Source: Candidatus Aenigmatarchaeota archaeon (GTDB taxonomy: Archaea; Aenigmatarchaeota; Aenigmatarchaeia; Aenigmatarchaeales; JAHLMR01). From it: 64,000 nt of DNA. The stretch is from the NCBI GenBank assembly GCA_018920255.1, contig JAHLMR010000001.1:1-64000 (forward strand), written 5' to 3'. Shown in pieces: positions 1 to 64,000 of this stretch. The translations under genes were made by a program, and so were the position numbers. How positions within the stretch are numbered: position 1 is the first letter of the stretch; each line of letters begins with the position of its first letter. The notes beneath the pieces are model-generated. The model saw nothing but the letters and a program-made list of their open reading frames with translations. It made no database searches and had not been told where the DNA came from.

Positions 1-629
1 ATCAGAATCCAGTGATGAAACAGGAACTTTTATTATTTTTTTACTATTTTTTATTTTATTTTTATCAAAAATAAATGTCGAAGATCCGTCGTTTTCTTGA
101 AAATATAAAATATCATTTTTACTAAATATACCTCTTTAATTAATTTAACATTTTTACATTTGTTTAACTTAATATTTTCTAATAAGTTTTTATAATTTTC
201 TGGATCTGGTTCATATGCTATAACTAAGCCATTTTTTCCAACTTTTTTTGATGCATATAAAGTAAATAATCCTATATATGCTCCAGCATCTATAACTATA
301 TCTCCTTTTTTAATATCATTATAAAGAAAGTAACCTTCTATATCTTCTATAAGCATTATTGAAAAATTTTTTAAACTTATTGTTTTCATAAAAAATGATA
401 TATTATTAATTTTTATTTTAAAAAATATTTTTTTATAATCTACAAAAAACAAATAAAGATTGGAAATATGATAGATAACACCTGTATATTTTCCATAATT
501 TAATTTTAAAAAATTAAGTATATATTTATATAACATACATAGTGAAAAAATATACTTAAATAAGCTATAATAAATTTTTTCTATCAAATTTACATTTTCA
601 TTGTATATTAATTTTGCTCTAATTTCCAT
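1..629 (-). pseudogene. FkbM-family methyltransferase, frameshifted and cut by window edge
   Basis: SAM-dependent methyltransferase of the FkbM type, a family usually acting on sugars or small molecules. The reading frame starts at 629 and shows motif I (DAGAYIGLFTLYASKKVG) and the acidic post-motif (AYEPDPENYKNLLENIKLNK). Near position 133-136 the frame is lost: the frame from 629 runs into a stop at 51, while a different frame carries the expected continuation (GIFSKNDILYFQENDGSST) to the left edge. One extra A would turn GAGGT into GAAGGT and restore a continuous protein. The N-terminal 90 residues are hydrophobic and unremarkable. The gene is either a recent pseudogene or shows a one-base sequence error; its C-terminus lies outside the window. 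Confidence 0.75.
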
Positions 630-691
630 GAAAAAGTATAATTTTCATTAATATATAAATCTTTATTAATTTTTACTAATTAAATTTTTAT

Positions 692-3358
692 ATGCAAAAA
701 TTAATCGGTCAGCTTCTTGATGTAGATTACATGATGGTTAATAATAAACCTCTTTTAAGAATTTTTTGTAAACAAAAAGATGGAAAAACAATTTGTCTTC
801 TGTATAATAAATATTTACCATATTTTTATTTAGTTTCTCCTGAAGAAAATTATGAAGATATTAAAAAAAATATTTTAAAAGTATATCCAAACTTAAAATT
901 TGAAATTTTAGAAAAATTTCTTCCAATAGGATATAACAAAAAAGTAAAAGCATTAAAAATTATTGGAAATGATCCTTCAAAAATTCCAGAAATAAGAGGT
1001 CTAGCTGAAAAATTTGGAACATGTTATGAAGCAGATATTTTATTTAAATATAGATTTATGGCTGATATGCAATTAAGAGGAATGGAATGGATAGAAGCAG
1101 ACGGTAAACCTGCAAAAACTAATACTGTAAACTGTGATTGTTTTGAAATCAACAGTATTAAAAAAATAGATATACAAGAAAATGCACCATTAAAATATTT
1201 ATCTTTAGATATAGAATGTATAACAGATGCAACAGATAGGATGCCTGATCCTTCTAAAGATCCTATAATAATTATTTCATTATGTTTTTATCCTGAATAT
1301 AAAAATAAAAAACAAATTATTTTAATATCAAAAAGGTCTGGAATAAAAAATGAAAATATTATTGAAAATGATTCTGAAGAAAAAATGTTAGAAGAGTTTA
1401 TTAATATAATAAAAGATTATGATCCAGATATTATAATAGGTTATAACATAAATAACTTTGACATGCCATATTTAATACAAAGAATGGAAACGCTAAATAT
1501 ACCTAGAATGTTAGGAAGGGCAAATAAAGCTGCATTTTTAAAAAAACTTCAGCAAGGTTATAGCACAAGTATTATTGGAAGAGTAATAGTTGATCCATAT
1601 GAAATAATAAGAAGAGATCCTTGGCTAAAGTTTAAAAGATATGATTTAAATACAGTTGCAAAAGAAATGCTAAACGATACTAAAATTGATATTGGTGGTA
1701 TTAGAGAAATTAAACATTTATGGGAAAATGATATTAATAAACTTCTTGAATATGCAGGAAAGGATGCTGAACTTGCATTAAAGCTTATAATACAAAAAGG
1801 TTTATTAGATAAATTTTTTGAATTATCTAAAATTTCTGGCTTATTACTTCAAGATATATTTGGTGGCCAATCCCAAAGACATGAATTTAATATACTTTCA
1901 GAATTTGTAAAAGAAAATATATTAATGCCATGCAAACCTACTTTAAAAAGAAAATCTCTTTCAGAAGATGAACTTAAAGGTGCTATAGTTTTTGAACCTG
2001 AAATTGGTTTACATAATAATGGAAATATTTTAGTACTTGATTTTACTTCACTATATCCATCTTTAATAAGAACTTATAATATTTGCCCGACAACCCTTCT
2101 ATTAACAGATGAAAATGTACCATTCTATGAAAGTCCAATCGGTGTTAAATTTGTAAAAGAAACTGTAAAAGAAGGAGTTTTACCAAGAATTTTGAAAAAA
2201 TTAATGGAATCTAGAAAGGCAGTAAGACAACAAATGAAAAATACAACTGATCCTGAACTTTTAAGAATTTTAGATGCAAAACAACTTGCATTAAAAGATA
2301 TGGCAAATAGTTTATATGGTTATACAGGATATTCTAGATCTAGACTTTTTGTTATGTCTATTGCAAATTCTATTACAGCATATGGAAGAGAGAATATTAA
2401 ATTTTCTAAAGAATTAGTTGAAAAAAATTTTCCTGTAAAAGTTATTTATGGTGATACAGATTCAATTTTTGTTAAAACTAATATAACAGATTTAGAAGCT
2501 TCAAATGAATTAGGTAATAAAATTTCTGAATTTGTCTCTGAAAGTCTTCCTGGTGTGCTTGAATTAAAGTTCGAAAAGATCTTTAAATCGTTCTTAATAC
2601 TTTCTAAAAAAAGATATGCTGGTTGGTCTTTTGAAAAGGATGGAGATAAGTGGAAGGAAAAAATTGTTATGAAGGGTATAGAAACTGTTAGAAGAGATTG
2701 GTGTGAGCTAGTTGGTAAAACAATGAAAAATATTTTAAAGATAATTTTAAAGGATGGGGATATTAAGAAAGCTGCAAAAATATTTAGAGATGTTGCAAAA
2801 GATCTTGCTGAAGGAAAAATACCTTTAGAAGATTTAGTTGTTATTAAAAGCATAACAAAATCACTTGATTCTTATGATGGTGTGCAACCTCATGTTGAAC
2901 TTGCAAAAAAAATGCTTGAAAGAAATCCTGCACTTGAAAATATTGTTGGTGAAAGAATAGGTTATGTAATAATAAAAGGTACTGCATTACTTTCAAAAAG
3001 AGCTGAAGATCCAAAATATGTAAAAGAACATGGATTAGAAATTGATTCTAATTATTACATTCAAAATCAACTTCTCCCTCCAATAGAAAGAATTTTTGAA
3101 GTTTGTGGTGTTACTACAACCGAACTTCTTGAAGGAAGTAAGCAAAAAAGTCTTATAGAGTTAATTAAAAAATCTTCTAGTAAAAGCGAAAGCAAAAATA
3201 TTGAATTTCTTGAAAATTTTGATTCTGTTGTATGTAGAGGGTGTGGATGGTCTCATCATAGACCTACTTTAAATGGAAAATGTTATTTATGCGGTGGACA
3301 ACTAGCTTTTAGTTTTAATGGAAACATTAGCGATAAAATAAAAATTTTAGAAAATTAA
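692..3358 (+). CDS. polB: Family B DNA polymerase (replicative/repair, proofreading)
   Basis: An 888-residue archaeal family B DNA polymerase, not split and without inteins. The exonuclease domain has Exo I DIE at residues 173-175, Exo II (GYNINNFDMPYL) and Exo III (YAGKDAEL). The polymerase domain has motif A DFTSLYPS at 450-457, motif B (KxxxNSLYGY) and motif C YGDTDS from 586. The C-terminus carries a four-cysteine zinc module (CRGCGW ... CYLCGG) of a kind seen in some archaeal PolBs. All catalytic acids are present, so both polymerase and proofreading activity are expected. The stop codon overlaps the convergent permease gene by four bases. ATG at 692 is the first plausible start. Confidence 0.97.
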   Translation: MQKLIGQLLDVDYMMVNNKPLLRIFCKQKDGKTICLLYNKYLPYFYLVSPEENYEDIKKNILKVYPNLKFEILEKFLPIGYNKKVKALKIIGNDPSKIPEIRGLAEKFGTCYEADILFKYRFMADMQLRGMEWIEADGKPAKTNTVNCDCFEINSIKKIDIQENAPLKYLSLDIECITDATDRMPDPSKDPIIIISLCFYPEYKNKKQIILISKRSGIKNENIIENDSEEKMLEEFINIIKDYDPDIIIGYNINNFDMPYLIQRMETLNIPRMLGRANKAAFLKKLQQGYSTSIIGRVIVDPYEIIRRDPWLKFKRYDLNTVAKEMLNDTKIDIGGIREIKHLWENDINKLLEYAGKDAELALKLIIQKGLLDKFFELSKISGLLLQDIFGGQSQRHEFNILSEFVKENILMPCKPTLKRKSLSEDELKGAIVFEPEIGLHNNGNILVLDFTSLYPSLIRTYNICPTTLLLTDENVPFYESPIGVKFVKETVKEGVLPRILKKLMESRKAVRQQMKNTTDPELLRILDAKQLALKDMANSLYGYTGYSRSRLFVMSIANSITAYGRENIKFSKELVEKNFPVKVIYGDTDSIFVKTNITDLEASNELGNKISEFVSESLPGVLELKFEKIFKSFLILSKKRYAGWSFEKDGDKWKEKIVMKGIETVRRDWCELVGKTMKNILKIILKDGDIKKAAKIFRDVAKDLAEGKIPLEDLVVIKSITKSLDSYDGVQPHVELAKKMLERNPALENIVGERIGYVIIKGTALLSKRAEDPKYVKEHGLEIDSNYYIQNQLLPPIERIFEVCGVTTTELLEGSKQKSLIELIKKSSSKSESKNIEFLENFDSVVCRGCGWSHHRPTLNGKCYLCGGQLAFSFNGNISDKIKILEN

Positions 3359-4554
3359 TGATATAAATAAAAAATAACTGTTGGTAAAATAAGACAACCT
3401 AAAGTGTGCGTTCTATTTACTCCAAATTTTATTGGAAGCATTCCTATTATTGTAGCACAAATAAGTATTAAAATTCCTAAGAAATTGGAAAATAAATATA
3501 CAACAAAAATTAAATAAATAAGTACTAAAAATAAAAGTTTTGAATAATTTATTTTTGTTATAGTTTTAATTAATTTTTTTGCTAAAAAATATGTAATAAT
3601 TGCAGAAAAAATTCCAATGAAAATAAAAATTAAAATAAAAACTATTAAAGTTTCATAGTTTAAATTTATTAATTTTTGAATTGCTATAGCAATTCCAGAT
3701 CTTGGATTTGAAATTAATAATATTGCTAATATAGAATAAAAAATATCAGAGGAATTTGCTGCTCCTAAAGAAATAAGAAATTTTTTTATATTTAAAATAT
3801 TGTTTTCTATTTTTGTTTTTAAAAAACTTTGAACTAATATTATACTTTGAGTTATACCAAATCCTGGTAAAATTCCTGCAATCAACCCTGATAAAACTCC
3901 CTGTCCAGAAGAAGTTAGTATTTGATTCATATTTACACCAATTTCTTTATTTTCAATTTGTTCTTGTAAATTATTTTTTCTTTTAAGTGACTCAAAAATT
4001 ATTGGTAACCCAAAAAATCCAGATAATAGTGGTAATAAAGCAGAATCTCCTATTTCATTTAATGAAAAGTATCCTAAAATTCCAGATAAATTAAAAACAA
4101 CAAGCGCTATTAATGGCTTTTCTTCTTTCCAAATCATGAAAAATACTGACAATAAAAGTAAAATATGAATAAAAGGACGAATTGAAAAATAAATACTTGG
4201 TAAAAATAGAAATAATAATGGTAAAGAAAAAATAGAAATAAATAAACCAATAACTCCACCTAAAATAATTAATTTTATTGCAGTATATCCTTCGCCTAAA
4301 ATAAATAGTTTATGACCTGGTAAAATACTAAGAGTTGAAGATTCTTCAGGTATACCAAAATAAATAGATGGTATAAATGAAATAAAGCAGTTTACAATAC
4401 CGCATATAAAAATTAAAATAGCCGAATTATAACTTCCTAAATATGAAGATATTATAAAAATAAATGGTATAATATTATTTGGATGAAATCCTGGAATTAG
4501 CCCAGAAAAAATTCCTAAAATAATACCAAGTAAAATTATTAAAAATATTTCCAT
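3355..4554 (-). CDS. TctA-like polytopic membrane permease (archaeal COG1784 type)
   Basis: A 399-residue membrane protein with about ten hydrophobic segments. It contains two related glycine/proline motifs, GLIPGFHPNN near the N-terminus and GLIAGILPGFG near the middle, the internal duplication typical of the TctA large subunit of tripartite tricarboxylate transporters. Archaea carry a distinct branch of this family without the binding-protein or small-membrane partners, and none is found next to this gene. The substrate cannot be read from sequence; transport of an organic anion is family-level inference. It ends inside the polB stop region (convergent) and lies downstream of secD on the same strand, separated by a short spacer. 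Confidence 0.8.
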   Translation of the reverse strand: MEIFLIILLGIILGIFSGLIPGFHPNNIIPFIFIISSYLGSYNSAILIFICGIVNCFISFIPSIYFGIPEESSTLSILPGHKLFILGEGYTAIKLIILGGVIGLFISIFSLPLLFLFLPSIYFSIRPFIHILLLLSVFFMIWKEEKPLIALVVFNLSGILGYFSLNEIGDSALLPLLSGFFGLPIIFESLKRKNNLQEQIENKEIGVNMNQILTSSGQGVLSGLIAGILPGFGITQSIILVQSFLKTKIENNILNIKKFLISLGAANSSDIFYSILAILLISNPRSGIAIAIQKLINLNYETLIVFILIFIFIGIFSAIITYFLAKKLIKTITKINYSKLLFLVLIYLIFVVYLFSNFLGILILICATIIGMLPIKFGVNRTHTLGCLILPTVIFYLYH

Positions 4555-4611
4555 ATAAAATTTATTTTCAAAATTTTAAATTAAATAAAATTACAACAAA
4601 AGTAGTTAGAT

Positions 4612-6291
4612 TTACTTTAAAATTTTTTCTGCAATTAATGCAAATGCCGGTCTTGTTATAAATAATCCTATAATTATACCTATAATTGTTATTATAGCAA
4701 ATCCACGCATAACACCCATTCCTATAAATGCCAATGGTATCATAGCAGCAATTACTGTAGATGCACTTCCAAATACCATAAATAATGCTTTTTTTATTCT
4801 TTGTTTAATTGTGTAAACTTCTTTGCTTGTATTACCATGAAGTATTTCATCTACAATCATTATTTGAACGTCTATTCCTGTACCTAAAATTGTTATTATA
4901 CCAACGATTGTTGGAAGATCTAATGTCCATTTTATTAATGCTGCTGCACCTAAAATTATTATAAGTTCAAAAAATGTCCATAACGTCATAATTGAAGAAA
5001 GTTTTAAGTTTCTATATCTAACTGATAAAAAGATAAAAATCATTATTAATGCTATTATAACAGCAGTTCCACTTGACTGTATAAATTCTGAACCTAAAGA
5101 TGCAGAAATATGATCTATTTTTACTATATTAACGCTAACTGGTAATGCACCTGATTGTAAAATACTTTTTAACTTTAGCATTTCCTGAGATGCTTCTGCT
5201 TTTGTTATACCTCCTCCTGTTATAACTGGGTTTGTAATAATCTTGCCAGCAAGGTCTCCTGAAATCGATAAGTCATTTAATAAAATATCATCTAAAAATA
5301 AATATAATTTTGATTCTAAGTAAGAGTGCCCTGTTCTGGGATCAATATATACATTCATTCCTTTAGTTACATCAGCAAATTTTTTTGCACCGGCATCTGA
5401 AATTGACACAGAAAACATGAATTCCCATGAATTTTTTCCTGTTTGATAAATTCTAGAAGTACAAATATTTGGTTGTTCAACCAAACATACTGATTTTATG
5501 TCAGAACCAGAAAAAACTGTAAATAAAAATACAACAGAATCATTTGTAATATTTATAACTTCTGTTTTTATACCTGAAATTTCTATTGATTTATTATATT
5601 CTAAAGTTTTTGAATCAATAAAAATTGAATTATTTATAATAAAAAATTCATATGATTTATTTCCTAAGTTTAGACTACCTTTATCTCCATTTATTTTTAC
5701 TAATTTTGGTATTTTTGCTTCAAATTTTCCTTGCTTTTCTATTAATTCTCTCATTTCTTCTTTTGTTCCAGATGCAAATTCAATTTGTATATATTTTTTT
5801 CCTGTTACAATATCGTTTATTTGTTGAAACTTTGCTTCTTTAAGTCCATAAGTATTTATTCTTGTTTCAAATGCAGCTATAATTTGTTGAATTACTATAT
5901 CACTTACATTTTCAGTTGGTTCAATTAATGCTCTTGTTCCTCCTATTAAATCTATTCCAAAATTTAAGTTAAATGGTTGTCTCTGAAAAACAGTTATTCC
6001 TAATCCTGGTTTTTCAATAAATACTATATCTAATTTTCCATTATGAATAAATCTTAAATTTCCTGTAAAATTTTGAAATTTATCAATATCATCTTGGTTT
6101 TTTATTTCAATTTCATTCATCCATGATAAACTTTCTCCTGGATTTAGTTTTCCATAGAATGGTGAGTTAGGAGAAACTGACTTTACAATTACACCTGTTC
6201 CCTCAAGGGGAATTAATAAATATATAGATATTGCTAAAGAGAAGAATAGTAATAAAAATCTCCATTCCTTTAATAAATTTTTAATATTCAT
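4612..6291 (-). CDS. secD: Protein-export membrane protein SecD
   Basis: Archaeal SecD, 559 residues. It works with SecF in the membrane to drive late steps of Sec-dependent export using the ion gradient. The sequence has an N-terminal membrane segment, the conserved DLIGGTRALIE stretch, a large extracytoplasmic domain, and five C-terminal membrane helices including the RND-type motif GTGIDVQIMIVDE. The start ATG overlaps the secF stop codon (TAATG), so secF-secD form one translationally coupled operon. Archaeal SecD lacks an ATPase function, consistent with no SecA here. Length and motifs are normal. Confidence 0.95.
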   Translation of the reverse strand: MNIKNLLKEWRFLLLFFSLAISIYLLIPLEGTGVIVKSVSPNSPFYGKLNPGESLSWMNEIEIKNQDDIDKFQNFTGNLRFIHNGKLDIVFIEKPGLGITVFQRQPFNLNFGIDLIGGTRALIEPTENVSDIVIQQIIAAFETRINTYGLKEAKFQQINDIVTGKKYIQIEFASGTKEEMRELIEKQGKFEAKIPKLVKINGDKGSLNLGNKSYEFFIINNSIFIDSKTLEYNKSIEISGIKTEVINITNDSVVFLFTVFSGSDIKSVCLVEQPNICTSRIYQTGKNSWEFMFSVSISDAGAKKFADVTKGMNVYIDPRTGHSYLESKLYLFLDDILLNDLSISGDLAGKIITNPVITGGGITKAEASQEMLKLKSILQSGALPVSVNIVKIDHISASLGSEFIQSSGTAVIIALIMIFIFLSVRYRNLKLSSIMTLWTFFELIIILGAAALIKWTLDLPTIVGIITILGTGIDVQIMIVDEILHGNTSKEVYTIKQRIKKALFMVFGSASTVIAAMIPLAFIGMGVMRGFAIITIIGIIIGLFITRPAFALIAEKILK

Positions 6292-7133
6292 TATATTCCC
6301 TTCTTTTCAGCATACCAATAAATTAATGAAGCATTTGTTATCCATGTGTTTAAAATATCAAATAATAATCCTATCATTAAAATTGATGCTATCTGCACTA
6401 TAACATTTGAATATGAAATTAAAAATAAAACTGAAACAGCACAAAAAGAAGTACCTGTCATTGTAAGTCCTGTTTTTAATGCGCTTTTTAACTTTTCCTC
6501 TCTTAAAGATTGTTCACCCTTAATCATTCTTGTTGTTAGAAGAATATCTGTATCAACACTATAACCTATGAGTAAAAGCAAACCAGTAAATGTTGCTAAA
6601 GATAAAGGTATTCCTAAAAGTTGAGATGCTACAAATGTTTCAATAATATCTGCAACACCACATAACACAACATAAAAACTTGGAAGAGGATTTTTAAACA
6701 AAATAAAAATTGTTATAGACATAAAAATAAATGCTACAAACAATACAAATTCTGCCTGTTTAAGAAAAGAAGTTCCTAGTGAAGCAGAAAGTGTTTGTAC
6801 AGACCAATTTGAAAAACTATATCCATTTTCTTTTAATTTTGAAATTATTTCATCATAATTAACATTTTCGCTTGTTTGAATTATTAATGTGTAATCAGAT
6901 ATTCCTTCTGATATTCTTATTGTTGGTTTATAATCTTTTAAAATGTTTTCGATAAAGTGGATATCTGGTTTATTATTTAAAGAAATTAAAATTTGAAGTC
7001 CGCCCTTCATATCTATATCATAAATTATACTATTATTCATTAACATATTAACTAATAAAATTATAGAAAAAAGTAAAATTAAAATTGGAATAAGTATAAT
7101 AATTCGCTTTTTTATTAAATTAATATATAGCAT
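6291..7133 (-). CDS. secF: Protein-export membrane protein SecF
   Basis: SecF, 280 residues, the partner of SecD in the export complex. It has one N-terminal helix, a short extracytoplasmic domain beginning with the DMKGGLQILI motif, and a C-terminal block of five helices with LLIGYSVDTDILLTTRM, the SecF version of the RND helix-4 motif. It is first in the secF-secD pair, with its stop codon overlapping the secD start. The ATG at 7133 is preceded by AAGTGAT, a ribosome binding site of the kind used throughout this window. Confidence 0.95.
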   Translation of the reverse strand: MLYINLIKKRIIILIPILILLFSIILLVNMLMNNSIIYDIDMKGGLQILISLNNKPDIHFIENILKDYKPTIRISEGISDYTLIIQTSENVNYDEIISKLKENGYSFSNWSVQTLSASLGTSFLKQAEFVLFVAFIFMSITIFILFKNPLPSFYVVLCGVADIIETFVASQLLGIPLSLATFTGLLLLIGYSVDTDILLTTRMIKGEQSLREEKLKSALKTGLTMTGTSFCAVSVLFLISYSNVIVQIASILMIGLLFDILNTWITNASLIYWYAEKKGI

Positions 7134-7167
7134 TTTATCACTTTATTTCTTTTAACTTAATAAATAT

Positions 7168-8100
7168 TTAAAGTTGTAATTTTGTTTTTTCTCCTGTTTT
7201 TAAATTTATTTTATAGTTCAGTGGCAATATTGATACTCCCTTATAATTTATTGGTTCTTTAATTGCATTAGTTATTATAATATCTGGTACTATATCTAAA
7301 ATAAAATCAAGTTTTTTAATTTGTATAAATCTCTTTTTCAAAATATTAATAGGATATTCTGTTCCTAAATAATAAAGAAATTTTATTCCATTTATATCTA
7401 TTAAAGATGGGTTTAAAATTTGTGTTTCAGAATTATCAAAAATTATTTTTGAATTATCTTCAGAAAGTAAAAAAATTATATCTGTATTAAATTTTATATT
7501 ATCTTGGAATGAAACCTCCATATCATATTCTAATAAGTTTAGTTTATGTATCGGAACGTCTGGAAAGATTATTTCCTTTGCTTTTATTTTTTTATTTTTT
7601 CCTTCTTCAATACATATGCCTGAAACTGCTATAACATCATCTTCTGAAATTTTTGATATTAATTCTTGTTCTGCTTCAACTTTTATTATTCCTGTTGGAT
7701 CTTCTAATTCAAAAAAATTTTCTTTTTTATTGAAAACAATTCCTATAATAATACATTCCTTTGATGCGTTAGATATAGAAACAGCATCTTTTAATTCAAC
7801 TTTTTGAGATAATATTTTTTGTATTTGATCCCATCTTCTAAAATATTTTTCAGTATATTTTGTTATTGATATTTTTTTATTTTCTTCGAATAAAAAGTTA
7901 TTTTCTGTTTCAATATTTTTTATTATACTAATTTCTGGAAATAATTTATAAAGAAAATTTTTAGAAATTAAATAGCTATTGTTTGATACTAGCCTTTCTT
8001 TCAAATAAATTAATTGATTTTCAGATAGAGACTTAATTTTTTCTTTAGCTTCTGGTTGTATTAAAAATCCTTCTTTTATAAGTTCTAAAATATTATCCAT
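7168..8100 (-). CDS. Reduced PolD small subunit (DP1) lacking the phosphoesterase core
   Basis: About 310 residues. The N-terminal half matches DP1: an initial helical region, the stretch YFRRWDQIQKIL, and an OB fold (IIGIVFNKKENFFELEDPTG) ending in the FPDVP linker. In normal DP1 a calcineurin-like nuclease domain follows. Here only remnants are seen: NPSLIDINGIKFLYYLGTE aligns by eye with the strand that normally ends in YHG, and VPDIIITNAIK sits where VPDIFHTGHVH is expected. The SDxHxG, GDxxD and GNHD blocks are absent. The protein should therefore be structural only. The ATG at 8100 is preferred to the TTG at 8109. It lies 12 bases after orc1/cdc6 on the same strand, an operon of replication genes. 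Confidence 0.8.
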   Translation of the reverse strand: MDNILELIKEGFLIQPEAKEKIKSLSENQLIYLKERLVSNNSYLISKNFLYKLFPEISIIKNIETENNFLFEENKKISITKYTEKYFRRWDQIQKILSQKVELKDAVSISNASKECIIIGIVFNKKENFFELEDPTGIIKVEAEQELISKISEDDVIAVSGICIEEGKNKKIKAKEIIFPDVPIHKLNLLEYDMEVSFQDNIKFNTDIIFLLSEDNSKIIFDNSETQILNPSLIDINGIKFLYYLGTEYPINILKKRFIQIKKLDFILDIVPDIIITNAIKEPINYKGVSILPLNYKINLKTGEKTKLQL

Positions 8101-8112
8101 AAAAATCAACAG

Positions 8113-9357
8113 TTATTTATTAAAAATTTCTTCAAGAAATTTTTCTATTTTATTATAAATGTGATCAGGAATGTTTAATGTAATCGTTCTTGTCCTTCCA
8201 TATCTTCCTTTTGATATTATTCTTGTGCTTATTATTCCAAATAAATCTAATTCTGCTATAAGATCACTTATTCTTCTTGTTGTAAGCTGTTTTAATCTAT
8301 GTTCTTTACAAATTTTAATATATTGTTCTATAACATCTGAAGTATATATTTCTTGTGAGTTTCCATTTAAAGATTTTTGCGGATTTGATTTTACAAGCCT
8401 ACATATTGCATAAAGAATAGCTTGACTTTGCTTTGGTTGCAGTCTAACTATTTCTAAAATATTATCTGTATCAATTTTACTTTCTGCTAAATCAACGTGC
8501 TTTAATCTAACCTTTGAATCCCCTTCTCTTTCAGCTAATTCTGCTGCTACTCTTAAAAGATCTAACGCTTTTCTTGCATCTCCATTTTCTTGTGCTGCTA
8601 ATGCAGCACATTTTTCAATCACTCCTTCTTCAATAGCATCATCAGAAAAAGCTATTTTTGCTCTTTGTTTTAATATGTCAATAAGCTCAATAGCATTATA
8701 TGGTGGAAATATAATTTCTTCCTCATTTAAACTTGATTTAACTCTTGGATCTAATTTTGATATTAAATTTAAATCATTTGTTATACCTATTATAGAAATT
8801 TTTGCTTTCTTTAATTCTTGATTTATACGTGTTATGTTGTATAGTATTTCGTCACCTGTTCGGTATATCAATGCATCTATTTCATCTATTATTAAAATAA
8901 TAATCCTTTCTTCTGTATCTATAACATCATAAAACATTTGATATATTTTTTGTGTTGGCAGTCCAGTAAACGGTACTTCGACATTAAATTCTTTTAATAT
9001 TTGTGCTATAAGTCTATATTCTGTATCAGCAGAATGTTTTAATTTGCAATTTATGTATATAACCTTTATTTTATGACCTGTACTTTCAGCTGCTTTTTCT
9101 AAATGATTACAAACAAACCTAGTAACACATGTTTTTCCTGTTCCTGTTCTTCCGTAAATAAATATATTACTTGGTTTTGATCCTCTTAATGCTGGTGCTA
9201 ATATTTTACTTATTGTATTAATTTGTTCTTCTCTGTGTGGTATTGTTTCAGGTGTAAAAGAAATAGTTAATGCATTCCTTTGTATAAAAATCGGTTTTGA
9301 TTCTAAATACTTGTTAAAAATATTTGTTATATTGTTAGCATTATTATTAACATCCAT
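8113..9357 (-). CDS. orc1/cdc6: Orc1/Cdc6 origin-recognition and helicase-loading ATPase
   Basis: A full-length 414-residue Orc1/Cdc6. The AAA+ module has Walker A GRTGTGKT (residues 69-76), Walker B IIDEID (156-161), sensor 1 (GITNDL) and sensor 2 (GDARKALDLLR). A winged-helix domain for origin DNA follows (SDVIEQYIKICKEHRLKQ onward). In archaea this protein binds ORB elements next to its own gene and loads MCM. Matching elements occur in the 320-base upstream gap. The start has a strong GGAGG site at 9366-9370, immediately preceded in the transcript by a perfect 8-bp hairpin. DP1 follows 12 bases downstream, so initiation and polymerase genes are linked. Confidence 0.96.
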   Translation of the reverse strand: MDVNNNANNITNIFNKYLESKPIFIQRNALTISFTPETIPHREEQINTISKILAPALRGSKPSNIFIYGRTGTGKTCVTRFVCNHLEKAAESTGHKIKVIYINCKLKHSADTEYRLIAQILKEFNVEVPFTGLPTQKIYQMFYDVIDTEERIIILIIDEIDALIYRTGDEILYNITRINQELKKAKISIIGITNDLNLISKLDPRVKSSLNEEEIIFPPYNAIELIDILKQRAKIAFSDDAIEEGVIEKCAALAAQENGDARKALDLLRVAAELAEREGDSKVRLKHVDLAESKIDTDNILEIVRLQPKQSQAILYAICRLVKSNPQKSLNGNSQEIYTSDVIEQYIKICKEHRLKQLTTRRISDLIAELDLFGIISTRIISKGRYGRTRTITLNIPDHIYNKIEKFLEEIFNK

Positions 9358-9369
9358 AGGAAAAACCTC

Positions 9370-9389
9370 CTCTTCTTTTGTAAGAAGAG
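9370..9389 (-). promoter_or_regulatory. 5' UTR hairpin next to orc1/cdc6 ribosome binding site
   Basis: CTCTTCTT-TTGT-AAGAAGAG forms a perfect 8-bp stem with a four-base loop. In the orc1/cdc6 message it ends directly against the GGAGG ribosome binding site (9366-9370). It could limit ribosome access; this is inference from position only. Confidence 0.45.
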
Positions 9390-9400
9390 ATTATTGTCAT

Positions 9401-9423
9401 GAACATATTTAAAGTTTATGTTC
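9401..9423 (-). promoter_or_regulatory. Palindrome enclosing the orc1/cdc6 TATA box
   Basis: GAACATA and TATGTTC form an inverted repeat around CTTTAAATA, which reads as the TATA box for orc1/cdc6 on the minus strand; a transcript start would fall near 9380-9388. A protein bound here would block the promoter, so autorepression by Orc1 or control by the adjacent XRE regulator is possible. Confidence 0.45.
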
Positions 9424-9676
9424 ACTTTTTGGTTTACATAGGAAATGAAGGGGTGTGAATATCAATAAAATTATAATTATTCGTTTTGTGAAGATTTTAT
9501 ATTCACATGATTATTCATTTTCATTAGAAAATAATAACTCTCACCCTTAAATTTCCCATAGAAATTGTTTATTCTTTTTAAGAATAAACCTTTATTTCTT
9601 ATAACATTGTTATTTAATAATATATAATAATTGTATTTGTTCCTATTGAAATAATGGGGTATGGGTTATAATTAAT
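9424..9676. other. Candidate replication origin (oriC) with three ORB-like elements
   Basis: The gap between orc1/cdc6 and the XRE gene holds three elements resembling the archaeal ORB/mini-ORB (a TTCC..GGAAA-like half followed by a G-rich string). They are 9433-9455 plus strand (ACATAGGAAATGAAGGGGTG), 9541-9564 minus strand (CTATGGGAAATTTAAGGGTG) and 9640-9660 plus strand (TTCCTATTGAAATAATGGGG, then T). The second is inverted relative to the other two. Between them are very AT-rich stretches, including 9595-9635, suitable for unwinding. A GTGAA-N9-TTCAC inverted repeat lies at 9488-9506. Location beside orc1/cdc6 is typical of archaeal origins. The assignment is by eye. Confidence 0.6.
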
Positions 9677-10420
9677 TTATAAAAAATTTTTTCTTAAACA
9701 GTCTATAATACTTTGTGTATCCTTTTTTATAATTGCAATAGGTATATTTTCTAATTCTGCTATTTTTCTTGCCAAATCATCAATATCCTCAGAACTTTGA
9801 AATATAACTAATCCAGGTTTAACATTACTAACCTTCAAAGCAACCATTGTACTTTTCCCTTTATGCGCACCTATAAAGATAATAGCCCTATTATTTGTTA
9901 AGCTATATAATTGAATAAATTGTATAGATGGTAGTTCTAATATAGCTTTCATTGTATCTACAATTGTATAACCATAAATCTTATTTTCAATATTTTCATT
10001 ACCAACAATAATAATAGCATCTAAAACTTTACAAAAATCTTTTATTGTAATACCTTTTCTAAAATCTGCAACATCAATAATAGATGAAAACTTATTTGTT
10101 TTATTAGGCATATTTATAAATTCTTTAATAACTTTTCCTCCATATTTTTCGTCAATTTCTATAAGAGCATTTACTATTTTACGAATCATTTTTATTCCAG
10201 GGCTTTGTCTTCTACCATTTTCATAATCACTTATTACAGAAGGCATAACACCTATTTTATCAGCAAGTTTTTTTTGTGAAACTTTAAAGATGTTTCTCCA
10301 TTTTTGAATAGTTTTACCTGGTTCTGAACTTAAAACAATATCTCCTGCAATTCTTTTTGCTACAATTATTTTATCTAAATTATTAACATCATTATTTTCT
10401 TCTTCATTCATATCTTTCAT
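9677..10420 (-). CDS. XRE-type HTH transcriptional regulator (COG1709-like)
   Basis: A 247-residue protein with an XRE/Cro-type helix-turn-helix around residues 36-75 (QKWRNIFKVSQKKLADKIG, then SVISDYENGRRQ). A C-terminal alpha/beta domain of about 150 residues follows. This arrangement matches a conserved archaeal regulator family. The start may be the second ATG at 10411, because AGAGATGA upstream fits it better as a ribosome binding site. The gene faces away from the ATPase at 10554; the 130-base gap must hold both promoters. It lies just beyond the candidate origin. Its target genes are unknown. Confidence 0.75.
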   Translation of the reverse strand: MKDMNEEENNDVNNLDKIIVAKRIAGDIVLSSEPGKTIQKWRNIFKVSQKKLADKIGVMPSVISDYENGRRQSPGIKMIRKIVNALIEIDEKYGGKVIKEFINMPNKTNKFSSIIDVADFRKGITIKDFCKVLDAIIIVGNENIENKIYGYTIVDTMKAILELPSIQFIQLYSLTNNRAIIFIGAHKGKSTMVALKVSNVKPGLVIFQSSEDIDDLARKIAELENIPIAIIKKDTQSIIDCLRKNFL

Positions 10421-10553
10421 CTCTTTGTGAAATACTTATATATAATTGTCGTATTGATATTTAAATGTTTATCAAATGAAATTCTAAATAATTGATTTAA
10501 AATTTTTAACTTATCAGTAAATTATTTAAGCTTTTATATTTTAATTTATAAAT

Positions 10554-11759
10554 ATGATAAAAAGAGCAGAAAAAGAATTTGAAAAGATTTCCCCAAAAGA
10601 ATTAATAGAATTAGAGTTTAGAGATGATAATTCAATAAAAATACCAACTAATAAGTATGGCAAAGTTTTAGATAATTATATTAGTCGTGTATCTACTGTC
10701 TTTAATGGGCATGATTTTAATACAATATTACTTGGTGATCCAGGTTCAGGAAAAACATATTTTGTTCTTGGATTAACTAAATACTTTAACAGTGAATATT
10801 TTAAACAACCTCGCAATCCTGAAAATACAGTTAAATTTTATTATATTGATAAAAAGGAGGATTTTTCTTCTAGAGAAATGAATATAAAAGGATTTCCAAT
10901 AGGTGTTGGTATAATAGATGATTTTGATTATAGATTTCATTTGGATTATTGTAAAGGAAAAGATTGTTCAAAACTTGCTAGCAATCTTATAGATTTATAT
11001 AATAAATTAAAGGAAGAAGAGCGCAATGTAATAATTATATCAAATGAAGAAATTACTTCTTTAGCTAAAAGATTTATTACTGATGAAGAAATTAAAAAAT
11101 CATTTATACAAACATTTGATAATTTTTTAGTGGCAGAAGAATTAAGTTATAATATAGTAGATGAAATATTATTAAAAAAACAATTACCAGAAAATATACC
11201 TTCAAAAGCTAGCGTCACAAGATTTGGTAATTTAACTTGTTCATCTTCAAACCCTATACGTTTATGGAATAATTTAAAAGAAAAAATTGGTAATATAAGT
11301 GATGAAATTCCTTTAATTTTTCCAGAAGTTAAGAGTAAAGATTTTAATAAAATTTATTCTTCTCCTAAAGTTATAAAAGTTTTTATCGGATCACATCATA
11401 TTTATTTAGATATGGATGACTATAGAATTGATGTATTTAGATTTAATTTCTTAACACCAAGAATTTTATCTTCAGTTAAAGAAGAATTAGGCGGGGAGAT
11501 AAGTTTAGGAAGCTTATCAAATTACTTTAAAATAAAAATAAACCCCAGAATTATAACAAATAAAATTTGTTCGGAACCTTTTAGTATCTATAATTTTAAG
11601 TATGGAGAAACTATTAAAAATTTATTAGAAAAATTTTATGTAAATAATTGTATGAAAGAAGATAATTTTTCAAATTTTATTAAAAATGCTTCAAAAACAG
11701 AGACAGATGAAGATTTTAAAAATTTATATAGGAAATATGAATTAAAATTACAGGCATAG
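10554..11759 (+). CDS. Unrecognised P-loop ATPase
   Basis: A 401-residue P-loop protein with Walker A GDPGSGKT at 61-68 and a Walker B-like VGIIDDFD near 118-125. It follows the AAA/Orc-like layout: a region of about 50 residues, the ATPase core, then a C-terminal half of about 200 residues that I do not recognise. It is not a standard Cdc6, RuvB or DnaC. Two cysteines (YCKGKDC) sit after Walker B. A TATA-like TTTAAG about 27 bases before the ATG suggests a leaderless transcript. It lies 130 bases from a divergent regulator and close to the candidate origin, so a replication or DNA-transaction role is possible but unproven. Confidence 0.6.
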   Translation: MIKRAEKEFEKISPKELIELEFRDDNSIKIPTNKYGKVLDNYISRVSTVFNGHDFNTILLGDPGSGKTYFVLGLTKYFNSEYFKQPRNPENTVKFYYIDKKEDFSSREMNIKGFPIGVGIIDDFDYRFHLDYCKGKDCSKLASNLIDLYNKLKEEERNVIIISNEEITSLAKRFITDEEIKKSFIQTFDNFLVAEELSYNIVDEILLKKQLPENIPSKASVTRFGNLTCSSSNPIRLWNNLKEKIGNISDEIPLIFPEVKSKDFNKIYSSPKVIKVFIGSHHIYLDMDDYRIDVFRFNFLTPRILSSVKEELGGEISLGSLSNYFKIKINPRIITNKICSEPFSIYNFKYGETIKNLLEKFYVNNCMKEDNFSNFIKNASKTETDEDFKNLYRKYELKLQA

Positions 11760-11802
11760 TTTTTCAGAAATCTTTATTAAGTTTAAAACTTTTAAATTTT
11801 AT

Positions 11803-12123
11803 ATGTTTAATATATCAACTCGCCAGATGGAAAAAATGATGGCACAATTAGGAATAAAGTCTGAAAATATAGATGCTAAAAGAGTAATAATAGAAAGAGA
11901 TGAAGGAAACATAATAATAGAAAACCCACAAATAACAAAAATGGTAATTCAAGGAAATGAGACGTTTCAAATTGTCGGAGAAAGTAAAATAGAAAAAATA
12001 AAATTTTCTGAAGATGATATAAAACTTGTTATGGAACAAACAGGAGCATCAAGAGAAGTTGTGGAAAAAACACTAAATGAAACAAATGATATTGCAGAAG
12101 CTATTTTAAAGCTGAAAAAATGA
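11803..12123 (+). CDS. nac: Archaeal nascent polypeptide-associated complex protein (NAC)
   Basis: A 106-residue archaeal NAC homologue, which binds ribosomes near the exit tunnel as a homodimer. The N-terminal NAC barrel (about residues 15-65) begins after MEKMMAQLGI and includes IQGNETFQIVGES. A C-terminal UBA domain (about 68-106) has DIKLVMEQTGASREVVEKTL. Length and order are normal. TTTAAA about 25 bases upstream of the ATG fits a leaderless promoter. It appears monocistronic, followed by a CBS protein with its own TATA box. Confidence 0.93.
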   Translation: MFNISTRQMEKMMAQLGIKSENIDAKRVIIERDEGNIIIENPQITKMVIQGNETFQIVGESKIEKIKFSEDDIKLVMEQTGASREVVEKTLNETNDIAEAILKLKK

Positions 12124-12170
12124 ATCTGAATAAATTACTACCAAAATATATATTCTCTTCTACAGAAAGA

Positions 12171-12178
12171 TTTAAATA
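12171..12178 (+). promoter_or_regulatory. TATA box deciding a leaderless start
   Basis: TTTAAATA lies only 5 bases before the ATG at 12184 but about 27 bases before the ATG at 12202. Archaeal transcription starts about 25 bases downstream of TATA, so the first ATG would not be transcribed and 12202 is the likely start of the CBS protein. Confidence 0.6.
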
Positions 12179-12201
12179 GACTAATGTTGAAAAAATTATT
12201 T

Positions 12202-12747
12202 ATGCCAACAGAAATAAGAGCAAGAGATATAATGGTTACGCGTGTTATAACTGCTAGACCTAATCAGACTGTTTTAGAAGCAGCAAAATTAATGAGAGAT
12301 GAAGATGTTGGATCAGTTATAGTATGTGAGGGTACTAGACCAATAGGTATAGCAACACGCGAAGATATTGTATCAAAAGTTGTAGCTTTAGATAAAGATC
12401 CAAAGAAAGTTTTAATAAAAGATATTATGAATACACCTCTTGTAACATGTTCAGCTGATGAAGATGTTATTAACATAGCAAGAACAATGTCAAAATATGG
12501 TTATGAAAGAATTCCTGTTGTAGATTTTGGAAAATTAGTAGGAATCGTATCTGTAAGAGAAATAGCAAAAGTTTCATCTGAAGCAGTAGAAATATTACGT
12601 GAAAGATTTTCAATAACAACAGAAGGTGCTATAGAAGAAATAAATTCAGGATATTGCGAATTATGTGGAAATTATAGTGAAATCTTACATTATGTAAATG
12701 ATAGATGGGTTTGTGATAACTGTAAAGATGAAGCAGAAGAAATATAA
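12202..12747 (+). CDS. CBS-domain pair with C-terminal zinc ribbon
   Basis: About 181 residues: two CBS domains (IRARDIMVTRVITARPNQTV and IKDIMNTPLVTCSADED), then a zinc-ribbon-like tail CELC-x18-CDNC. CBS pairs bind adenine nucleotides and act as energy sensors. The zinc tail suggests contact with nucleic acid or protein; the target is unknown. The start at 12202 is preferred over 12184 because the TATA box is too close to the latter, implying a leaderless message. It precedes dnaG by about 60 bases on the same strand. Confidence 0.85.
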   Translation: MPTEIRARDIMVTRVITARPNQTVLEAAKLMRDEDVGSVIVCEGTRPIGIATREDIVSKVVALDKDPKKVLIKDIMNTPLVTCSADEDVINIARTMSKYGYERIPVVDFGKLVGIVSVREIAKVSSEAVEILRERFSITTEGAIEEINSGYCELCGNYSEILHYVNDRWVCDNCKDEAEEI

Positions 12748-12806
12748 CCATTACTCTTAATTCTCTTATTTCTGTTGGCAAATAAATGATTAAAGGTGAT
12801 TATTAT

Positions 12807-14078
12807 ATGGCAAAATTAGCACAAGCTACTATAAAATATAATATTTATGCAAAATTTGAAGCAGAAGGTATGGTTGAAAAACCAGATGTAATAGGTGCAT
12901 TATTCGGTCAAACAGAAGGACTATTAGGTCCAGAAATGGATTTAAGAGAACTTCAAAAATCTGGAAGAATTGGAAGAATAGAAGCAATAATTGAAGTACA
13001 TAATGGAAAAGCTAGCGGAACAATTATAATACCATCATCTTTAGATTCAACAGAAACAGCGCTTATTGCTGCATGTATAGAAACAATAGAAAGAGTAGGG
13101 CCATGTAATGCTAAAATAAAAATTGAAAAAATAGAAGACGTAAGAAACATAAAAAGAAAATATATTATTGATAGAGCAAAAGATCTTTTAAATAAAATAT
13201 ATGAAGAAGGAATTTCTGATATACAAGAGCTTTCTGAGCAATTAAAGGAGTCTGTAAGAATTTCAGAAATTACAACATGGAATGGATTACCTTCAGGCCC
13301 AAACATAGAAAGTTTTGATGAAATAATAGTTGTTGAAGGAAGAGCAGATGTATTAAATCTCTTAAGAGCAGGTATAAAAAATGTTGTAGCAATAGAAGGA
13401 ACATCTATACCAGAAGCTATTATAAAATTATCACAAGAAAAGACAATAACAGTGTTTTTAGATGGAGATAGAGGCGGAGATTTAATTTTAAAAGAAATTA
13501 TGTCTGTTGCTGATATTGATTTTGTGGCAAGAGCACCAAGAGGAAAGGAAGTAGAGGAGTTAACTAAAAAAGAAATATACAAGTCATTAAGAGATAAAAT
13601 TTCTGCAAGTCAAATAAAAATAGATTATAAAGTACAAAAAGAAGATAAAAAAATAATTCAAGAAAAACCAAAAGTAACAGTTTCTACGGTTACAACAAGA
13701 AAAACAGAAGAAGAACAAATACCAATTAATATTTTAGAAACAGCAATAGAATCAGCTAAAAAAATAGAAAGAGATATAAAAAAACATGAGGAAGATATAC
13801 ATCTTAAAAAATTTAAAGAAATATTAGAAAGCTTAATAGGAACTAGAGCAGCATGTTTCATTAATGCAAATGGAGATGTTTTAGGAAAAGTTCCGGTTAG
13901 AGAAATTTTTGATGCAATAAAAGAAATTGAAGCAAGTGGAATAATATTTGATGGAGAAATTGATCAAAAACTTTTAAGTATAGCAGAAAAGAAGGGAATA
14001 AAATATTTAATTGGAATGAAATCAAAAAAATTAAGACCATCTTCAAAGGTTAAAATATTAACTATAAATGATTTATAA
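12807..14078 (+). CDS. dnaG: Archaeal DnaG-type primase/exosome subunit
   Basis: A 423-residue archaeal DnaG. An N-terminal region of about 160 residues (LFGQTEGLLG) is followed by a TOPRIM domain with VVEGRADVLNLLRAGI (catalytic Glu) and VFLDGDRGG (the acidic DGD motif), then a charged linker and a C-terminal domain ending in KKLRPSSKVKI. In archaea DnaG is mainly a subunit of the RNA exosome that binds poly(A), with some primase activity reported. The ATG at 12807 has AGGTGAT seven bases upstream and is preferred to the ATG at 12786. The length is normal for the family. Confidence 0.95.
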   Translation: MAKLAQATIKYNIYAKFEAEGMVEKPDVIGALFGQTEGLLGPEMDLRELQKSGRIGRIEAIIEVHNGKASGTIIIPSSLDSTETALIAACIETIERVGPCNAKIKIEKIEDVRNIKRKYIIDRAKDLLNKIYEEGISDIQELSEQLKESVRISEITTWNGLPSGPNIESFDEIIVVEGRADVLNLLRAGIKNVVAIEGTSIPEAIIKLSQEKTITVFLDGDRGGDLILKEIMSVADIDFVARAPRGKEVEELTKKEIYKSLRDKISASQIKIDYKVQKEDKKIIQEKPKVTVSTVTTRKTEEEQIPINILETAIESAKKIERDIKKHEEDIHLKKFKEILESLIGTRAACFINANGDVLGKVPVREIFDAIKEIEASGIIFDGEIDQKLLSIAEKKGIKYLIGMKSKKLRPSSKVKILTINDL

Positions 14079-14101
14079 ATTAAACAAATAATTTATTTTT
14101 T

Positions 14102-15097
14102 ATGTTATTATATGAAAAAATTTTAAATAAAATTAGAAATAAATTTCAAAATAAAAATATAATTATTACAAATTCAAAAAATATACAGTGGCTATCAGGA
14201 AAAGTAGATAATTTTGGTATAATTGTAATTACAAAAGATAATCAATATGTTTTTACAACCGAAGGTTTTGCTCCAAGGTTTAATAATAAAATTTATGAAA
14301 TAATAACGTTTGAAAAATTAAATTCTGAAAAAATAAAAGAAAAACCTCTTAAAATGATATTAAATTATCTTAAAATAAAGAATGTTGTGTCAGATATTAA
14401 ATATAAAAATATAAAGAATGTTTCACAAGAAATTTTAAAATTAAGATCTATAAAGTTTAAAGAAGAAATAAAATTATTAAAGAAAGCAAGGGAGATAACA
14501 GAAAAATCAATTAATTATGTAATAAAAAATATTTATGAAGGAATAAAAGAAATAGAAATAGCAGGCTTACTTGAAATGAAAATGAGAAAATTGGGTGCAG
14601 AATGTTTTTCATTTAATACTATTGTTGCATCAGGAAAAAACTCCTTTTTAACTCATACAACACCAACTAATAAAAAATTAAATAAAAATGATATAATTCT
14701 AATAGATGCTGGTGCAGTGTATTCTGGATATTCTGCAGATATAACAAGAACAATATGTTTCGGTGAAAATAAAGAATTTGAAAGAATAAATCAAACACTT
14801 CAAGAAATAAATAAAAATATTTTAGAAAAAATAAAAGTTGGAGTTAAAATAAAATATATCGATAATTTTTATAAAAACTCATTGTTAAAATTAAATTTTA
14901 AATATCTTCATGGAGTTTGTCACGGAATTGGTGTTGATGTTCATGAACATCCAAGTATTTTTTCAAACGATAAATTTGAAGAGGGAAATGTTTTTACTAT
15001 AGAACCAGGAATTTATATTCAAAATAAATTCGGAGTAAGATTTGAAGATATGTATTATATAAATAAAAGAGGTGAATGTACATGCTTAAACAAATAG
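14102..15097 (+). CDS. pepQ: Xaa-Pro aminopeptidase/dipeptidase (M24)
   Basis: A 331-residue M24 metallopeptidase that cleaves next to proline. The N-terminal creatinase-like domain (about 1-120) is followed by the pita-bread catalytic domain with all metal ligands: D202 (LIDAGAVYSGY), D213 (SADITRT), H274 (GVCHGIGVDVHEHP), E301 (FTIEPGIYI) and E315 (VRFEDM). It should be an active cytosolic peptidase. Its 3' end overlaps the next gene, a second peptidase, so the two form a peptide-degradation operon. The slightly short N-terminus is within range for archaeal members. Confidence 0.93.
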   Translation: MLLYEKILNKIRNKFQNKNIIITNSKNIQWLSGKVDNFGIIVITKDNQYVFTTEGFAPRFNNKIYEIITFEKLNSEKIKEKPLKMILNYLKIKNVVSDIKYKNIKNVSQEILKLRSIKFKEEIKLLKKAREITEKSINYVIKNIYEGIKEIEIAGLLEMKMRKLGAECFSFNTIVASGKNSFLTHTTPTNKKLNKNDIILIDAGAVYSGYSADITRTICFGENKEFERINQTLQEINKNILEKIKVGVKIKYIDNFYKNSLLKLNFKYLHGVCHGIGVDVHEHPSIFSNDKFEEGNVFTIEPGIYIQNKFGVRFEDMYYINKRGECTCLNK

Positions 15098-16374
15098 CAA
15101 AAGAATTTGTTAAAAGTTTTCCATGCGGAAGAAAGGAAAATAAAAAAATAGAATATTTTAAGAAAAAGTATGGTAAAAATTTTGAAGAAATTTTAGAAAT
15201 GAAAACTTTTTTTGAAAGTAATTTAAATCAGGAACAAAGAAAAATTCTATCAGAATTAATGAAACCTATAAATGGTCCAATTGTTTATAAAAAAGATAAT
15301 AAATATTATGTAAATGATAAAATTGGAGAATGTTTAAGAATTGTTTATTCTGATTTTGAAGAACCAAGAAATTTAGCTTTATTAATAGCAGAAGAATACT
15401 GGAAAAGAGGAGTACACGTTTCTTTAATACCAACCCTATCATCTATTTCAAGAAAACATTTACAGGTTATTCCAGAATATACAGCTGCAGAACTTCCAGA
15501 GCCATCAAAAATCTTTGCAGAAAAATTTGATGCAAGAATTTTTATAGGTGGAGATGAAGATGATAACTGGATAAGAGGTTTAGAAAGTAAACAATTACTA
15601 TCTGCTCCATCAACACAATATTTAAGACAAATTATGGATAAAAGAAAAGTCAGATGGTGTGTCTTTGGTTGGCCGATAAAAAAGAAAAAATATTATGTTA
15701 AACCAGAATTTTATAGAAAAGTATTTATAGAATCAATAAAAAGTACTTTTTCGAAAGAGGTAAAAGAATATTGTAATTATTATAAAAAAGCACTTGAAGG
15801 TTGTAGTGAAATTAAAATTACTGCAAATGATGGAACAGAATTAACCTTTAACATAAAAAATAGACCAATTTTAGTTGCAGACGGAATAATCGATGAGAAT
15901 GATATGAAAAATGGGGATGTTGGTTTAAATATTCCTGATGGAGAAGTATTTTTAGCACCTCATGAATATTCTGCTAACGGAAAAATAAAATTTGATTTTG
16001 TTGCAACACATGGATTTGGTCTTATTAAAAATCTTTGGATAGAATTTAAAGATGGAAAAGTTATTAATTTTAAGGCAGATGGATCAGGAACAAAAAGATT
16101 TAAAAAATTTTTAGACTCTAACACAGGAGATAAAGATAGAATAGCAGAGTTTGGAATTGGAACAAACCCATCAGCAAAATTTATAGGTGAAACTATTGTT
16201 GATGAAAAAATTTTAGGAAGTATTCATATTGCAATAGGAAGTAATCAAGGAGCATATCATGGAAAAAATGTTGCATCAAGCCATTTAGATATGATAAAAA
16301 TTATGAAAGGAAAACAAGGAAATTGTTGGGCAGATGGAAAATTAATTATGAAAGATGGTATGCCAAATTTATAG
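15082..16374 (+). CDS. M29-family leucyl aminopeptidase (aminopeptidase T-like)
   Basis: About 430 residues matching the M29 aminopeptidase family, dinuclear metal enzymes that release N-terminal residues. The conserved C-terminal half is clear: NIPDGEVFLAPHEYS, FGIGTNPSAKFIGETIVDEK, GSIHIAIGSNQGAYHG and ASSHLDM contain the expected Glu, His and Asp ligands. The first 200 residues are more divergent. The ATG at 15082 is chosen over 15076 because GGTGA ends six bases before it. It overlaps pepQ by 16 bases and converges on the radical SAM gene, overlapping by six bases. Confidence 0.87.
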   Translation: MLKQIAKEFVKSFPCGRKENKKIEYFKKKYGKNFEEILEMKTFFESNLNQEQRKILSELMKPINGPIVYKKDNKYYVNDKIGECLRIVYSDFEEPRNLALLIAEEYWKRGVHVSLIPTLSSISRKHLQVIPEYTAAELPEPSKIFAEKFDARIFIGGDEDDNWIRGLESKQLLSAPSTQYLRQIMDKRKVRWCVFGWPIKKKKYYVKPEFYRKVFIESIKSTFSKEVKEYCNYYKKALEGCSEIKITANDGTELTFNIKNRPILVADGIIDENDMKNGDVGLNIPDGEVFLAPHEYSANGKIKFDFVATHGFGLIKNLWIEFKDGKVINFKADGSGTKRFKKFLDSNTGDKDRIAEFGIGTNPSAKFIGETIVDEKILGSIHIAIGSNQGAYHGKNVASSHLDMIKIMKGKQGNCWADGKLIMKDGMPNL

Positions 16375-17676
16375 TTTTTCTAAATATTCCTTTAAATCAT
16401 TTGTTGCTATTTTAAGCGATAAAGGATTCTTTTCATTTTTTATTTTCTCATATGTTTCTTTTTTAAGACAATTTTCAATTTTTATATTTAATTTAGATTC
16501 AACATTTTTTATTGCTTGATAAGTTTCTGAATCATATTTAAAATAACAAATTATTTTTTCATAATTTTCAATATGAGCTTTTAAAAATTTCAATATTCTT
16601 TCTGTTGTAACTTTTATATAAAGCTCTTTTATTTCTTTTGTTTCTTCCCATTCAGGCCAATCATAACTATTAAATGGATAATAGTTTACAAATTCATAAG
16701 GAATAACCCCAGGACTACTAATAACTACTAAATGTATTTTTTCATAATTTTTTAAGCTTTTTATAGAAGATTTTATTGCATTATGAAGTTTAGAAAGATA
16801 GTATGGTTTTTTGTATGAACAAGGAATAAATAAAAGAATAGTTTTATCTTTAGGAGGTTTATAAAACCTTTGAAAATAATCTTGCCAAACTTCATAATAT
16901 GGATGTATTAATTGTTCTTTTCCAGCACCAATTATTTTTATCATTTTTTCTTTATGAAACTTGGGTATAAATGAAAAGTTATTAAACTCTTTTTCACATT
17001 CTGGATAATCTTTAACAATTTCATTAAACTGCTTTTCATCAAGTGGCTTCCATTTCCCAGAAATAAATAAATCAAAAATAGGAGCGTTTGAATGAGGAAA
17101 TGTATTAATTAATACGATTGTGTCAGAATATTTTTTTGCAAACTCAACAGATTTTTTAACCTCTTCTTTTAAATCTTTAACAAAAGGAAGTCCAACCATA
17201 AGATAAGTACGTACTTTAAAGCCATTTTTTCTAATTATTTCTGAAGCTTTAATAAAATCTTCTACAGTAAACCCCTTTTTATATAATTTTAAAATTTCGT
17301 TGTTTGCTATTTCAAGCCCAATTGCAACAGATAAATCTAAACCCTTAAAATCAGATAAATTCTCATCATTAATAAATTCTGGTCTAGATTCAATTATTAA
17401 TTTTTTAATATTATTAGATATACATTTTTTAACAAAATATTGTCTAATTACCTTCGGAAATTGCTTATCATCTAAAAAACTTCCGGAGGTAAAAAGTTTT
17501 ATTTCTTCTATTTTTTCCTTTACATTTTCTTTTTCAATATCTCTAAAAATATTATCTATCTTTTCTTTTAATTTTCTAATACTTGGTTTTGGCCCTATTA
17601 TTCTTCCCCATCCACATCCAAAACATTCTCCCCAAGCACATTTTCCAGAGGTTAGTATAATTGTTTTTGATTTCAT
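16369..17676 (-). CDS. Radical SAM RaSEA-like enzyme fused to an ArcS-type catalytic domain (archaeosine synthesis)
   Basis: A 435-residue protein. The N-terminal half is a radical SAM domain with C13-x4-C18-x2-C21 (CAWGECFGC), resembling RaSEA, the enzyme that turns the lysine adduct of preQ0-tRNA into archaeosine. The C-terminal half carries FIPCSYKKPYYLSKLH, which fits the PC-x3-KPY-x2-S-x2-H motif of archaeosine synthase ArcS. The two activities are usually on separate proteins. The gene starts 52 bases from tgtA in the opposite direction, a shared promoter region, so the whole archaeosine route after preQ0 may be encoded by two genes. ATG at 17676 was chosen because longer forms would run into the tgtA promoter and gene. 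Confidence 0.82.
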   Translation of the reverse strand: MKSKTIILTSGKCAWGECFGCGWGRIIGPKPSIRKLKEKIDNIFRDIEKENVKEKIEEIKLFTSGSFLDDKQFPKVIRQYFVKKCISNNIKKLIIESRPEFINDENLSDFKGLDLSVAIGLEIANNEILKLYKKGFTVEDFIKASEIIRKNGFKVRTYLMVGLPFVKDLKEEVKKSVEFAKKYSDTIVLINTFPHSNAPIFDLFISGKWKPLDEKQFNEIVKDYPECEKEFNNFSFIPKFHKEKMIKIIGAGKEQLIHPYYEVWQDYFQRFYKPPKDKTILLFIPCSYKKPYYLSKLHNAIKSSIKSLKNYEKIHLVVISSPGVIPYEFVNYYPFNSYDWPEWEETKEIKELYIKVTTERILKFLKAHIENYEKIICYFKYDSETYQAIKNVESKLNIKIENCLKKETYEKIKNEKNPLSLKIATNDLKEYLEKL

Positions 17677-17728
17677 ATTTTTTAATTTAAAATTAAAATA
17701 TTTAAAAACTGAATATGAAATTATTTTT

Positions 17729-19456
17729 ATGAATTTTGAGATAATAGATAGAGATGCTGCAGGTAGAATAACAAAATTAGAAAATAATGGTAAAAAATTA
17801 ATTCTTCCAGATGTTGCAATAGTTATAGATCCAAATAAAAACCTAATAGCACCAAAAGAACTATCTTCTAATTTCAAAACAAAACTAATAATTACAAATT
17901 CATATTTAATAAAGAAACATAATATTGATGTTAAAATAAATGAGTCTGGGGGTTTGCATAATTTCTTTAATTTTAATGATTTTATAATGACTGATAGTGG
18001 CGCATATCAAACAATGTTTGGCGGGAAAATAAAAACATCAAATAAAGAGATTATTAATTTACAAAAAATTCTTAAGCCAGATATTGCTGTTTTTTTAGAT
18101 GTTCCTAGTGCAGATTTAGAATTTAAGGAAGCTAAAAAAACTGTTAAAGAAACATTAAAAAGAGCTAAAGAATGCAAAGAATTAGTTATAAAGGATATTG
18201 AACTGCAAAAAATTCTTTGGGCCGGACCAATTCAAGGAGGAAGTCATTTAAACCTTCTTAAAAAATCTGCAACTGAAATGAATAAGCTTGATTTTGATAT
18301 TTATCCTGTTGGTTCTATTGTTCCAAAGCTTATAAGATATGATTTTTTAACTGTTGCAGAAATGATATTAACATGTAAACAGAATATTGATTTAAATAAA
18401 CCTATTCATGCATTTGGATTAGGTCTGCCACAAGCATTATCTTTTTTTACTGCTTTAGGTGTAGATATGTTTGATTGCGCGGCATATGCACTTTTTGCAT
18501 ATGATGATAGGTATATGTCTTTAGAAGGTACACACTATTTAAGAGATTTGAAAGAATTTCCTTGTAACTGTCCTTTATGCTCAAAATCAGAACCAAAGGA
18601 TATTTTAGAAATGGAAAAGTCTGAAAGAGAAAAATGGCTTGCAAAACATAATTTATATGTAACATACGGAGAATTAAAAACAATAAGAACGGCAATTAGA
18701 GAAAATTGGCTTTGGGAATTAGTACAACAGCGTGCACGTGCACATCCAAATCTTCTTTTTGCTTTATATCATATTTTGAAAAAATATTCTAAATGGCTTA
18801 TGTGTTTTGAACCAATAACAAAAAAATCAGCAATTATGTGGTCTGGTGAAGAAACTGCTTATAGACCGGAAATTTTAAGAGCGATTAAAATATTAAGAAA
18901 AATAAAATCTTCTAAAAAAATAAACATATCACCATTTGGAAAAGTTCCAGCAGGACTTTATGGAGTTTACCCGTTTTATCAAAGTATTTTTCCGTACAAT
19001 AAAAAAATAAGAAAAATAAACCCAAAAACAGTTATAAAAGATACTCTTAATTTTCAATTTAAATCTGGAGCAGGTAGCATAATTAAAAATTTTAAAATAG
19101 AATTTTCAAAAAATACAGGAAAAATAAGAAGAATATATGATAAAAATAATAACCTTTTAGGAACTATAAGAGCATATGATGGTTTATTTTTACCGACAAA
19201 AGAAGGAGTAAAATTATTAAAAAATTATATGAAAAAAGTAATTGTAGAAGATGATGATGCAATAAAATTTATAAAACAAGGAAAATCTATTTTTGTGAAA
19301 TTTATAAAACCAAAAGATGAAATATATCCAGGAGAAGAAGTTTTAGTAATTGATAAAAAAAATAATATTATAGCAGAAGGTAAAGCACTTTTAAATACTA
19401 TAGAAATGAATCAATTTAAAAGAGGTGTCGCTATAATTACAAGATTAATATTCTAA
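17729..19456 (+). CDS. tgtA: tRNA-guanine(15) transglycosylase
   Basis: A 575-residue archaeal TGT that exchanges guanine-15 in the tRNA D-loop for preQ0. The TIM-barrel domain has the catalytic Asp in FIMTDSGAYQTMFGG (D89) and later the second-Asp region (IFLD-like VFLDVPSADLEF). The zinc site begins with FPCNCPLCS. C-terminal domains end in a PUA domain (VEDDDAIKFIKQGKSIFVK). TTTAAAAAC about 27 bases upstream of ATG 17729 fits a leaderless start; the reading frame is open further upstream but that part lies within the opposite gene. Divergent neighbour is the RaSEA/ArcS-like fusion, completing the pathway. Confidence 0.95.
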   Translation: MNFEIIDRDAAGRITKLENNGKKLILPDVAIVIDPNKNLIAPKELSSNFKTKLIITNSYLIKKHNIDVKINESGGLHNFFNFNDFIMTDSGAYQTMFGGKIKTSNKEIINLQKILKPDIAVFLDVPSADLEFKEAKKTVKETLKRAKECKELVIKDIELQKILWAGPIQGGSHLNLLKKSATEMNKLDFDIYPVGSIVPKLIRYDFLTVAEMILTCKQNIDLNKPIHAFGLGLPQALSFFTALGVDMFDCAAYALFAYDDRYMSLEGTHYLRDLKEFPCNCPLCSKSEPKDILEMEKSEREKWLAKHNLYVTYGELKTIRTAIRENWLWELVQQRARAHPNLLFALYHILKKYSKWLMCFEPITKKSAIMWSGEETAYRPEILRAIKILRKIKSSKKINISPFGKVPAGLYGVYPFYQSIFPYNKKIRKINPKTVIKDTLNFQFKSGAGSIIKNFKIEFSKNTGKIRRIYDKNNNLLGTIRAYDGLFLPTKEGVKLLKNYMKKVIVEDDDAIKFIKQGKSIFVKFIKPKDEIYPGEEVLVIDKKNNIIAEGKALLNTIEMNQFKRGVAIITRLIF

Positions 19457-19533
19457 TTTTGTGAGAGTATTTAAAAATTTAAGAGTTTTGGCTTATATTT
19501 TATATTTTTTAATGAATTGAAATTTTAAAAATC

Positions 19534-19552
19534 TTTAAATAGAACAATGTTC
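19534..19552 (+). promoter_or_regulatory. TATA box followed by GAACAATGTTC palindrome
   Basis: TTTAAATA (19534-19541) is followed at once by the 11-base palindrome GAACAATGTTC (19542-19552); the ATG at 19564 is about 26 bases after the TATA box. The palindrome lies between the TATA box and the expected transcript start, the classic place for an archaeal repressor site, and the gene it controls is itself a winged-helix protein. Confidence 0.5.
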
Positions 19553-19563
19553 AAAAAAATATT

Positions 19564-19866
19564 ATGAAGAGAGGAAGACCTTTAGGTCCAGACATTAAAA
19601 AAATACAATTAATTTTAGATGTTTTATATCAATACCCTTCTGGGGTATGGTTAAGACAAATTTCTAAAATTTCAAAACTTCCAGTATCTACAGTGCATTT
19701 TTATCTTTCTCATTATTTTGAACCTTTTATAGAAAATATAGGATTTAAAACCGAATCAGGAAGATATTTAGGATTTAGATTAATAAAATTAAAAAGAATG
19801 GTAAACGCGGCAGATATTTTTGCATATATAAATTTAAAAAGAAGTATAAAAAGTATAACATCATAA
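19564..19866 (+). CDS. Small winged-helix DNA-binding protein
   Basis: A 100-residue protein with a winged-helix/HTH fold over most of its length (IQLILDVLYQYPSGVWLRQI, then KLPVSTVHFYLSHYF), basic at both ends (MKRGRPLGP at the start). It resembles single-domain archaeal regulators but I do not recognise a named family. A palindrome in its promoter suggests autorepression. Its stop overlaps the thpR end by six bases (convergent). Confidence 0.7.
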   Translation: MKRGRPLGPDIKKIQLILDVLYQYPSGVWLRQISKISKLPVSTVHFYLSHYFEPFIENIGFKTESGRYLGFRLIKLKRMVNAADIFAYINLKRSIKSITS

Positions 19867-20403
19867 TAATTTTTTACTATAAATAATAGAATAAATAGGG
19901 CCTTTTTGTGTTAATTTTGAAGAAAACAACTTTATTTCGTTAATATTAATTATTTCATTTATTTTAATATTTTTAGTGATTTTTAAAAAATTTTCTTTAT
20001 TTTTAATATTTTTTACTCTTCCTAAAGTTATATGTGGTATGTAGTCTCTTTTTTCTTTTTCAAATCCATATTTATTAAGTTCAGTATCAAGTAATTCCAT
20101 CATAGATTTAATGATCCAAGGATTTTCTAATTCAATAAAAACAACTCTTATAAAATTCTCATTTGGAAAAAAATTTAATTTATTTAAACGAATTTCAAAT
20201 GATTTATAATTATTACAAACATTATCTATACTTTTTTTAATGTTTTCTATTTGATTTTCATCTACTTCACCTAAAAATTTAAGACATATATGTAAATTTT
20301 CTGGTTCAACTAATTTTATATCAGCATCTTTAAGTTTTTCTTGAATTTCTAATATTTTTTTCTTTATATTTTCAGGAATATTTATTCCTATAAAAAGACG
20401 CAT
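19861..20403 (-). CDS. thpR: RNA 2',3'-cyclic phosphodiesterase (2'-5' RNA ligase family)
   Basis: A 180-residue 2H phosphoesterase of the ThpR/LigT family, proposed to act on RNA ends including tRNA halves. It starts MRLFIGINIPENI. The first signature is H38-I-C40 (LHICLKFLGE), with Cys where Thr or Ser is normal; the second is a regular HIT (YIPHITLGRVK). The catalytic histidines are both present. ATG at 20403 is preferred to an upstream in-frame ATG, because the family begins at this point and a TATA-like TATTTAAATTTT lies about 25 bases upstream. Given the many interrupted tRNAs here, a link to tRNA-end metabolism is attractive but unproven. Confidence 0.88.
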   Translation of the reverse strand: MRLFIGINIPENIKKKILEIQEKLKDADIKLVEPENLHICLKFLGEVDENQIENIKKSIDNVCNNYKSFEIRLNKLNFFPNENFIRVVFIELENPWIIKSMMELLDTELNKYGFEKEKRDYIPHITLGRVKNIKNKENFLKITKNIKINEIININEIKLFSSKLTQKGPIYSIIYSKKLL

Positions 20404-20520
20404 AAATATATATTTTAAATTATAAAATTTAAATATTTCTAATTTATATAACATAGAAATATTACATAGTTATATTTATAAATTTTATAGCATAAAAATT
20501 TAAAAAATTTATTAAAATTG

Positions 20521-20731
20521 TTCACGTGAATATTTCGTGAATGTTCACGTGTAAGACTTGATATTCACGTGAACATTAAAAAGTAAGACTTTTATACTAT
20601 AACAAAAACTAACTTTTCATAAAATCTTCACGTGAAATTAATTTTAAAATTATAACATTTAATTATCTTCACGTGAATATTCACATGAAGATAACATCAT
20701 TATAAAAATATTCACGTGAACTTCACGTGAA
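20521..20731. repeat. Array of eight TTCACGTGAA-type palindromes
   Basis: Perfect TTCACGTGAA copies start at 20521, 20564, 20627, 20668, 20711 and 20722; near copies are TTCACGTGTA at 20544 and TTCACATGAA at 20680. A further half site, TTCGTGAA, lies at 20534. Several pairs are one to two helical turns apart. The surrounding gap from 20404 to 21077 has no gene. Such clusters serve as operators, centromere-like sites or origin elements; the ATPase gene at 21078 is the likely partner. Confidence 0.75.
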
Positions 20732-21051
20732 GATAAAATGAACATCCAATTAAAATTACAAATTATTGAATATTCTTTTTTAAAATCTCTCACAAATAAC
20801 TATAAAAATAAATAACAAATTTTTAATTATTAATAGAATCTCTCACAAATTTAATTAAATCTAATTTTTATAATTTAATAATTATAAAATATTCTTTTTA
20901 AAATATATAACATAAAATATTTAATATTAAATATATTTTCATATTCATTATTTTTAATTTCATAATAAAAATAATGAGAAAAATCTTTAAATAACTTATT
21001 TAACTAATAAAAATAAGTGTTTACAACACAAAAATGAATATTTTGTGAATA
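20732..21051. other. AT-rich gene-free stretch before the palindrome-linked ATPase
   Basis: No reading frame of note. It contains two copies of AATCTCTCACAAAT (about 20785 and 20838) and a TATA box TTTAAATA at 20986-20993, which predicts a transcript start near 21016 and a leader of about 60 bases for the ATPase. Otherwise it is nearly pure A/T, which could serve as an unwinding region. Confidence 0.5.
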
Positions 21052-21072
21052 TTCATATGAAGTTCACGTGAA
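21052..21072 (+). promoter_or_regulatory. Two palindromes in the ATPase leader
   Basis: TTCATATGAA (21052-21061) and TTCACGTGAA (21063-21072) lie between the predicted transcript start and the ATPase start codon. They match the upstream array and end just before the ribosome binding region AAAGGTGA, so bound protein would interfere with expression: a likely autoregulatory site. Confidence 0.55.
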
Positions 21073-21077
21073 TAAAG

Positions 21078-22178
21078 GTGAAATGTTTGGAAGAAGAAAA
21101 ATATTATAGAAAATTTAATTGGTCTGCAAATCCATTTGTTTTAAAAGTAGACCCAAAATTATTTATAGGATATGAACAACAGGTTCGTGCACTTTGTAGA
21201 CATATAGAAGATATGCATAAAATAGCACTTCTTACAGGTGCAACTGGTGCAGGAAAAACAACAACATTAAAATGGTTAGAAATGAATTATCCAGAAGCAA
21301 AATATATTTCAAAGCCACCTTCAAATCCTGAAGACTTAGTTAATATTTTTTTAGAATTCTTTCCACTTTCATTTTTTGAAAGATTATTTAAAAGAAAACC
21401 AACATTAAATTCTCTTCCTTCATATATTAATAAAAAAATGAAATCAAAGTTAATTTTACTTATAGATGAAGCACATGAAGCTTCAAGAGATGTTTTTGAG
21501 TGGCTTAGAGTGTTAACAGATCAAATAGATAATATTTCTATTGTTTTAGCAGGTTTACCAATTATTGAAGAAAAAATAAAGCACGAATTAGAATCATTAA
21601 ATCAAAGAATAACAACAAGAGTAACGCTTACAGCATTAAGTCAAACAGAAACAGGACTTTTAATTCAAAAAAGAATAGAATCTGTTGGAGGAAAAGGTAC
21701 AGAGCCATTTACACAGGCGGCAATTCATGAAATTTATAAAAGAACAGGAGGATTCCCAAGAGAAGTTTTGAAGTTTTGTGATAGATTAATTTTAAGTGCA
21801 TCAGAAAAACAATTAGATAAAATAGATGCAGGTGATGTTATAAATCATAAAGATGTTAATTTTCCATCAGAACAAAAAATATTAGAACCATCAGTAACAT
21901 ATGTTGATAGACCACTTCCGACACAAGATATAAATTCATTACCTTCAAAGCAAAGAAAAATATTAGAAATTCTTTCAAAGCAAGATTGGTTAAGTCCATC
22001 GGCTATAATTGAACAGCTTGATATGTCAAATTATAAAAGTAGAGGTCATGCAGTAAGGTCAATAAATAATATTCTTAAAAGATTAATGATTGATGGTTTT
22101 GTACAAAGAGAATCGCATGGGAAAGCATTTTTATATGCATTAACACCAAAAGTAAAGGTTATTTTAGCTAAACATTAA
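21078..22178 (+). CDS. AAA+ ATPase with C-terminal winged helix (ExeA/Orc-like)
   Basis: A 366-residue protein with Walker A GATGAGKT near residue 55, Walker B LILLIDEAHE near 125-134, an ExeA/TniB-like sensor region (VLAGLPIIEEKI) and an arginine-rich segment (LNQRITTRV). After a proline-rich linker, a winged helix (about 295-360) with LSPSAIIEQLDMSNYKSRGH should bind DNA. It looks like an ATP-driven DNA-binding protein rather than a true Cdc6. The start read here is GTG at 21078. Ten palindromes lie directly upstream. Downstream are PRC-barrel, radA and RPA genes. Roles in partition, replication control or chromosome organisation are inference. Confidence 0.75.
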   Translation: MKCLEEEKYYRKFNWSANPFVLKVDPKLFIGYEQQVRALCRHIEDMHKIALLTGATGAGKTTTLKWLEMNYPEAKYISKPPSNPEDLVNIFLEFFPLSFFERLFKRKPTLNSLPSYINKKMKSKLILLIDEAHEASRDVFEWLRVLTDQIDNISIVLAGLPIIEEKIKHELESLNQRITTRVTLTALSQTETGLLIQKRIESVGGKGTEPFTQAAIHEIYKRTGGFPREVLKFCDRLILSASEKQLDKIDAGDVINHKDVNFPSEQKILEPSVTYVDRPLPTQDINSLPSKQRKILEILSKQDWLSPSAIIEQLDMSNYKSRGHAVRSINNILKRLMIDGFVQRESHGKAFLYALTPKVKVILAKH

Positions 22179-22226
22179 ATTTAAATATTTAATAATTTAT
22201 TTTCTATAAAGAGAGAGGTGAGAAAA

Positions 22227-22490
22227 ATGCCAGCAGACAAAATAAGAGGAAAAGAATTTTTAGGTAAAGTAATAGTTTCAAAAGATACAGGAAAAAGATT
22301 TGGAGTAGTTTCTGATATAGCATTTATAACTGAAAGTGGAGAATTAATGAATTTAATAGTAACGGATCCAACAATATCTGCAGCAGAATTAGGTTTACAA
22401 GAGGATGAAAAAGGAAGGCTTTTAATTCCATTTTCAGCTGTAAGAAGTGCTGGAGATTTTGTAATAATAGACGAAAAAGATATTATTTAA
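22227..22490 (+). CDS. PRC-barrel domain protein
   Basis: An 87-residue single PRC-barrel (KEFLGKVIVSKDTGKRFGVV ... DFVIIDEKDII). Archaeal members of this small family are widespread; links to RNA processing and to cell division (CdpB-type proteins) are known for some branches. GAGAGGTGAG just before the ATG at 22227 is a clear ribosome binding site, so the in-frame GTG at 22218 is part of that site rather than the start. It lies about 50 bases after the ATPase on the same strand. Confidence 0.85.
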   Translation: MPADKIRGKEFLGKVIVSKDTGKRFGVVSDIAFITESGELMNLIVTDPTISAAELGLQEDEKGRLLIPFSAVRSAGDFVIIDEKDII

Positions 22491-22508
22491 AAAATAAAGG
22501 AATTTTAT

Positions 22509-22655
22509 ATGAATATAAAATTATTGCTCTGTAAATTTGGTTTTCATAATTGGAGTAAAGTACAAAGTATACATAATTTTTCTTCAAATGTTATAGATTA
22601 TAAAAAATTTTGTAGAAGATGTGGAATACAAAAAACATGGACAGAACCAATTTAA
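22509..22655 (+). CDS. Small zinc-finger-like protein (DUF1660-like)
   Basis: A 48-residue protein. The pattern [12 protein letters not shown] ... KFCRRCG (one Cys, one His, then Cys-x2-Cys) resembles the small DUF1660 proteins of phages, predicted to bind one zinc. It starts 18 bases after the PRC-barrel gene and its stop overlaps the end of the convergent radA gene by four bases. AAAGGA lies about 12 bases before the ATG. Function unknown; the phage-like resemblance is by eye. Confidence 0.6.
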
Positions 22656-23617
22656 TTTTCTTCCACATCTTCTATACCTCTTGAGGTAACTCTAAACACA
22701 CATTCAGCTTCAGGTAAGTTTGGGCTATCAATTATTCTTGCGATTCTTGTATCACCTTTACTTTTTCTAACATATACTCTATACGTACTAAAATGCCCTA
22801 AAATATGTCCACCTATTGGTGCAGTTGGATCTCCAAATAAAATATCTGGTCTTGCCATTACTTGATTTGTAATATAAACAGCAACATTATACACATCTGC
22901 AAGTCTTTGCAGAGAATGTAAATGTTTATTTAATTTTTGCTGTCTATTTGCAAGTTCGCCTCTTCCAGTGAATTCTGCTCTAAATAGTGCTGTTACAGAA
23001 TCCACTACTATTAATTTTATATTTTTTTCTTTAACAATTTCTCCAGCTTTTTCTACAAGTAAACATTGATGATCAGAATTGTATGCTCTCGCAACATAAA
23101 TATTTTTTAATACTTCATTGGGGTCTAAATTTAAAGCTTCAGCCATTTGCTTTATTCTTTCTGGTCTAAATGTACCTTCTGTATCAATAAATAAGCATGC
23201 ACCTTCTAACCCACCCTTATCTTTTGGAAGCTGAACATTAACAGAAAGCTGATGTGCTATTTGTGATTTAGATGAACCAAATGCACCATGAAATTCTGTT
23301 ATAGCGCCAGTTTCAATACCGCCGCCTAGAATTTCATTTAAACTTTTACTTCCTGTAGTAATTTTTCCAATTTTCTCTCTTTTTTCAAAAACTTTTAATG
23401 CTGTTTCATATCCCATTTCAAGAGCATCACGTGCAGCTATTATTATTTTTGCAGCTGTTTGTTCTCCTATTTCAGCTATTTCTGATAATTCCTTTGGTGA
23501 TGCGGCTGCAATTGACATAAGATCAGTATATCCAGCATCCATTAGCTTTTCAGCAGTTTTTTCCCCAACACCAGGAAGATCTGAAATAGATTTAATTTTT
23601 TCCTTTTCTTTTCCCAT
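22652..23617 (-). CDS. radA: RadA recombinase
   Basis: A 321-residue archaeal RadA/Rad51 strand-exchange ATPase. The N-terminal helix-hairpin-helix domain ([19 protein letters not shown]) is followed by the RecA core with Walker [20 protein letters not shown] and [10 protein letters not shown], ending in [13 protein letters not shown]. The Walker A reads GAFGSSKSQ, where archaeal RadA normally has GEFGSGKTQ; the Gly before Lys is Ser here. GGGTGAG, which includes the RPA stop codon, is the ribosome binding site for ATG 23617, so RPA and RadA are coupled. The two proteins act together on single-stranded DNA. Confidence 0.95.
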
Positions 23618-23622
23618 TTTTC

Positions 23623-24603
23623 TCACCCTTTAATTATATTATTTAATAATTCCTCTATTTCCTTTTGAACATTAACTTCTTCAACATTTGTTACAATAAA
23701 TTCCATTCTATCATAAAACTTATTTTTTCTTACCCTACCTTGAATAATAAATTCTTTTCCAAGAATATTTTTCACTATTTTTAAAATACCTTCTGCACCT
23801 TTTATATAAGCATCTTCTACGCTATTTAAATTAATAATTTTAAGTGCAGGTTTTGTAAAGAAAATAGCTCTCATATTATCAGTTCCATCATCTATAACTC
23901 CAGATATAAAAATTGATTTTTCAGGAATAACTTCTCCATGAATTTTACAAATATATTTTTCATTAGATACCCTAACTCTACTTCTACAGTTTGGACACGC
24001 ATAATAAAAAGGTTCTATTTCAAACATTTGAACAAGCGCAGCCCTAACTTTTACAAGCTCATTTTCCTTTATTTGACATAATTTAATTTTTGGTACTTCT
24101 AACTTAATTTCAGGAATTTCTTCATCAGTGTGTTCTATTATTGTGTTTTTTGTTATTCTTATTTCAACCCTTCCTTTTCCATCATCTTTTGTAAATGCTT
24201 TTTCTATTTTTATTTTGTCGCCAACTTTAATTCCATTTAAAATCTCTATTTGATCATTCCATGCAACAAGCCTTATTTTTCCAGTTTTATCTCCTAAAAT
24301 CATATATTGCACTTTACCAACCTTACCATTTTTATTATATTCTTTAGGTTCGCTTATAGATAAAACTCTTGCAACTAAATTTAAGTTATTTATTCCAGAA
24401 ATAATATTTTTAATTTCTATTTTTGATTTTGGTTGTTCTTTTATATTAAGCCCCAATTCATTTGCAACAATATATGCAGCACCTTCCCTGGTAACCATAA
24501 AAGAAAGTTTCTCTTGTGTTTCAGAAATTTTTTTATCAATTTCTTCTTCAGAAAGTCCAGTTTTTTCTTTAATATTTTGTATAATTTCATCTATTTTTGA
24601 CAT
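23623..24603 (-). CDS. rpa: Replication protein A (RPA-like, OB folds plus zinc finger)
   Basis: A 326-residue single-stranded DNA-binding protein. A short N-terminal helical part leads into an OB fold ([20 protein letters not shown]), a second OB-like domain and a zinc finger C-x2-C ... C-x2-H (CPNCRSR, then CKIHGEV) embedded in a final OB-type domain, as in euryarchaeal RPA. It coats single-stranded DNA in replication and recombination. It is the first gene of an RPA-radA operon whose stop codon lies within the radA ribosome binding site. Confidence 0.9.
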
Positions 24604-24657
24604 AAAATTTATTATAATATTAAACTTTATATTATTTGCTTATGACATTAGTTGTAA

Positions 24658-24864
24658 CTATTCTAGAATTTTTTTTCTAACATTAATAATATCTTCTTTT
24701 TTTACTATTTTTCTATTATTTTTAAGAGCGTTTGCATATGCTTCGCAAGATATATCAAAAATAATCTTTTCAAGCAATTCTGCAAATTTTAAGGTAGCAC
24801 TATTACTTACACGCATACCTGTCTTTGAAAGTATTTTTTTTGAAATATTTGTACTAATTATCAT
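24658..24864 (-). CDS. Archaeal histone
   Basis: A 68-residue histone-fold protein. The region ISKKILSKTGMRVSNSAT corresponds to alpha-1 and loop 1 and LKFAELLEKIIFDISCEAYA to the long central helix, ending with the KIVKKEDI motif. It has no tails, the usual archaeal form that wraps DNA as dimers and polymers. It sits upstream of RPA-radA on the same strand, separated by 54 bases. No second histone gene is seen in this window. Confidence 0.92.
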   Translation of the reverse strand: MIISTNISKKILSKTGMRVSNSATLKFAELLEKIIFDISCEAYANALKNNRKIVKKEDIINVRKKILE

Positions 24865-25126
24865 AATTAATTCTTTAAACCTTATTAAATATAAAACTTT
24901 GTGAAAAAATACTTTTGTTATACTTTAAAAAATATATTTTTTAAAAAATATTACAAAAAAAATTTATTTTATAAAAACTATTATAAAATATTTTTTTTAT
25001 TATATATATTATTAAAGATATGTTTTTTTAAGTTATTCGTGAGACATATACTTTAAAATATATTTTATAGAATATATAAATATGCTTAAATATAGGTTAT
25101 TACAAAATTTTTATAGGTGAAATAGC

Positions 25127-25468
25127 GTGAAAGAAGAAGAAAAAGCAAAAAAAATTTTAGAATCAATTTTTTTACATCCAAAACCTGTTAAAATGTTAAT
25201 TGTAATGAGAAATAATAATTTAAAATATGCAACTCAAATTATGAAGGCCGTGGATTGTACATATTCTCATACTGTTAAAACATTAGAACTTTTTAGAAAA
25301 TTTGGGTTAGTAGAATTTAATAAAAAAGGTAGAATAAAATATCTTAAACTAACTTCAGATGGAGAAGAATTAGCACTAAGTTTTGAAGGTATTGTTAATA
25401 AATTAGGAAAAATTTCAAACAATTTTAAAGAGATTCAAGTAAAAGAACAAAGGGCAGCAAAAAAGTAA
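25127..25468 (+). CDS. Winged-helix transcriptional regulator
   Basis: A 113-residue winged-helix protein (KMLIVMRNNNLKYATQIMKA, then TVKTLELFRKFGLVEFNKKG). It resembles MarR-like or ArsR-like archaeal regulators; the tail is charged. The start is GTG at 25127, preceded by AGGTGAA about ten bases upstream. The gene is flanked by AT-rich gaps with no other reading frames, and the stop is followed directly by the sequence GGACACTTAATA that recurs upstream of the next regulator. Confidence 0.7.
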   Translation: MKEEEKAKKILESIFLHPKPVKMLIVMRNNNLKYATQIMKAVDCTYSHTVKTLELFRKFGLVEFNKKGRIKYLKLTSDGEELALSFEGIVNKLGKISNNFKEIQVKEQRAAKK

Positions 25469-25593
25469 GGACACTTAATATTAATCTTTAACTTCTTAAA
25501 AAATTGTTTATCATATAATGAAGATCATTTTCAGAGAGAAGTAAATACTGTACATATCTGTAAAATTAAGTTTTTGCATAAATTTAAATATGG

Positions 25594-25606
25594 ACACTTA
25601 ATAATT
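25594..25606 (+). promoter_or_regulatory. GGACACTTAATA box (second copy) in a regulator promoter
   Basis: GGACACTTAATA occurs at about 25470 (just after the upstream regulator stop) and again at about 25594, here lying between a TTTAAATA TATA box (near 25584) and the ATG at 25623. Position fits an operator covering the transcript start. Confidence 0.4.
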
Positions 25607-25622
25607 ATCTTATAGGATAAGT

Positions 25623-25961
25623 ATGAAAGAACTTATAACTTGGCTTTATGGAAAAAGTTCAAAGAATGCTCATATTAGACAAATGGCAGAAAAATTAATT
25701 TTATTACTTCATCAAAATGGTTCCATGGAATATAAAATGCTCTGTTCTGAGTTAGGTATAGGTTTTGATAAATATAAAAAGCCAAAGAGAACATTTTATT
25801 TTGTTGTAAATCCATTAAAAAAAATACAATTAGTAAAAGAAAAAAGAGTTTATACAGAAGCTGACAGAAAAAGTTATCAAACAATTTATTTTCTTGATCC
25901 AAAAGCATTTCAAGGATACATGACAAGAATAATAGAAGAAATTTTAGAAGAATTATCTTAA
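25623..25961 (+). CDS. Small HTH-like protein
   Basis: A 112-residue basic protein predicted to be a winged helix (QMAEKLILLLHQNGSMEYKM, then YFVVNPLKKIQLVKEKRVY). I do not recognise the family. It has a TATA box about 39 bases upstream, and a repeat box shared with the previous gene. Downstream, 25962-26178 is AT-rich with no reading frame. It may form a regulatory pair with the 25127 gene, which is inference from the shared box. Confidence 0.6.
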   Translation: MKELITWLYGKSSKNAHIRQMAEKLILLLHQNGSMEYKMLCSELGIGFDKYKKPKRTFYFVVNPLKKIQLVKEKRVYTEADRKSYQTIYFLDPKAFQGYMTRIIEEILEELS

Positions 25962-26178
25962 TATATTTTATTGTAAAAATTATATTTTATAAAAAATTTT
26001 TTTAAAAATATTTTTAATTTAAAATATTATAATAAATATATTATAGAAAGAATAAAAAATTTTATATATATTAAAATTATTATATTTTATTATATTTTCT
26101 ACAAAATATATTTTATAGAATATTTAAATAAAATTAACTTACAAAAAAATGTGAGAGTTCATAGGGCGCGTGAAGATT

Positions 26179-28080
26179 TTAAGACAATTTTTTAATATTA
26201 ACAGCAACAATCTTTAAATTTGGAGTAAAACTTTCTTCATCAAATTGTAAAGGAAACAACTTATTTATTAATAGTTTTTCAGAATGAAAATTTGCACCAA
26301 TAAACCCTTTAGAAATTTTTTTATCAACTTTTATTTTTCCGCTAACAAACCCAACTTTACTAATAACTCTTATTTTATCATTATTTTTTAACTTTAATTT
26401 TTTAGCATCTTCTGGATTAATATGAAAAAAAGGACCATCATACATTTTATTTAATATTTTTGATTTAGAAGTTGCTTCGCCTGTTAAAAATTGAAACTTT
26501 GATCTAAAACTAAATAAAATGAAAGGATATTTTTTATTCGAAACCTCTTCTATACCTTCAAAATCTTCTGGTATAAGTTTTTCATATTTTTTCTTTTTAT
26601 TTGCATAACATTCTTTTCCATTATAAACTTCATTAGCATTTATATTCATATAATCTGGAATAATATTACAAATTTCGCTGAATATTTCCTTTTCATTCTT
26701 ATAATTAAATTTTTCTGAACCAAATAGTTTAGCAAGATTACAATAAATTTTCCATTCTGGCCAAGATTTTCCTAAAGGTTCTCTAACCTTTCTAACTAAT
26801 CTTACAAGTCTTTCACCATTTGTTATAGTTCCATTACGTTCTATAAGCAATGGGGTTGGTAAAATTATTTTTGCAAATCTAGATGTTAAATTAAAATAAC
26901 TATCCATTTGAACTAAAAAAATTTTCTTAAGGTTTTTATGTACTTTATTTAAATCAGGTAAAGATTGAGCAGGATTAAAACCAGAAATTAAAGCAGTTTT
27001 TATTTCTCCAAAACATAAAGCTTCAATTAAATTTAATCCTCTTTCATTGCTTATCTTACATTTCCATTTTTTGCATAAATCCGGAATACTAAAACTTTGG
27101 ATAGATGGGCTCACTAACATATCTCCTACGCCCTGTACATTAATTTCACCTCTAGAAGTAAAAATTTTTCCATTTTTTATTATACAAAGATTATTTATTG
27201 TATGTACATTTTCAATTCCATTTACATGTTGTGTAACACCCATACCATGCATTATACCAAAATTTTTAGATTCTCCAATAATTTTTGCTGCTTCTTCAAT
27301 TTTTTCTTTTTTAATTTTGCATATTTCAGAAGTAGTTTTAATATCATATTTTCTTGTAATCTCTTTTAAAGCTTCTATATTTATATCCTTTCTTATTTTT
27401 CCACTATCAATTAAAATATTCATTAAACAGTTAAGAATTACAATTTCAGTTCCAGGGAATATTGATAAATGTATATCAGAATATTCGGCTGTTTCAGAAA
27501 ATAATGGTGCTATAGTTATTATTTTTCCTCCTTTTTTTTTCATTTCTAAAATTCTATTAAAAATAACAGGATAATTAGATGCAGGATTTGAACCAATTAT
27601 TAATAAAACATCAGAATTTACTATTTCATTTATAAAATTGGGTATAGCAGATATACCAAAATTATCTTTTAATGCCATTGTTGTTGGTGCATGACAAAGT
27701 CTTGTGCAACAAGAATCAATATTATTTGTTTGAAGTACAACTCTTCCAAATTTTTGAATAATATAATTATCTTCATTTGTTATTTTTCCAGAACCAGATA
27801 AAAATATTTCATTAGATGAAAGATTTTTTATATTGTTATAAATAAGTTTTAATGCATTTTCCCAAGTAACTTTTTTAACTTTTCCATTTTTGTTTAAAAT
27901 TGGTTCTTTTATTCTACCCTCGTCGACAACTTCATTTATAGTTAAACCCTTTATACAAGGTTTACCTTTGCTTACAATATCATTATTATCTGGAGAAACT
28001 TTTATAATCTTATTTTTTTCCACAAAATATTTTAATCTACAACCAACTCCACAATAAATACAAATACTATTAATTTCCAT
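26179..28080 (-). CDS. Formate dehydrogenase-like molybdopterin oxidoreductase, stand-alone
   Basis: A 633-residue Mo/W-bis-pyranopterin oxidoreductase most like the formate dehydrogenase alpha subunit. The [4Fe-4S] site is C7-x2-C10-x3-C14-x27-C42. The active site reads TRLCHAPT with C129 as metal ligand and H130 next to it, as in Cys-type FDH; the later region ERNGTITNGERLVRLVRK also matches. No beta or electron-transfer subunit adjoins it. GGGGAG precedes the ATG. Eight bases separate it from the upstream Orc1-like gene on the same strand. The electron acceptor and source of the cofactor are unknown; in a small genome this is notable. Confidence 0.85.
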   Translation of the reverse strand: MEINSICIYCGVGCRLKYFVEKNKIIKVSPDNNDIVSKGKPCIKGLTINEVVDEGRIKEPILNKNGKVKKVTWENALKLIYNNIKNLSSNEIFLSGSGKITNEDNYIIQKFGRVVLQTNNIDSCCTRLCHAPTTMALKDNFGISAIPNFINEIVNSDVLLIIGSNPASNYPVIFNRILEMKKKGGKIITIAPLFSETAEYSDIHLSIFPGTEIVILNCLMNILIDSGKIRKDINIEALKEITRKYDIKTTSEICKIKKEKIEEAAKIIGESKNFGIMHGMGVTQHVNGIENVHTINNLCIIKNGKIFTSRGEINVQGVGDMLVSPSIQSFSIPDLCKKWKCKISNERGLNLIEALCFGEIKTALISGFNPAQSLPDLNKVHKNLKKIFLVQMDSYFNLTSRFAKIILPTPLLIERNGTITNGERLVRLVRKVREPLGKSWPEWKIYCNLAKLFGSEKFNYKNEKEIFSEICNIIPDYMNINANEVYNGKECYANKKKKYEKLIPEDFEGIEEVSNKKYPFILFSFRSKFQFLTGEATSKSKILNKMYDGPFFHINPEDAKKLKLKNNDKIRVISKVGFVSGKIKVDKKISKGFIGANFHSEKLLINKLFPLQFDEESFTPNLKIVAVNIKKLS

Positions 28081-28088
28081 AAACTCCC

Positions 28089-28880
28089 CTATTTATGATA
28101 AATATCTTTTATTCTTTCTATTGCCTTTAATACGTCGCACATTTCAATTTTTTCAGAATTTCTATTTTCTGCATTTTCAGCAGAATTTTTTAATAAGAAA
28201 AGCCCAACTCTTAAATCACCTATTTCATATGTTTTTCTTACAATTTCTTCAAATGCTTCATATTCAAAACTATTTGGTTTAAATGCCATAAATTCTCTTT
28301 CTCTTAAAATACCTCTAATTTCTTCAAAATTATATTTTTTAAATTCTATTCTTTCTAGAAGTAATCTTGATAAAAGTCTTTCATCTAATCTGATAATATT
28401 TTCAGATGTATTTGTTATTAAAATTATTGATTTATATTTTATATCTTCAAGTATTCTATAAATAAAATTCCAATCATGAAGTCTATCAACTTCATCAAAA
28501 GCAAAAACAACACCTTCATAAGTATTTAATTTTTTTATGATAATATCTATAAGTTCCTCAGGATATCTTTCATTCGTTCTTATACCAATTTGTTCAGCAA
28601 CATAATAGATTATTTTATTATTTGTATCATGTTTCCAACAATTTATATAAATAGTTAGATAATTCCCAACATTTTCTTCAATCATTTTTCTGAAAATAAA
28701 TTTTACGCATGCAGTTTTTCCTATTCCAGGACTTCCTGTTATAAGTATATTTCTTCCATTTCTTTTCAATAAAAGAGGTTTAATACATTCTGCAATATAT
28801 TTATGTTCTTCTTCTCTGTATGGAAGTAGTCTTGGAAGGAAACTTGATTCCAAAACCCCAGGATTTATTAAAAGGTTCAT
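28089..28880 (-). CDS. Short Orc1/Cdc6-like AAA+ ATPase without winged helix
   Basis: A 263-residue AAA+ ATPase related to Orc1/Cdc6. The N-terminus (FLPRLLPYREEEHKYIAEC) matches the PxR(E)xE signature before the ATPase. Walker A is TGSPGIGKT, Walker B VFAFDEVDRL, sensor 1 LITNTSE, and sensor 2 GDLRVGLFLLKN. It stops after the lid domain; the DNA-binding winged helix of the 414-residue paralogue is missing, with no sign of a frameshifted remainder in the following 8 bases. ATG 28880 is preferred, as the upstream in-frame GTG belongs to the GTGAT ribosome binding site. The next gene is the FDH-like enzyme. Confidence 0.82.
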   Translation of the reverse strand: MNLLINPGVLESSFLPRLLPYREEEHKYIAECIKPLLLKRNGRNILITGSPGIGKTACVKFIFRKMIEENVGNYLTIYINCWKHDTNNKIIYYVAEQIGIRTNERYPEELIDIIIKKLNTYEGVVFAFDEVDRLHDWNFIYRILEDIKYKSIILITNTSENIIRLDERLLSRLLLERIEFKKYNFEEIRGILREREFMAFKPNSFEYEAFEEIVRKTYEIGDLRVGLFLLKNSAENAENRNSEKIEMCDVLKAIERIKDIYHK

Positions 28881-28979
28881 TAATATCACATTTTATTCTA
28901 AAACAGGAATATTTTTATAGATTGTCTTTAACCTTTATATTTATAATTTAAAAACTAAAAATTAATAAAAGTGATGTAA

Positions 28980-30458
28980 ATGACAGTAATAGAAGAAGTT
29001 GAATCAATGGCAAAAAGACGAGGGTTTTTTTGGCCAGCAGCACAAATATATAATCCAGTTTCTGGTTTTTGGAATTATGGGCCGCTAGGAACAAAACTAT
29101 TTAACTCTTTAATCTCATTATGGAAAAAATATTGGATTAAAGATGAAGATGCATATGAAATAAATACAACAAATGTTTTACCTGAAATAGTTTGGATAGC
29201 TTCTGGCCATACAGAAGGTTTTAATGACAAACAAACTTTATGTGAAAAGTGTAAAATGAGATGGAGAGCAGATCATTTAATAGAAGAAAAAATAAAAAAT
29301 CATCAAAAACTTGAAGGTAAATCTACAGATGAGTTAACAAAAATTATAAGGGAAAATAATATTATTTGTCCAAATTGCGGAGGAAAACTTTCAGATGTTT
29401 TTGTTTTTAACTTAATGTATGATATTAAAGTTAGTCCAACAGGAGATATAAAATGTTATTTAAGACCAGAAACAACTCAATCATCAGTAATAGATTTTCA
29501 GTATGTATATAAATCACAAAGAGCAAAACTTCCGGTTAAAATAGCGCAAATTGGAAAAAGTTTTAGAAATGAGATTTCACCAAGACAGTGCCTAATTAGA
29601 TTAAGAGAATTTTGGATGGCAGAATTTCAAATATTTTTTAATCCAGAAAATACAGAAATAGAAAATTATGAAAAAATAAAAAATAAAAAAATAAATATTC
29701 TTCCAGCAGAGTTTAGAAAAGAAGGTAAAGAAAAAGAAGTTGAAATAGAAATAGATGAAGCATTAAGAAAAGGTTGGATACCAAACAAACTTATAGCGTA
29801 TTATCTTGTAAAGGTAAATGATTTCTTTTTAGATTTAGGATTTGATAAAAAAAGAATAAGGTTTAAAGAATTATTAGATGAAGAAAAAGCCCATTATTCT
29901 AAAAAACATTGGGATTTTGAAGTTTATAGCGAAGATTTTGGTTGGATTGAATGTGTAAATAATGCATGGAGAACAGATTATGATTTATCAAGGCATGAAA
30001 AATTTTCAAAACAAAAGCTTTCAGTTTTTGAAGATAATAAGCACATTCTTCCACATCTCTATGAGCCCTCTTTCGGTATAGATAGAATAATTTTAAATCT
30101 ACTATTAAATAATTGGCATAATGATGGAAAAAGATGCTGGTTATCTCTTAAACCAAAACTAGCTCCATATATAGCAGCAGTTTTTCCGCTTGTTAAAAAA
30201 GATGGATTAGATACATTTGCAAGAAAAATTTATGAAAATCTTAAGAAAAAATATGATGTAATTTATGATGAATCAGATTCAATAGGAAGAAGATATGCAA
30301 GAGTTGATGAAATAGGTGTTCCAATTGCAATAACTATAGATTATGATTCATTAAAAAATAATACAGTTACTATAAGAGATAGAGATACTACAAAACAAGA
30401 AAGAATAAAAATTTCTGATATAGAAACTTATATTGAAAAAATTTTAGAAAAAAATTAA
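28980..30458 (+). CDS. glyS: Glycyl-tRNA synthetase (class II, archaeal/eukaryal type)
   Basis: A 492-residue class II aminoacyl-tRNA synthetase for glycine. It begins with the typical FFWPAAQIYNPVSGFWNYGP segment and has a zinc motif (CEKCKMRW ... CPNCGG), motif 2 region (KSFRNEISPRQCLIRLREF), the RPETTQSSVIDF loop and motif 3 (YEPSFGIDRIILNLL), then an anticodon-binding domain. It is somewhat shorter than the roughly 570 residues common in archaea. GTGAT precedes the ATG. It converges on the zinc-ribbon/CBS operon. Confidence 0.95.
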   Translation: MTVIEEVESMAKRRGFFWPAAQIYNPVSGFWNYGPLGTKLFNSLISLWKKYWIKDEDAYEINTTNVLPEIVWIASGHTEGFNDKQTLCEKCKMRWRADHLIEEKIKNHQKLEGKSTDELTKIIRENNIICPNCGGKLSDVFVFNLMYDIKVSPTGDIKCYLRPETTQSSVIDFQYVYKSQRAKLPVKIAQIGKSFRNEISPRQCLIRLREFWMAEFQIFFNPENTEIENYEKIKNKKINILPAEFRKEGKEKEVEIEIDEALRKGWIPNKLIAYYLVKVNDFFLDLGFDKKRIRFKELLDEEKAHYSKKHWDFEVYSEDFGWIECVNNAWRTDYDLSRHEKFSKQKLSVFEDNKHILPHLYEPSFGIDRIILNLLLNNWHNDGKRCWLSLKPKLAPYIAAVFPLVKKDGLDTFARKIYENLKKKYDVIYDESDSIGRRYARVDEIGVPIAITIDYDSLKNNTVTIRDRDTTKQERIKISDIETYIEKILEKN

Positions 30459-30459
30459 A

Positions 30460-30476
30460 AGGGGATAAACCCCCAA
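30460..30476. terminator. Weak bidirectional hairpin between convergent genes
   Basis: GGGG-ATAAA-CCCC sits between the glyS stop and the end of the convergent zinc-ribbon gene. It stands out as G/C in a very AT-rich gap, but the 4-bp stem is short; a terminator role is only suggested. Confidence 0.3.
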
Positions 30477-30478
30477 AA

Positions 30479-30610
30479 TTATCTAAATCTCATTCTAATT
30501 TTTCTTCTACAACTGCTACAAATATGTTGTGTTGCCCCATCAAATCTAACTTTTACTAATCTCCCAACTGACTTTACAGATTCACCACATATATCACATA
30601 CAGTTTGCAT
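30479..30610 (-). CDS. 43-residue zinc-ribbon protein
   Basis: A small basic protein with two Cys-x2-Cys pairs (VCDICGES near the start, HICSSCRRKIRM near the end), a treble-clef or ribbon like those of small ribosome-associated proteins. Its ATG overlaps the stop codon of the upstream CBS/HPF-like gene (TAATG), so it is translationally coupled to it. The basic RRKIRMRFR tail suggests RNA binding. It was found by reading the gap directly. Function unknown; a ribosome-linked role is inferred from its partner. Confidence 0.7.
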   Translation of the reverse strand: MQTVCDICGESVKSVGRLVKVRFDGATQHICSSCRRKIRMRFR

Positions 30611-31767
30611 TATTCTATTCCTCCTCTTTTTATTTTTATCTGATTTTTTCTCTGTTCATCAGATAAAAGTTTTTTATATTCTATTATAATTTTTTCTATT
30701 TTATCTAATACTGCTCCAACAGCATCCCTAATATCCCATCCAATATCATGAGCAGAAAACATACCAACTTTAGTCTTTACTTTTAATCTTATAGAATACT
30801 TTATTCTCTTTGGTAACGGTTCTATTTCTCCATATTTTTTAACATGCATATGTACGTACTGTATTTCAAATATTTTATTTAATTTAGCTACAGTATCCTC
30901 AAGCATTCTGTCAATGGTTGACCGTATAAACTCATCTTCTTCTCCAAGACCAGTTATTTGTAAGTATACTCCCTTCTTTTCAAACTGAGAAATATACAAT
31001 TCAAAGATATCTTTCATTGTTACAATTCCAGAAATTTTTTTATCCTTTTCTAGAATTACATAACTAACATTTTTATTAAACATTTCAGATATAGCTTCAG
31101 ATACAGAAATATTTTCATCTACTATTAATGGATTAGTATTCATTATAGTTGATACTGGTATAGACATAAGTCTTTCCATTTCAGCAGCCATTTCCCAAAA
31201 ACTCATTTTTTCATGCGATTTAAGGGATTTTAAAAAATCAAAGGATGTTACTATGCCAACTATTTTTTCATTAGAATCTAAAACAGGTAAATGAGAAACA
31301 TCATTTTCTTTCATTATCATTCTTGTTTTTCCTATGCTTGTATCAATAGTTATTGTAATAGGTTTAACAGCAATTTCTGATATTTTAGTTTGTCTAAATA
31401 ATTTTGATCCAGAGATATAATTTATTATTTCTTTCATAGAAATCTTTCCTATAATTTTAGAATTATCAATTACTGGAATGCTTCTTACACCACTTTTAAA
31501 TAATATTTTTGCCGCATCCTCTATTTTATCATCAGGTTTTGTATACATCGGTTTTGTTAATATAAATTTAGCTACTGTTGCTTTATTCGGATCACTAACA
31601 CCCTTTCTTATTATATCTTTATAAGTTATAATTCCAAAAAATTTTTTATTTTTAATAACAAATGCTTCGTGAATATGATATTTTTCCATTAATGAAAAAA
31701 AGTTTGTAAGTTTATCATCAAAGTTTAGAATAGGCAAGTCTTTTGACATAATATCTTTTACAAGCAT
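30610..31767 (-). CDS. Four-CBS protein with C-terminal HPF-like domain
   Basis: A 385-residue protein. Four CBS motifs run through residues 1-270 (VKDIMSKDLPIL, VAKFILTKPMYT, ISEIAVKPITIT, VSTIMNTNPLIV). The last 110 residues (VYLQITGLGEEDEF ... VKTKVGMFSAHDIGWDIRD) have the beta-alpha-beta pattern of the RaiA/HPF ribosome-hibernation fold. CBS domains sense adenine nucleotides, so the layout suggests an energy-responsive ribosome factor; archaeal CBS proteins that bind ribosomes have been described. The overlapping downstream zinc-ribbon gene strengthens a ribosome link. AGGGGAG lies before the ATG. Domain call is by pattern. Confidence 0.75.
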   Translation of the reverse strand: MLVKDIMSKDLPILNFDDKLTNFFSLMEKYHIHEAFVIKNKKFFGIITYKDIIRKGVSDPNKATVAKFILTKPMYTKPDDKIEDAAKILFKSGVRSIPVIDNSKIIGKISMKEIINYISGSKLFRQTKISEIAVKPITITIDTSIGKTRMIMKENDVSHLPVLDSNEKIVGIVTSFDFLKSLKSHEKMSFWEMAAEMERLMSIPVSTIMNTNPLIVDENISVSEAISEMFNKNVSYVILEKDKKISGIVTMKDIFELYISQFEKKGVYLQITGLGEEDEFIRSTIDRMLEDTVAKLNKIFEIQYVHMHVKKYGEIEPLPKRIKYSIRLKVKTKVGMFSAHDIGWDIRDAVGAVLDKIEKIIIEYKKLLSDEQRKNQIKIKRGGIE

Positions 31768-31875
31768 TATATCCTCCCCTTTCAGAAATTTATGTGGTTT
31801 CTAAGTATTTAAAATATATATTTCATAATATTTAAAAATAAACTTTTAAATAAAAATAAATTTTAATTATTTTTT

Positions 31876-32679
31876 ATGAAATTATTATACGGCTTACTAG
31901 TAATAATAACATTGTTTATTTTAATTTTATTAATAAATCAGCAAACTAATTATGAAAAACTATTATCTTATTCTATTTCTGGATGTTTTGAAAAAACTGA
32001 AAGAGAATATGAAAAAACAAAAAATATAGATAATGTTTTTACTGAAATTAGAAATAACTCAATTTATTTTATACATAAATTAAATTATGTATGTTGTGCT
32101 AAAATAAAAGTTTATTTAGAACCGTTTGAAAAAAATTCAAATTATACTATAATTAAAATTAAAGAAGTAAATGAAGGAGAAATGTGTAGATGCGTTTGTG
32201 ATTATGAAATAAATGGTTCTATAGGCCCGCTGGAAAATGGAAATTATTTACTTCAAATTTATGGAGTAGAATTTCAAAATGTTCCAGGAGAAATTATTTT
32301 TGAAAAAGAAATAAATATTAATAAAATTATTGGAGTTCCAAATCCAGCCTCAAAATATTGTATAGAAAATAATGGAAGTTTATTTATAGAAAAAGATAAA
32401 AATAATGGCGAATATGGTGTTTGTATATTTCAAAATAATGCAAAATGTGAAGAATGGGCCTTTTTTAAAGGAGAATGTTCTAAAGAAAAACCAAACTTTT
32501 GTATTTCTAAAGAAGATTGTGCATGTGGTACTCATATAAATACAGGAGAATGTTTTGTGGGCTCTAAAGAGTTTGTGAATATAGAAAAACAATGTCCAGA
32601 TTATTGCACAGGAATAGCAGGAAATTTTAAAATTGATTGTATAAATCATCAATGTAAACTTGTAAAAGCATATCATTAA
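31876..32679 (+). CDS. Membrane-anchored cysteine-rich extracellular protein
   Basis: A 267-residue protein with an N-terminal hydrophobic helix (about 4-22, LLYGLLVIITLFILILLI) followed by an outside-facing region rich in cysteine, with about 17 Cys in the C-terminal part alone or nearby (for example CVCD, CACGTH, CPDYCTG). The spacing suggests disulfides rather than metal sites. I do not recognise the family. A TATA box CTTTTAAATA about 27 bases before the ATG suggests a leaderless message. It is followed by archaemetzincin after 26 bases, but the two seem unrelated in function. Confidence 0.6.
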   Translation: MKLLYGLLVIITLFILILLINQQTNYEKLLSYSISGCFEKTEREYEKTKNIDNVFTEIRNNSIYFIHKLNYVCCAKIKVYLEPFEKNSNYTIIKIKEVNEGEMCRCVCDYEINGSIGPLENGNYLLQIYGVEFQNVPGEIIFEKEININKIIGVPNPASKYCIENNGSLFIEKDKNNGEYGVCIFQNNAKCEEWAFFKGECSKEKPNFCISKEDCACGTHINTGECFVGSKEFVNIEKQCPDYCTGIAGNFKIDCINHQCKLVKAYH

Positions 32680-32705
32680 AATATTAACAAATTTATATTA
32701 TTATT

Positions 32706-33257
32706 ATGTATATTCGTATTATACCAATTGGAAACATTCCACGAAAAATATTAGAAGCACTTTCCACAGAACTTTCTGAAATTTTAAATTCAAGAGTAAA
32801 AATACTAGATTCTGTAAAAGTTCCTCATGATGCTTATAATCATTGGAGAAAACAGTATGATGCAAAGAAAATAATACAAAATTTATCAGAACTATCTCAA
32901 ACAAAATTTATAGATAAATCAATGCCTCTACTATATGTTATAGATGAAGATATATATTTTAGCGGCCTGAATTTTATTTTTGGTTTAGAAGATCCTATTC
33001 AAGGAGCATGTATTATATCAATAACTAGATTAAGAAATGAGTTTTATGACTTAAAACCAAATCTTTCAATTTTAATTGAAAGGTCTGTTAAAGAGGCAAT
33101 TCATGAATTAGGACATTTTATGGGTCTTGAACATTGTTCTCATCCTTTTTGTGTAATGTGTTTTTCGCCGTCAGTGGGAGATATAGATAGAAAACAAAAA
33201 GACTTTTGTAGAGATTGTAAATATAAACTATCTTTAAAGGGTTATAAAATTGAATAA
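32706..33257 (+). CDS. amzA: Archaemetzincin zinc metallopeptidase
   Basis: A 183-residue archaemetzincin. The zinc-peptidase signature is HELGHFMGLEHC: three histidines and a catalytic glutamate. It is followed by the family's second, structural zinc site formed by cysteines (C in GLEHC, CVMCFSPS, DFCRDCKYK). No signal peptide, so cytosolic. The physiological substrate of archaeal AmzA proteins is unknown. The length matches the family. It is followed by a conserved hypothetical gene. Confidence 0.93.
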   Translation: MYIRIIPIGNIPRKILEALSTELSEILNSRVKILDSVKVPHDAYNHWRKQYDAKKIIQNLSELSQTKFIDKSMPLLYVIDEDIYFSGLNFIFGLEDPIQGACIISITRLRNEFYDLKPNLSILIERSVKEAIHELGHFMGLEHCSHPFCVMCFSPSVGDIDRKQKDFCRDCKYKLSLKGYKIE

Positions 33258-33305
33258 AACATAGTTTTTTAAACTTTAAATTCAATTTTTTGAAAAGGTG
33301 ATAAT

Positions 33306-33716
33306 ATGCCAATAGTTGGTTTTTTATTAAATGAAGTAAGTGGAAAAAAAATAACAGAAATTCAAGGAGGAGTTTCTGTTGCAAATAATGCAGACATTAA
33401 AAGCGTTAAAAAAGAACAAATTAAAAAATTTAACCAAGATGCTATTTCTATAGGTTTTGAATTTTCTTCTACATATACAAGTGAAGATGAAGAAATTGCA
33501 AAAATTATTATGAAAGGAAATTTAATAGCAATAGATGAGGATACAGATAAAATTTTGGAATTTTGGAAAAAGAATAAAGAACTTCCTGAGAATCTTCACA
33601 TTGAAGCTATAAATATTATTTTAAGAAAATGTTTAACAAAAATAATGTTAATTTCAGATGAACTTCAATTACCGCCACCAATTGGATTACCATTTGCAAC
33701 AAAGAAAGAAAAATAG
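33306..33716 (+). CDS. Conserved archaeal protein of unknown function
   Basis: A 136-residue soluble protein. The first 75 residues look mostly beta (PIVGFLLNEVSGKKITEIQG ... IGFEFSSTYTSEDEEIAKII), then a helical part with conserved-looking ELQLPPPIGLPFA at the C-terminus. I have the impression of similar proteins in other small archaeal genomes but cannot name a family. GGTGATA is a good ribosome binding site before the ATG. It lies 12 bases upstream of trpS, likely co-transcribed. Confidence 0.65.
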   Translation: MPIVGFLLNEVSGKKITEIQGGVSVANNADIKSVKKEQIKKFNQDAISIGFEFSSTYTSEDEEIAKIIMKGNLIAIDEDTDKILEFWKKNKELPENLHIEAINIILRKCLTKIMLISDELQLPPPIGLPFATKKEK

Positions 33717-33728
33717 TTTTAGATTAAT

Positions 33729-34841
33729 ATGAAAGAAATATTTATTCAAGAAAAAGAAAAGAGAATATCTCCATTTGATGTTGATGGAGAAGAAATAGAT
33801 TATGAAAAACTTATAAAAGAATTTGGAGTAGAACCAATTGAAAATTTAAAAAATAAAAAAGAAATAGAAAATATTGATTTTTATAAAAGAGGAAGAATAA
33901 TATCCCATAGAGATTTTGATAAATTTTTAGATGCAATTAAATCAGGAAAAAAAGTTAGTATAGTTTCTGGTTTAAATGCATCAGGAAGTATGCATTTTGG
34001 GCATAGGGGAGCATTTGATTTATGCTTGGAACTTCAGAAAAAATATAAAATACCCGTATTTATTCCAATAAGCGATGATGAAGCATACGTCTGTAAAAAA
34101 ATAAAAAATCAAGAAGAAGGATTAAAAAATGCAGAACTAATAGCTAAACAAGTTGCCGCATTGGGTTTTGACCCAAAACTAACTAAAATATTTATACATC
34201 AAAAATATACAAAAATATATAATTTGGCTATTAAATTATCAACAAAATATACGCTTTCTACAATAAAAGCTATTTATGGTTTTAAAGACGAAACAAACCC
34301 AGGATTAATGTTTTATCCTGTAATTCAAGCAGCAGATATCTTACTTCCTCAAGAACTGTATGGTCCACATCTAACATTAGTTCCAGTTGCAATAGATCAA
34401 GATCCTCATATAAGACTTGCAAGAGATATAGCAGAAAAATTTGGATATGTAAAACCAGCAGCATTACATATAAAATTTCTTCATGGATTAAGAGGAGGAA
34501 AAATGAGTAAAAGTAGAGAAGGTTCTGCATTATTTTTAAATGAAGATTTATTAAAAGTTAAAAAGCTTTGTATGAACACACTGACAGGCGGGCAAGAAAC
34601 AATAGAACTTCAAAGAAAATTTGGCGGAAAACCAAATTTATGTATTGTTCATGAATATTTATCATGTTTGTTTGATGATAATTTAGAGATAACTAAAGAA
34701 AGAGAAAAACTTTGCTTAGAAGGTAAAATTTTATGTGGTGATGATAAAAAAGTTCTTTGTGAAAAATTTCTAAAGTATCTTAAAGAATTTCAAGAAAAAG
34801 TAAAAAATATAAAAATAGAAGAATTCCTACTAAAGGAGTAA
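33729..34841 (+). CDS. trpS: Tryptophanyl-tRNA synthetase
   Basis: A 370-residue archaeal/eukaryal TrpRS. The class I HIGH-type motif is SGSMHFGHRG, the nucleotide-binding KMSKS loop is GKMSKSREGSALFL, and the tryptophan pocket region TNPGLMFYPVIQAADILLP lies between. The N-terminal 60 residues form the usual archaeal extension. It charges tRNA-Trp in the cytoplasm. It starts 12 bases after the preceding hypothetical gene. Confidence 0.96.
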   Translation: MKEIFIQEKEKRISPFDVDGEEIDYEKLIKEFGVEPIENLKNKKEIENIDFYKRGRIISHRDFDKFLDAIKSGKKVSIVSGLNASGSMHFGHRGAFDLCLELQKKYKIPVFIPISDDEAYVCKKIKNQEEGLKNAELIAKQVAALGFDPKLTKIFIHQKYTKIYNLAIKLSTKYTLSTIKAIYGFKDETNPGLMFYPVIQAADILLPQELYGPHLTLVPVAIDQDPHIRLARDIAEKFGYVKPAALHIKFLHGLRGGKMSKSREGSALFLNEDLLKVKKLCMNTLTGGQETIELQRKFGGKPNLCIVHEYLSCLFDDNLEITKEREKLCLEGKILCGDDKKVLCEKFLKYLKEFQEKVKNIKIEEFLLKE

Positions 34842-34886
34842 AATATATTTATAAATTTATATTCTTAACAAATTTAAGGTGATAAA

Positions 34887-35120
34887 ATGCAAAATATAAA
34901 ATTTGAAATTTTAAATTCAGAAATAGTTGAAATAAACGAAAGAAATTTTATAGAAATTGCAAAGAAAAAAGCTATTTCTTCAGATATTGAAAGAGAGTTT
35001 TTTTCAATTTCTAGAGGATATTTAAATCAAAAAGGAGAAAGAAAATTTAAAAATTCTGTTAGTATTCCACCAGAAGCAATAGAAAAAGTATTATTAGCAT
35101 TGGATAGAATAAAATCTTAA
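34887..35120 (+). CDS. Small conserved protein of unknown function
   Basis: A 77-residue protein, beta-rich then one helix: FFSISRGYLNQKGERKFKNS is followed by VSIPPEAIEKVLLALDRI. The pattern of strands followed by a helix recalls PC4-like single-stranded DNA-binding coactivators, but similarity by eye is weak and I do not assign it. AAGGTGATAAA precedes the ATG. It lies between trpS and pheS on the same strand. Confidence 0.55.
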   Translation: MQNIKFEILNSEIVEINERNFIEIAKKKAISSDIEREFFSISRGYLNQKGERKFKNSVSIPPEAIEKVLLALDRIKS

Positions 35121-35162
35121 ATTAGATAAACTTAAAAATATCTCTTTCAATAATTCAAGAAT

Positions 35163-36443
35163 ATGTGGAAGCTAACTAAAGAAGGAGAAGATTATTTAAT
35201 TAATGGATTTCCAGAAATAAATTTAATAAAACAAATAAAGGAAGAAGAAAAACTGTTGAATGAAATAAAAATAGATAATCTTGCTATTGCTCTAAATTGG
35301 GCAAAAAAGAACGAATGGATTAAAATAGAAAATAAAAAAATAATTCTCACAGAAGCAGGAAAAAAAGCATTAAAAGAAAAATATAAATTAAATGATGCTT
35401 TAGAATTAATATCAAAAACAGGAAGATGTCCAGAAGGATATTTAGAAATTCTTTTAAATAGAAATTTAATTTATGAAGTAAAGGAAATAGAAAAACAAAG
35501 AAAATTTAAATTTAATTTTATTGAATTCATAAAAAATATTTTTTATAAAAAGCAAGAAAATGAAATAACCCAACTTCTTCCTAAACACATTATTCATGGA
35601 AACTGGAAAAAAATGAAATTTAAGGCATATGATGTTAATGCTCCAGCACCAAAAATTTGGCCTGGAAAATATCAAGCATATTTAGATTTTTTAGATGAAA
35701 TAAAAGAAAGGCTTATTTCAATGGGTTTTGTTGAAGTAGATGGACCTCTCGTAGAATCCACGTTTTGGAATTGTGATGCTTTATTTATGCCTCAAGATCA
35801 TCCAGCAAGAGGATTACATGATATTTTTGAAATAGAAAACAACATATCAGCTAAACTTCCAGATTCTTCTGTTTTAGAAAAGGTTAAAGAAGAGCATTTG
35901 AAAAATTGGGGTGGAACCTGGAATAAAGATGACGCTTCAAAATTAATATTAAGATCTCAAACAACAGCAGTTTCAGCAAGAGTTTTATATGAACATGGAG
36001 ATAAACCAGGAAAATATTTTTGCATTGGAAGAAATTTTAGACCTGATGTTATTGATGCAAAACATTTAATAGAGTTTCAGCAATGTGAAGGAATTGTAAT
36101 AGGAGAAAATTTAACATTTAAACATTTACTTGGTTATTTAAAGGATTTTGCTCACGCTATTGGTATGAAAGAAATAAAATTTATGCCTTCATATTTTCCG
36201 TTTACTGAACCATCTGTTGAAGGTTATGTAAAACATCCAAAATTAGGGTGGATGGAAGTATTACCAGCAGGAATATTAAGACCAGAAGTTTTAAAGCCAC
36301 TAGGAATAGAAAAATGTAGAGTATTGGCATGGGGTATAGGAATAACAAGGCTTGCAATGATAAAACTTGAAATAGATGATATAAGACATTTATTTTCAAA
36401 TGATATAGGATTCCTAAGAGATAAAGAACAAGTAATTATGTGA
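35163..36443 (+). CDS. pheS: Phenylalanyl-tRNA synthetase alpha subunit
   Basis: A 426-residue PheRS alpha chain, archaeal type. The N-terminal part (1-150) has winged-helix-like tRNA-binding elements. The class II catalytic core has motif 2 (KYFCIGRNFRPDVIDAKHLIEFQQCEG) and motif 3 (GWGIGITRLAM form AWGIGITRLAMI). The stretch MGFVEVDGPLVESTFWNCDALF is motif 1. Its stop (TGA) overlaps the GTGAT ribosome binding site of pheT, so alpha and beta are coupled and assemble as a heterotetramer that charges tRNA-Phe, whose gene in this window carries a T-loop intron. Confidence 0.95.
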   Translation: MWKLTKEGEDYLINGFPEINLIKQIKEEEKLLNEIKIDNLAIALNWAKKNEWIKIENKKIILTEAGKKALKEKYKLNDALELISKTGRCPEGYLEILLNRNLIYEVKEIEKQRKFKFNFIEFIKNIFYKKQENEITQLLPKHIIHGNWKKMKFKAYDVNAPAPKIWPGKYQAYLDFLDEIKERLISMGFVEVDGPLVESTFWNCDALFMPQDHPARGLHDIFEIENNISAKLPDSSVLEKVKEEHLKNWGGTWNKDDASKLILRSQTTAVSARVLYEHGDKPGKYFCIGRNFRPDVIDAKHLIEFQQCEGIVIGENLTFKHLLGYLKDFAHAIGMKEIKFMPSYFPFTEPSVEGYVKHPKLGWMEVLPAGILRPEVLKPLGIEKCRVLAWGIGITRLAMIKLEIDDIRHLFSNDIGFLRDKEQVIM

Positions 36444-36448
36444 TAAAT

Positions 36449-38089
36449 ATGGTATCTCTTGAAATAAATAAAACTACTTTATTAAAATTAATAGGAAAGG
36501 AATTAACCGATGAAGAATTAATTGATATTTTATTTAATTTTAAATGTGAAGCAACAATTGTTGGAGATAGTATTAATTGTGAAATAACTCCAGATAGGTT
36601 AGATTTATTTTCTGTTGAAGGTATTGCAAGAGCAATTAAGCAGTTTTTAGAAATTGAACCAGGATTACAAAAAATACCTATTATGCCATCCACAGAAACA
36701 ATTTATGTTAAAAATGTTAAAGCAAGACCACATATAAGAGCAGCAATTATAAGAAATATGATTTTTGATGAAGCATTTATATTAGATTTAATGCAAATTC
36801 AAGAAAAATTACATGCAACCATTGGAAGAGATAGAAAAAAAGTTGCTATAGGAATTCACGATATTTCTAAAGTTCAAGGACCTTTTACATATAAAGAAGT
36901 TTTTCCAAATGAAATAAGATTTATGCCTCTTGATATGAAAAAAGAAATGAATTTAAAAGAAATATTAGAAGAACATCCTAAGGGAAAAAAATATGCAAAT
37001 TTACTAAAAGATTTTGATATATATCCAATACTTTTAGATGCAAAAGAAAGAGTATTAAGCTTCCCCCCAATAATAAATGGAGAATTAACAAGAGTTTCTT
37101 TAGAAACAAAAGATATTCTTATAGATGTTACTGGAACAGATGAAAAGGCAGTTGAAAACACATTAAATATTATTGTTTCAATGCTTTCTTTTAGAGGAGG
37201 AATAGTTGAGGCTGTAAAAATTTCAAGTGATGATTTTACTAAAGAGTTTCCAAGCTTTGAACCAAAATTAATAAAAATTAAAAAAGAACTTCCTGAAATG
37301 ATTTTAGGAACAAAACTTAATTTAGACGATATTCCAATCTTTTTAGAAAGAATGGGATATGATGCTGCTATTGTTGGAGATTCGATAGAAATTTTTATTC
37401 CAGCATATAGAGTTGACGTTTTTTCTGAAATGGATATTATAGAAGATATAGCAATAGCTTATGGATATAATAATATTATACCAGAACTTCCAAAATTAGC
37501 AACAAAAGGAGAATTTTCTAAAAAAGAAAAAATTTCTAAAAAAATAAGAACAGTTATGATTGGTTTTGGTGCACAAGAAACACTTAACTTTATTTTAACA
37601 AATGAAAATGATTGTTATACAAAAATGCACGTTGTTCCAGAAAATTATATTAAAATTAAAAATCCAGTTTCTTCAGAATTTAATATTTGTAGAACATGGA
37701 TATTACCTTCTTTAATGAAAATTTTATCATTAAATAAACATAGATCATATCCTCAAAAAATATTTGAGGTTTCAGATTGTATCGTTCCAGATAATACACA
37801 AGAAACAAAAGCAAGAAATTCCAGAAAATTAGGTTTTGTTGTATGTCATGAAACAGCAAATTTAACAGAAATGAAATCTTATGTTGAAGCATTTCTTTCT
37901 GCGTTTAAAATAAAATATGAAATAATTAAATTTGAACATCCAAGTTTTATACCCACAAGAGTCGGAGCAATTATTTGTAATGGAGAAAATGTAGGATTTT
38001 TTGGAGAAATTCATCCTAAAGTTTTAGAAAAATGGGAATTAGATAAACCTGTAATAGCAATGGAAATTGATTTAGATAAAATTTTTTAA
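36449..38089 (+). CDS. pheT: Phenylalanyl-tRNA synthetase beta subunit
   Basis: A 546-residue archaeal/eukaryal PheRS beta chain with B1-B5 domains; the editing region B3/B4 includes PPIINGELTRVSLETKD, the archaeal signature of this domain, and the C-terminal inactive synthetase-like fold ends with VGFFGEIHPKVLEKWEL. ATG 36449 is used: the GTG nine bases upstream is part of the GTGATAA ribosome binding site. It is five bases downstream of pheS and forms a two-gene operon with it. Confidence 0.94.
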   Translation: MVSLEINKTTLLKLIGKELTDEELIDILFNFKCEATIVGDSINCEITPDRLDLFSVEGIARAIKQFLEIEPGLQKIPIMPSTETIYVKNVKARPHIRAAIIRNMIFDEAFILDLMQIQEKLHATIGRDRKKVAIGIHDISKVQGPFTYKEVFPNEIRFMPLDMKKEMNLKEILEEHPKGKKYANLLKDFDIYPILLDAKERVLSFPPIINGELTRVSLETKDILIDVTGTDEKAVENTLNIIVSMLSFRGGIVEAVKISSDDFTKEFPSFEPKLIKIKKELPEMILGTKLNLDDIPIFLERMGYDAAIVGDSIEIFIPAYRVDVFSEMDIIEDIAIAYGYNNIIPELPKLATKGEFSKKEKISKKIRTVMIGFGAQETLNFILTNENDCYTKMHVVPENYIKIKNPVSSEFNICRTWILPSLMKILSLNKHRSYPQKIFEVSDCIVPDNTQETKARNSRKLGFVVCHETANLTEMKSYVEAFLSAFKIKYEIIKFEHPSFIPTRVGAIICNGENVGFFGEIHPKVLEKWELDKPVIAMEIDLDKIF

Positions 38090-38151
38090 TTTTTAAATAG
38101 TTTTATATCCATAAATTTATTATTAATAAATGATAAATATTTGTGGTGTTT

Positions 38152-38814
38152 ATGGAAAAGCATATTTTTGAAATTCAAGTGGATGATAAAAAATATGAAG
38201 TAGTAAATATATTTCTTGAAGGACGCGAATATCTTATAAAAGGTGAAAATAGTTTCTATATTGCATTAAACGAGATGTTAAATTATAATACAAAACCTCT
38301 TACTATAGATGAAATAATTAAATTAAGATTAAAAACTTATTCAAGAGACTTTGATTTTAATAAACTTACTATTGATACAGGAATTTTTTATAAAAAGGAA
38401 GAAGAAAATATTGTTTTGTTTAAATCAAAAGATGAAGATTCATATAAAAAGATAATAAATAATAAATTCAATGAAATTCAAGAAAAGGAAATTAAAAGAA
38501 TAATGAATATTAAAATTAATGATTTATTAGATATGATTAATAAACAATTTTCAAAAAAGGAAGCTTTAAATAATAAAATATGGAGAAGTCTAGTTTCAAA
38601 AAGGGATTTAAAAAAATATGCTATTTTATTGTTTGATAAGCAAAAAGATAATCGTAAAAAAATGGGTATAGGGCATAGCGAACCTCTTGAAAATGAAAAT
38701 ATAAAAGCAGGCTATCTAACACTATTAAGATCTTTTGATGGAACAGGTGATATATCATTTAACGAATTTTCATTTAAAAAACCATATTCTATAATGATTG
38801 GAGAAATTATCTAA
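38152..38814 (+). CDS. Uncharacterised soluble protein
   Basis: About 220 residues, charged and lysine-rich, without membrane segments, cysteines or recognisable catalytic motifs. The middle (KFNEIQEKEIKRIMNIKIND) is predicted helical. I do not recognise the family. GTGGTG precedes the ATG at 38152, so that start is favoured over the in-frame GTG at 38143. Its end overlaps the convergent MinD-like gene by eight bases. No functional clue from context. Confidence 0.6.
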   Translation: MEKHIFEIQVDDKKYEVVNIFLEGREYLIKGENSFYIALNEMLNYNTKPLTIDEIIKLRLKTYSRDFDFNKLTIDTGIFYKKEEENIVLFKSKDEDSYKKIINNKFNEIQEKEIKRIMNIKINDLLDMINKQFSKKEALNNKIWRSLVSKRDLKKYAILLFDKQKDNRKKMGIGHSEPLENENIKAGYLTLLRSFDGTGDISFNEFSFKKPYSIMIGEII

Positions 38815-39574
38815 TAATTTCAAGTAATCTTTCTAAAAACCCTTTTTCATAAGCAGGTTTTGAAAATTCACCAGTTATAATTGATTTAGCAAGCCTTTTA
38901 AATTCCTTAGCAGCCTTACTTTTGGGTCTATGAGAAATAATAGATTTTTTCATATAAATTGATTCTGGAATAGCATCATCTTCAGGAATAATAGAAATAA
39001 TAGGTAATTCTAAAATCTCTTCAATTTCTTCATCTTTAATTTCATAATGCTTACCCCTTTTTCTATTAACAACAACTCCAAGAATCTTTTTTCCATATGC
39101 TTCAGCAATTTTTATAGCCCTAAGGGCATCTGTAATAGAAGTTAATTCTGGATTTACAACAACAATAATTTCATCTGCAATTTCAATAGCAGTTCTGGCT
39201 TCCCTTCCTAAACCAGCAGCACCATCAACAATAATTATTTCAGCTTTTCCTAAAAGATTAAGCATAGCAGAATTAAGTTTTTCTAAATTAAGATTTTTTA
39301 ATTCATGTACAGAAAGAGAAGCAGGAATAACTCTAAAGCCATCTGGATGTTTATATATAACATCAGAAATTTTTGCTTTCTTTTTTAAGAAATCATTTAA
39401 AGTTAATGGATAAAAAGGCATACCTAAATGAAGATTTATATTTGGTGTTGTTACATTTCCATCTAACAAAATAACATCTTTTTCAAGTTCAGCTAAAGCA
39501 GCGGTTAAAGATACTGCTGTTGTAGTTTTTCCAACGCCACCCTTTCCTGAGATAATACTTATTATTCGAGTCAT
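38807..39574 (-). CDS. minD: MinD/ParA-family ATPase
   Basis: A 255-residue deviant-Walker ATPase. The P-loop is SGKGGVGKTTT at about residues 8-18, with switch I-like LLDGNVTTPNINLHLG and Walker B IIVDGAAGLGREA. It belongs to the MinD-like branch common in archaea, several copies per genome, implicated in positioning surface structures or cell-pole proteins. Whether a C-terminal amphipathic helix is present (ERLLEIIR at the end) is uncertain. It is transcribed away from tRNA-Arg(TCT). Partner not identifiable. Confidence 0.85.
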   Translation of the reverse strand: MTRIISIISGKGGVGKTTTAVSLTAALAELEKDVILLDGNVTTPNINLHLGMPFYPLTLNDFLKKKAKISDVIYKHPDGFRVIPASLSVHELKNLNLEKLNSAMLNLLGKAEIIIVDGAAGLGREARTAIEIADEIIVVVNPELTSITDALRAIKIAEAYGKKILGVVVNRKRGKHYEIKDEEIEEILELPIISIIPEDDAIPESIYMKKSIISHRPKSKAAKEFKRLAKSIITGEFSKPAYEKGFLERLLEIIR

Positions 39575-39614
39575 TAATATATAAATAGAAAATTAAGAAT
39601 AAAAAGATTTTTAT

Positions 39615-39841
39615 TGGCGCCCCTGACGGGATTTTCTCTGAAACTTCTTTACAACTTCTTTAAAAAAGAAGTTGCATCAAGAAAATTTATCTTTCTTGCT
39701 GAAGCTTCTTTCTTAAAGAAAGAAGCTTCTTTGAACCCGTGACCTCTTGCTTTCTTCTTTAGAGCGCTTCTCATAGCACAGCTCAAACCTTCTATATTAA
39801 AATAGAAGGCAAGCGCTCTGTCCAAACTGAGCTACAGGGGC
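39615..39841 (-). tRNA. tRNA-Arg(TCT) with two introns
   Basis: Reading the minus strand: acceptor GCCCCTG, D-arm GCTC...GAGC, anticodon stem CTTGC...GCAAG, T-stem ACGGG...CCCGT, acceptor CAGGGGC, then GCCA (CCA encoded). The anticodon loop is CT-TCT-A, then an intron of about 52 nt, then A. This is the canonical 37/38 position. A second intron of about 98 nt splits the T-loop: TTCAAA, intron, T (between positions 59 and 60). The T-loop intron begins with the hairpin GAAGCTTCTTTC/GAAAGAAGCTTC, then has two more hairpins, as in tRNA-Asn. With both removed, a normal 77-nt tRNA results that closely matches tRNA-Arg(CCT). Confidence 0.92.
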
Positions 39842-39908
39842 ATTTATATAATTATTGATAGATAAACTTTTATAAAATAAACACATAATTAATTTTTGTG
39901 TGATTTTT

Positions 39909-42632
39909 ATGAATTGGTATGAAAAGGGAGTTTTTGAAGCAGAACCATCTAATAATAAAAAATTTTATATGTTATTTGCATATCCAACGACATCTGGCAT
40001 ATTACATATTGGTCATGCAAGATCATATACTATTCCAGATGTAATAGCAAGATATAAAAGATTAAGAGGTTTTAATGTTTTATTCCCTCTAGGTTTTCAT
40101 GCTACAGGAATAGATTGTATAAAAATTTTTGATAAAATAAAAGAAAATTTAGAAAATGCTAAAATATATGGTATTCCAATAGAAGATGCAAAAAAAATAT
40201 TTTCACCAGAAGAATTAGAAAAATATTTTGAAAAAAGAATGGAAGAATCCATGAAAAAATTAGGAATTTCTTTAGACTTTAGAGAAAAAGTATCAACAAT
40301 AGACCCACAATATAAAAAATTTATTCAATGGCAATTTAAAAAACTAAAAGAAAAAGGTTATTTAATTCAAAGAGACTATCGTCTTGCTTGGTGTCCAAAA
40401 TGTAATAATCCTGTGAGTTTAGATCCAGCGGAAGCAGATATTTCAGAATGGAAAGGAGCCCAAATAAAAGAATATTTTATAATAAAATTTAAAATTGAAA
40501 ATGAAGATGTCTATCTTCCTGCTGCAACAATGCGTCCAGAAACTATTTTTGGAGTAACTAATATTTGGATAAATCCAAATGGAAAATATGTTAAAGCAAA
40601 AGTTGATAATGAAATATGGGTAGTTTCAAATGATGCAATTAAAAAACTTGAAAATTTAGATAAAAAAATAGAAATAATTAAAGAAATTTCTAAAAACGAT
40701 ATTTTAGGAAAAAATGTAATAAATTCAATAACAAAAAATAAGGTCCCAATTTTAGAAGGAGAATTTGTTGATATTTCAGAGGCCACAGGAGTTGTAATGT
40801 CAGTTCCAGCACACGATCCGTTTGATTATATTTATCTTAAGAAAAAAGCACCAAATATAAAAACAATTCAAGTAATAGAAGTTTTAGGTTTTGGAAAAGA
40901 ACCAGCAGGAGAAATTTTAAGAAAAATGAATATTAAAGATGAAAAAGATCCAAAAATTGAAGAAGCTGTAAAAGAATTATATAAATTAGAATTTCAAGGA
41001 AAAATGTTAAATTCTATAGAAAAATTTGGAGGTATGTTAGTTTCAGAAGCAAAAGAAAAAATAGTAAAATATATAGATTCTATTGGAGCAGGAGATAGAA
41101 TTTATGAATTTTCTGTAAAACCAATACACTGTAGATGCGGGACAGAAATAATTATTAAAAAAGTATCTAATCAATGGTTTATAGATTATGGAAATAAACA
41201 ATGGAAAGAAATAACTAAAAAAGCAATAGAAAAAATGAATTTTTATCCTGAAGAATATAAAAAAGAATTACCAGGAATTATTGATTGGTTAGAAGCAAGG
41301 CCATGTGTTAGAAAAAGAGGTTTTGGAACAGATTTTCCTTTTGAAAAAGATTGGAAAATAGAAGCTTTAAGCGATAGTACAATATACATGGCATTCTTCA
41401 TTATAAGTAAATATATAAATAATGGAGAAATAAAAATAGATGATTTAACAGATGAATTTTTTGATTATGTTTTTCTTAATAAAAAAATTAAAATAAAAAA
41501 TAAAATTTATGAGAAAATAAAAAAAGAATTTGAATATTGGTATCCACTTGATTTAAATGCTGGTGGTAAGGAACATAAGGCAGTTCATTTTCCATTTTTT
41601 ATTTTTCATCATACTGCAATATTTCCAGAAAAATATTGGCCAAAAGGAATATTTTTAAATTGGCATTTAATTGTAGAAGGTAAAAAAATGTCAAAACATT
41701 TAGGGAATGTTATATACATAGATGATGCAATTAAAGATTTTGGAGCAGATGCAGTTCGTTTATACGTAATAAATGGTTGTAATCAATGGCAAGATTTTGA
41801 TTGGTCAAATAAAATAGCTGAAAATTATAAAAAAATAATTTCTGAATTTAAAGAAATTTTCTTAGAATTAATAAAATCAGAATCAAAAGAAATAAAGAGA
41901 ATTGATAAATGGTTTGCATCAAGGTTTAATCATAATTTAGAATTAGCAACAGCACTTTTAGAAAAAAATGAAATTAAAAAAGCATCAGATATTTTATTTT
42001 TTAATGTTTTATCTGATATAAAATGGTATAAGAATAGAACTAAAAATTATAATATAAAAAATATACTTCTCAATTGGTTGAAATCTATTTCAATTTTTAT
42101 ACCATTTACAGCAGAAGAGTTATGGAATGCTACAGGTAATACTGGTTTTATTTCAAATGAATCATGGCCAAAAATAGATTCAAATGCAATAAACTTAAAA
42201 ATAGAAGCAGAAGAAGAAGTAGTAAAAAAAATTATTGAAGATATAAATGAAATTAAAAAAATAACAAATATAGAAAAACCACAAAAAATTTCAATTATAG
42301 TTTCTGAAAAATGGAAATATGAAGTGTATAATTATGTTGTACAAGGAAAAGACATAAAAGATATTATGAGTGATGAAAAATACAAAAAAATAGGAAAAAG
42401 AGTTATAGATTATATATTAAAATTAAAGAAAAAATTCATCAAAGATGAATTATTTTTATCAGAAACATCTGAATTTTCTGCAATATGTGATGCAAAAGAA
42501 TTTCTTGAAAATATTTTTAAATGTGATATTGAAATATACAGAGCAAATAAAATTCCAAACGATGCAGCAGAAGAAATTAAGAAAAAAGCATTGTCTGCTG
42601 AACCAGGAAAACCAGGAATAATTTTATATTAA
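39909..42632 (+). CDS. leuS: Leucyl-tRNA synthetase
   Basis: A 907-residue archaeal LeuRS. HIGH motif in SGILHIGHARSY, zinc-type motif CPKCNNPVSLDP, editing domain (TMRPETIFGVTNIW ... VVMSVPAHDPFDY), signature KMSKHLGN (the KMSKS loop) and an anticodon-binding helical domain. The C-terminal region ends in AEPGKPGIILY, typical of archaeal LeuRS. ATG 39909 is chosen; the in-frame GTG at 39900 forms part of the GTGATTT ribosome binding site. Its stop overlaps the convergent TrmB-like gene by four bases. Confidence 0.95.
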   Translation: MNWYEKGVFEAEPSNNKKFYMLFAYPTTSGILHIGHARSYTIPDVIARYKRLRGFNVLFPLGFHATGIDCIKIFDKIKENLENAKIYGIPIEDAKKIFSPEELEKYFEKRMEESMKKLGISLDFREKVSTIDPQYKKFIQWQFKKLKEKGYLIQRDYRLAWCPKCNNPVSLDPAEADISEWKGAQIKEYFIIKFKIENEDVYLPAATMRPETIFGVTNIWINPNGKYVKAKVDNEIWVVSNDAIKKLENLDKKIEIIKEISKNDILGKNVINSITKNKVPILEGEFVDISEATGVVMSVPAHDPFDYIYLKKKAPNIKTIQVIEVLGFGKEPAGEILRKMNIKDEKDPKIEEAVKELYKLEFQGKMLNSIEKFGGMLVSEAKEKIVKYIDSIGAGDRIYEFSVKPIHCRCGTEIIIKKVSNQWFIDYGNKQWKEITKKAIEKMNFYPEEYKKELPGIIDWLEARPCVRKRGFGTDFPFEKDWKIEALSDSTIYMAFFIISKYINNGEIKIDDLTDEFFDYVFLNKKIKIKNKIYEKIKKEFEYWYPLDLNAGGKEHKAVHFPFFIFHHTAIFPEKYWPKGIFLNWHLIVEGKKMSKHLGNVIYIDDAIKDFGADAVRLYVINGCNQWQDFDWSNKIAENYKKIISEFKEIFLELIKSESKEIKRIDKWFASRFNHNLELATALLEKNEIKKASDILFFNVLSDIKWYKNRTKNYNIKNILLNWLKSISIFIPFTAEELWNATGNTGFISNESWPKIDSNAINLKIEAEEEVVKKIIEDINEIKKITNIEKPQKISIIVSEKWKYEVYNYVVQGKDIKDIMSDEKYKKIGKRVIDYILKLKKKFIKDELFLSETSEFSAICDAKEFLENIFKCDIEIYRANKIPNDAAEEIKKKALSAEPGKPGIILY

Positions 42633-43393
42633 ATTTCTTGTGAGTTTTTCCAAAATTCTTCAAACTTTTCATAAAAATTTACAGGATAGTTAAAAAAATA
42701 AACTCCAGATTTTGTTACAGGATCATATGTTATTCCATGCATTTTATCTGAAATTATAACATATGGCCAAACTTTTCCAAGTCTTAATTCTATACCAATT
42801 TTTCTTAAAGATTCACTTTGATCTGGATGTATTTGTTCTAAAATTGCTCTTATATGTACATTTCTATTTACTGCTCTTCCTAATGCATCTAAAATATTAA
42901 TATTATCAAAAAATTTATCAAAAGTTATAATTATATCTTTTTTTGCTATATCAATAATTAATGCAGCTTTATCTATAAAACCATTTTCATATTTTTCATA
43001 AACCTTTTGATCATTCCAAATTTTTTCTTGCGGAACAAACCAATTCCACAATTTTTCACATACTGCACAATTTTTCTTTTTTTCAATATACTCTGCAGTT
43101 ATTTTACTTAAAATTCTTGGAATTGGATTGCAAGATTGAGTTATCCAAAATTTTTTATTACTCCCTATATTACCTTTACTACTTTCTATTATTCCTTTTT
43201 CTTGTAATGAATAAAGATATTTATATGTATTTGTAACAGACATTCCACAAAGTTTTGCAATTTCATTAGCATCAAAAATTTTCTTTTTCTCTTTATAAAA
43301 TTTTTCTAACATTATTGAAAGAATCTTAATTTCAAGCTTGTTAAAAAACCTTATTTTTTCAAGATAATTAATAAGCTCTTCAATTTTTGGCAT
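42629..43393 (-). CDS. TrmB-family transcriptional regulator
   Basis: A 254-residue TrmB-like regulator. The N-terminal winged helix (about 15-80; FYKEKKKIFDANEIAKLCGM, TNTYKYLYSLQEKGIIESSK) is followed by a phospholipase-D-like alpha/beta sensor domain (KAALIIDIAKKDIIITFDKF ... LRLGKVWPYVIISDKMHG). A two-cysteine CAVCEKLW motif lies between them. Family members sense sugars or other metabolites, but the ligand here is unknown. It faces away from the FKBP gene at 43482; the 90-base gap holds both promoters. Confidence 0.82.
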   Translation of the reverse strand: MPKIEELINYLEKIRFFNKLEIKILSIMLEKFYKEKKKIFDANEIAKLCGMSVTNTYKYLYSLQEKGIIESSKGNIGSNKKFWITQSCNPIPRILSKITAEYIEKKKNCAVCEKLWNWFVPQEKIWNDQKVYEKYENGFIDKAALIIDIAKKDIIITFDKFFDNINILDALGRAVNRNVHIRAILEQIHPDQSESLRKIGIELRLGKVWPYVIISDKMHGITYDPVTKSGVYFFNYPVNFYEKFEEFWKNSQEI

Positions 43394-43481
43394 AATAAAA
43401 TTTTATATAAATAACTTTTTATAATTATATGTTTATTTATAATTTAAAAAAATAAAATAAAAAATTATAAAAGGTGATATA

Positions 43482-44090
43482 ATGCAAAAGGGAGATTTCA
43501 TAGAAATTTCATATACAGGAAAAATAAAAGAAAACGGATCTATTTTTGATAAAGGAGATGTAATAATAGCTTTGGGTAGAAATATGATTCTTCCTCCTTT
43601 AGAAAAATATCTTTTAGAAATGAATGTAGGTGAAAGAAAAAATGTAAATGTTTCTCCTGAAGAAGCCTTTGGAAAAAGAAACGAAAATCTTATAAAAACT
43701 ATACCCTTATCAGAATTTAAAAAACATAATACAAATCCATATCCAGGTATGATAATTTCTGCAGATAATATGCAAGGAAGAGTTCTTTCTATAAATGGTG
43801 GAAGAGTTACTGTAGATTTTAATCATCCTCTTGCAGGAAAATATTTGAATTATGATATAGAAATAAAAAGAAAAATAGAAGATAAAGAAGAAAAAATAAG
43901 AGCTATTTTAGAATATTTTTCTAAATCAAAATTAGGAAAAATTGAAATAAAAGAAATAGATAAGAAAATTGAAATTATTGTTCCGCCTATTTTAAATCCG
44001 TTAGTTAAGAAACTTGTTTCTAATGAAATATTTGAAATATTTGATTTTGATGAAGTAAAATTTTCTGAAGTTTTTGAACGTAAAAAATAA
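43482..44090 (+). CDS. FKBP-type peptidyl-prolyl isomerase (SlyD-like)
   Basis: A 202-residue FKBP of the archaeal SlyD type. The FKBP fold (GDFIEISYTGKIKENGSIFD ... MNVGERKNVNVSPEEAFGKR) contains an inserted IF chaperone domain (LIKTIPLSEFKKHN ... GRVLSINGGRVTVDFNHPLAG) and has a C-terminal extension of about 60 residues. It should act as a cytosolic folding catalyst and chaperone. No histidine-rich metal tail is present, unlike bacterial SlyD. AAAGGTGATA precedes the ATG. Confidence 0.92.
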   Translation: MQKGDFIEISYTGKIKENGSIFDKGDVIIALGRNMILPPLEKYLLEMNVGERKNVNVSPEEAFGKRNENLIKTIPLSEFKKHNTNPYPGMIISADNMQGRVLSINGGRVTVDFNHPLAGKYLNYDIEIKRKIEDKEEKIRAILEYFSKSKLGKIEIKEIDKKIEIIVPPILNPLVKKLVSNEIFEIFDFDEVKFSEVFERKK

Positions 44091-44167
44091 ATTATATTTT
44101 AATTTATAATTTTTTAATTATCTTTAAATATCTTTCTAACTTTTTAAATAAATAATTTTATTATAAA

Positions 44168-44174
44168 AGGAGGT
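44168..44174 (+). promoter_or_regulatory. Strong ribosome binding site of ftsZ
   Basis: AGGAGGT seven bases before the ftsZ ATG is one of the strongest sites in the window, where most genes use GGTGAT or none. A TATA-like CTTTAAATATC lies about 60 bases upstream, giving a real 5' leader. This implies high translation of ftsZ. Confidence 0.6.
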
Positions 44175-44181
44175 TATTTTT

Positions 44182-45270
44182 ATGGCAGTAAAAGCTATAG
44201 ATGCGAAGAAACAAGGTTCTGCAGATAATTCTGTTGATGAAGAATTAAGAAGACTTTTAGAAGCAAAAAAAGCAGTTATAAAAGTTGTTGGTATTGGTGG
44301 TGCAGGAAATAATACTGTGTCAAGAATGATGCAAGTAGGAATAGTTGGAACAGAAATAATTGCAATAAATACTGATGCACAAGATTTACTTTATACTGAT
44401 GCAGATACAAAAATTTTAATAGGAAAGGAATTAACAAGAGGACTTGGAGCAGGAGCAGATCCCCATATTGGAATGGAAGCAGCAAAGGAATCAAAGGATG
44501 AAATTAAAGATGCACTTCGTGGAGCAGATATGGTTTTTATAACATGCGGACTTGGTGGAGGAACAGGAACTGGAGGGGCACCAATAGTTGCTGATGTTGC
44601 TAAAAAATTAGGAGCTCTTACAGTAGCTGTTGTAACTCTTCCATTTACAATGGAAGGAAATCAAAGATATGATAATGCTAGATACGGATTAGAACAATTA
44701 GAGGGAGTTGTAGATACATTAATAGTAATTCCAAATGATAAATTGTTAGAAATTGTACCTGATGTAAGTATAATGACAGCATTTAAAGTAGCAGATGAAA
44801 TTTTAGTAAATTCTGTTAAAGGAATAGCCGAATTGGTAACAAAACCAGGTCTTGTTAACTTAGATTTTGCAGATATAAGAGCAATTATGGGAAGTGGTGG
44901 AATAGCAATGATTGGAATGGGCGAAAGTGACACAGAAAACAGAGCAATAGAAGCAGTAGAAAAAGCTATTAACAACCCATTACTTGATGTTGATATTGAA
45001 GGAGCAACAGGTGCTTTAATAAATGTAAGTGGTGGTCCAGATATAACTATGAGAGAATGTCAAGAGATTGTTGAGGCAATAAGAACAAAACTTTCACCAG
45101 ATGCTAAAATTATTTGGGGTGCACAAATAAATAAAGAAATGGGAGATACAATAAGAGCAATGATGATAGTAACTGGTGTAAAAAGTAATCAAATTTTTGG
45201 ACAAACAAAGACTACAACAAAAGAAAGAACAAAGGAAATTGAAAAAGTTCTTGGAATAGAATTTGTATAA
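44182..45270 (+). CDS. ftsZ: Cell-division GTPase FtsZ
   Basis: A 362-residue FtsZ. The nucleotide-binding domain opens with [17 protein letters not shown]; the tubulin signature is [13 protein letters not shown]; the T7 loop ([11 protein letters not shown]) and ISGGPDITM-like segment ([12 protein letters not shown]) follow. This is archaeal FtsZ1/2-type and forms the division ring. The C-terminal tail is short (after [10 protein letters not shown]) and basic. It is followed by a clear terminator hairpin and then the secE-nusG-L11 operon, a common gene order in archaea. Confidence 0.96.
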
Positions 45271-45297
45271 AAGCTGTGTTAAAACACGGCTTTTTAA
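45270..45297 (+). terminator. Hairpin plus T-run after ftsZ
   Basis: AAAGCTGTGT-TAAA-ACACGGCTTT forms a 10-bp stem (one T-G pair) followed by a T-run, directly at the ftsZ stop codon. It looks like an intrinsic terminator and separates ftsZ from secE. Confidence 0.65.
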
Positions 45298-45352
45298 ATA
45301 TTTATTTTAATATTTAAATATTCTTCTATTTTATTAATTTCAAGGTGAAAAT

Positions 45353-45583
45353 ATGGAGAATATACAAAAAATACAAAATCAAGAAAAAAGAAAATTTTTA
45401 CAGGAAATAAAAATAGTTAAAAAAATTAAAGAAAAAATTGAAATGTATAAAAGAACAATAGAAATAGCAAAAAAACCAGATAAAGAAGAATTTATTTATT
45501 CAGCAAAAGTAACTGTTATTGGAATAGGAATAATAGGAATAATAGGTTTTATATTATTTGTATTATATAATTTATTTATGTGA
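45353..45583 (+). CDS. secE: Preprotein translocase subunit SecE
   Basis: A 76-residue SecE/Sec61-gamma. A charged amphipathic N-terminal helix (FLQEIKIVKKIKEKIEMYKR) leads to a single C-terminal membrane span (VTVIGIGIIGIIGFILFVLY). It clamps the SecY channel. Typical position before nusG: its TGA stop lies within the GTGATAA ribosome binding site of nusG. AAGGTGAAA precedes the ATG. Confidence 0.92.
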   Translation: MENIQKIQNQEKRKFLQEIKIVKKIKEKIEMYKRTIEIAKKPDKEEFIYSAKVTVIGIGIIGIIGFILFVLYNLFM

Positions 45584-45588
45584 TAAAT

Positions 45589-46044
45589 ATGGCAATATAT
45601 ACTGTAAGAACAACTGCTGGAAGAGAAAATATTGTAATAAATGCAATATTAAATAGAATTAAAACTTCAGGATTAGATATCAAAGCAATGTTTCATCCAT
45701 CTGAAATTAAGGGTTACATTTTTATAGAAGGAACTTATGATGTAATAGAAAAAGCAATAACAGGTGTACCACATATTCGAGGATTAATAAAAAAAGAAAT
45801 ACCAATTTCTGAGATTAAAAAATTTATGGAAATAAAGAAAACAGAAATAAAATTAAATCGTGGAGATATTATAGAAGTTATAAGTGGACCATTTAAGGGA
45901 GAAAAAGGAAAAGTAACAAGATTTGATGAAGCTAAAAGAGAAGTAACAATAGAACTTCTTGAAGCTGTTGTGCCAATTCCAATTACTGTATCTACAGATG
46001 TCGTTAAAATTATAGAACATGCTGAAAAGAAAGCAGGTGAATAA
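45589..46044 (+). CDS. spt5: Transcription elongation factor NusG/Spt5
   Basis: A 151-residue archaeal Spt5 with an NGN domain (MAIYTVRTTAGRENIVINAI ... IKGYIFIEG) and a KOW domain (RGDIIEVISGPFKGEKGKV). With Spt4 it closes the RNA polymerase clamp and raises processivity. ATG 45589 is used because the upstream in-frame GTG belongs to the ribosome binding site. It is in an operon with secE and L11; the rpl11 start follows the stop directly. Confidence 0.95.
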   Translation: MAIYTVRTTAGRENIVINAILNRIKTSGLDIKAMFHPSEIKGYIFIEGTYDVIEKAITGVPHIRGLIKKEIPISEIKKFMEIKKTEIKLNRGDIIEVISGPFKGEKGKVTRFDEAKREVTIELLEAVVPIPITVSTDVVKIIEHAEKKAGE

Positions 46045-46045
46045 T

Positions 46046-46531
46046 ATGGGAAAGCAAAGTCTAAAATTACTTGTTGAAGGTGGAAAAGCAACACCAGCAC
46101 CACCATTAGGTCCAGCATTATCTCAAGCAAAATTAAACGTTGGACAGGTTATAGCTAAAATAAATGAGAAAACAAAATCATTTGCAGGAATGCAAGTTCC
46201 AGTAGAAGTTATATATGACCCTTCAGATAAAACCTTTGATATAAAGGTAGGTACACCACCTGTTAGTGCTTTAATTAAAAAAGAATTAAAAAAAGAAAAG
46301 CTTGCAAAAACACCATGGAAAGAGCCACCTGTAGCTGATTTAACTATTAAACAAGCATTAGAAATAGCAAAAGCAAAGCGCGATAAGCTAAATACTGATA
46401 ATGTTAAGAAAGCAGTAAAACAAATCATAGCATCATGTGTAAGTCTTGGAGTTACAGTTGAAGGAAAAAATCCCAAAGATGTTTTAAAGGAAATAGATGA
46501 AGGAAAATATGATAAAGAATTAAATTGGTAG
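46046..46531 (+). CDS. rpl11: Ribosomal protein L11
   Basis: A 161-residue uL11. The N-terminal part has GGKATPAPPLGPALSQ, the conserved switch region with prolines, and the C-terminal RNA-binding domain ends near CVSLGVTVEGKNPKDV. It binds the GTPase centre of 23S rRNA with the P-stalk. ATG 46046 follows GGTGA; the nusG stop codon TAA is at 46042-46044. The longer frame upstream would overlap nusG and is unlikely. Confidence 0.96.
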   Translation: MGKQSLKLLVEGGKATPAPPLGPALSQAKLNVGQVIAKINEKTKSFAGMQVPVEVIYDPSDKTFDIKVGTPPVSALIKKELKKEKLAKTPWKEPPVADLTIKQALEIAKAKRDKLNTDNVKKAVKQIIASCVSLGVTVEGKNPKDVLKEIDEGKYDKELNW

Positions 46532-46546
46532 TTAACTAAAGAAATC

Positions 46547-46615
46547 TTTAAATATTTTTATAATTATCCTATTTATAACTGCCTTGAGCAGTAGCATTGT
46601 GCGAAGGAGTTATTT
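46547..46615 (+). promoter_or_regulatory. Promoter and structured leader of the L1-P0-L12 operon
   Basis: TTTAAATA at 46547-46554 predicts transcription from about 46577. The leader opens with the hairpin ACTGC-CTTGA-GCAGT (46578-46592); an alternative pairing joins CCTT (46582-46585) to AAGG (46604-46607), which lies within the ribosome binding region GAAGGAGT. This G/C-rich leader just before L1 is the kind of place where L1 controls its own operon in other archaea and bacteria. Whether it mimics the 23S L1 site is not proven. Confidence 0.5.
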
Positions 46616-47260
46616 ATGGAAATTAAAAATTTAGAAAAGAGTTTAGAAGAACTTAAAAAAACATCAATTAAAAGAAATTTTGTTCAATCTATTGATTTAA
46701 TAATTTCTTTAAAAAATTTAGATTTAAAAAAACCAGAAAACAGAATAAAAGCTGAAATATCTATTCCAGTACAATTTAAACCAAATAAAATAGGAATTTT
46801 TGCTGATACATTAATACCAAAAGTTAAAGAGCTTGGAGATTCTGTGATCTTAATAAGAAAAGAAGAAATAGAAAGTTATGGAAAAAATAAAAAACTTGCA
46901 AAAAAACTTGCAAAGCAGTGTAATTCATTTATCGCTGAGCCAAATCTTATGGCAAGTATAGGAAAAAATTTAGGTCCTATTTTAGCACCAAGAAATAAAA
47001 TGCCAAAACCTATCCCCCCAAATATAACTGATTTAAAACCAATTGTAGAAAGAGAGAAATCACTCATTAAAATTTTTGTAAAAGATTCTCCTGTAATTCA
47101 ATGTTCAGTTGGAAAAGAAAACATGAAAAATGAAGATATAATTCAAAATATAAAAGCAATAATAGATAATATAGAAGCAATTCTTCCAAACGGAAAAGAA
47201 AATATAAAAAATATTTATTTAAAATTAACAATGGGTGGAAAACCAATAAAGTTGATATAA
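46616..47260 (+). CDS. rpl1: Ribosomal protein L1
   Basis: A 214-residue uL1, which forms the mobile stalk near the E site of the large subunit. Characteristic segments are FVQSIDLIISLKNLDLKKPE near the N-terminus and NLGPILAPRNKMPKPIPPN in the middle, with the C-terminal LTMGGKPIKL. It leads an operon with P0 and L12, with P0 beginning directly after its stop codon. A structured leader upstream may provide autoregulation. Confidence 0.96.
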   Translation: MEIKNLEKSLEELKKTSIKRNFVQSIDLIISLKNLDLKKPENRIKAEISIPVQFKPNKIGIFADTLIPKVKELGDSVILIRKEEIESYGKNKKLAKKLAKQCNSFIAEPNLMASIGKNLGPILAPRNKMPKPIPPNITDLKPIVEREKSLIKIFVKDSPVIQCSVGKENMKNEDIIQNIKAIIDNIEAILPNGKENIKNIYLKLTMGGKPIKLI

Positions 47261-48112
47261 ATGTTAAAAGAAAATTATAAACCAAAAGTAACAGAAGAAA
47301 AGAAAAAAATAGTATCTGAATTAGTCGATTTGATAAATAAAAATAAAGTTTTAGGAATTGTTGATCTATATAAACTTCCATCTGCTCAATATCAAAAAAT
47401 AAAAAATAGTTTAAAGGGAAAAGCTTCTATTAAAGTAGTAAAAAAATCATTATTAGAACGAGCATTAGAAAACTCAAATAAAAAAGAATTAATAAAATAT
47501 ATTCCGCTTCACCCAGCATTATTAATTTCAAATGAAAATCCATTCAAATTATATTTATTTATAGAAAAAAATAAATCATCCGCACCAGCAAGAACTGGAG
47601 ATATTGCAACAAATGATATTATAGTTCCAGCAGGTCCAACAGATATTCCACCAGGACCAGCTATTTCAACATTACAAAAAGTAAAAATACCTACAAAAGT
47701 AGAAGCAGGAAAAATATCTATAATTAAAGATACTATTGTTTGTAAAGCAGGAGAAAAAATATCACAAGACCTTGTTTCAGCTTTAAACTTATTAAAACTT
47801 GAACCAATGCAAATAGGATTGAATGTAAAAGCAATCTATGAAGACGGGATACTTTATACAAAAGAAATACTTTCAGTTGACGAGCAAAAAATAATATCAG
47901 ATTTTAGTAGTGCAGTATTATCAGCAATTAACTTTTCAGTAAATATATCATGGCCCGAAAAACAAACAATAAATATTTTACTTACAAAAGCTTATTTAAA
48001 CGCAAAGAATTTAGGAATAGAAGCTTGTATATTAGAAAAAAATATTATTGAAAGCATTTTACAAAAAGCAAATGCAAATGCTTTTGTTATATCAAAAAAA
48101 TTAAGTTTATGA
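47261..48112 (+). CDS. rplP0: Ribosomal protein P0 (L10), short C-terminus
   Basis: A 283-residue uL10/P0, the base of the P-stalk. It contains the rRNA-binding domain ([20 protein letters not shown]), the archaeal insertion, and the helical spine region that holds L12 dimers ([20 protein letters not shown] onward). The chain ends at VISKKLSL; the acidic, alanine-rich tail with the GLxxLFG end seen in many archaeal P0 proteins is absent, while L12 still has it. It starts one base after the L1 stop. Confidence 0.93.
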
Positions 48113-48131
48113 AATAAAAGAAGGTGATAAA

Positions 48132-48431
48132 ATGGAGCTTATATATGCAGCACTTTTGCTTCATAGTGCAAAAAAAACTATAAATGAAGAAAGTATATCA
48201 AAAATACTTTCAGCAGCTGGTATAGAAACAGATGCAGCAAAAATAAAAGCATTAGTAGCAGCATTAGAAGGAGTAAATATTGATGAAATTATTTCAAAAG
48301 CTGCAATGCCAGTAGTTCCAGCAGCACCAGTTGCAGCAACACAATCTGAAAAGAAAGAAGAAGTAAAAGAAGAATCAAAAGAAAAGAAAGCAGAAGAAGC
48401 TGCAGCAGGTTTAAGCGCACTCTTTGGATGA
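48132..48431 (+). CDS. rpl12: Ribosomal protein L12 (P1)
   Basis: A 99-residue archaeal P1/L12. The N-terminal dimerisation domain ([20 protein letters not shown]) is followed by an Ala/Glu/Lys hinge and the C-terminal end [10 protein letters not shown] that recruits elongation factors. Several dimers sit on P0. AAGGTGATAAA precedes the ATG. It is the last gene of the L1-P0-L12 operon. Confidence 0.96.
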
Positions 48432-48463
48432 AAGCATATTTTATAAAATTTTATTTATTTTTA

Positions 48464-48937
48464 TTAGTAGAAAGAACATTCATCTATATCTTCAAAATAA
48501 AGACTACAAATCAATTCAAATAATTCATTTTCATTAATTTTTCCTTGAATAAACTTTTCTGTTTTACCTCTTAATAAAATATATGGTAACCCTAAAGATT
48601 CATTAAAATCATTTCTATCAGTTATCATTTTTGTTTCATTTAAATACTTATTTATTTCTATTTTTTCTATTATCATTTTTCTCCCAACATTTTCAAAAAC
48701 ATTTTCTATTTTTTTAAAATCTTCTAAACAACAATTTTCAGAATAATAAAATCTTAAAATAACAAAATTACTTCTAAGATATGTTGCTTCTTCTGATTCG
48801 GATAATGGTTTATCATAAATTAATTGTAAGCTTTTTTCTTTTGGAAAAATAAAAGAAATAGCATACGCTATTGTACTCCCAATAAATGCTAATAATATGA
48901 AAACAGCAAAAATTTTATTTCTTGTTTCCTTTCGCAT
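48464..48937 (-). CDS. Membrane-anchored thioredoxin-like protein
   Basis: A 157-residue protein: a short basic N-terminus, one membrane helix (IFAVFILLAFIGSTIAYAIS), then an extracytoplasmic domain with the sequence VILRFYYSENCCLEDFKKIE, which looks like a thioredoxin-fold strand and active-site helix but with adjacent Cys-Cys instead of Cys-x2-Cys. Later GLPYILLRGKTEKF matches the cis-Pro strand. The ATG at 48937 has GGTGA before it and overlaps the end of trxB, so it is co-translated with thioredoxin reductase. It may take electrons across or near the membrane; inference. Confidence 0.6.
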   Translation of the reverse strand: MRKETRNKIFAVFILLAFIGSTIAYAISFIFPKEKSLQLIYDKPLSESEEATYLRSNFVILRFYYSENCCLEDFKKIENVFENVGRKMIIEKIEINKYLNETKMITDRNDFNESLGLPYILLRGKTEKFIQGKINENELFELICSLYFEDIDECSFY

Positions 48938-49850
48938 TTCTTTCACCTTGTAATTTTAAATATTGAGAAGCAGAGATTGCAGCAATTGCTCCATCTGCAG
49001 CTGCTGTAACTATTTGCTTTAGCGGTGATGATCTAACATCTCCAGCAGCATAAATTCCAGGAATATTTGTTTCACATTTTTCATTTACTTTTATATATCC
49101 TCTTTCATCTAATTCTAATTTTATTTTTTTAGCCAATGAATTTAAAGGAATTTCGCCAATAGCTATAAATACAGCAGAAGTTTTAATTTCCTTTCCATCA
49201 TCTAAAATTACTTTTTCTACAAATTTATTTCCTTTTATTTCTTTAATTGACTTATTAAAAATAAATTTTACATTATTTTTTTCTGCTGATTCTAAAAGAT
49301 TTGAAAAAGTTTTCATTTCAGATTTATCCTTATAATATATTAAAGTCGTTTTACATCCTATATTAGATAAATATAATGCATATGTTAATGCAGTATTCCC
49401 ACCACCAAATACAATTACATCTTTTCCTTTAAAAAATGCACCATCACATGTTGCACAATAACTCACACCTTTTCCTAAAAATTCTTCTTCGCCAGGAATA
49501 TTAGCTTTTCTATGTTTTGTGCCTGTTGCAATTATTATTGTTTTTCCTTTATATTTTTTTCCAGAAGAAGTTATAACATCAAAATTATTTTTATTTATTG
49601 AAATATCTATAACTGTTTCTTGAGTTATTTTTCCACCTAAACTTTCTAAATGTTTTTTCATTTTTTCTAATAATTCTTGTCCTGAAATTAAAGGAAAACC
49701 AGGAAAATTATTTATATTATGAGCTAACGTTAGAAGAGAGGGTTGTTCAATACTTTCAAAAATAATTGTTTTTAAACTAGCATTAATAGCATAAATTCCT
49801 GCAGTTATTCCTGCAGGTCCACTACCAATTATTATTAAATCATAAATCAT
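48915..49850 (-). CDS. trxB: Thioredoxin reductase (TrxB-like)
   Basis: A 311-residue low-molecular-weight flavoprotein disulfide reductase. FAD-binding GSGPAGITAGIYA at the N-terminus, redox centre CATCDG near residue 136, NAD(P)-binding GGGNTALTYALYLSN, and the final FAD motif GIYAAGDVRSSPLKQ. It reduces thioredoxin or glutaredoxin-like proteins, of which two candidates are nearby (the overlapping membrane protein and the glutaredoxin at 53409). The nrdD system next door would be a natural user of reducing power. Confidence 0.92.
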   Translation of the reverse strand: MIYDLIIIGSGPAGITAGIYAINASLKTIIFESIEQPSLLTLAHNINNFPGFPLISGQELLEKMKKHLESLGGKITQETVIDISINKNNFDVITSSGKKYKGKTIIIATGTKHRKANIPGEEEFLGKGVSYCATCDGAFFKGKDVIVFGGGNTALTYALYLSNIGCKTTLIYYKDKSEMKTFSNLLESAEKNNVKFIFNKSIKEIKGNKFVEKVILDDGKEIKTSAVFIAIGEIPLNSLAKKIKLELDERGYIKVNEKCETNIPGIYAAGDVRSSPLKQIVTAAADGAIAAISASQYLKLQGERNAKGNKK

Positions 49851-49852
49851 AA

Positions 49853-50719
49853 TTACACCATTATTTTTTTAGCTTCTTGTATTAACTCAATAATTTTTCT
49901 TTTATTAATACCAGTTTTAGATTCTATTTCTTCGGGTTTAAATTTAAATAAATCTTTTAATAACATAAATCTTGCGTTTGAAAACGCATTTAAAGTTTCT
50001 TTATCTAAATTTCTTAACAAGGTTATTGGATATAAGTTTCTTTTTTCTATCATAACTTCAAGCCCATATCCAGCAGGAAATCTCCAACCAAGAAGTTTCA
50101 TTGACTTACAATTTGCATATTGAATAGCATCTAAAGAAAATTTAGTATTACATACAAGCCATGGTTTATCAAATTTCTCACATTTTCCAGCCTTCCAACC
50201 GTCTATTAAATCAAGAAACCTTGCGTATGTATATAACACTTCCTTTAAACCTGTATATATTCCTGAAATATTATGATATTTTAACTCAATCATATATCTT
50301 ATAGGAGAAGGCCTTTCAAAAATTCTTGATTTAGGAAATTCTTCAGCTATTATATCTATTTCATGATTTACACATCCACCAGAAACAATTTGTCTTAGTC
50401 TTGTTTTATAATTATATTCATTAAGAATTTCAGCAAAATAATTTTCAAAAGTATAACCAGCAGGTCCTAATGCCATAATAGCATATTTTAAGTTATATTT
50501 TGCTGCGGCTTCAGGCTTTTTTTCTTCTAATATTTTTGTTGCTATTTCAAGTATTTCCCTTGTGCTTATTCCATCATAAAGTCTTGATTTAATTTCACGA
50601 AGTACTAAATTTGCAAGTTCTTTTGATGCTCCAGAACGTATTATAGTTTTATATATTTTATTTTCGTTAAATAATTCCCTATCTCCAGAAGCTTTTGTTA
50701 CATAAATTTCTTTTTTCAT
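49853..50719 (-). CDS. ATP-cone / PD-(D/E)XK nuclease-like / HhH protein
   Basis: A 288-residue protein. The N-terminal 90 residues are an ATP-cone (VTKASGDRELFNENKIYKTI ... AAKYNLKYAIMALGP), as in ribonucleotide reductases and NrdR. The middle has HEIDIIAEEF and MIELKYHN, which fit the Asp and Glu-x-Lys of a Mrr-like PD-(D/E)XK nuclease. The C-terminus is a helix-hairpin-helix (DLFKFKPEEIESKTGINKRK). Such fusions suggest a dNTP/ATP-controlled DNase. It overlaps nothing, ends three bases before trxB, and starts about 190 bases from the divergent nrdD, which also has ATP-cones. Confidence 0.75.
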   Translation of the reverse strand: MKKEIYVTKASGDRELFNENKIYKTIIRSGASKELANLVLREIKSRLYDGISTREILEIATKILEEKKPEAAAKYNLKYAIMALGPAGYTFENYFAEILNEYNYKTRLRQIVSGGCVNHEIDIIAEEFPKSRIFERPSPIRYMIELKYHNISGIYTGLKEVLYTYARFLDLIDGWKAGKCEKFDKPWLVCNTKFSLDAIQYANCKSMKLLGWRFPAGYGLEVMIEKRNLYPITLLRNLDKETLNAFSNARFMLLKDLFKFKPEEIESKTGINKRKIIELIQEAKKIMV

Positions 50720-50906
50720 AAAAAATTTATTGATTATCTATTTAATAAAGTTTTAGCTTTGAAATATTTCAATCTATATTTTTGAGTATACAAATTTATT
50801 TAAATATAAAAAAAAATTAATATTTAATTTTACAATATTTCAAAACTCATTTTATTAGTATCAGAGACTATCAGTGCCGAGAAAAAATAATAACAGGTGA
50901 TTGTTT

Positions 50907-53240
50907 ATGAAAAAAGAAATATTAAATCAAAATTTAGTTGAAAATTTTTATTATGAAGATAAAAATAAAATTAATTTCTGGATTGCAAGAATGGAAAAAT
51001 ATAGCAAAGATGCTGTTATTCAATCATGTTTAAATTCTGGAGCAACAGAAGAAGTTGCAAAAAAAGTTGCTGAACAAGTAGATAAATTTGTTGATAGTAG
51101 AATGAAAATGTCTGAAGTTCGCCCACTTATTTTTACATTTTTAGAGAAATATGATCCAATTTCTGCAAAAAAATTTAAAGGCCATGAATTATATGTTAGG
51201 ACATCAAAATTTACATATGAAAAATTTGATAGAGAAAAAATTAAGCAATCTTTATTAAGAGAAACAGAAATATCTGAAGACGCAGCAGAAATTATAACTA
51301 ATGAAGTTGAAAATTTTATAAGAAATGCAAAATATGAAATAGTTTCATCATCTCTTATTAGAGAATTAGTTAACTCTAGACTTCTCGTTCATGGGCTTGA
51401 AAAAATTAGAGCAGAATATACAAGAATAGGAATGCCTGTTTGGGATGTAACAACTCTTATTAATCAAGGTTCAAATGAAAACGCTAACCTTCAATATAAC
51501 CCAGAAACAATTCATAAACTTATTGCTGATAGCATACTAAAAGAATATACTCTTATAAAATTACTTCCAAAACACATAGCAGATTCTCATTTAAGAGGAG
51601 AAATTCATATTCATGATTTAGATTATTTTGCATTAAGACCGTTTTGCTTTAGTCATGATATGAGATTTTTCTTAAAAAGAGGTTATATTTCAGATGGTCA
51701 GGGAATTCATACAGCAACAGCAGGACCAGCAAAACATCCAGAAGTAGCAGTTTTACATGCAGCTAAATTTCTTGCAAGTTCTCAAACTAATTGTGCAGGA
51801 GGACAAGGTTATAATTGGTTTAACGTTTTATTATCACCATACCTACAAGGTCTTTCTTATGAAAGAATAAAACAATTAGCACAAATGTTTTTATTTGAAA
51901 TGTCTCAGATGTATGTTGCAAGAGGCGGGCAAACAGTATTTTCAAGTATAGATATAGAACCAGAAGTTCCTAGTGTTTTAAAAAATGTTCCAGCAGTCCT
52001 TCCTGGAGGAATAGTTAAAGAAAATGTTACTTATGAAAATTTTCAAGATGAAACAAATAAATTCTTTAAAGCAATAATTGAAGTTTATACTCAGGGAGAT
52101 GCAAAGAAAAAACCATTTAACTTCCCAAAATGTGAAGTAAAGGTTTCTAAAGATATTATAGAAAAATATAAAGAAGAAATGTTTGCTGTTGCAGAATTAG
52201 CAGCAAAGTTCGGAACTCCATATTTTTTTGTACAACAAGATTATATGCCAGAGTATAGTTGTTATCAATGTTGTAGCTATTTAATGGATTTAAGCAACCA
52301 GAATTCTGAATCAGATTTATATAATGGTACAGTTCGTGGCGGAGCACTACAAGTTGCAACTTTAAATCTTCCAAGAATTGCTTATGAGTCAAGAGGAGAT
52401 GATACTAAATTATTTGAATTAATTAGAGAAAGATTAGAAATTATAAGAGAACTAATGTTTATAAAATATCATATTATTAAAAAAAGATTAAAACAAGGAA
52501 TTTTACCATTTCTTTCTCAACCAGTTAATGAAAAGGGAGATACATATTTAAATCCAGATAAAATGAGTTTTGAAATAGGAATGATAGGTTTAAATGAAAT
52601 GCTTAAAGCACATCTTGGATATGAACTTCATGAGAGTAAAGATGCATGGACATTTGGACTTAGAGTTATAAAAGAAATGTGTGATATTGCAAAGGAGTTT
52701 AATAAAACAAATGAAATAGGAGGACATTTTGCTATATCAAGAACTCCTGCAGAAAGTTGTTCGCACAGATTAGCTAAAATAGATTTTAAAGAATTTAATG
52801 GAAGAGCAATAGTACAAGGTGATAAAAATTCCGGGGCAATCTATTATACAAATAGTACTCATATAAGACCATCTGCTGAAATATCTATTTGGGATAGGAT
52901 AAAAATTGAATCATCATTTCATCCACTTTTAGTTGGGGGTGCTATGCTTCATATTTGGTTAGGTGAGGCATTTCCAAATCCACAAGCAATTTTTGAATTA
53001 AATAAAAAAATTATAAATAATACCCTTACTGCATATTATGCATATACAAAAGATTTAACTGTTTGTAGAAAATGTAATTTTGTATATGGACAGGCAACAA
53101 AATCTTGTATAAATTGCGGTTCTCAAGAAGTTGATATTTATTCAAGAATAACAGGTTATTATCAAAATCTAGGAAGTTGGAATGAAGGAAAAAAAGCAGA
53201 GTTTTTTGAAAGAAAAAGATATGTAATAAAGGAGGTATAA
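50907..53240 (+). CDS. nrdD: Anaerobic ribonucleoside-triphosphate reductase
   Basis: A 777-residue class III ribonucleotide reductase. Two ATP-cone-like regions lie in the first 180 residues, then the glycyl-radical barrel with the substrate-site stretches CAGGQGYNWFN and CCSYLM, and a C-terminal zinc site (CRKCNF ... CINCGS) next to the glycyl-radical loop RITGYYQ. It makes deoxynucleotides without oxygen, so the organism is anaerobic or facultative. ATG 50907 follows CAGGTGATTG; the TTG at 50901 is not favoured. It heads an operon with a zinc protein, glutaredoxin and the activase. Confidence 0.95.
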   Translation: MKKEILNQNLVENFYYEDKNKINFWIARMEKYSKDAVIQSCLNSGATEEVAKKVAEQVDKFVDSRMKMSEVRPLIFTFLEKYDPISAKKFKGHELYVRTSKFTYEKFDREKIKQSLLRETEISEDAAEIITNEVENFIRNAKYEIVSSSLIRELVNSRLLVHGLEKIRAEYTRIGMPVWDVTTLINQGSNENANLQYNPETIHKLIADSILKEYTLIKLLPKHIADSHLRGEIHIHDLDYFALRPFCFSHDMRFFLKRGYISDGQGIHTATAGPAKHPEVAVLHAAKFLASSQTNCAGGQGYNWFNVLLSPYLQGLSYERIKQLAQMFLFEMSQMYVARGGQTVFSSIDIEPEVPSVLKNVPAVLPGGIVKENVTYENFQDETNKFFKAIIEVYTQGDAKKKPFNFPKCEVKVSKDIIEKYKEEMFAVAELAAKFGTPYFFVQQDYMPEYSCYQCCSYLMDLSNQNSESDLYNGTVRGGALQVATLNLPRIAYESRGDDTKLFELIRERLEIIRELMFIKYHIIKKRLKQGILPFLSQPVNEKGDTYLNPDKMSFEIGMIGLNEMLKAHLGYELHESKDAWTFGLRVIKEMCDIAKEFNKTNEIGGHFAISRTPAESCSHRLAKIDFKEFNGRAIVQGDKNSGAIYYTNSTHIRPSAEISIWDRIKIESSFHPLLVGGAMLHIWLGEAFPNPQAIFELNKKIINNTLTAYYAYTKDLTVCRKCNFVYGQATKSCINCGSQEVDIYSRITGYYQNLGSWNEGKKAEFFERKRYVIKEV

Positions 53241-53242
53241 AT

Positions 53243-53419
53243 ATGTCAGATTTAGAATTTTATAAAAACGGTTTTGAAAATAGAAAAAGAACTTGTATAT
53301 ACTGTGGTGAAAAATTTTGTACAGGAACACGTATAACTGGAACATTAGATGGTTCAGATCCAGAATATCCTTTTGTTGAAAGAAAAAGTTGTGGATGGTG
53401 CAAAGAACTTGAAGATTGA
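53243..53419 (+). CDS. 58-residue four-cysteine NrdD-associated protein
   Basis: A small protein with two Cys-x2-Cys pairs (TCIYCGEKFCTG and SCGWCKEL). It begins three bases after the nrdD stop with GGAGGT as a strong ribosome binding site, and its end overlaps the start of the glutaredoxin gene. Similar small Cys-rich proteins accompany anaerobic reductases in some archaea. It may bind zinc and help radical formation or thiol transfer; function not known. Confidence 0.7.
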   Translation: MSDLEFYKNGFENRKRTCIYCGEKFCTGTRITGTLDGSDPEYPFVERKSCGWCKELED

Positions 53420-53660
53420 AGTTTATTATACGAAAAACTGTCCAAAATGTCCTGCAGCAAAACAAATTTGTAAAGAATTAGCAAAAGAATTTAATTTAGA
53501 GTATTCAGAAATAGATATAGAAGAAAATTTAATAGATGCTCTTCAAAAAGGAATAGCATCAGCACCAACAGTTTTAATTGATGGAAAAATTGTATCAAGA
53601 TCTTCAGTACCAGAAAAAGAAAAATTAATAAAGATTATCAAGGGAACTTCAAATGGATGA
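53409..53660 (+). CDS. Glutaredoxin-like protein, TTG start
   Basis: An 83-residue glutaredoxin/NrdH-like protein with the redox pair CPKC (TKNCPKCPAAKQ) and the cis-Pro segment IASAPTVLIDGK. The fold starts at KIEVYYTKNC, so the TTG at 53409 is the likely start; an ATG at 53349 would add 20 residues read out of frame from the preceding zinc protein. It probably supplies electrons for the anaerobic reductase. It overlaps the genes on both sides (11 and 8 bases), a tightly coupled operon. Confidence 0.82.
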   Translation: MKIEVYYTKNCPKCPAAKQICKELAKEFNLEYSEIDIEENLIDALQKGIASAPTVLIDGKIVSRSSVPEKEKLIKIIKGTSNG

Positions 53661-54387
53661 AATAATTAAACTAGGGGGTATTTTAGATTTTACAACAGTT
53701 GATTGGCCAGGAAAAATAGCATCTATTGTTTTTCTTTATGGTTGTAATTTTAAATGTCCATATTGTTTTAATTCTGATTTAGTTATTGGAAATAATTTTA
53801 AGGAAATTGAAATTTCAAAAATAGTTGCTTTATTAAAATCAAATAAAGATTTTGTAGATTCTGTTGTTATTTGTGGAGGTGAGCCAACAATTCATGGAGA
53901 AAAGTTAGTTAAGTTATGCTCTTTATTAAAAGAATCAGGATTTAAAATAAAATTAGATACAAACGGAAGTAATCCAGAATTAGTTGAAAAATTAATTAAA
54001 AACAAACTTATAGATTTTGTCGCATTAGATATAAAATCAGACTTTCAAGAAAAAAATTATGAAAGGGCTTCTGGTGGATTTACTGACATGCAAAAAATTA
54101 AAAATACACTTAATATTCTTATTAATTCAAATATAGAATATGAATGTAGAATACCAGTAATACCAAATTTAAATCAACATTTGATTAAAAACATAGCAAA
54201 GGAAATAACTCAAGCAAAAACTGTAGTTTTAGAACAATATATTTCTTCTGATAAAACAATAGATAAAAATTTTAAAATTATAAATTCACCAAGTAGAGAA
54301 GAGTTAATAAATTTAGCAAAATTCTTTAAGAATGAAATTGTAAAAATAAGAACTAAAGAAATGGGAGAAGAAATTTTAACAAGTTAA
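53653..54387 (+). CDS. nrdG: Anaerobic ribonucleotide reductase activase (radical SAM)
   Basis: A 244-residue radical SAM protein. The [4Fe-4S] motif is C-x3-C-x2-C in FLYGCNFKCPYCFNSDL; the SAM-binding GGE-type motif is VVICGGEPTIHG. It belongs to the NrdG/PflA-like group (COG1180), which creates the glycyl radical on NrdD. It follows the glutaredoxin with an eight-base overlap. Length is longer than short bacterial NrdG but normal for the archaeal form. Confidence 0.92.
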   Translation: MDEIIKLGGILDFTTVDWPGKIASIVFLYGCNFKCPYCFNSDLVIGNNFKEIEISKIVALLKSNKDFVDSVVICGGEPTIHGEKLVKLCSLLKESGFKIKLDTNGSNPELVEKLIKNKLIDFVALDIKSDFQEKNYERASGGFTDMQKIKNTLNILINSNIEYECRIPVIPNLNQHLIKNIAKEITQAKTVVLEQYISSDKTIDKNFKIINSPSREELINLAKFFKNEIVKIRTKEMGEEILTS

Positions 54388-54708
54388 ATGAAAGATAGCA
54401 CCAACTTTTTTACCTCTAATTTTATTAAATTCTTGAACCGCTTGAGGTGTTGGCTTAATTATTAATTCAATACCAGAAACTTGAGCAGCAACATGCACAG
54501 ATGGATCTATTTTAACAGCACCAGCAGTTCCATTTCCTATTATAATAATTTCAACATTTTCCATTAAAAAATCATCAACATCAAATTTTGTTATTTCATG
54601 AGATTTTTCTTTTTCAACAATTTTCCCATCTGGATAAATTTTTATATCTGTAGTAAATTTTTTACCTCCTATAATTATTGTACCAAAATAAAAACTATCT
54701 ATTTTCAT
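54376..54708 (-). CDS. Mth938-domain protein
   Basis: A 110-residue protein with the complete Mth938 fold: FYFGTIIIGGKKFTTDIKIY, the core IIIGNGTAGAVKI, and the C-terminal KKVGAIFHLTC. The same fold occurs in the mitochondrial complex I assembly factor NDUFAF3, but the function of the archaeal single-domain form is not known. It overlaps the nrdG end by 12 bases in the opposite orientation. Confidence 0.88.
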   Translation of the reverse strand: MKIDSFYFGTIIIGGKKFTTDIKIYPDGKIVEKEKSHEITKFDVDDFLMENVEIIIIGNGTAGAVKIDPSVHVAAQVSGIELIIKPTPQAVQEFNKIRGKKVGAIFHLTC

Positions 54709-54842
54709 AATTTTTAATGTGTGTTATTAATATTTAAAATTTTAGTAAATCAAGGATCTATCATCTGTAACTATTATTATTTCCACATAAAATTCAAAGG
54801 AAATTCCAAAAATTTAAATATTTTTAAGTACATTTTATAATT

Positions 54843-55010
54843 ATGAAAAAATTTAATTTATTTAGTATCTTGTTCATTCTTCTTTTTTCTTTAAATACCT
54901 TTGCTGCATGTTTTTCACCAAGTAATGGAACATTAACTTATGAAAATGAATCATTTTCTTTTGTTTCGAGAAATGTATCAATAAAAAATTCAATAATTCG
55001 ATTTAGGTAA
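54843..55010 (+). CDS. 55-residue secreted peptide
   Basis: A short reading frame with a clear N-terminal signal peptide (KKFNLFSILFILLFSLNTFA), then Cys after the presumed cleavage site (ACFSPSNGT), which could also be a lipid-attachment Cys. Several Asn-x-Ser/Thr sites follow. A TTTAAATA box about 28 bases upstream fits a leaderless promoter. It may be the 5' remnant of a longer secreted protein; the frame simply ends at TAA. It precedes the next gene by five bases. Confidence 0.5.
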   Translation: MKKFNLFSILFILLFSLNTFAACFSPSNGTLTYENESFSFVSRNVSIKNSIIRFR

Positions 55011-55015
55011 TAAAA

Positions 55016-55798
55016 ATGGGAATTTTTGATTTTCTTTTCAAAAAGAAAAAAATTGACCCAGAATCAATAAATTATTTTAAATACTTCATTTATGATGATT
55101 ATTTAATTTTTGACTTATCATTTCTTAATGAAAGAATTTTAAAATGCTATACAGATTTAATTAAAAAATATACAAAATTAAGTATTTCAAAGGAAAAAAT
55201 TAAAAATCTAATTTTAGAACATTCTCGCGCAATTTTTCTCGAAAAAGGAAAAATATCTTTTATTAAATTTAATTTTAGTTACCTTTCTTTTCTTCAATAT
55301 TTTATAATTCCATTACCAAATGATATAAAATCATTATTTGAATTTATTCAAAATTATAAACTCATTCCAATAAATGTTAATTTTACAGGTGTTAATTTCA
55401 TAGATTTTTTTCGTAGACGTTCATTTGAAGAAGGACCAGAAGAGGGTCCTAATAAATTTTTGTTCGTTCCTTTATCTAAAATGAATAAAATATGTACTGG
55501 AGGTTTAGATATTGCTAACAATGTTAATAAAATTTTTGATTGTTATTCTGAACTTATAATAAATTCAATAAATCTTAAAGACAAGAAACAAAAGAATAAT
55601 ATAAGAAATTTAATAAGTCTTGTTTGTGGAATCTCAACAGACTTTTACTCTAGTTCAGGAGAACTACTAGCAAAATGCTATTATGATGGTCATGAGAAAG
55701 GTCTTGTTTTATATACAAAGTTAAATAAAGAAAAAATCAATGAAATTTTAAGGAAATATAACTTTTCTTTAACAACAAATAAAATATATTTTAGATGA
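55016..55798 (+). CDS. Uncharacterised protein
   Basis: A 260-residue protein with hydrophobic patches (SFLQYFIIPLPN) but no clear membrane helices. The N-terminus is MGIFDFLFKKKK, a charged-aromatic start common in membrane-associated soluble proteins. No known motif. It follows the small secreted peptide with a five-base gap and could be co-transcribed with it. Function unknown. Confidence 0.55.
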   Translation: MGIFDFLFKKKKIDPESINYFKYFIYDDYLIFDLSFLNERILKCYTDLIKKYTKLSISKEKIKNLILEHSRAIFLEKGKISFIKFNFSYLSFLQYFIIPLPNDIKSLFEFIQNYKLIPINVNFTGVNFIDFFRRRSFEEGPEEGPNKFLFVPLSKMNKICTGGLDIANNVNKIFDCYSELIINSINLKDKKQKNNIRNLISLVCGISTDFYSSSGELLAKCYYDGHEKGLVLYTKLNKEKINEILRKYNFSLTTNKIYFR

Positions 55799-55861
55799 AG
55801 CTTCTATAGATAGATTGCACTTTCAATTGTTACTTTAAAAAATAAGCATTAATTATAAAAA

Positions 55862-55950
55862 TGGTAGCCCCGGTAGGATTCGAACCTACGTCTCAAGGTT
55901 TCTTCCAATTGACCAGAGCCTTGCATGCTTGACCGCTACACCACGGGGCT
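55862..55950 (-). tRNA. tRNA-Gln(CTG) with 13-nt intron
   Basis: Minus-strand reading: acceptor AGCCCCG, D-arm with TAGCGGTCAAG loop, anticodon stem CAAGG...CCTTG, T-arm GTAGG-TTCGAAT-CCTAC, acceptor CGGGGCT, discriminator A, CCA encoded. The anticodon loop is 20 nt, CT-CTG-G then TCAATTGGAAGA, implying an intron of about 13 nt at the canonical 37/38 position. Anticodon CTG reads Gln. The T-loop is intact here. Confidence 0.92.
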
Positions 55951-56050
55951 ATGCTAATTTATTTTTCTTTAAGCTTTTAAATTTTTTAAAGCATTAATTT
56001 TAAATTTTACTAATTTATAATTCTTTTAATTAAAATTAAAGGGTGATTTT

Positions 56051-56266
56051 ATGATAGAAGAAAAACAATTTATACTTATATTAAATGGAGAAGAATTTAT
56101 AAGTCCAGATAAATATGTTGTAGACTTTTATGGGAATAGATATATGATTTTTGAAAGTAAATCTAGAGCATTTAAAATAAAAGTTTATAGAGATGATCTA
56201 GAGATAGATATGGTTACAGGAAAATGCAAACTTAAACCAGGAAAAAGGGTTATTCCTTTAAATTAG
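56051..56266 (+). CDS. 71-residue conserved-looking protein
   Basis: A small soluble, beta-rich protein (DKYVVDFYGNRYMIFESKSR, ending KLKPGKRVIPLN). It has no Cys or HTH motif. A good GGTGATTTT ribosome binding site precedes ATG 56051. Its end overlaps that of the convergent winged-helix gene. Family not recognised. Confidence 0.55.
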   Translation: MIEEKQFILILNGEEFISPDKYVVDFYGNRYMIFESKSRAFKIKVYRDDLEIDMVTGKCKLKPGKRVIPLN

Positions 56267-56489
56267 AATTTTCTAAAGATTTTAAATATCTTTCTCCATT
56301 TTGTGTTATAGCATACGATACTTCTCCCAATGGATGAACGATAGTTATATATCCTTTTTCAGCAAGAGATTTTACAGCACCAATTGTACCGTTAACAGTT
56401 CCAATTTTTGAAAGAAGTTCACTTTTAGTTATAAATGAAAATTCTTTTAATATTTTTAATATTTTTATTTCTGTTTCACTTAATGTCAA
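56250..56489 (-). CDS. Small winged-helix protein, TTG start
   Basis: A 79-residue winged helix (LSETEIKILKILKEFSFITK, then GAVKSLAEKGYITIVHPLGE) resembling MarR-like regulators. The in-frame GTG at 56498 is part of the GGTGATT ribosome binding site, so TTG at 56489 is the likely start, by the same pattern as many genes here. It starts 12 bases after the DJ-1-like gene stop on the same strand, probably co-transcribed. Confidence 0.68.
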   Translation of the reverse strand: MTLSETEIKILKILKEFSFITKSELLSKIGTVNGTIGAVKSLAEKGYITIVHPLGEVSYAITQNGERYLKSLENSNLKE

Positions 56490-56501
56490 ATGAATCACCG
56501 A

Positions 56502-57044
56502 TTATGCTAAAATTTCAGATTTAACTTTTATCATTTTTTCTTTACCAAGCATAATTTCTACTATTTTTAATGCAAATTGTATTGCTGTTCCCGGACCTCT
56601 TGATGTTATAAAGTTTTCATCTACAACCACAGGATCATCTCTCGGTCTATCAAAATTTTTTTCAAAACCAGGATATGCAGTTGCTTTTTTATCTTTTAAT
56701 AATCCTAATTTTGCAAGTATTAATGGAGCTCCACAAATTGCAGCAACAATTTTTCCAGATTTTCCATATTTTTCAACTATTTTTAATACAGAAGGTGTTT
56801 TCATAAGATTTTCATAGCCAGGATATCCTCCAGGCAAAATTATAGCATCAAAATTATCTATGTCAGATTCTATATCTACTAAACGCTTATCAACTTGAAC
56901 TTTTAATCCATGAGCACCAGTTATAAAATTTCCAGTTGTGCCAACAACTAGCAAATTTATACCAGCTCTTCTAAGTATATCAATTACAGAAATAGCTTCT
57001 ATTTCCTCAAACCCATCTGCTAAAGTTATAATAGCTTTTGGCAT
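56502..57044 (-). CDS. DJ-1/PfpI-family protein
   Basis: A 180-residue DJ-1/PfpI-like protein. The nucleophile elbow is AAICGAPLIL with the reactive Cys, after the ILPGGYPGYENL segment; the N-terminus is KAIITLADGFEEIEA with the Glu that activates Cys. Such proteins act as glyoxalases/deglycases or proteases. The ATG at 57044 follows GGAGGAGAT, so it is preferred to 57059. It is transcribed away from the endonuclease genes. Confidence 0.9.
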   Translation of the reverse strand: MPKAIITLADGFEEIEAISVIDILRRAGINLLVVGTTGNFITGAHGLKVQVDKRLVDIESDIDNFDAIILPGGYPGYENLMKTPSVLKIVEKYGKSGKIVAAICGAPLILAKLGLLKDKKATAYPGFEKNFDRPRDDPVVVDENFITSRGPGTAIQFALKIVEIMLGKEKMIKVKSEILA

Positions 57045-57153
57045 ATCTATCTCCTCCATTTTTATTATAAATTTTAAGTATTTAATAATTTTAAAGTTTA
57101 TTTTTATATTATTAAGTGATATTTTTAAACTTCATAATTTTTAATATTTATTT

Positions 57154-57666
57154 ATGTTAAATGGAACTTTTGAAAAAAATAAAGTTATTGTTGAAGGAGA
57201 AGGAATAAAAAATTTATTTAATAATGGTTGGTATGGAAATATTGAAAATAATAAACTTATTTTAGACTTATTTGAAGCAGCATTTCTTTTAGAACGTGGA
57301 AAAATAGAAATTTTTAAGGATAATGAAAAAATTAAAATAGATGAATTTTTTGGCATATGTTGTAATCTCGATAAAAGTTTTATGTATAAATATTCAGTAT
57401 ATTCTGATTTAAGAAATAGAGGTTTAATAGTAAGAGCTGGATATATTGGTACAGATTTTAAAGTTTATGAAAGAGGAGCAAAGCCAAATAAAAATGAAAA
57501 AATTAAATGGATTGTTTTTGTTTCATCAGAAGAATATCCTTGTATTTTAGAACAACTTGGAAAAGCAATAAAACTTTCTCAAAATATAAGAGCAACAGCT
57601 GTTTGGGCTGTAGTTGATACTGATTTAGATGTTACATATTATATTATAAATTCAATAATTCCGTGA
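57154..57666 (+). CDS. tRNA-splicing endonuclease-like subunit, catalytic His and Lys missing
   Basis: A 170-residue EndA-family protein. The C-terminal nuclease fold has YSVYSDLRNRGLIVRAGYIG and FKVYERGAKP, keeping the Tyr of the catalytic triad (Y115 in M. jannaschii EndA numbering). Where the catalytic His is expected the sequence reads NEKIKW, and where Lys is expected it reads IRATAV. It thus looks like a structural subunit. It overlaps the start region of the second EndA-like gene, so they should assemble as a heteromer. The N-terminal domain is also present. Confidence 0.82.
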   Translation: MLNGTFEKNKVIVEGEGIKNLFNNGWYGNIENNKLILDLFEAAFLLERGKIEIFKDNEKIKIDEFFGICCNLDKSFMYKYSVYSDLRNRGLIVRAGYIGTDFKVYERGAKPNKNEKIKWIVFVSSEEYPCILEQLGKAIKLSQNIRATAVWAVVDTDLDVTYYIINSIIP

Positions 57667-57671
57667 GAGTT

Positions 57672-58214
57672 ATGAAAATAAAAGGAATTTTGCTAAATAA
57701 TAGAGTAAGAATATATGATTTTAATAAAGCAAAAAGTATTTATGAGGAAGGATATTATGGAAAACTTAAGGAAGATTGTTTAGATTTATCATTAATAGAA
57801 GCATGTTATTTATTAGAAAAAGAAAAAATTATTATAGAAGATAGTAATAAAAACCAATTAAATTTTGAAGAATTTTATAAAAAGTGTCAAGAAATAGATG
57901 AAAGATTTCATATAAAATATATTGTATATTCAGATCTAAGGAATAGAGATTTGCCAACTAGAACAGGGTTTAAATTTGGTTGTGATTTTAGAGTTTATAA
58001 CAGGGGAGTAAAACCAATAAAAAGAGGTCCAAAAGCTCCACATGAACACACGAAATGGATAGTTTTTGTAATTCCTTATAATTATAAATTTACATTTCCA
58101 GAATTTTCTAGAGCAGTAAGACTTGCACATAATATTAGAGCACACATGCTTTGGGCTGTTGTTGATGAAAATAAAGAAGTTAAATATTTTGAAATAACAT
58201 TCTTCAAACCATAA
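57672..58214 (+). CDS. endA: tRNA-splicing endonuclease subunit with Tyr and His but no usual Lys
   Basis: A 180-residue EndA homologue, complete length. It has IKYIVYSDLRNRDLPTRTGF, FGCDFRVYNRG with the catalytic Tyr, and a HEHTKW segment with His at the expected position. The catalytic Lys in the IRKKL motif of other enzymes is Ala here (NIRAHMLWAVVD). The start is ATG 57672 (GTG 57663 overlaps the stop of the preceding gene). Its stop codon is followed at the next base by the 3' end of the intron-bearing tRNA-Phe. Heteromeric EndA enzymes in other archaea cut non-canonical introns. Confidence 0.88.
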   Translation: MKIKGILLNNRVRIYDFNKAKSIYEEGYYGKLKEDCLDLSLIEACYLLEKEKIIIEDSNKNQLNFEEFYKKCQEIDERFHIKYIVYSDLRNRDLPTRTGFKFGCDFRVYNRGVKPIKRGPKAPHEHTKWIVFVIPYNYKFTFPEFSRAVRLAHNIRAHMLWAVVDENKEVKYFEITFFKP

Positions 58215-58353
58215 TGGTGGGGTGGGCGCGACTCCCAGCAACTTCTTTTAAGAAAAGAAGTTGCGAACCTTCTTTCTTAAAGAAAGGAGGTTTTTTGAAC
58301 GCGCGACACCACGGTCTTCAGCCGTGTGCTCTCCCGGGCTGAGCTACCACCCC
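58215..58353 (-). tRNA. tRNA-Phe(GAA) with T-loop intron
   Basis: Acceptor GGGGTGG ... CCACCCC, D-arm GCTC...GAGC, anticodon stem CACGG...CCGTG with loop CT-GAA-GA, T-stem GCGCG...CGCGC, discriminator A and encoded CCA. The T-loop is TTCAAA, then about 62 nt, then T: an intron between positions 59 and 60. The intron has two stacked hairpins and ends GGGAG, and is almost identical to the one in tRNA-Arg(CCT). Its 3' end touches the endA stop codon. Confidence 0.93.
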
Positions 58354-58390
58354 GGCTTTTAAAATTATAATTTCAAAAGAATTTAAAAGT

Positions 58391-58648
58391 TTATTTTTTA
58401 ATTTTAATAGAATATATCCAAAAATCTTTTGCAAATTTTTCATTTAAAATATTAATCAACTTTCCTTTTTCTTTCAAATGATTTTCACAAATTTTAACTT
58501 CCGCAAGATCTTTTTTTATTTGTTTTTTTATATTAGTTTTTGTAATAATAAAAGAATCAAAATATTTATTCTTACAATTTTTAAAACTACATATATTTAC
58601 ATCTTTTCTAAAATCAAAAATTTTTAATAAAAATTCAATGTCTTCCAT
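58391..58648 (-). CDS. Small lysine-rich protein with possible zinc site
   Basis: An 85-residue basic protein: MEDIEFLLKIFDF, then NICSFKNCKNKYFDSF and VKICENHLKEK, where Cys-x4-Cys and Cys-x2-His could bind zinc. ATG 58648 follows GGTGAAATA; the longer frame would run into the tRNA-Asn gene. No recognised family. It lies between two interrupted tRNA genes and shares their orientation, perhaps transcribed downstream of tRNA-Asn. Confidence 0.6.
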   Translation of the reverse strand: MEDIEFLLKIFDFRKDVNICSFKNCKNKYFDSFIITKTNIKKQIKKDLAEVKICENHLKEKGKLINILNEKFAKDFWIYSIKIKK

Positions 58649-58661
58649 TATTTCACCAAAA

Positions 58662-58850
58662 TGGCGCCTGGGACAGGATTTTCTTCGAAACTTCTTCGAA
58701 ACTTCTTTTAGAAAAAGAAGTTTCATCAAGAAAATTTGTCTTTCTTGATGAACCTTCTTTCTTAAAGAAAGAAGGTTTTTTGAACCTGTGACCTAGTGGT
58801 TAACAGCCACTCGCTCTTTGTTGTTGAAATTCCAACTGAGCTACCCAGGC
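58662..58850 (-). tRNA. tRNA-Asn(GTT) with T-loop intron and enlarged D-loop
   Basis: Acceptor GCCTGGG ... CCCAGGC, D-stem GCTC...GAGC, anticodon stem AGTGG...CCACT with loop CT-GTT-AA, T-stem ACAGG...CCTGT, G discriminator and encoded CCA. The T-loop holds an intron of about 100 nt between positions 59 and 60, starting with the same hairpin as in tRNA-Phe but with further hairpins. The D-loop is 21 nt (AGTTGGAATTTCAAC..., closing before GAGC), about 12 nt over normal, with a possible hairpin GTTG/CAAC: a second small intron or an insertion. Confidence 0.92.
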
Positions 58851-58907
58851 ATTAAAATATTTTATTAATTACAAATATTTATAAATGCTTACTTTTAATT
58901 AATTTAT

Positions 58908-59651
58908 ATGGTAGAAATTGAAAAGGTTATTGCTGATAGTTGGAATGCATATAAAAAAGGATGGAAAAAAATAGGAACATATACTTTTTTTATATTTATT
59001 ATTATTGGAATTTTATATTTATTAACGCTTTTAAGTTTTACAATTTCATTTTATTTAGGTGGAATTATATGTTTAATATATTTGTTTATTAGTTTAACTT
59101 TACCAGCAGGATTATTACATTTATATAATTTATCTTTTACTAAAAAGAAAATTAAATTAAAATTATTATTTGATTTTATTTCTAAGAACTGGATTAAAAT
59201 TTTAAAAGTTTCAATATTGCAATTTTTAATAATTGCATGTATTTTTTCACCAATATTTATTTCATTAGCATTTTATTATTCCACTGAATCTTTAATATAT
59301 CTTTTTTTAGTTATTCTTTTCTCTTTTATTTCATTTTTAATTTCTTTATTTTTTGTCTTTCCAATATACTCTTTTGTTATAGAAAAATTAAGTACTATTA
59401 ATTGTATAAAGAGAAGTGTTTATATTGTTAAAAACAATTATTTCAGTTTAATTGTATTATATTTTGCTATAACACTATTAGCCTTATTTTCATCAATAAT
59501 AGTATTGCCATTATTTTTATTATTTGTTATTTCAATTATTTTAATACCTTTTGCTATAATTTTAATTATTCTTTATTTATTTTATTTTATTATACCATTG
59601 ACATATTTTATTTTTATTTCATTTTATAGAAACGCAATTAAACGTCATTAA
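58908..59651 (+). CDS. Polytopic membrane protein
   Basis: A 247-residue integral membrane protein with about six hydrophobic segments (TYTFFIFIIIGILYLLTLLS, IFISLAFYYSTESLIYLFLV and others). The N-terminus is VEIEKVIADSWNAYKKGWKK, resembling membrane domains of DUF4013-like archaeal proteins. No transport motif is seen. It converges on rnhB with a four-base overlap. Function unknown. Confidence 0.6.
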   Translation: MVEIEKVIADSWNAYKKGWKKIGTYTFFIFIIIGILYLLTLLSFTISFYLGGIICLIYLFISLTLPAGLLHLYNLSFTKKKIKLKLLFDFISKNWIKILKVSILQFLIIACIFSPIFISLAFYYSTESLIYLFLVILFSFISFLISLFFVFPIYSFVIEKLSTINCIKRSVYIVKNNYFSLIVLYFAITLLALFSSIIVLPLFLLFVISIILIPFAIILIILYLFYFIIPLTYFIFISFYRNAIKRH

Positions 59652-60313
59652 ATTTTAATACAAAAACCTTCAAGTTTTTTCTGCTTATTTTCTCCAGATA
59701 ATTCTATAAAAGTAGCCCATGATTTTCTAATAAATTCTAAATGCTTTTTATTTTTTATACATTCTTTAACAAATTTGATTGTTTTTTCATCATGAGGATA
59801 ACCAACTCCAAAATTATAATTAACTTTTTCTTTTATTTTTTCTATTTCTTTATCTCTTTCAACTTTAGCAATTATTGATGCCGCACTAACAATTGGATAT
59901 TTTCTGTCAGCAAAATTTTCTGATATTATTTCAGTATCAATTTTTACAAGAGCTTTAAGATACATTTTAAATTTTTCAGTTGTAACTTGTGGAGCATCAA
60001 CGTAAACTTTATCTGGTTTTAATGCTCTTATTATTTCTGCCATTCTTTCAGCTTCTATTTTGTTTAAATTCTTTCTTTCTCTTAATTTATCTATTTCAGA
60101 AGCAGAAATTTTTATTATAATCCAATCATTTAAAATTTTTTTAATTTCTTCATATAACATTATTCTTTGATTATATGTTAAAAGTTTACTATCCTTTACA
60201 CCAATTTCTTTTAATTTTTCCATTTTTTCTTCATCTGCATATGCTCCAACAATTACTAATGGTCCTATCAACGCTCCACGTCCAGCTTCATCAATACCTA
60301 ATATTTTTTTCAT
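59648..60313 (-). CDS. rnhB: Ribonuclease HII
   Basis: A 221-residue RNase HII. The signature KILGIDEAGRGALIGPLVIV has catalytic D8 and E9; the third acid is in VYVDAPQ, the fourth in the SIIAKVERDKEI region; GVGYPHDEKT is conserved. It removes RNA from RNA-DNA hybrids, including Okazaki primers and single ribonucleotides. Length is typical of archaea. It is transcribed away from tRNA-iMet. Confidence 0.95.
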   Translation of the reverse strand: MKKILGIDEAGRGALIGPLVIVGAYADEEKMEKLKEIGVKDSKLLTYNQRIMLYEEIKKILNDWIIIKISASEIDKLRERKNLNKIEAERMAEIIRALKPDKVYVDAPQVTTEKFKMYLKALVKIDTEIISENFADRKYPIVSAASIIAKVERDKEIEKIKEKVNYNFGVGYPHDEKTIKFVKECIKNKKHLEFIRKSWATFIELSGENKQKKLEGFCIKI

Positions 60314-60366
60314 ATTAAGAATTATAATTAAATATTTTAAATACTTTCAATTTTTATATTTTTAAT

Positions 60367-60453
60367 AGCGGGATGGGGCAGCCAGGAGTGCCCGTCGGGC
60401 TCATAATTTTTTAAGAAACCCGAAGGTCGGACGTTCAAATCGTCCTCCCGCTA
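60367..60453 (+). tRNA. Initiator tRNA-Met(CAT) with 12-nt intron
   Basis: Acceptor AGCGGGA ... TCCCGCT (with A1-T72 as in initiators), D-arm GGGC...GCCC, anticodon stem TCGGG...CCCGA with the three G-C pairs of initiator tRNAs, T-arm GGACG-TTCAAAT-CGTCC. The anticodon loop CT-CAT-A is followed by about 12 extra bases (ATTTTTTAAGAA), among the shortest introns possible. The T-loop is intact. CCA is not encoded (CTA follows). Confidence 0.93.
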
Positions 60454-60488
60454 CTATTTTTAAAAAAGTATTAATTGATATTATTTTT

Positions 60489-61073
60489 ATGAAATCTCAA
60501 GTAGAGCCGATTGTTTTTATCCTATTATTATTAATAGTTTTAATTTTAATTTTAACTGCAATGCTTTGGGGAAGAGATATAATTCAAAATAATATAGATG
60601 CCGGAAGATTATCTAGAGCAGAACAATTTATTGTAAATTTAGATAATTTAATTCAAAATATCGCACAAAATGGCGGTTCAGAAAAAATTGAATATCCATT
60701 AGATGCAGATATATATATTACCGATGAATGTACTGGTATTACTCCTTTAGAATTAGATAAATGCATTCAAATAGAACAAAAAAATTCATTATCTTTACAA
60801 GAAAAATGGACTTATATAAACACAGAAAATCCAAATAAATATGGAAGTTTTAATGATTCAATAAGTATTATAAGAGAAAAAAAAGAAGGAGATAAAGTAA
60901 TAATTCAATTATATTATAGAATTCGTGGAGATTATAATTATACAATTGAATTAGAAAAAATGAGTTATTCATTTAAACCTTCATATATTTTAATAGAAAG
61001 TGGTGGCACAGAAGTACAAAAAATTATTCAAGGAAATTATATTATTTCTAAAATAAAACTATCATTCATATAA
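60489..61073 (+). CDS. Single-span membrane-anchored protein
   Basis: A 194-residue protein with one N-terminal hydrophobic helix (EPIVFILLLLIVLILILTAM), then a soluble region with two Cys (DECTGI, DKCIQI) and beta-rich C-terminal half. The N-terminus resembles archaeal pilin-like or archaellin-like proteins in general shape, but no prepilin peptidase site is evident, so I do not assign it. It begins 35 bases after tRNA-iMet. Confidence 0.55.
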   Translation: MKSQVEPIVFILLLLIVLILILTAMLWGRDIIQNNIDAGRLSRAEQFIVNLDNLIQNIAQNGGSEKIEYPLDADIYITDECTGITPLELDKCIQIEQKNSLSLQEKWTYINTENPNKYGSFNDSISIIREKKEGDKVIIQLYYRIRGDYNYTIELEKMSYSFKPSYILIESGGTEVQKIIQGNYIISKIKLSFI

Positions 61074-61104
61074 ACTTTTTATTTTAATTAATATTATTAA
61101 TTTT

Positions 61105-61677
61105 ATGATATCTGAAGCATCTGGACAGTTTTTGTTAAGATTTTCAAGACAGGCTATTATAGAATATTTAAAAAATAAAAGAAAAATAGACATTCCAAAA
61201 AATTATCCAAAAGAACTTAATGAGAAAAAAGGAATTTTTGTTACACTACATAAAGAAATTAGGAACGGAATTTATGAACTAAGAGGTTGTATGGGAATAC
61301 CATATCCAATTATGCCAATAATAGAAGCAGTTATTGAAGCATCTATTTCTGCTGCAAATGATCCAAGATTTATTAAACTAAAGGAAGACGAATTAAAAAA
61401 AATTAAAATTGAAATTTCAATTTTAACAGAACCAGAATTAATTAAAGTAAAAAAACCAGAAGATTATTTGAAAAATATAAGATCAAAAATTGATGGTTTA
61501 ATTATTAAAAAAGGAATAATGTCTGGATTACTCTTACCTCAAGTTTGGAATGAAGTGAAGGATAAAGAGGAGTTTCTTAACATTCTTTGTTATAAAGCAG
61601 GCTTATTAAGAGATTCATGGAAAGATCCATCAGTAGAAATATATAAATTTCAAGTTCAAATTTTTAAGGAAAAATAA
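61105..61677 (+). CDS. AMMECR1-domain protein
   Basis: A 190-residue AMMECR1 protein with the signature LRGCMGIPYPIMPI and the stretch AAASISAAN-like ASISAANDPRF, ending in YKAGLLRDSWKDPSVEIYKF. The archaeal family is widespread with no firm function; in some genomes it neighbours a radical SAM and MEMO-type genes, not seen here. Likely cytosolic. A pair of strong hairpins follows the stop. Confidence 0.93.
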   Translation: MISEASGQFLLRFSRQAIIEYLKNKRKIDIPKNYPKELNEKKGIFVTLHKEIRNGIYELRGCMGIPYPIMPIIEAVIEASISAANDPRFIKLKEDELKKIKIEISILTEPELIKVKKPEDYLKNIRSKIDGLIIKKGIMSGLLLPQVWNEVKDKEEFLNILCYKAGLLRDSWKDPSVEIYKFQVQIFKEK

Positions 61678-61678
61678 T

Positions 61679-61750
61679 CCGTCCGAGAAGAAAAAAGACT
61701 CGGACGGTGAGGAGGCAACGGGATTCTAGGTATTTTTAAACCTAGAATCC
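61679..61750 (+). ncRNA. Two strong GC-rich hairpins: structured RNA or double terminator
   Basis: Hairpin 1 (61679-61707) pairs CCGTCCGAG with CTCGGACGG around an A-rich 11-base loop. A linker TGAGGAGGCAACG follows. Hairpin 2 (61721-61750) pairs GGATTCTAGG with CCTAGAATCC around TATTTTTAAA. Both stems are perfect. GC-rich structures stand out in this genome as RNA. The first starts two bases after the AMMECR1 stop, so it might end that transcript, but terminators here normally end in T-runs and these do not. No C/D or H/ACA boxes were found. Confidence 0.5.
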
Positions 61751-61994
61751 ATATTAACTATTTATAAGTAAAGATATTTAAAGTTTTCTATTATTATGTT
61801 AATAGTTAAACTATAAGTTCAGGTTTTAACTATTATTAAACTTTTTTAAATAAATCTTTCAATATCATTTTTATGCATTGGCCTACAATTAGCGTAATTC
61901 TGCTTGATAAAATTAACAAAGAAATTATTTACTTATTCTTTTGTTAAAAATATTTATATTAATAGTTAAAATATAATTTTTAACTAAAATTTAT
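61751..61994. other. Repeat-bearing spacer before tRNA-Arg(CCT)
   Basis: No firm gene. TAATAGTTAAA occurs at 61800-61810 and 61960-61970, and inverted (TTTAACTATTA) at 61825-61835. A TTTAAATA box at 61845-61852 lies about 25 bases before an ATG at 61873 that opens a 24-codon frame (to 61947), the arrangement of a leaderless message. The last repeat sits in the promoter region of the tRNA gene. Confidence 0.4.
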
Positions 61995-62135
61995 GCCCCT
62001 GTAGCTCAGTTTGGACAGAGCGCTTGCCTCCTAAGCAAGATGTCGCGCGTTCAAAGAACCTTCTTTCTTTAAGAAAGAAGGTTCGCAACTTCTTTTCTTA
62101 AAAGAAGTTGCTGGGAGTCGCGCCAGGGGCGCCAT
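61995..62135 (+). tRNA. tRNA-Arg(CCT) with T-loop intron
   Basis: Acceptor GCCCCTG ... CAGGGGC, D-arm GCTC...GAGC, anticodon stem CTTGC...GCAAG with loop CT-CCT-AA, T-stem GCGCG...CGCGC, discriminator G, encoded CCA. The T-loop TTCAAA...T is split by about 62 nt between positions 59 and 60. The intron consists of a hairpin (GAACCTTCTTTC/GAAAGAAGGTTC) and a second (GCAACTTCTTTT/AAAAGAAGTTGC), ending TGGGAG. It matches the tRNA-Phe intron at nearly every base. Confidence 0.94.
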
Positions 62136-62169
62136 AATTTTATAAATTCTGAATTTATTTATTTAGATT

Positions 62170-62673
62170 ATGAAAAGAAAACAAAATTATAATTTTCTAT
62201 ATATTCTATTTTTTATTATTTTGTTTTTAGGAGTTTTTTCATTTGCATTATTGATTCAAAATAAACCATCAAATGAATTAATAAAGGTTTGGCCCGGCGG
62301 AATTTTAGAAGTAGATGGAAATAAAATAATTTTAGGAATTAATTGTACTGCAATAGTAGCTGAAACATCTTCTGAAAGAGCAGAAAACATACAACTAGGA
62401 TTAAATAAAATTATATCAAAAAGACCATCAACATATGATACGTTTTATGAAGTTCTTAAAAGTTTTAATATAACATTAGAAAGAGTAGAGCTTTTGTATT
62501 TTGATGGAAAGTATTATTATGCTGATGCTGTTTTTAAAAGTAAAGATAAACAATTAAGAATTGATTTAATGCCTTCTGATGCAATAGGCCTTGCAGTAAG
62601 GGCAGATGCAGAAATTTATGTAAACAAATCTTTATTATATGAAATAGGTAAGGATATCTGTGAAGAAGAATAA
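62170..62673 (+). CDS. Membrane-anchored DUF151 (bifunctional nuclease-like) protein
   Basis: A 167-residue protein. An N-terminal membrane helix (LYILFFIILFLGVFSFALL) is followed by a DUF151/BFN domain: CTAIVAETSSERAENIQLGL, KRPSTYDTFYEVLKSFNI and the signature LMPSDAIGLAVRADAEIYV. DUF151 proteins have reported RNase/DNase activity in plants. Attachment to a membrane, facing outward by charge, is unusual for the domain. Its end overlaps the nitroreductase start by 14 bases, so they are coupled. Confidence 0.78.
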   Translation: MKRKQNYNFLYILFFIILFLGVFSFALLIQNKPSNELIKVWPGGILEVDGNKIILGINCTAIVAETSSERAENIQLGLNKIISKRPSTYDTFYEVLKSFNITLERVELLYFDGKYYYADAVFKSKDKQLRIDLMPSDAIGLAVRADAEIYVNKSLLYEIGKDICEEE

Positions 62674-63208
62674 TTTTTTATTATTTTTTAAAAAAAGAAG
62701 AAGTATAAGATGCTTTATAGAAAAGGAGATTGAAAAAGAAAAAATATTAAAAATTATAAAGATTTTTAAATATTTACCTTCTTCACTAAATTCTCAACCT
62801 TGGAAAATATTTATTATAAATAATAAAGAAAAAATAAAAGAAGTAGGTGAAAAATTATCTAAAATACATAAATACTCATATCCAATTTTAAACGCACCTT
62901 TAATTGCTATTGTTACTGTAGATCAAGATTTATCTAAAAAGCATTTTGTTGAAGATGGTTCAATAGCAGCATTTTCATTATGGCTTGCAGCATCATATTT
63001 AGGTCTTGGTTCTGTTTGGATTGCAATATATGATCCTAATTCTGAAGAAAGAGAAAACATTGTAAGAAAAGTTTTTTCAATTCCAAAAAAATATAGAATA
63101 ATTTGTATACTTCCTATTGGTTATCCTAAAGAAAAGCCAAAGAAAAAACAAATAAGAAATATAAATGAAATTATAAATTTTTATAACAAAAGAAATCTTT
63201 TTATATAA
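62660..63208 (+). CDS. Nitroreductase-family flavoprotein
   Basis: A 182-residue nitroreductase fold, FMN-dependent oxidoreductase. The N-terminus KRRSIRCFIEKEIEKEKILK and SSLNSQPWKIFIINN match the FMN-binding part; WLAASYLGLGSVWIAIYDP and ILPIGYPKEKPKKK match the rest. Substrate not predictable. The start (GTG at 62660) lies within the DUF151 gene. It is followed by a secreted protein gene with its own ribosome binding site. Confidence 0.88.
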   Translation: MKKNNFLLFFKKRRSIRCFIEKEIEKEKILKIIKIFKYLPSSLNSQPWKIFIINNKEKIKEVGEKLSKIHKYSYPILNAPLIAIVTVDQDLSKKHFVEDGSIAAFSLWLAASYLGLGSVWIAIYDPNSEERENIVRKVFSIPKKYRIICILPIGYPKEKPKKKQIRNINEIINFYNKRNLFI

Positions 63209-63239
63209 CACCAAAATAATTTAATAAAGAGGTGAGAAG

Positions 63240-64000
63240 ATGAAAAATAAGATTTTTTTGTTATTAATATTATTAAGTTTAACTTTAATTGTTTTTGCAG
63301 ACACACCAACAGATTTTAGCGTATCTCCAACTTCTATTATAATGAATATAACAAATCCAACAGCAAATATAATAATTTCTAATCTTACAACAGAACCATC
63401 TAATTTAACAATAGATAACACAACAGTATTATTGGATTCTTTAAATCGTGAAATGAATATTATAGTTTATAATTCTACACACAATTCTACATTTCTAAAT
63501 CTTACACAAGAAACTACTATAACTTTATATTCAAATATGTCAAAACCCGCAGGAAGATATTTAGGAAGTATAGTGATTTATAATCAAACAACACCTTCAA
63601 ATAATATTTCTATACCTATAACAGTAGACGTTCCAATAACTTTTATAAATAATATTGGAAATTTTTCAGGAAACACATCAAACACAACTGAAAATATTTT
63701 CTATTTTAATGCAAGTAAAAATATTATAGAACTTAATATAACTTTTATAGATTTATCAGATAATGTAAGTATAACTTTAAAGGATTCTGAAAATTCAATT
63801 ATAAAAAATATAACAACTCCAGGAGATCTCTATTATTCATTTATAAAAAACGAAACAAATTTCGGTGGAGATAATAAATTTTGGATAATAGAAATTAAAG
63901 GATTAACAGATACATATGCTCAATATAATGGAAGTATAATTATTAGCAATCCTAATTTTATTTTTAATAATATGTTACTTAATATAACACAATTTAATTT
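63240..64000 (+). CDS. Large secreted Asn-rich protein, cut by right edge
   Basis: The frame opens at ATG 63240 after AGAGGTGAG and runs open to the window end (over 250 residues). A typical signal peptide (KNKIFLLLILLSLTLIVFA) is followed by beta-rich, immunoglobulin-like sequence with very many Asn-x-Ser/Thr sites (for example YNSTHNSTFLNLTQ), the pattern of an N-glycosylated archaeal surface or S-layer-type protein. No Cys in the visible part. The C-terminal anchor cannot be seen. The cytosolic nitroreductase upstream is unrelated. Confidence 0.75.
   Translation, partial: MKNKIFLLLILLSLTLIVFADTPTDFSVSPTSIIMNITNPTANIIISNLTTEPSNLTIDNTTVLLDSLNREMNIIVYNSTHNSTFLNLTQETTITLYSNMSKPAGRYLGSIVIYNQTTPSNNISIPITVDVPITFINNIGNFSGNTSNTTENIFYFNASKNIIELNITFIDLSDNVSITLKDSENSIIKNITTPGDLYYSFIKNETNFGGDNKFWIIEIKGLTDTYAQYNGSIIISNPNFIFNNMLLNITQFN

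Follow-up and report, generated by a model that had tools for sequence, protein, structure and literature searches.

Near-identical introns at one position in several tRNA genes of different identity raise the question of whether such introns move from one tRNA to another and, if so, by which route. A long-standing question is whether tRNA introns are relics or were acquired recently, and how, lacking self-splicing and any obvious reverse transcriptase, they could move; in PMC4090602 the mechanism of movement is stated as unknown. The question was addressed here from a 64-kb stretch of archaeal DNA (the window, 64,000 nucleotides), from a genome of 0.55 Mb and 25% G+C that is 94.6% complete with 0.01% contamination. 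LeuRS from this genome had its best named matches in diverse archaea at ∼39–40%, and the genome size of 0.55 Mb speaks against membership in Thermoproteales.

A first-pass annotation of the window had described tRNA-Arg(TCT), tRNA-Phe, tRNA-Asn and tRNA-Arg(CCT) as interrupted in the T-loop at position 59/60, and all four interruptions were found where it had placed them, with TTCAAA (ending in A59) directly 5′ and T60 directly 3′ of each intron. tRNA-Arg(TCT) (39615..39841, minus strand), which encodes its CCA and additionally has an anticodon-loop intron, and tRNA-Asn(GTT) (58662..58850, minus strand), with CCA and a short D-loop insertion, contain T-loop introns of 98 nt (39632..39729, minus strand) and 100 nt (58679..58778, minus strand) respectively, in agreement with the ∼100 nt originally estimated. 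The introns of tRNA-Phe(GAA) (gene with CCA at 58215..58353, intron at 58232..58293, both minus strand) and tRNA-Arg(CCT) (gene with CCA at 61995..62134, intron at 62056..62117, both plus strand) are 62 nt each, the length reported for them, and agree at 60/62 positions; both mismatches lie within the first 7 nt, as expected from the few 5′ differences described. Their similarity extends beyond the intron into the exons, as an 84-nt tract that is 98% identical and comprises V-loop, T-stem and intron (58225..58308, minus strand, in tRNA-Phe; 62041..62124, plus strand, in tRNA-Arg(CCT)), and in tRNA-Arg(CCT) the V-loop ATGTC and the T-stem GCGCG/CGCGC are of the Phe type. The hairpin core TTCTTTC..GAAAGAA, noted earlier as common to the introns, occurs three times in the window against an expectation of 0.02. 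After removal of the introns, a T-stem of 5 bp and an acceptor stem of 7 bp are formed in each of the four tRNAs.

Folding of the precursors, which had been proposed as a check, produced a bulge-helix-bulge (BHB) at the splice sites. Exon TTC (54–56) pairs with intron positions −5 to −3 in 15/15 long introns tested, the exact offset of a BHB with 3-nt bulges, whereas a random-offset control gave a mean of 1.1 and a maximum of 6 in 5000 trials; a fourth pair, at position 57, is present in 6/15. In tRNA-Arg(CCT), TTCA (62050–62053) pairs with TGGG (62112–62115), leaving a 3-nt bulge at each splice site. The MFE structure of many precursors contains the T-stem-bulge-helix-bulge arrangement, with z-scores between −3.5 and −6.3 for the four window introns. 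ARAGORN called none of 18 unspliced tRNAs and 15/18 after in silico splicing. The tRNAs for Asn, Met and Thr-CGT yielded no ARAGORN call even without the T-loop intron, probably owing to extra D-loop insertions, and some spliced tRNAs were called with the wrong anticodon because anticodon introns were present. These insertions at T-loop position 59/60 are most likely archaeal BHB tRNA introns, predicted to be spliced in the cell. The predicted structure prolongs the precursor T-stem by a helix of 3–4 bp between exon TTC(A/G) and the 3′ end of the intron (GAA/GGG); a two-subunit splicing endonuclease would cut at the 3-nt bulges at both splice sites, and the exons would then be joined to restore a normal T-loop.

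The cognate splicing endonuclease for BHB introns is encoded in the genome. Two EndA genes, in each of which PF01974 and PF02778 were found, adjoin tRNA-Phe: a probable structural (beta) subunit of 170 aa (57154..57666, plus strand), in which, on our reading of the alignment, two residues of the catalytic triad (His and Lys) are missing, and a probable catalytic (alpha) subunit of 183 aa (57663..58214, plus strand), with a Lys/Arg-rich insert preceding the catalytic His. The latter is convergent with tRNA-Phe and abuts it.

The set of interrupted tRNAs exceeds the original four. A BLAST search of the whole genome with the introns, also suggested beforehand, gave 16 places at E<0.005, all of them tRNA T-loops, so that 16 tRNA genes carry the family at 59/60 and no family copy was detected outside tRNA genes. 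The 16 loci are spread over nine contigs and their flanks differ; the introns measure 53–129 nt (>100 nt in 10/16), too short for coding a protein of their own. Three further tRNAs (Cys, Gly-GCC and Thr-CGT) contain T-loop introns that are short and dissimilar to the family. The tRNA list was compiled from Rfam, intron BLAST and motif matches and may miss genes. In hand-collected counts TTCAAA is present in 15/16 tRNAs with the family and in 12/19 without it (p=0.047), a value that no more than hints at a preferred target. An exact 25-base pattern had no match in 84,980 species genomes, a set from which the organism's own and very near genomes are possibly absent. Group I and group II introns were rejected as candidates, because the window showed no match to the group I or group II families of Rfam and the introns are only 53–129 nt long. 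Rfam matches such as PyrR and mir-1252 over the introns did not reach the gathering score and are attributable to hairpins of a generic kind, and TGATGA-like and CTGA-like strings occur, with no intron seen by eye to hold both in the order of a C/D-box guide RNA.

The distribution of the introns was compared with that in genomes of related lineages, none of them from the same family. In these relatives the T-loop of the orthologous tRNA is often uninterrupted, and any intron that does occur there has an unrelated sequence (median similarity score 0.48 within genomes and 0.11 for the same isotype between genomes); the introns have therefore not simply diverged vertically with each tRNA. In one relative, G005, five isotypes share a separate family of near-identical introns at 59/60, with 47–53/54 identical positions across four and 48–50/52 for the fifth, longer member, and the TTC pairing rule holds for 10/10 of its introns. 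A second, G004, has a looser 59/60 family in which the rule holds for 4/9 T-loop insertions, and some of its intron boundaries may be wrong. Sequence comparison suggests that the introns were passed between tRNAs independently in the individual lineages. Old T-loop introns, vertically inherited and kept alike within genomes by concerted evolution while new insertions were rare or absent, could account for the interruption of Trp, Lys-CTT, Thr-GGT and Gly-CCC in both this genome and G005, of Trp also in G004, and of Met in G004 and G014. However, Phe, Asn, Arg-TCT and Gly-TCC are interrupted here and intact in G005, while Ile, His and Ala show the opposite, the isotypes interrupted in the two genomes are not associated (4/6/4/5, Fisher p=1, a small table with anticodons assigned by eye), and no 59/60 intron was found among the tRNAs read in a further relative, G003. 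Such an origin is considered unlikely.

The introns are modular. They consist of hairpins with CTTCTTT..AAAGAAG cores and four alternative outer arms, which are complementary in 28/30 hairpins. Introns of different tRNAs may be identical, as in Met and Lys (110/110 nt), or nearly so, as in Gly-TCC and Ser-TGA (98/102 aligned positions) and in Thr and Met (103/107), while the adjoining T-stem often remains that of its own isotype: it equals the ortholog of the same tRNA at 10/10 positions in 8/15 comparable cases (Ser-TGA was compared with Ser-CGA), and that of Gly-TCC matches its ortholog at 10/10 and its intron partner at only 4/10. Similarity at the 5′ end of the intron is uncorrelated with similarity at the 3′ end (r=0.018, p=0.37), while the 3′ end correlates with the exon flank (r=0.34, p=0.009). 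Similarity of whole introns is uncorrelated with that of the exon T-arm (Mantel r=0.025, p=0.41), which rules out wholesale T-arm conversion as the general route; Phe and Arg-CCT are the clear case of it. In its flank, Arg-CCT shares 15/15 positions with Phe of G003 and 12/15 with its own best ortholog, and it appears to have been converted from Phe, V-loop and T-stem included.

These data support spread between tRNAs of different identity, as the first-pass annotation had suggested, with a family in 16 genes, unrelated introns in orthologs and BHB precursors. Of the two mechanisms it offered, gene-conversion-like copying is upheld by the 84-nt tract with its Phe-type V-loop and by the mosaic introns. 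The reading that we consider probable is of BHB introns built of interchangeable modules that came to occupy at least 16 tRNA genes mainly by gene-conversion-like exchange, with recurrence of the process in a related lineage that has its own family. Intron interiors would be overwritten, the exon-pairing 3′ end would tend to stay local, and in at least one event (Phe to Arg-CCT) V-loop and T-stem would be copied along with the intron.

The other mechanism, reverse splicing, would re-insert excised (circular) introns at 59/60 by endonuclease and ligase, with copying into cDNA and recombination, making the introns tiny site-specific mobile RNAs. It is consistent with the site being identical in all 16 genes, with the lack of detected copies elsewhere, and with a recipient T-stem that is mostly untouched; Gly-TCC even retains its own TTCGAA (T-loop base 57) beside the transferred intron. 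Most transfers are precise to a few nucleotides of the splice site, a pattern that insertion of the intron as a unit explains no less well than ordinary conversion does. However, mosaic introns with uncorrelated ends and the co-transferred flank of Phe and Arg-CCT point to DNA recombination, although modules shuffled in some other way could leave the ends uncorrelated too, and a search of the 94.6%-complete genome for the reverse-transcriptase domain RVT_1 was negative; reverse splicing is thus not favoured. A MITE/REP-like palindrome transposing as DNA and landing by chance in T-loops would fit the hairpin modules, and in G003 a GACGGCCTTCGGCCGTC palindrome lies in tRNA introns and in flanking DNA as well; such transposition is rendered very improbable by the confinement of all significant BLAST places to tRNA genes and by the constant dinucleotide position and splice geometry. 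Pseudogenes inactivated by repeats, or assembly artefacts, can hardly be entertained, as the Rfam matches included no further, uninterrupted gene for these isotypes, T-stems and acceptor stems are still paired, and the 16 loci lie on nine contigs with different flanks, at a contamination of 0.01%.

In Thermoproteales (Fujishima 2010, MBE 27:2233), as far as that work is described in PMC4033280 and PMC4090602, near-identical BHB introns occur in different isotypes of one genome and were gained after species divergence, by an unknown mechanism thought to act at the DNA level. The present introns resemble that account in being near-identical across isotypes and not vertically shared by orthologs in relatives. 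They differ from it, as described there, in the small, AT-rich genome, in forming one modular family of long introns (53–129 nt) at one site in 16 genes, and in the presence of a distinct 59/60 family in a related lineage, with signs of a third. No report of comparable intron transposition in DPANN was found in the literature searched. As with the noncanonical introns of Caldiarchaeum and Pyrobaculum (PMC3293823, PMC3218864), several introns may occur per tRNA, in association with a heteromeric endonuclease. Archaeal tRNA introns have a median of 15 nt and exceed 100 nt in one gene besides the Trp intron with its guide RNA (PMC3218864), in contrast to 10/16 here. The mobile-element model of intron gain in Caldiarchaeum (PMC3293823) likewise involves recent lineage-specific gain in tRNA genes, whereas the present introns are common to many isotypes and non-coding by their length.

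A more speculative proposal, put forward tentatively, is that T-loop BHB introns are minimal mobile elements in an archaeal order, in which a site-specific 59/60 cycle, tolerated by the heteromeric endonuclease, would seed one intron into many tRNAs, and each lineage would swap an old family for a new one. The single site, occupied by many near-identical copies whose flanks are specific to the isotype, together with a parallel family in at least one related lineage, allows single moves to be read for their direction, their precision and any co-transfer of flanks. ARAGORN and Rfam (gathering threshold) each detected 1 of at least 5 tRNAs in the window, and tRNAs missed by standard finders would make such genomes look tRNA-poor.

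Direct reading of four places in the window and a scanner that allows for an insertion when it looks for the T-stem and acceptor stem agreed that tRNA-Arg(TCT), Phe, Asn and Arg(CCT) are interrupted at 59/60, as claimed in the first-pass annotation. The introns, of 98, 62, 100 and 62 nt respectively, all lie between A59 and T60. ARAGORN returned a single tRNA for the whole window, as did Rfam when held to its gathering threshold; the four interrupted genes are therefore overlooked by standard tools. The window lies on contig C11 in a genome (G000) of 552 kb and 25 contigs, 94.6% complete and 0.01% contaminated. A composite intron query matched this genome at 16 places at E<0.005; all 16 were read, and each proved to be a tRNA T-loop. 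These genes were Arg-TCT, Arg-CCT, Phe, Asn, Gly-CCC, Gly-TCC, Thr-GGT, Lys-CTT, Met, Trp, Ser-CGA, Ser-GGA, Ser-TGA and three Leu. The T-loop introns of Cys, Gly-GCC and Thr-CGT are short (15-24 nt) and dissimilar to the family. About 39 tRNA genes were delineated by hand, an approximate total as the genome was searched in pieces, and the T-loop is interrupted in roughly half. A single 29-kb contig, C23, holds five of the genes with an interrupted T-loop, namely Met, Thr-CGT, Gly-CCC, Gly-TCC and Lys.

The family introns are strings of hairpins with a CTTCTTT..AAAGAAG core, linkers of the ATCAAGAAAGAC type and outer arms of four kinds (GAAC, GAAG, GAAA and GCAA). The arms are complementary in 28/30 hairpins (12/14 distinct hairpin sequences, against a shuffled mean of 3.1), which argues that the hairpins themselves are maintained. 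With exon/intron boundaries set solely from the tRNA stems of each gene, exon TTC (54-56) was complementary to intron bases -5 to -3 in 15/15 long introns, a count that leaves out Ser-TGA, which was added later; random offsets in the same introns gave a mean of 1.1 and a maximum of 6 in 5000 trials. This pairing is the geometry of a bulge-helix-bulge (BHB) splice site whose bulges are 3 nt long and mostly read AA|G and NN|T. A fourth pair, at position 57, was found in 6/15 long introns, so most of the splice sites are relaxed BHBs. Folding alone, a check proposed with the original claim, recovered this geometry in many precursors; the introns of the four window genes also folded much more stably than their shuffled versions (z -3.5 to -6.3).

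Removal of the T-loop intron in silico raised ARAGORN tRNA calls from 0/18 to 15/18, some of which were wrong in identity owing to anticodon introns still in place. The remaining three misses (Asn, Met and Thr-CGT) appear to reflect extra D-loop insertions within the gene. No intact second copy of an interrupted isotype was present among the Rfam hits in G000 and, as this genome is nearly complete, the interrupted genes are probably the sole copies of their isotypes and would then have to be spliced.

Removal of the introns would fall to the splicing endonuclease. The neighbouring genes 57154-57666 and 57663-58214 each encode both splicing-endonuclease domains. The second protein keeps the Tyr, His and Lys positions in alignment with 1a79, which we take to be the M. 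jannaschii enzyme, and has a Lys/Arg-rich insert where 3iey, presumably the N. equitans enzyme, has one too. The first protein, on our reading of the printed alignments, is without the His and Lys. Judged from these sequences, the pair suits a heteromeric (alpha-beta)2 endonuclease, the type with a broad substrate range (PMC4033280, PMC12397907). The second gene, probably for the alpha subunit, runs convergently towards the intron-bearing tRNA-Phe gene and abuts it (58150-58353), its end meeting the tRNA 3' end.

Alignment confirmed that introns of different isotypes can be near-identical. Those of Met and Lys are identical over 110 nt, and 98/102 aligned positions are alike between Gly-TCC and Ser-TGA and 103/107 between Thr and Met. 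The T-stems are often the tRNA's own: for 8/15 comparable stems an ortholog from a related genome agrees at 10/10 positions (Ser-TGA being set against Ser-CGA orthologs), and the stem of Gly-TCC agrees at 10/10 with its ortholog in the related genome G003, against 4/10 with the tRNA that carries the matching intron. Taking every pair together, similarity between introns had no relation to that between exon T-arms (r=0.025, p=0.41), nor was the similarity of intron 5' ends related to that of 3' ends (r=0.018, p=0.37). Similarity of the 3' ends did follow that of the adjoining exon sequence (r=0.34, p=0.009), a hint, as several such tests were made. From these end comparisons many introns look like mosaics in which the interior is shared and the 3' end is more local. 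Arg-CCT departs from this pattern and is best read as a conversion from Phe over about 84 nt: its V-loop and T-stem agree at 15/15 positions with G003 Phe and at 12/15 with the best Arg-CCT ortholog. One V-loop position is GG in four Arg-CCT relatives and TG in seven Phe sequences, an eighth record labelled Phe, probably a misassigned Ala, being outside this count.

Reverse splicing or gene conversion had been offered as the route of spread. The mosaic pattern, together with the lack of a detectable RVT_1 reverse transcriptase in G000, favours exchange at the DNA level, and the retained recipient flanks keep reverse splicing alive. Under DNA-level exchange, gene-conversion-like events between tRNA genes would copy the introns. 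Reports on Thermoproteales likewise describe similar introns among different tRNAs, ascribed to transposition thought to act on DNA by an unknown mechanism (PMC4090602, PMC4033280). A full-text search of a partial literature collection for tRNA introns with DPANN returned three papers, none with a title or abstract on this matter, an absence that is weak evidence.

The intron query was run against 79 genomes including G000, none other being of the same family as G000; the nearest relatives by LeuRS identity were G014 (60%), G003 (59%), G005 (56%) and G004 (54%). Besides G000, it matched G003 only, where related hairpin sequence lies in tRNA-His (L090), both within an anticodon intron and close to 53/54. 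In the remaining G003 tRNAs that were read, the T-loop is intact at 59/60. A separate intron family (AACCCTTTTGCTGTGCAAAAGCGTTCACGG; L114-L120, L158-L162) belongs to G003 and is distributed over the D-loop, anticodon loop and V-arm in five of its tRNAs; one family thus occupies several tRNA positions. G005 has ten 59/60 introns, with TTC paired in 10/10; the five of Ile, Ser, Lys, His and Arg make up a separate G005 family at 47-53/54 identity, the Arg intron, which is longer, agreeing at 48-50/52. In G004 the T-loop is interrupted in nine tRNAs, four of which (Trp, Met and two Pro) share a looser family; the pairing rule is obeyed in only 4/9, which makes the boundaries there uncertain. Normalised local scores had a median of 0.48 for different isotypes within a genome; introns from two genomes scored 0.14, or 0.11 where the isotype was the same, a contrast that bears out spread between isotypes rather than vertical divergence. 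The interrupted isotypes of G000 and G005 were not associated (Fisher p=1, small hand-made table). By these data the 59/60 site is common to lineages and the families are lineage-specific, with likely turnover. The G000 introns form one such family at one site, with splice geometry intact and confined to tRNAs as far as searched.

A GACGGCCTTCGGCCGTC-like palindrome occurs in G003 at 14 places (L121-L134) at <=2 mismatches (reversed-pattern control, 1), partly in tRNA introns and partly in flanks read as outside tRNAs. In G000, a hairpin of 30 nt is inserted near 53/54 of tRNA-Leu(GAG) (L016, G000:C18:42429-42544), reading GTGAG|AAACTTTCTT..GTTCACGAA|TTCAAAT, at about the same place as the T-arm insertion of G003 tRNA-His. 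Short D-loop insertions are present in many G000 tRNAs (L025, L028, L018, L013, L020, L022, L024 and L029) and are possibly a second small intron family; that of Thr-GGT, GGTACAAATGCAGAAAAGAGC, has a near copy in Thr-CGT.
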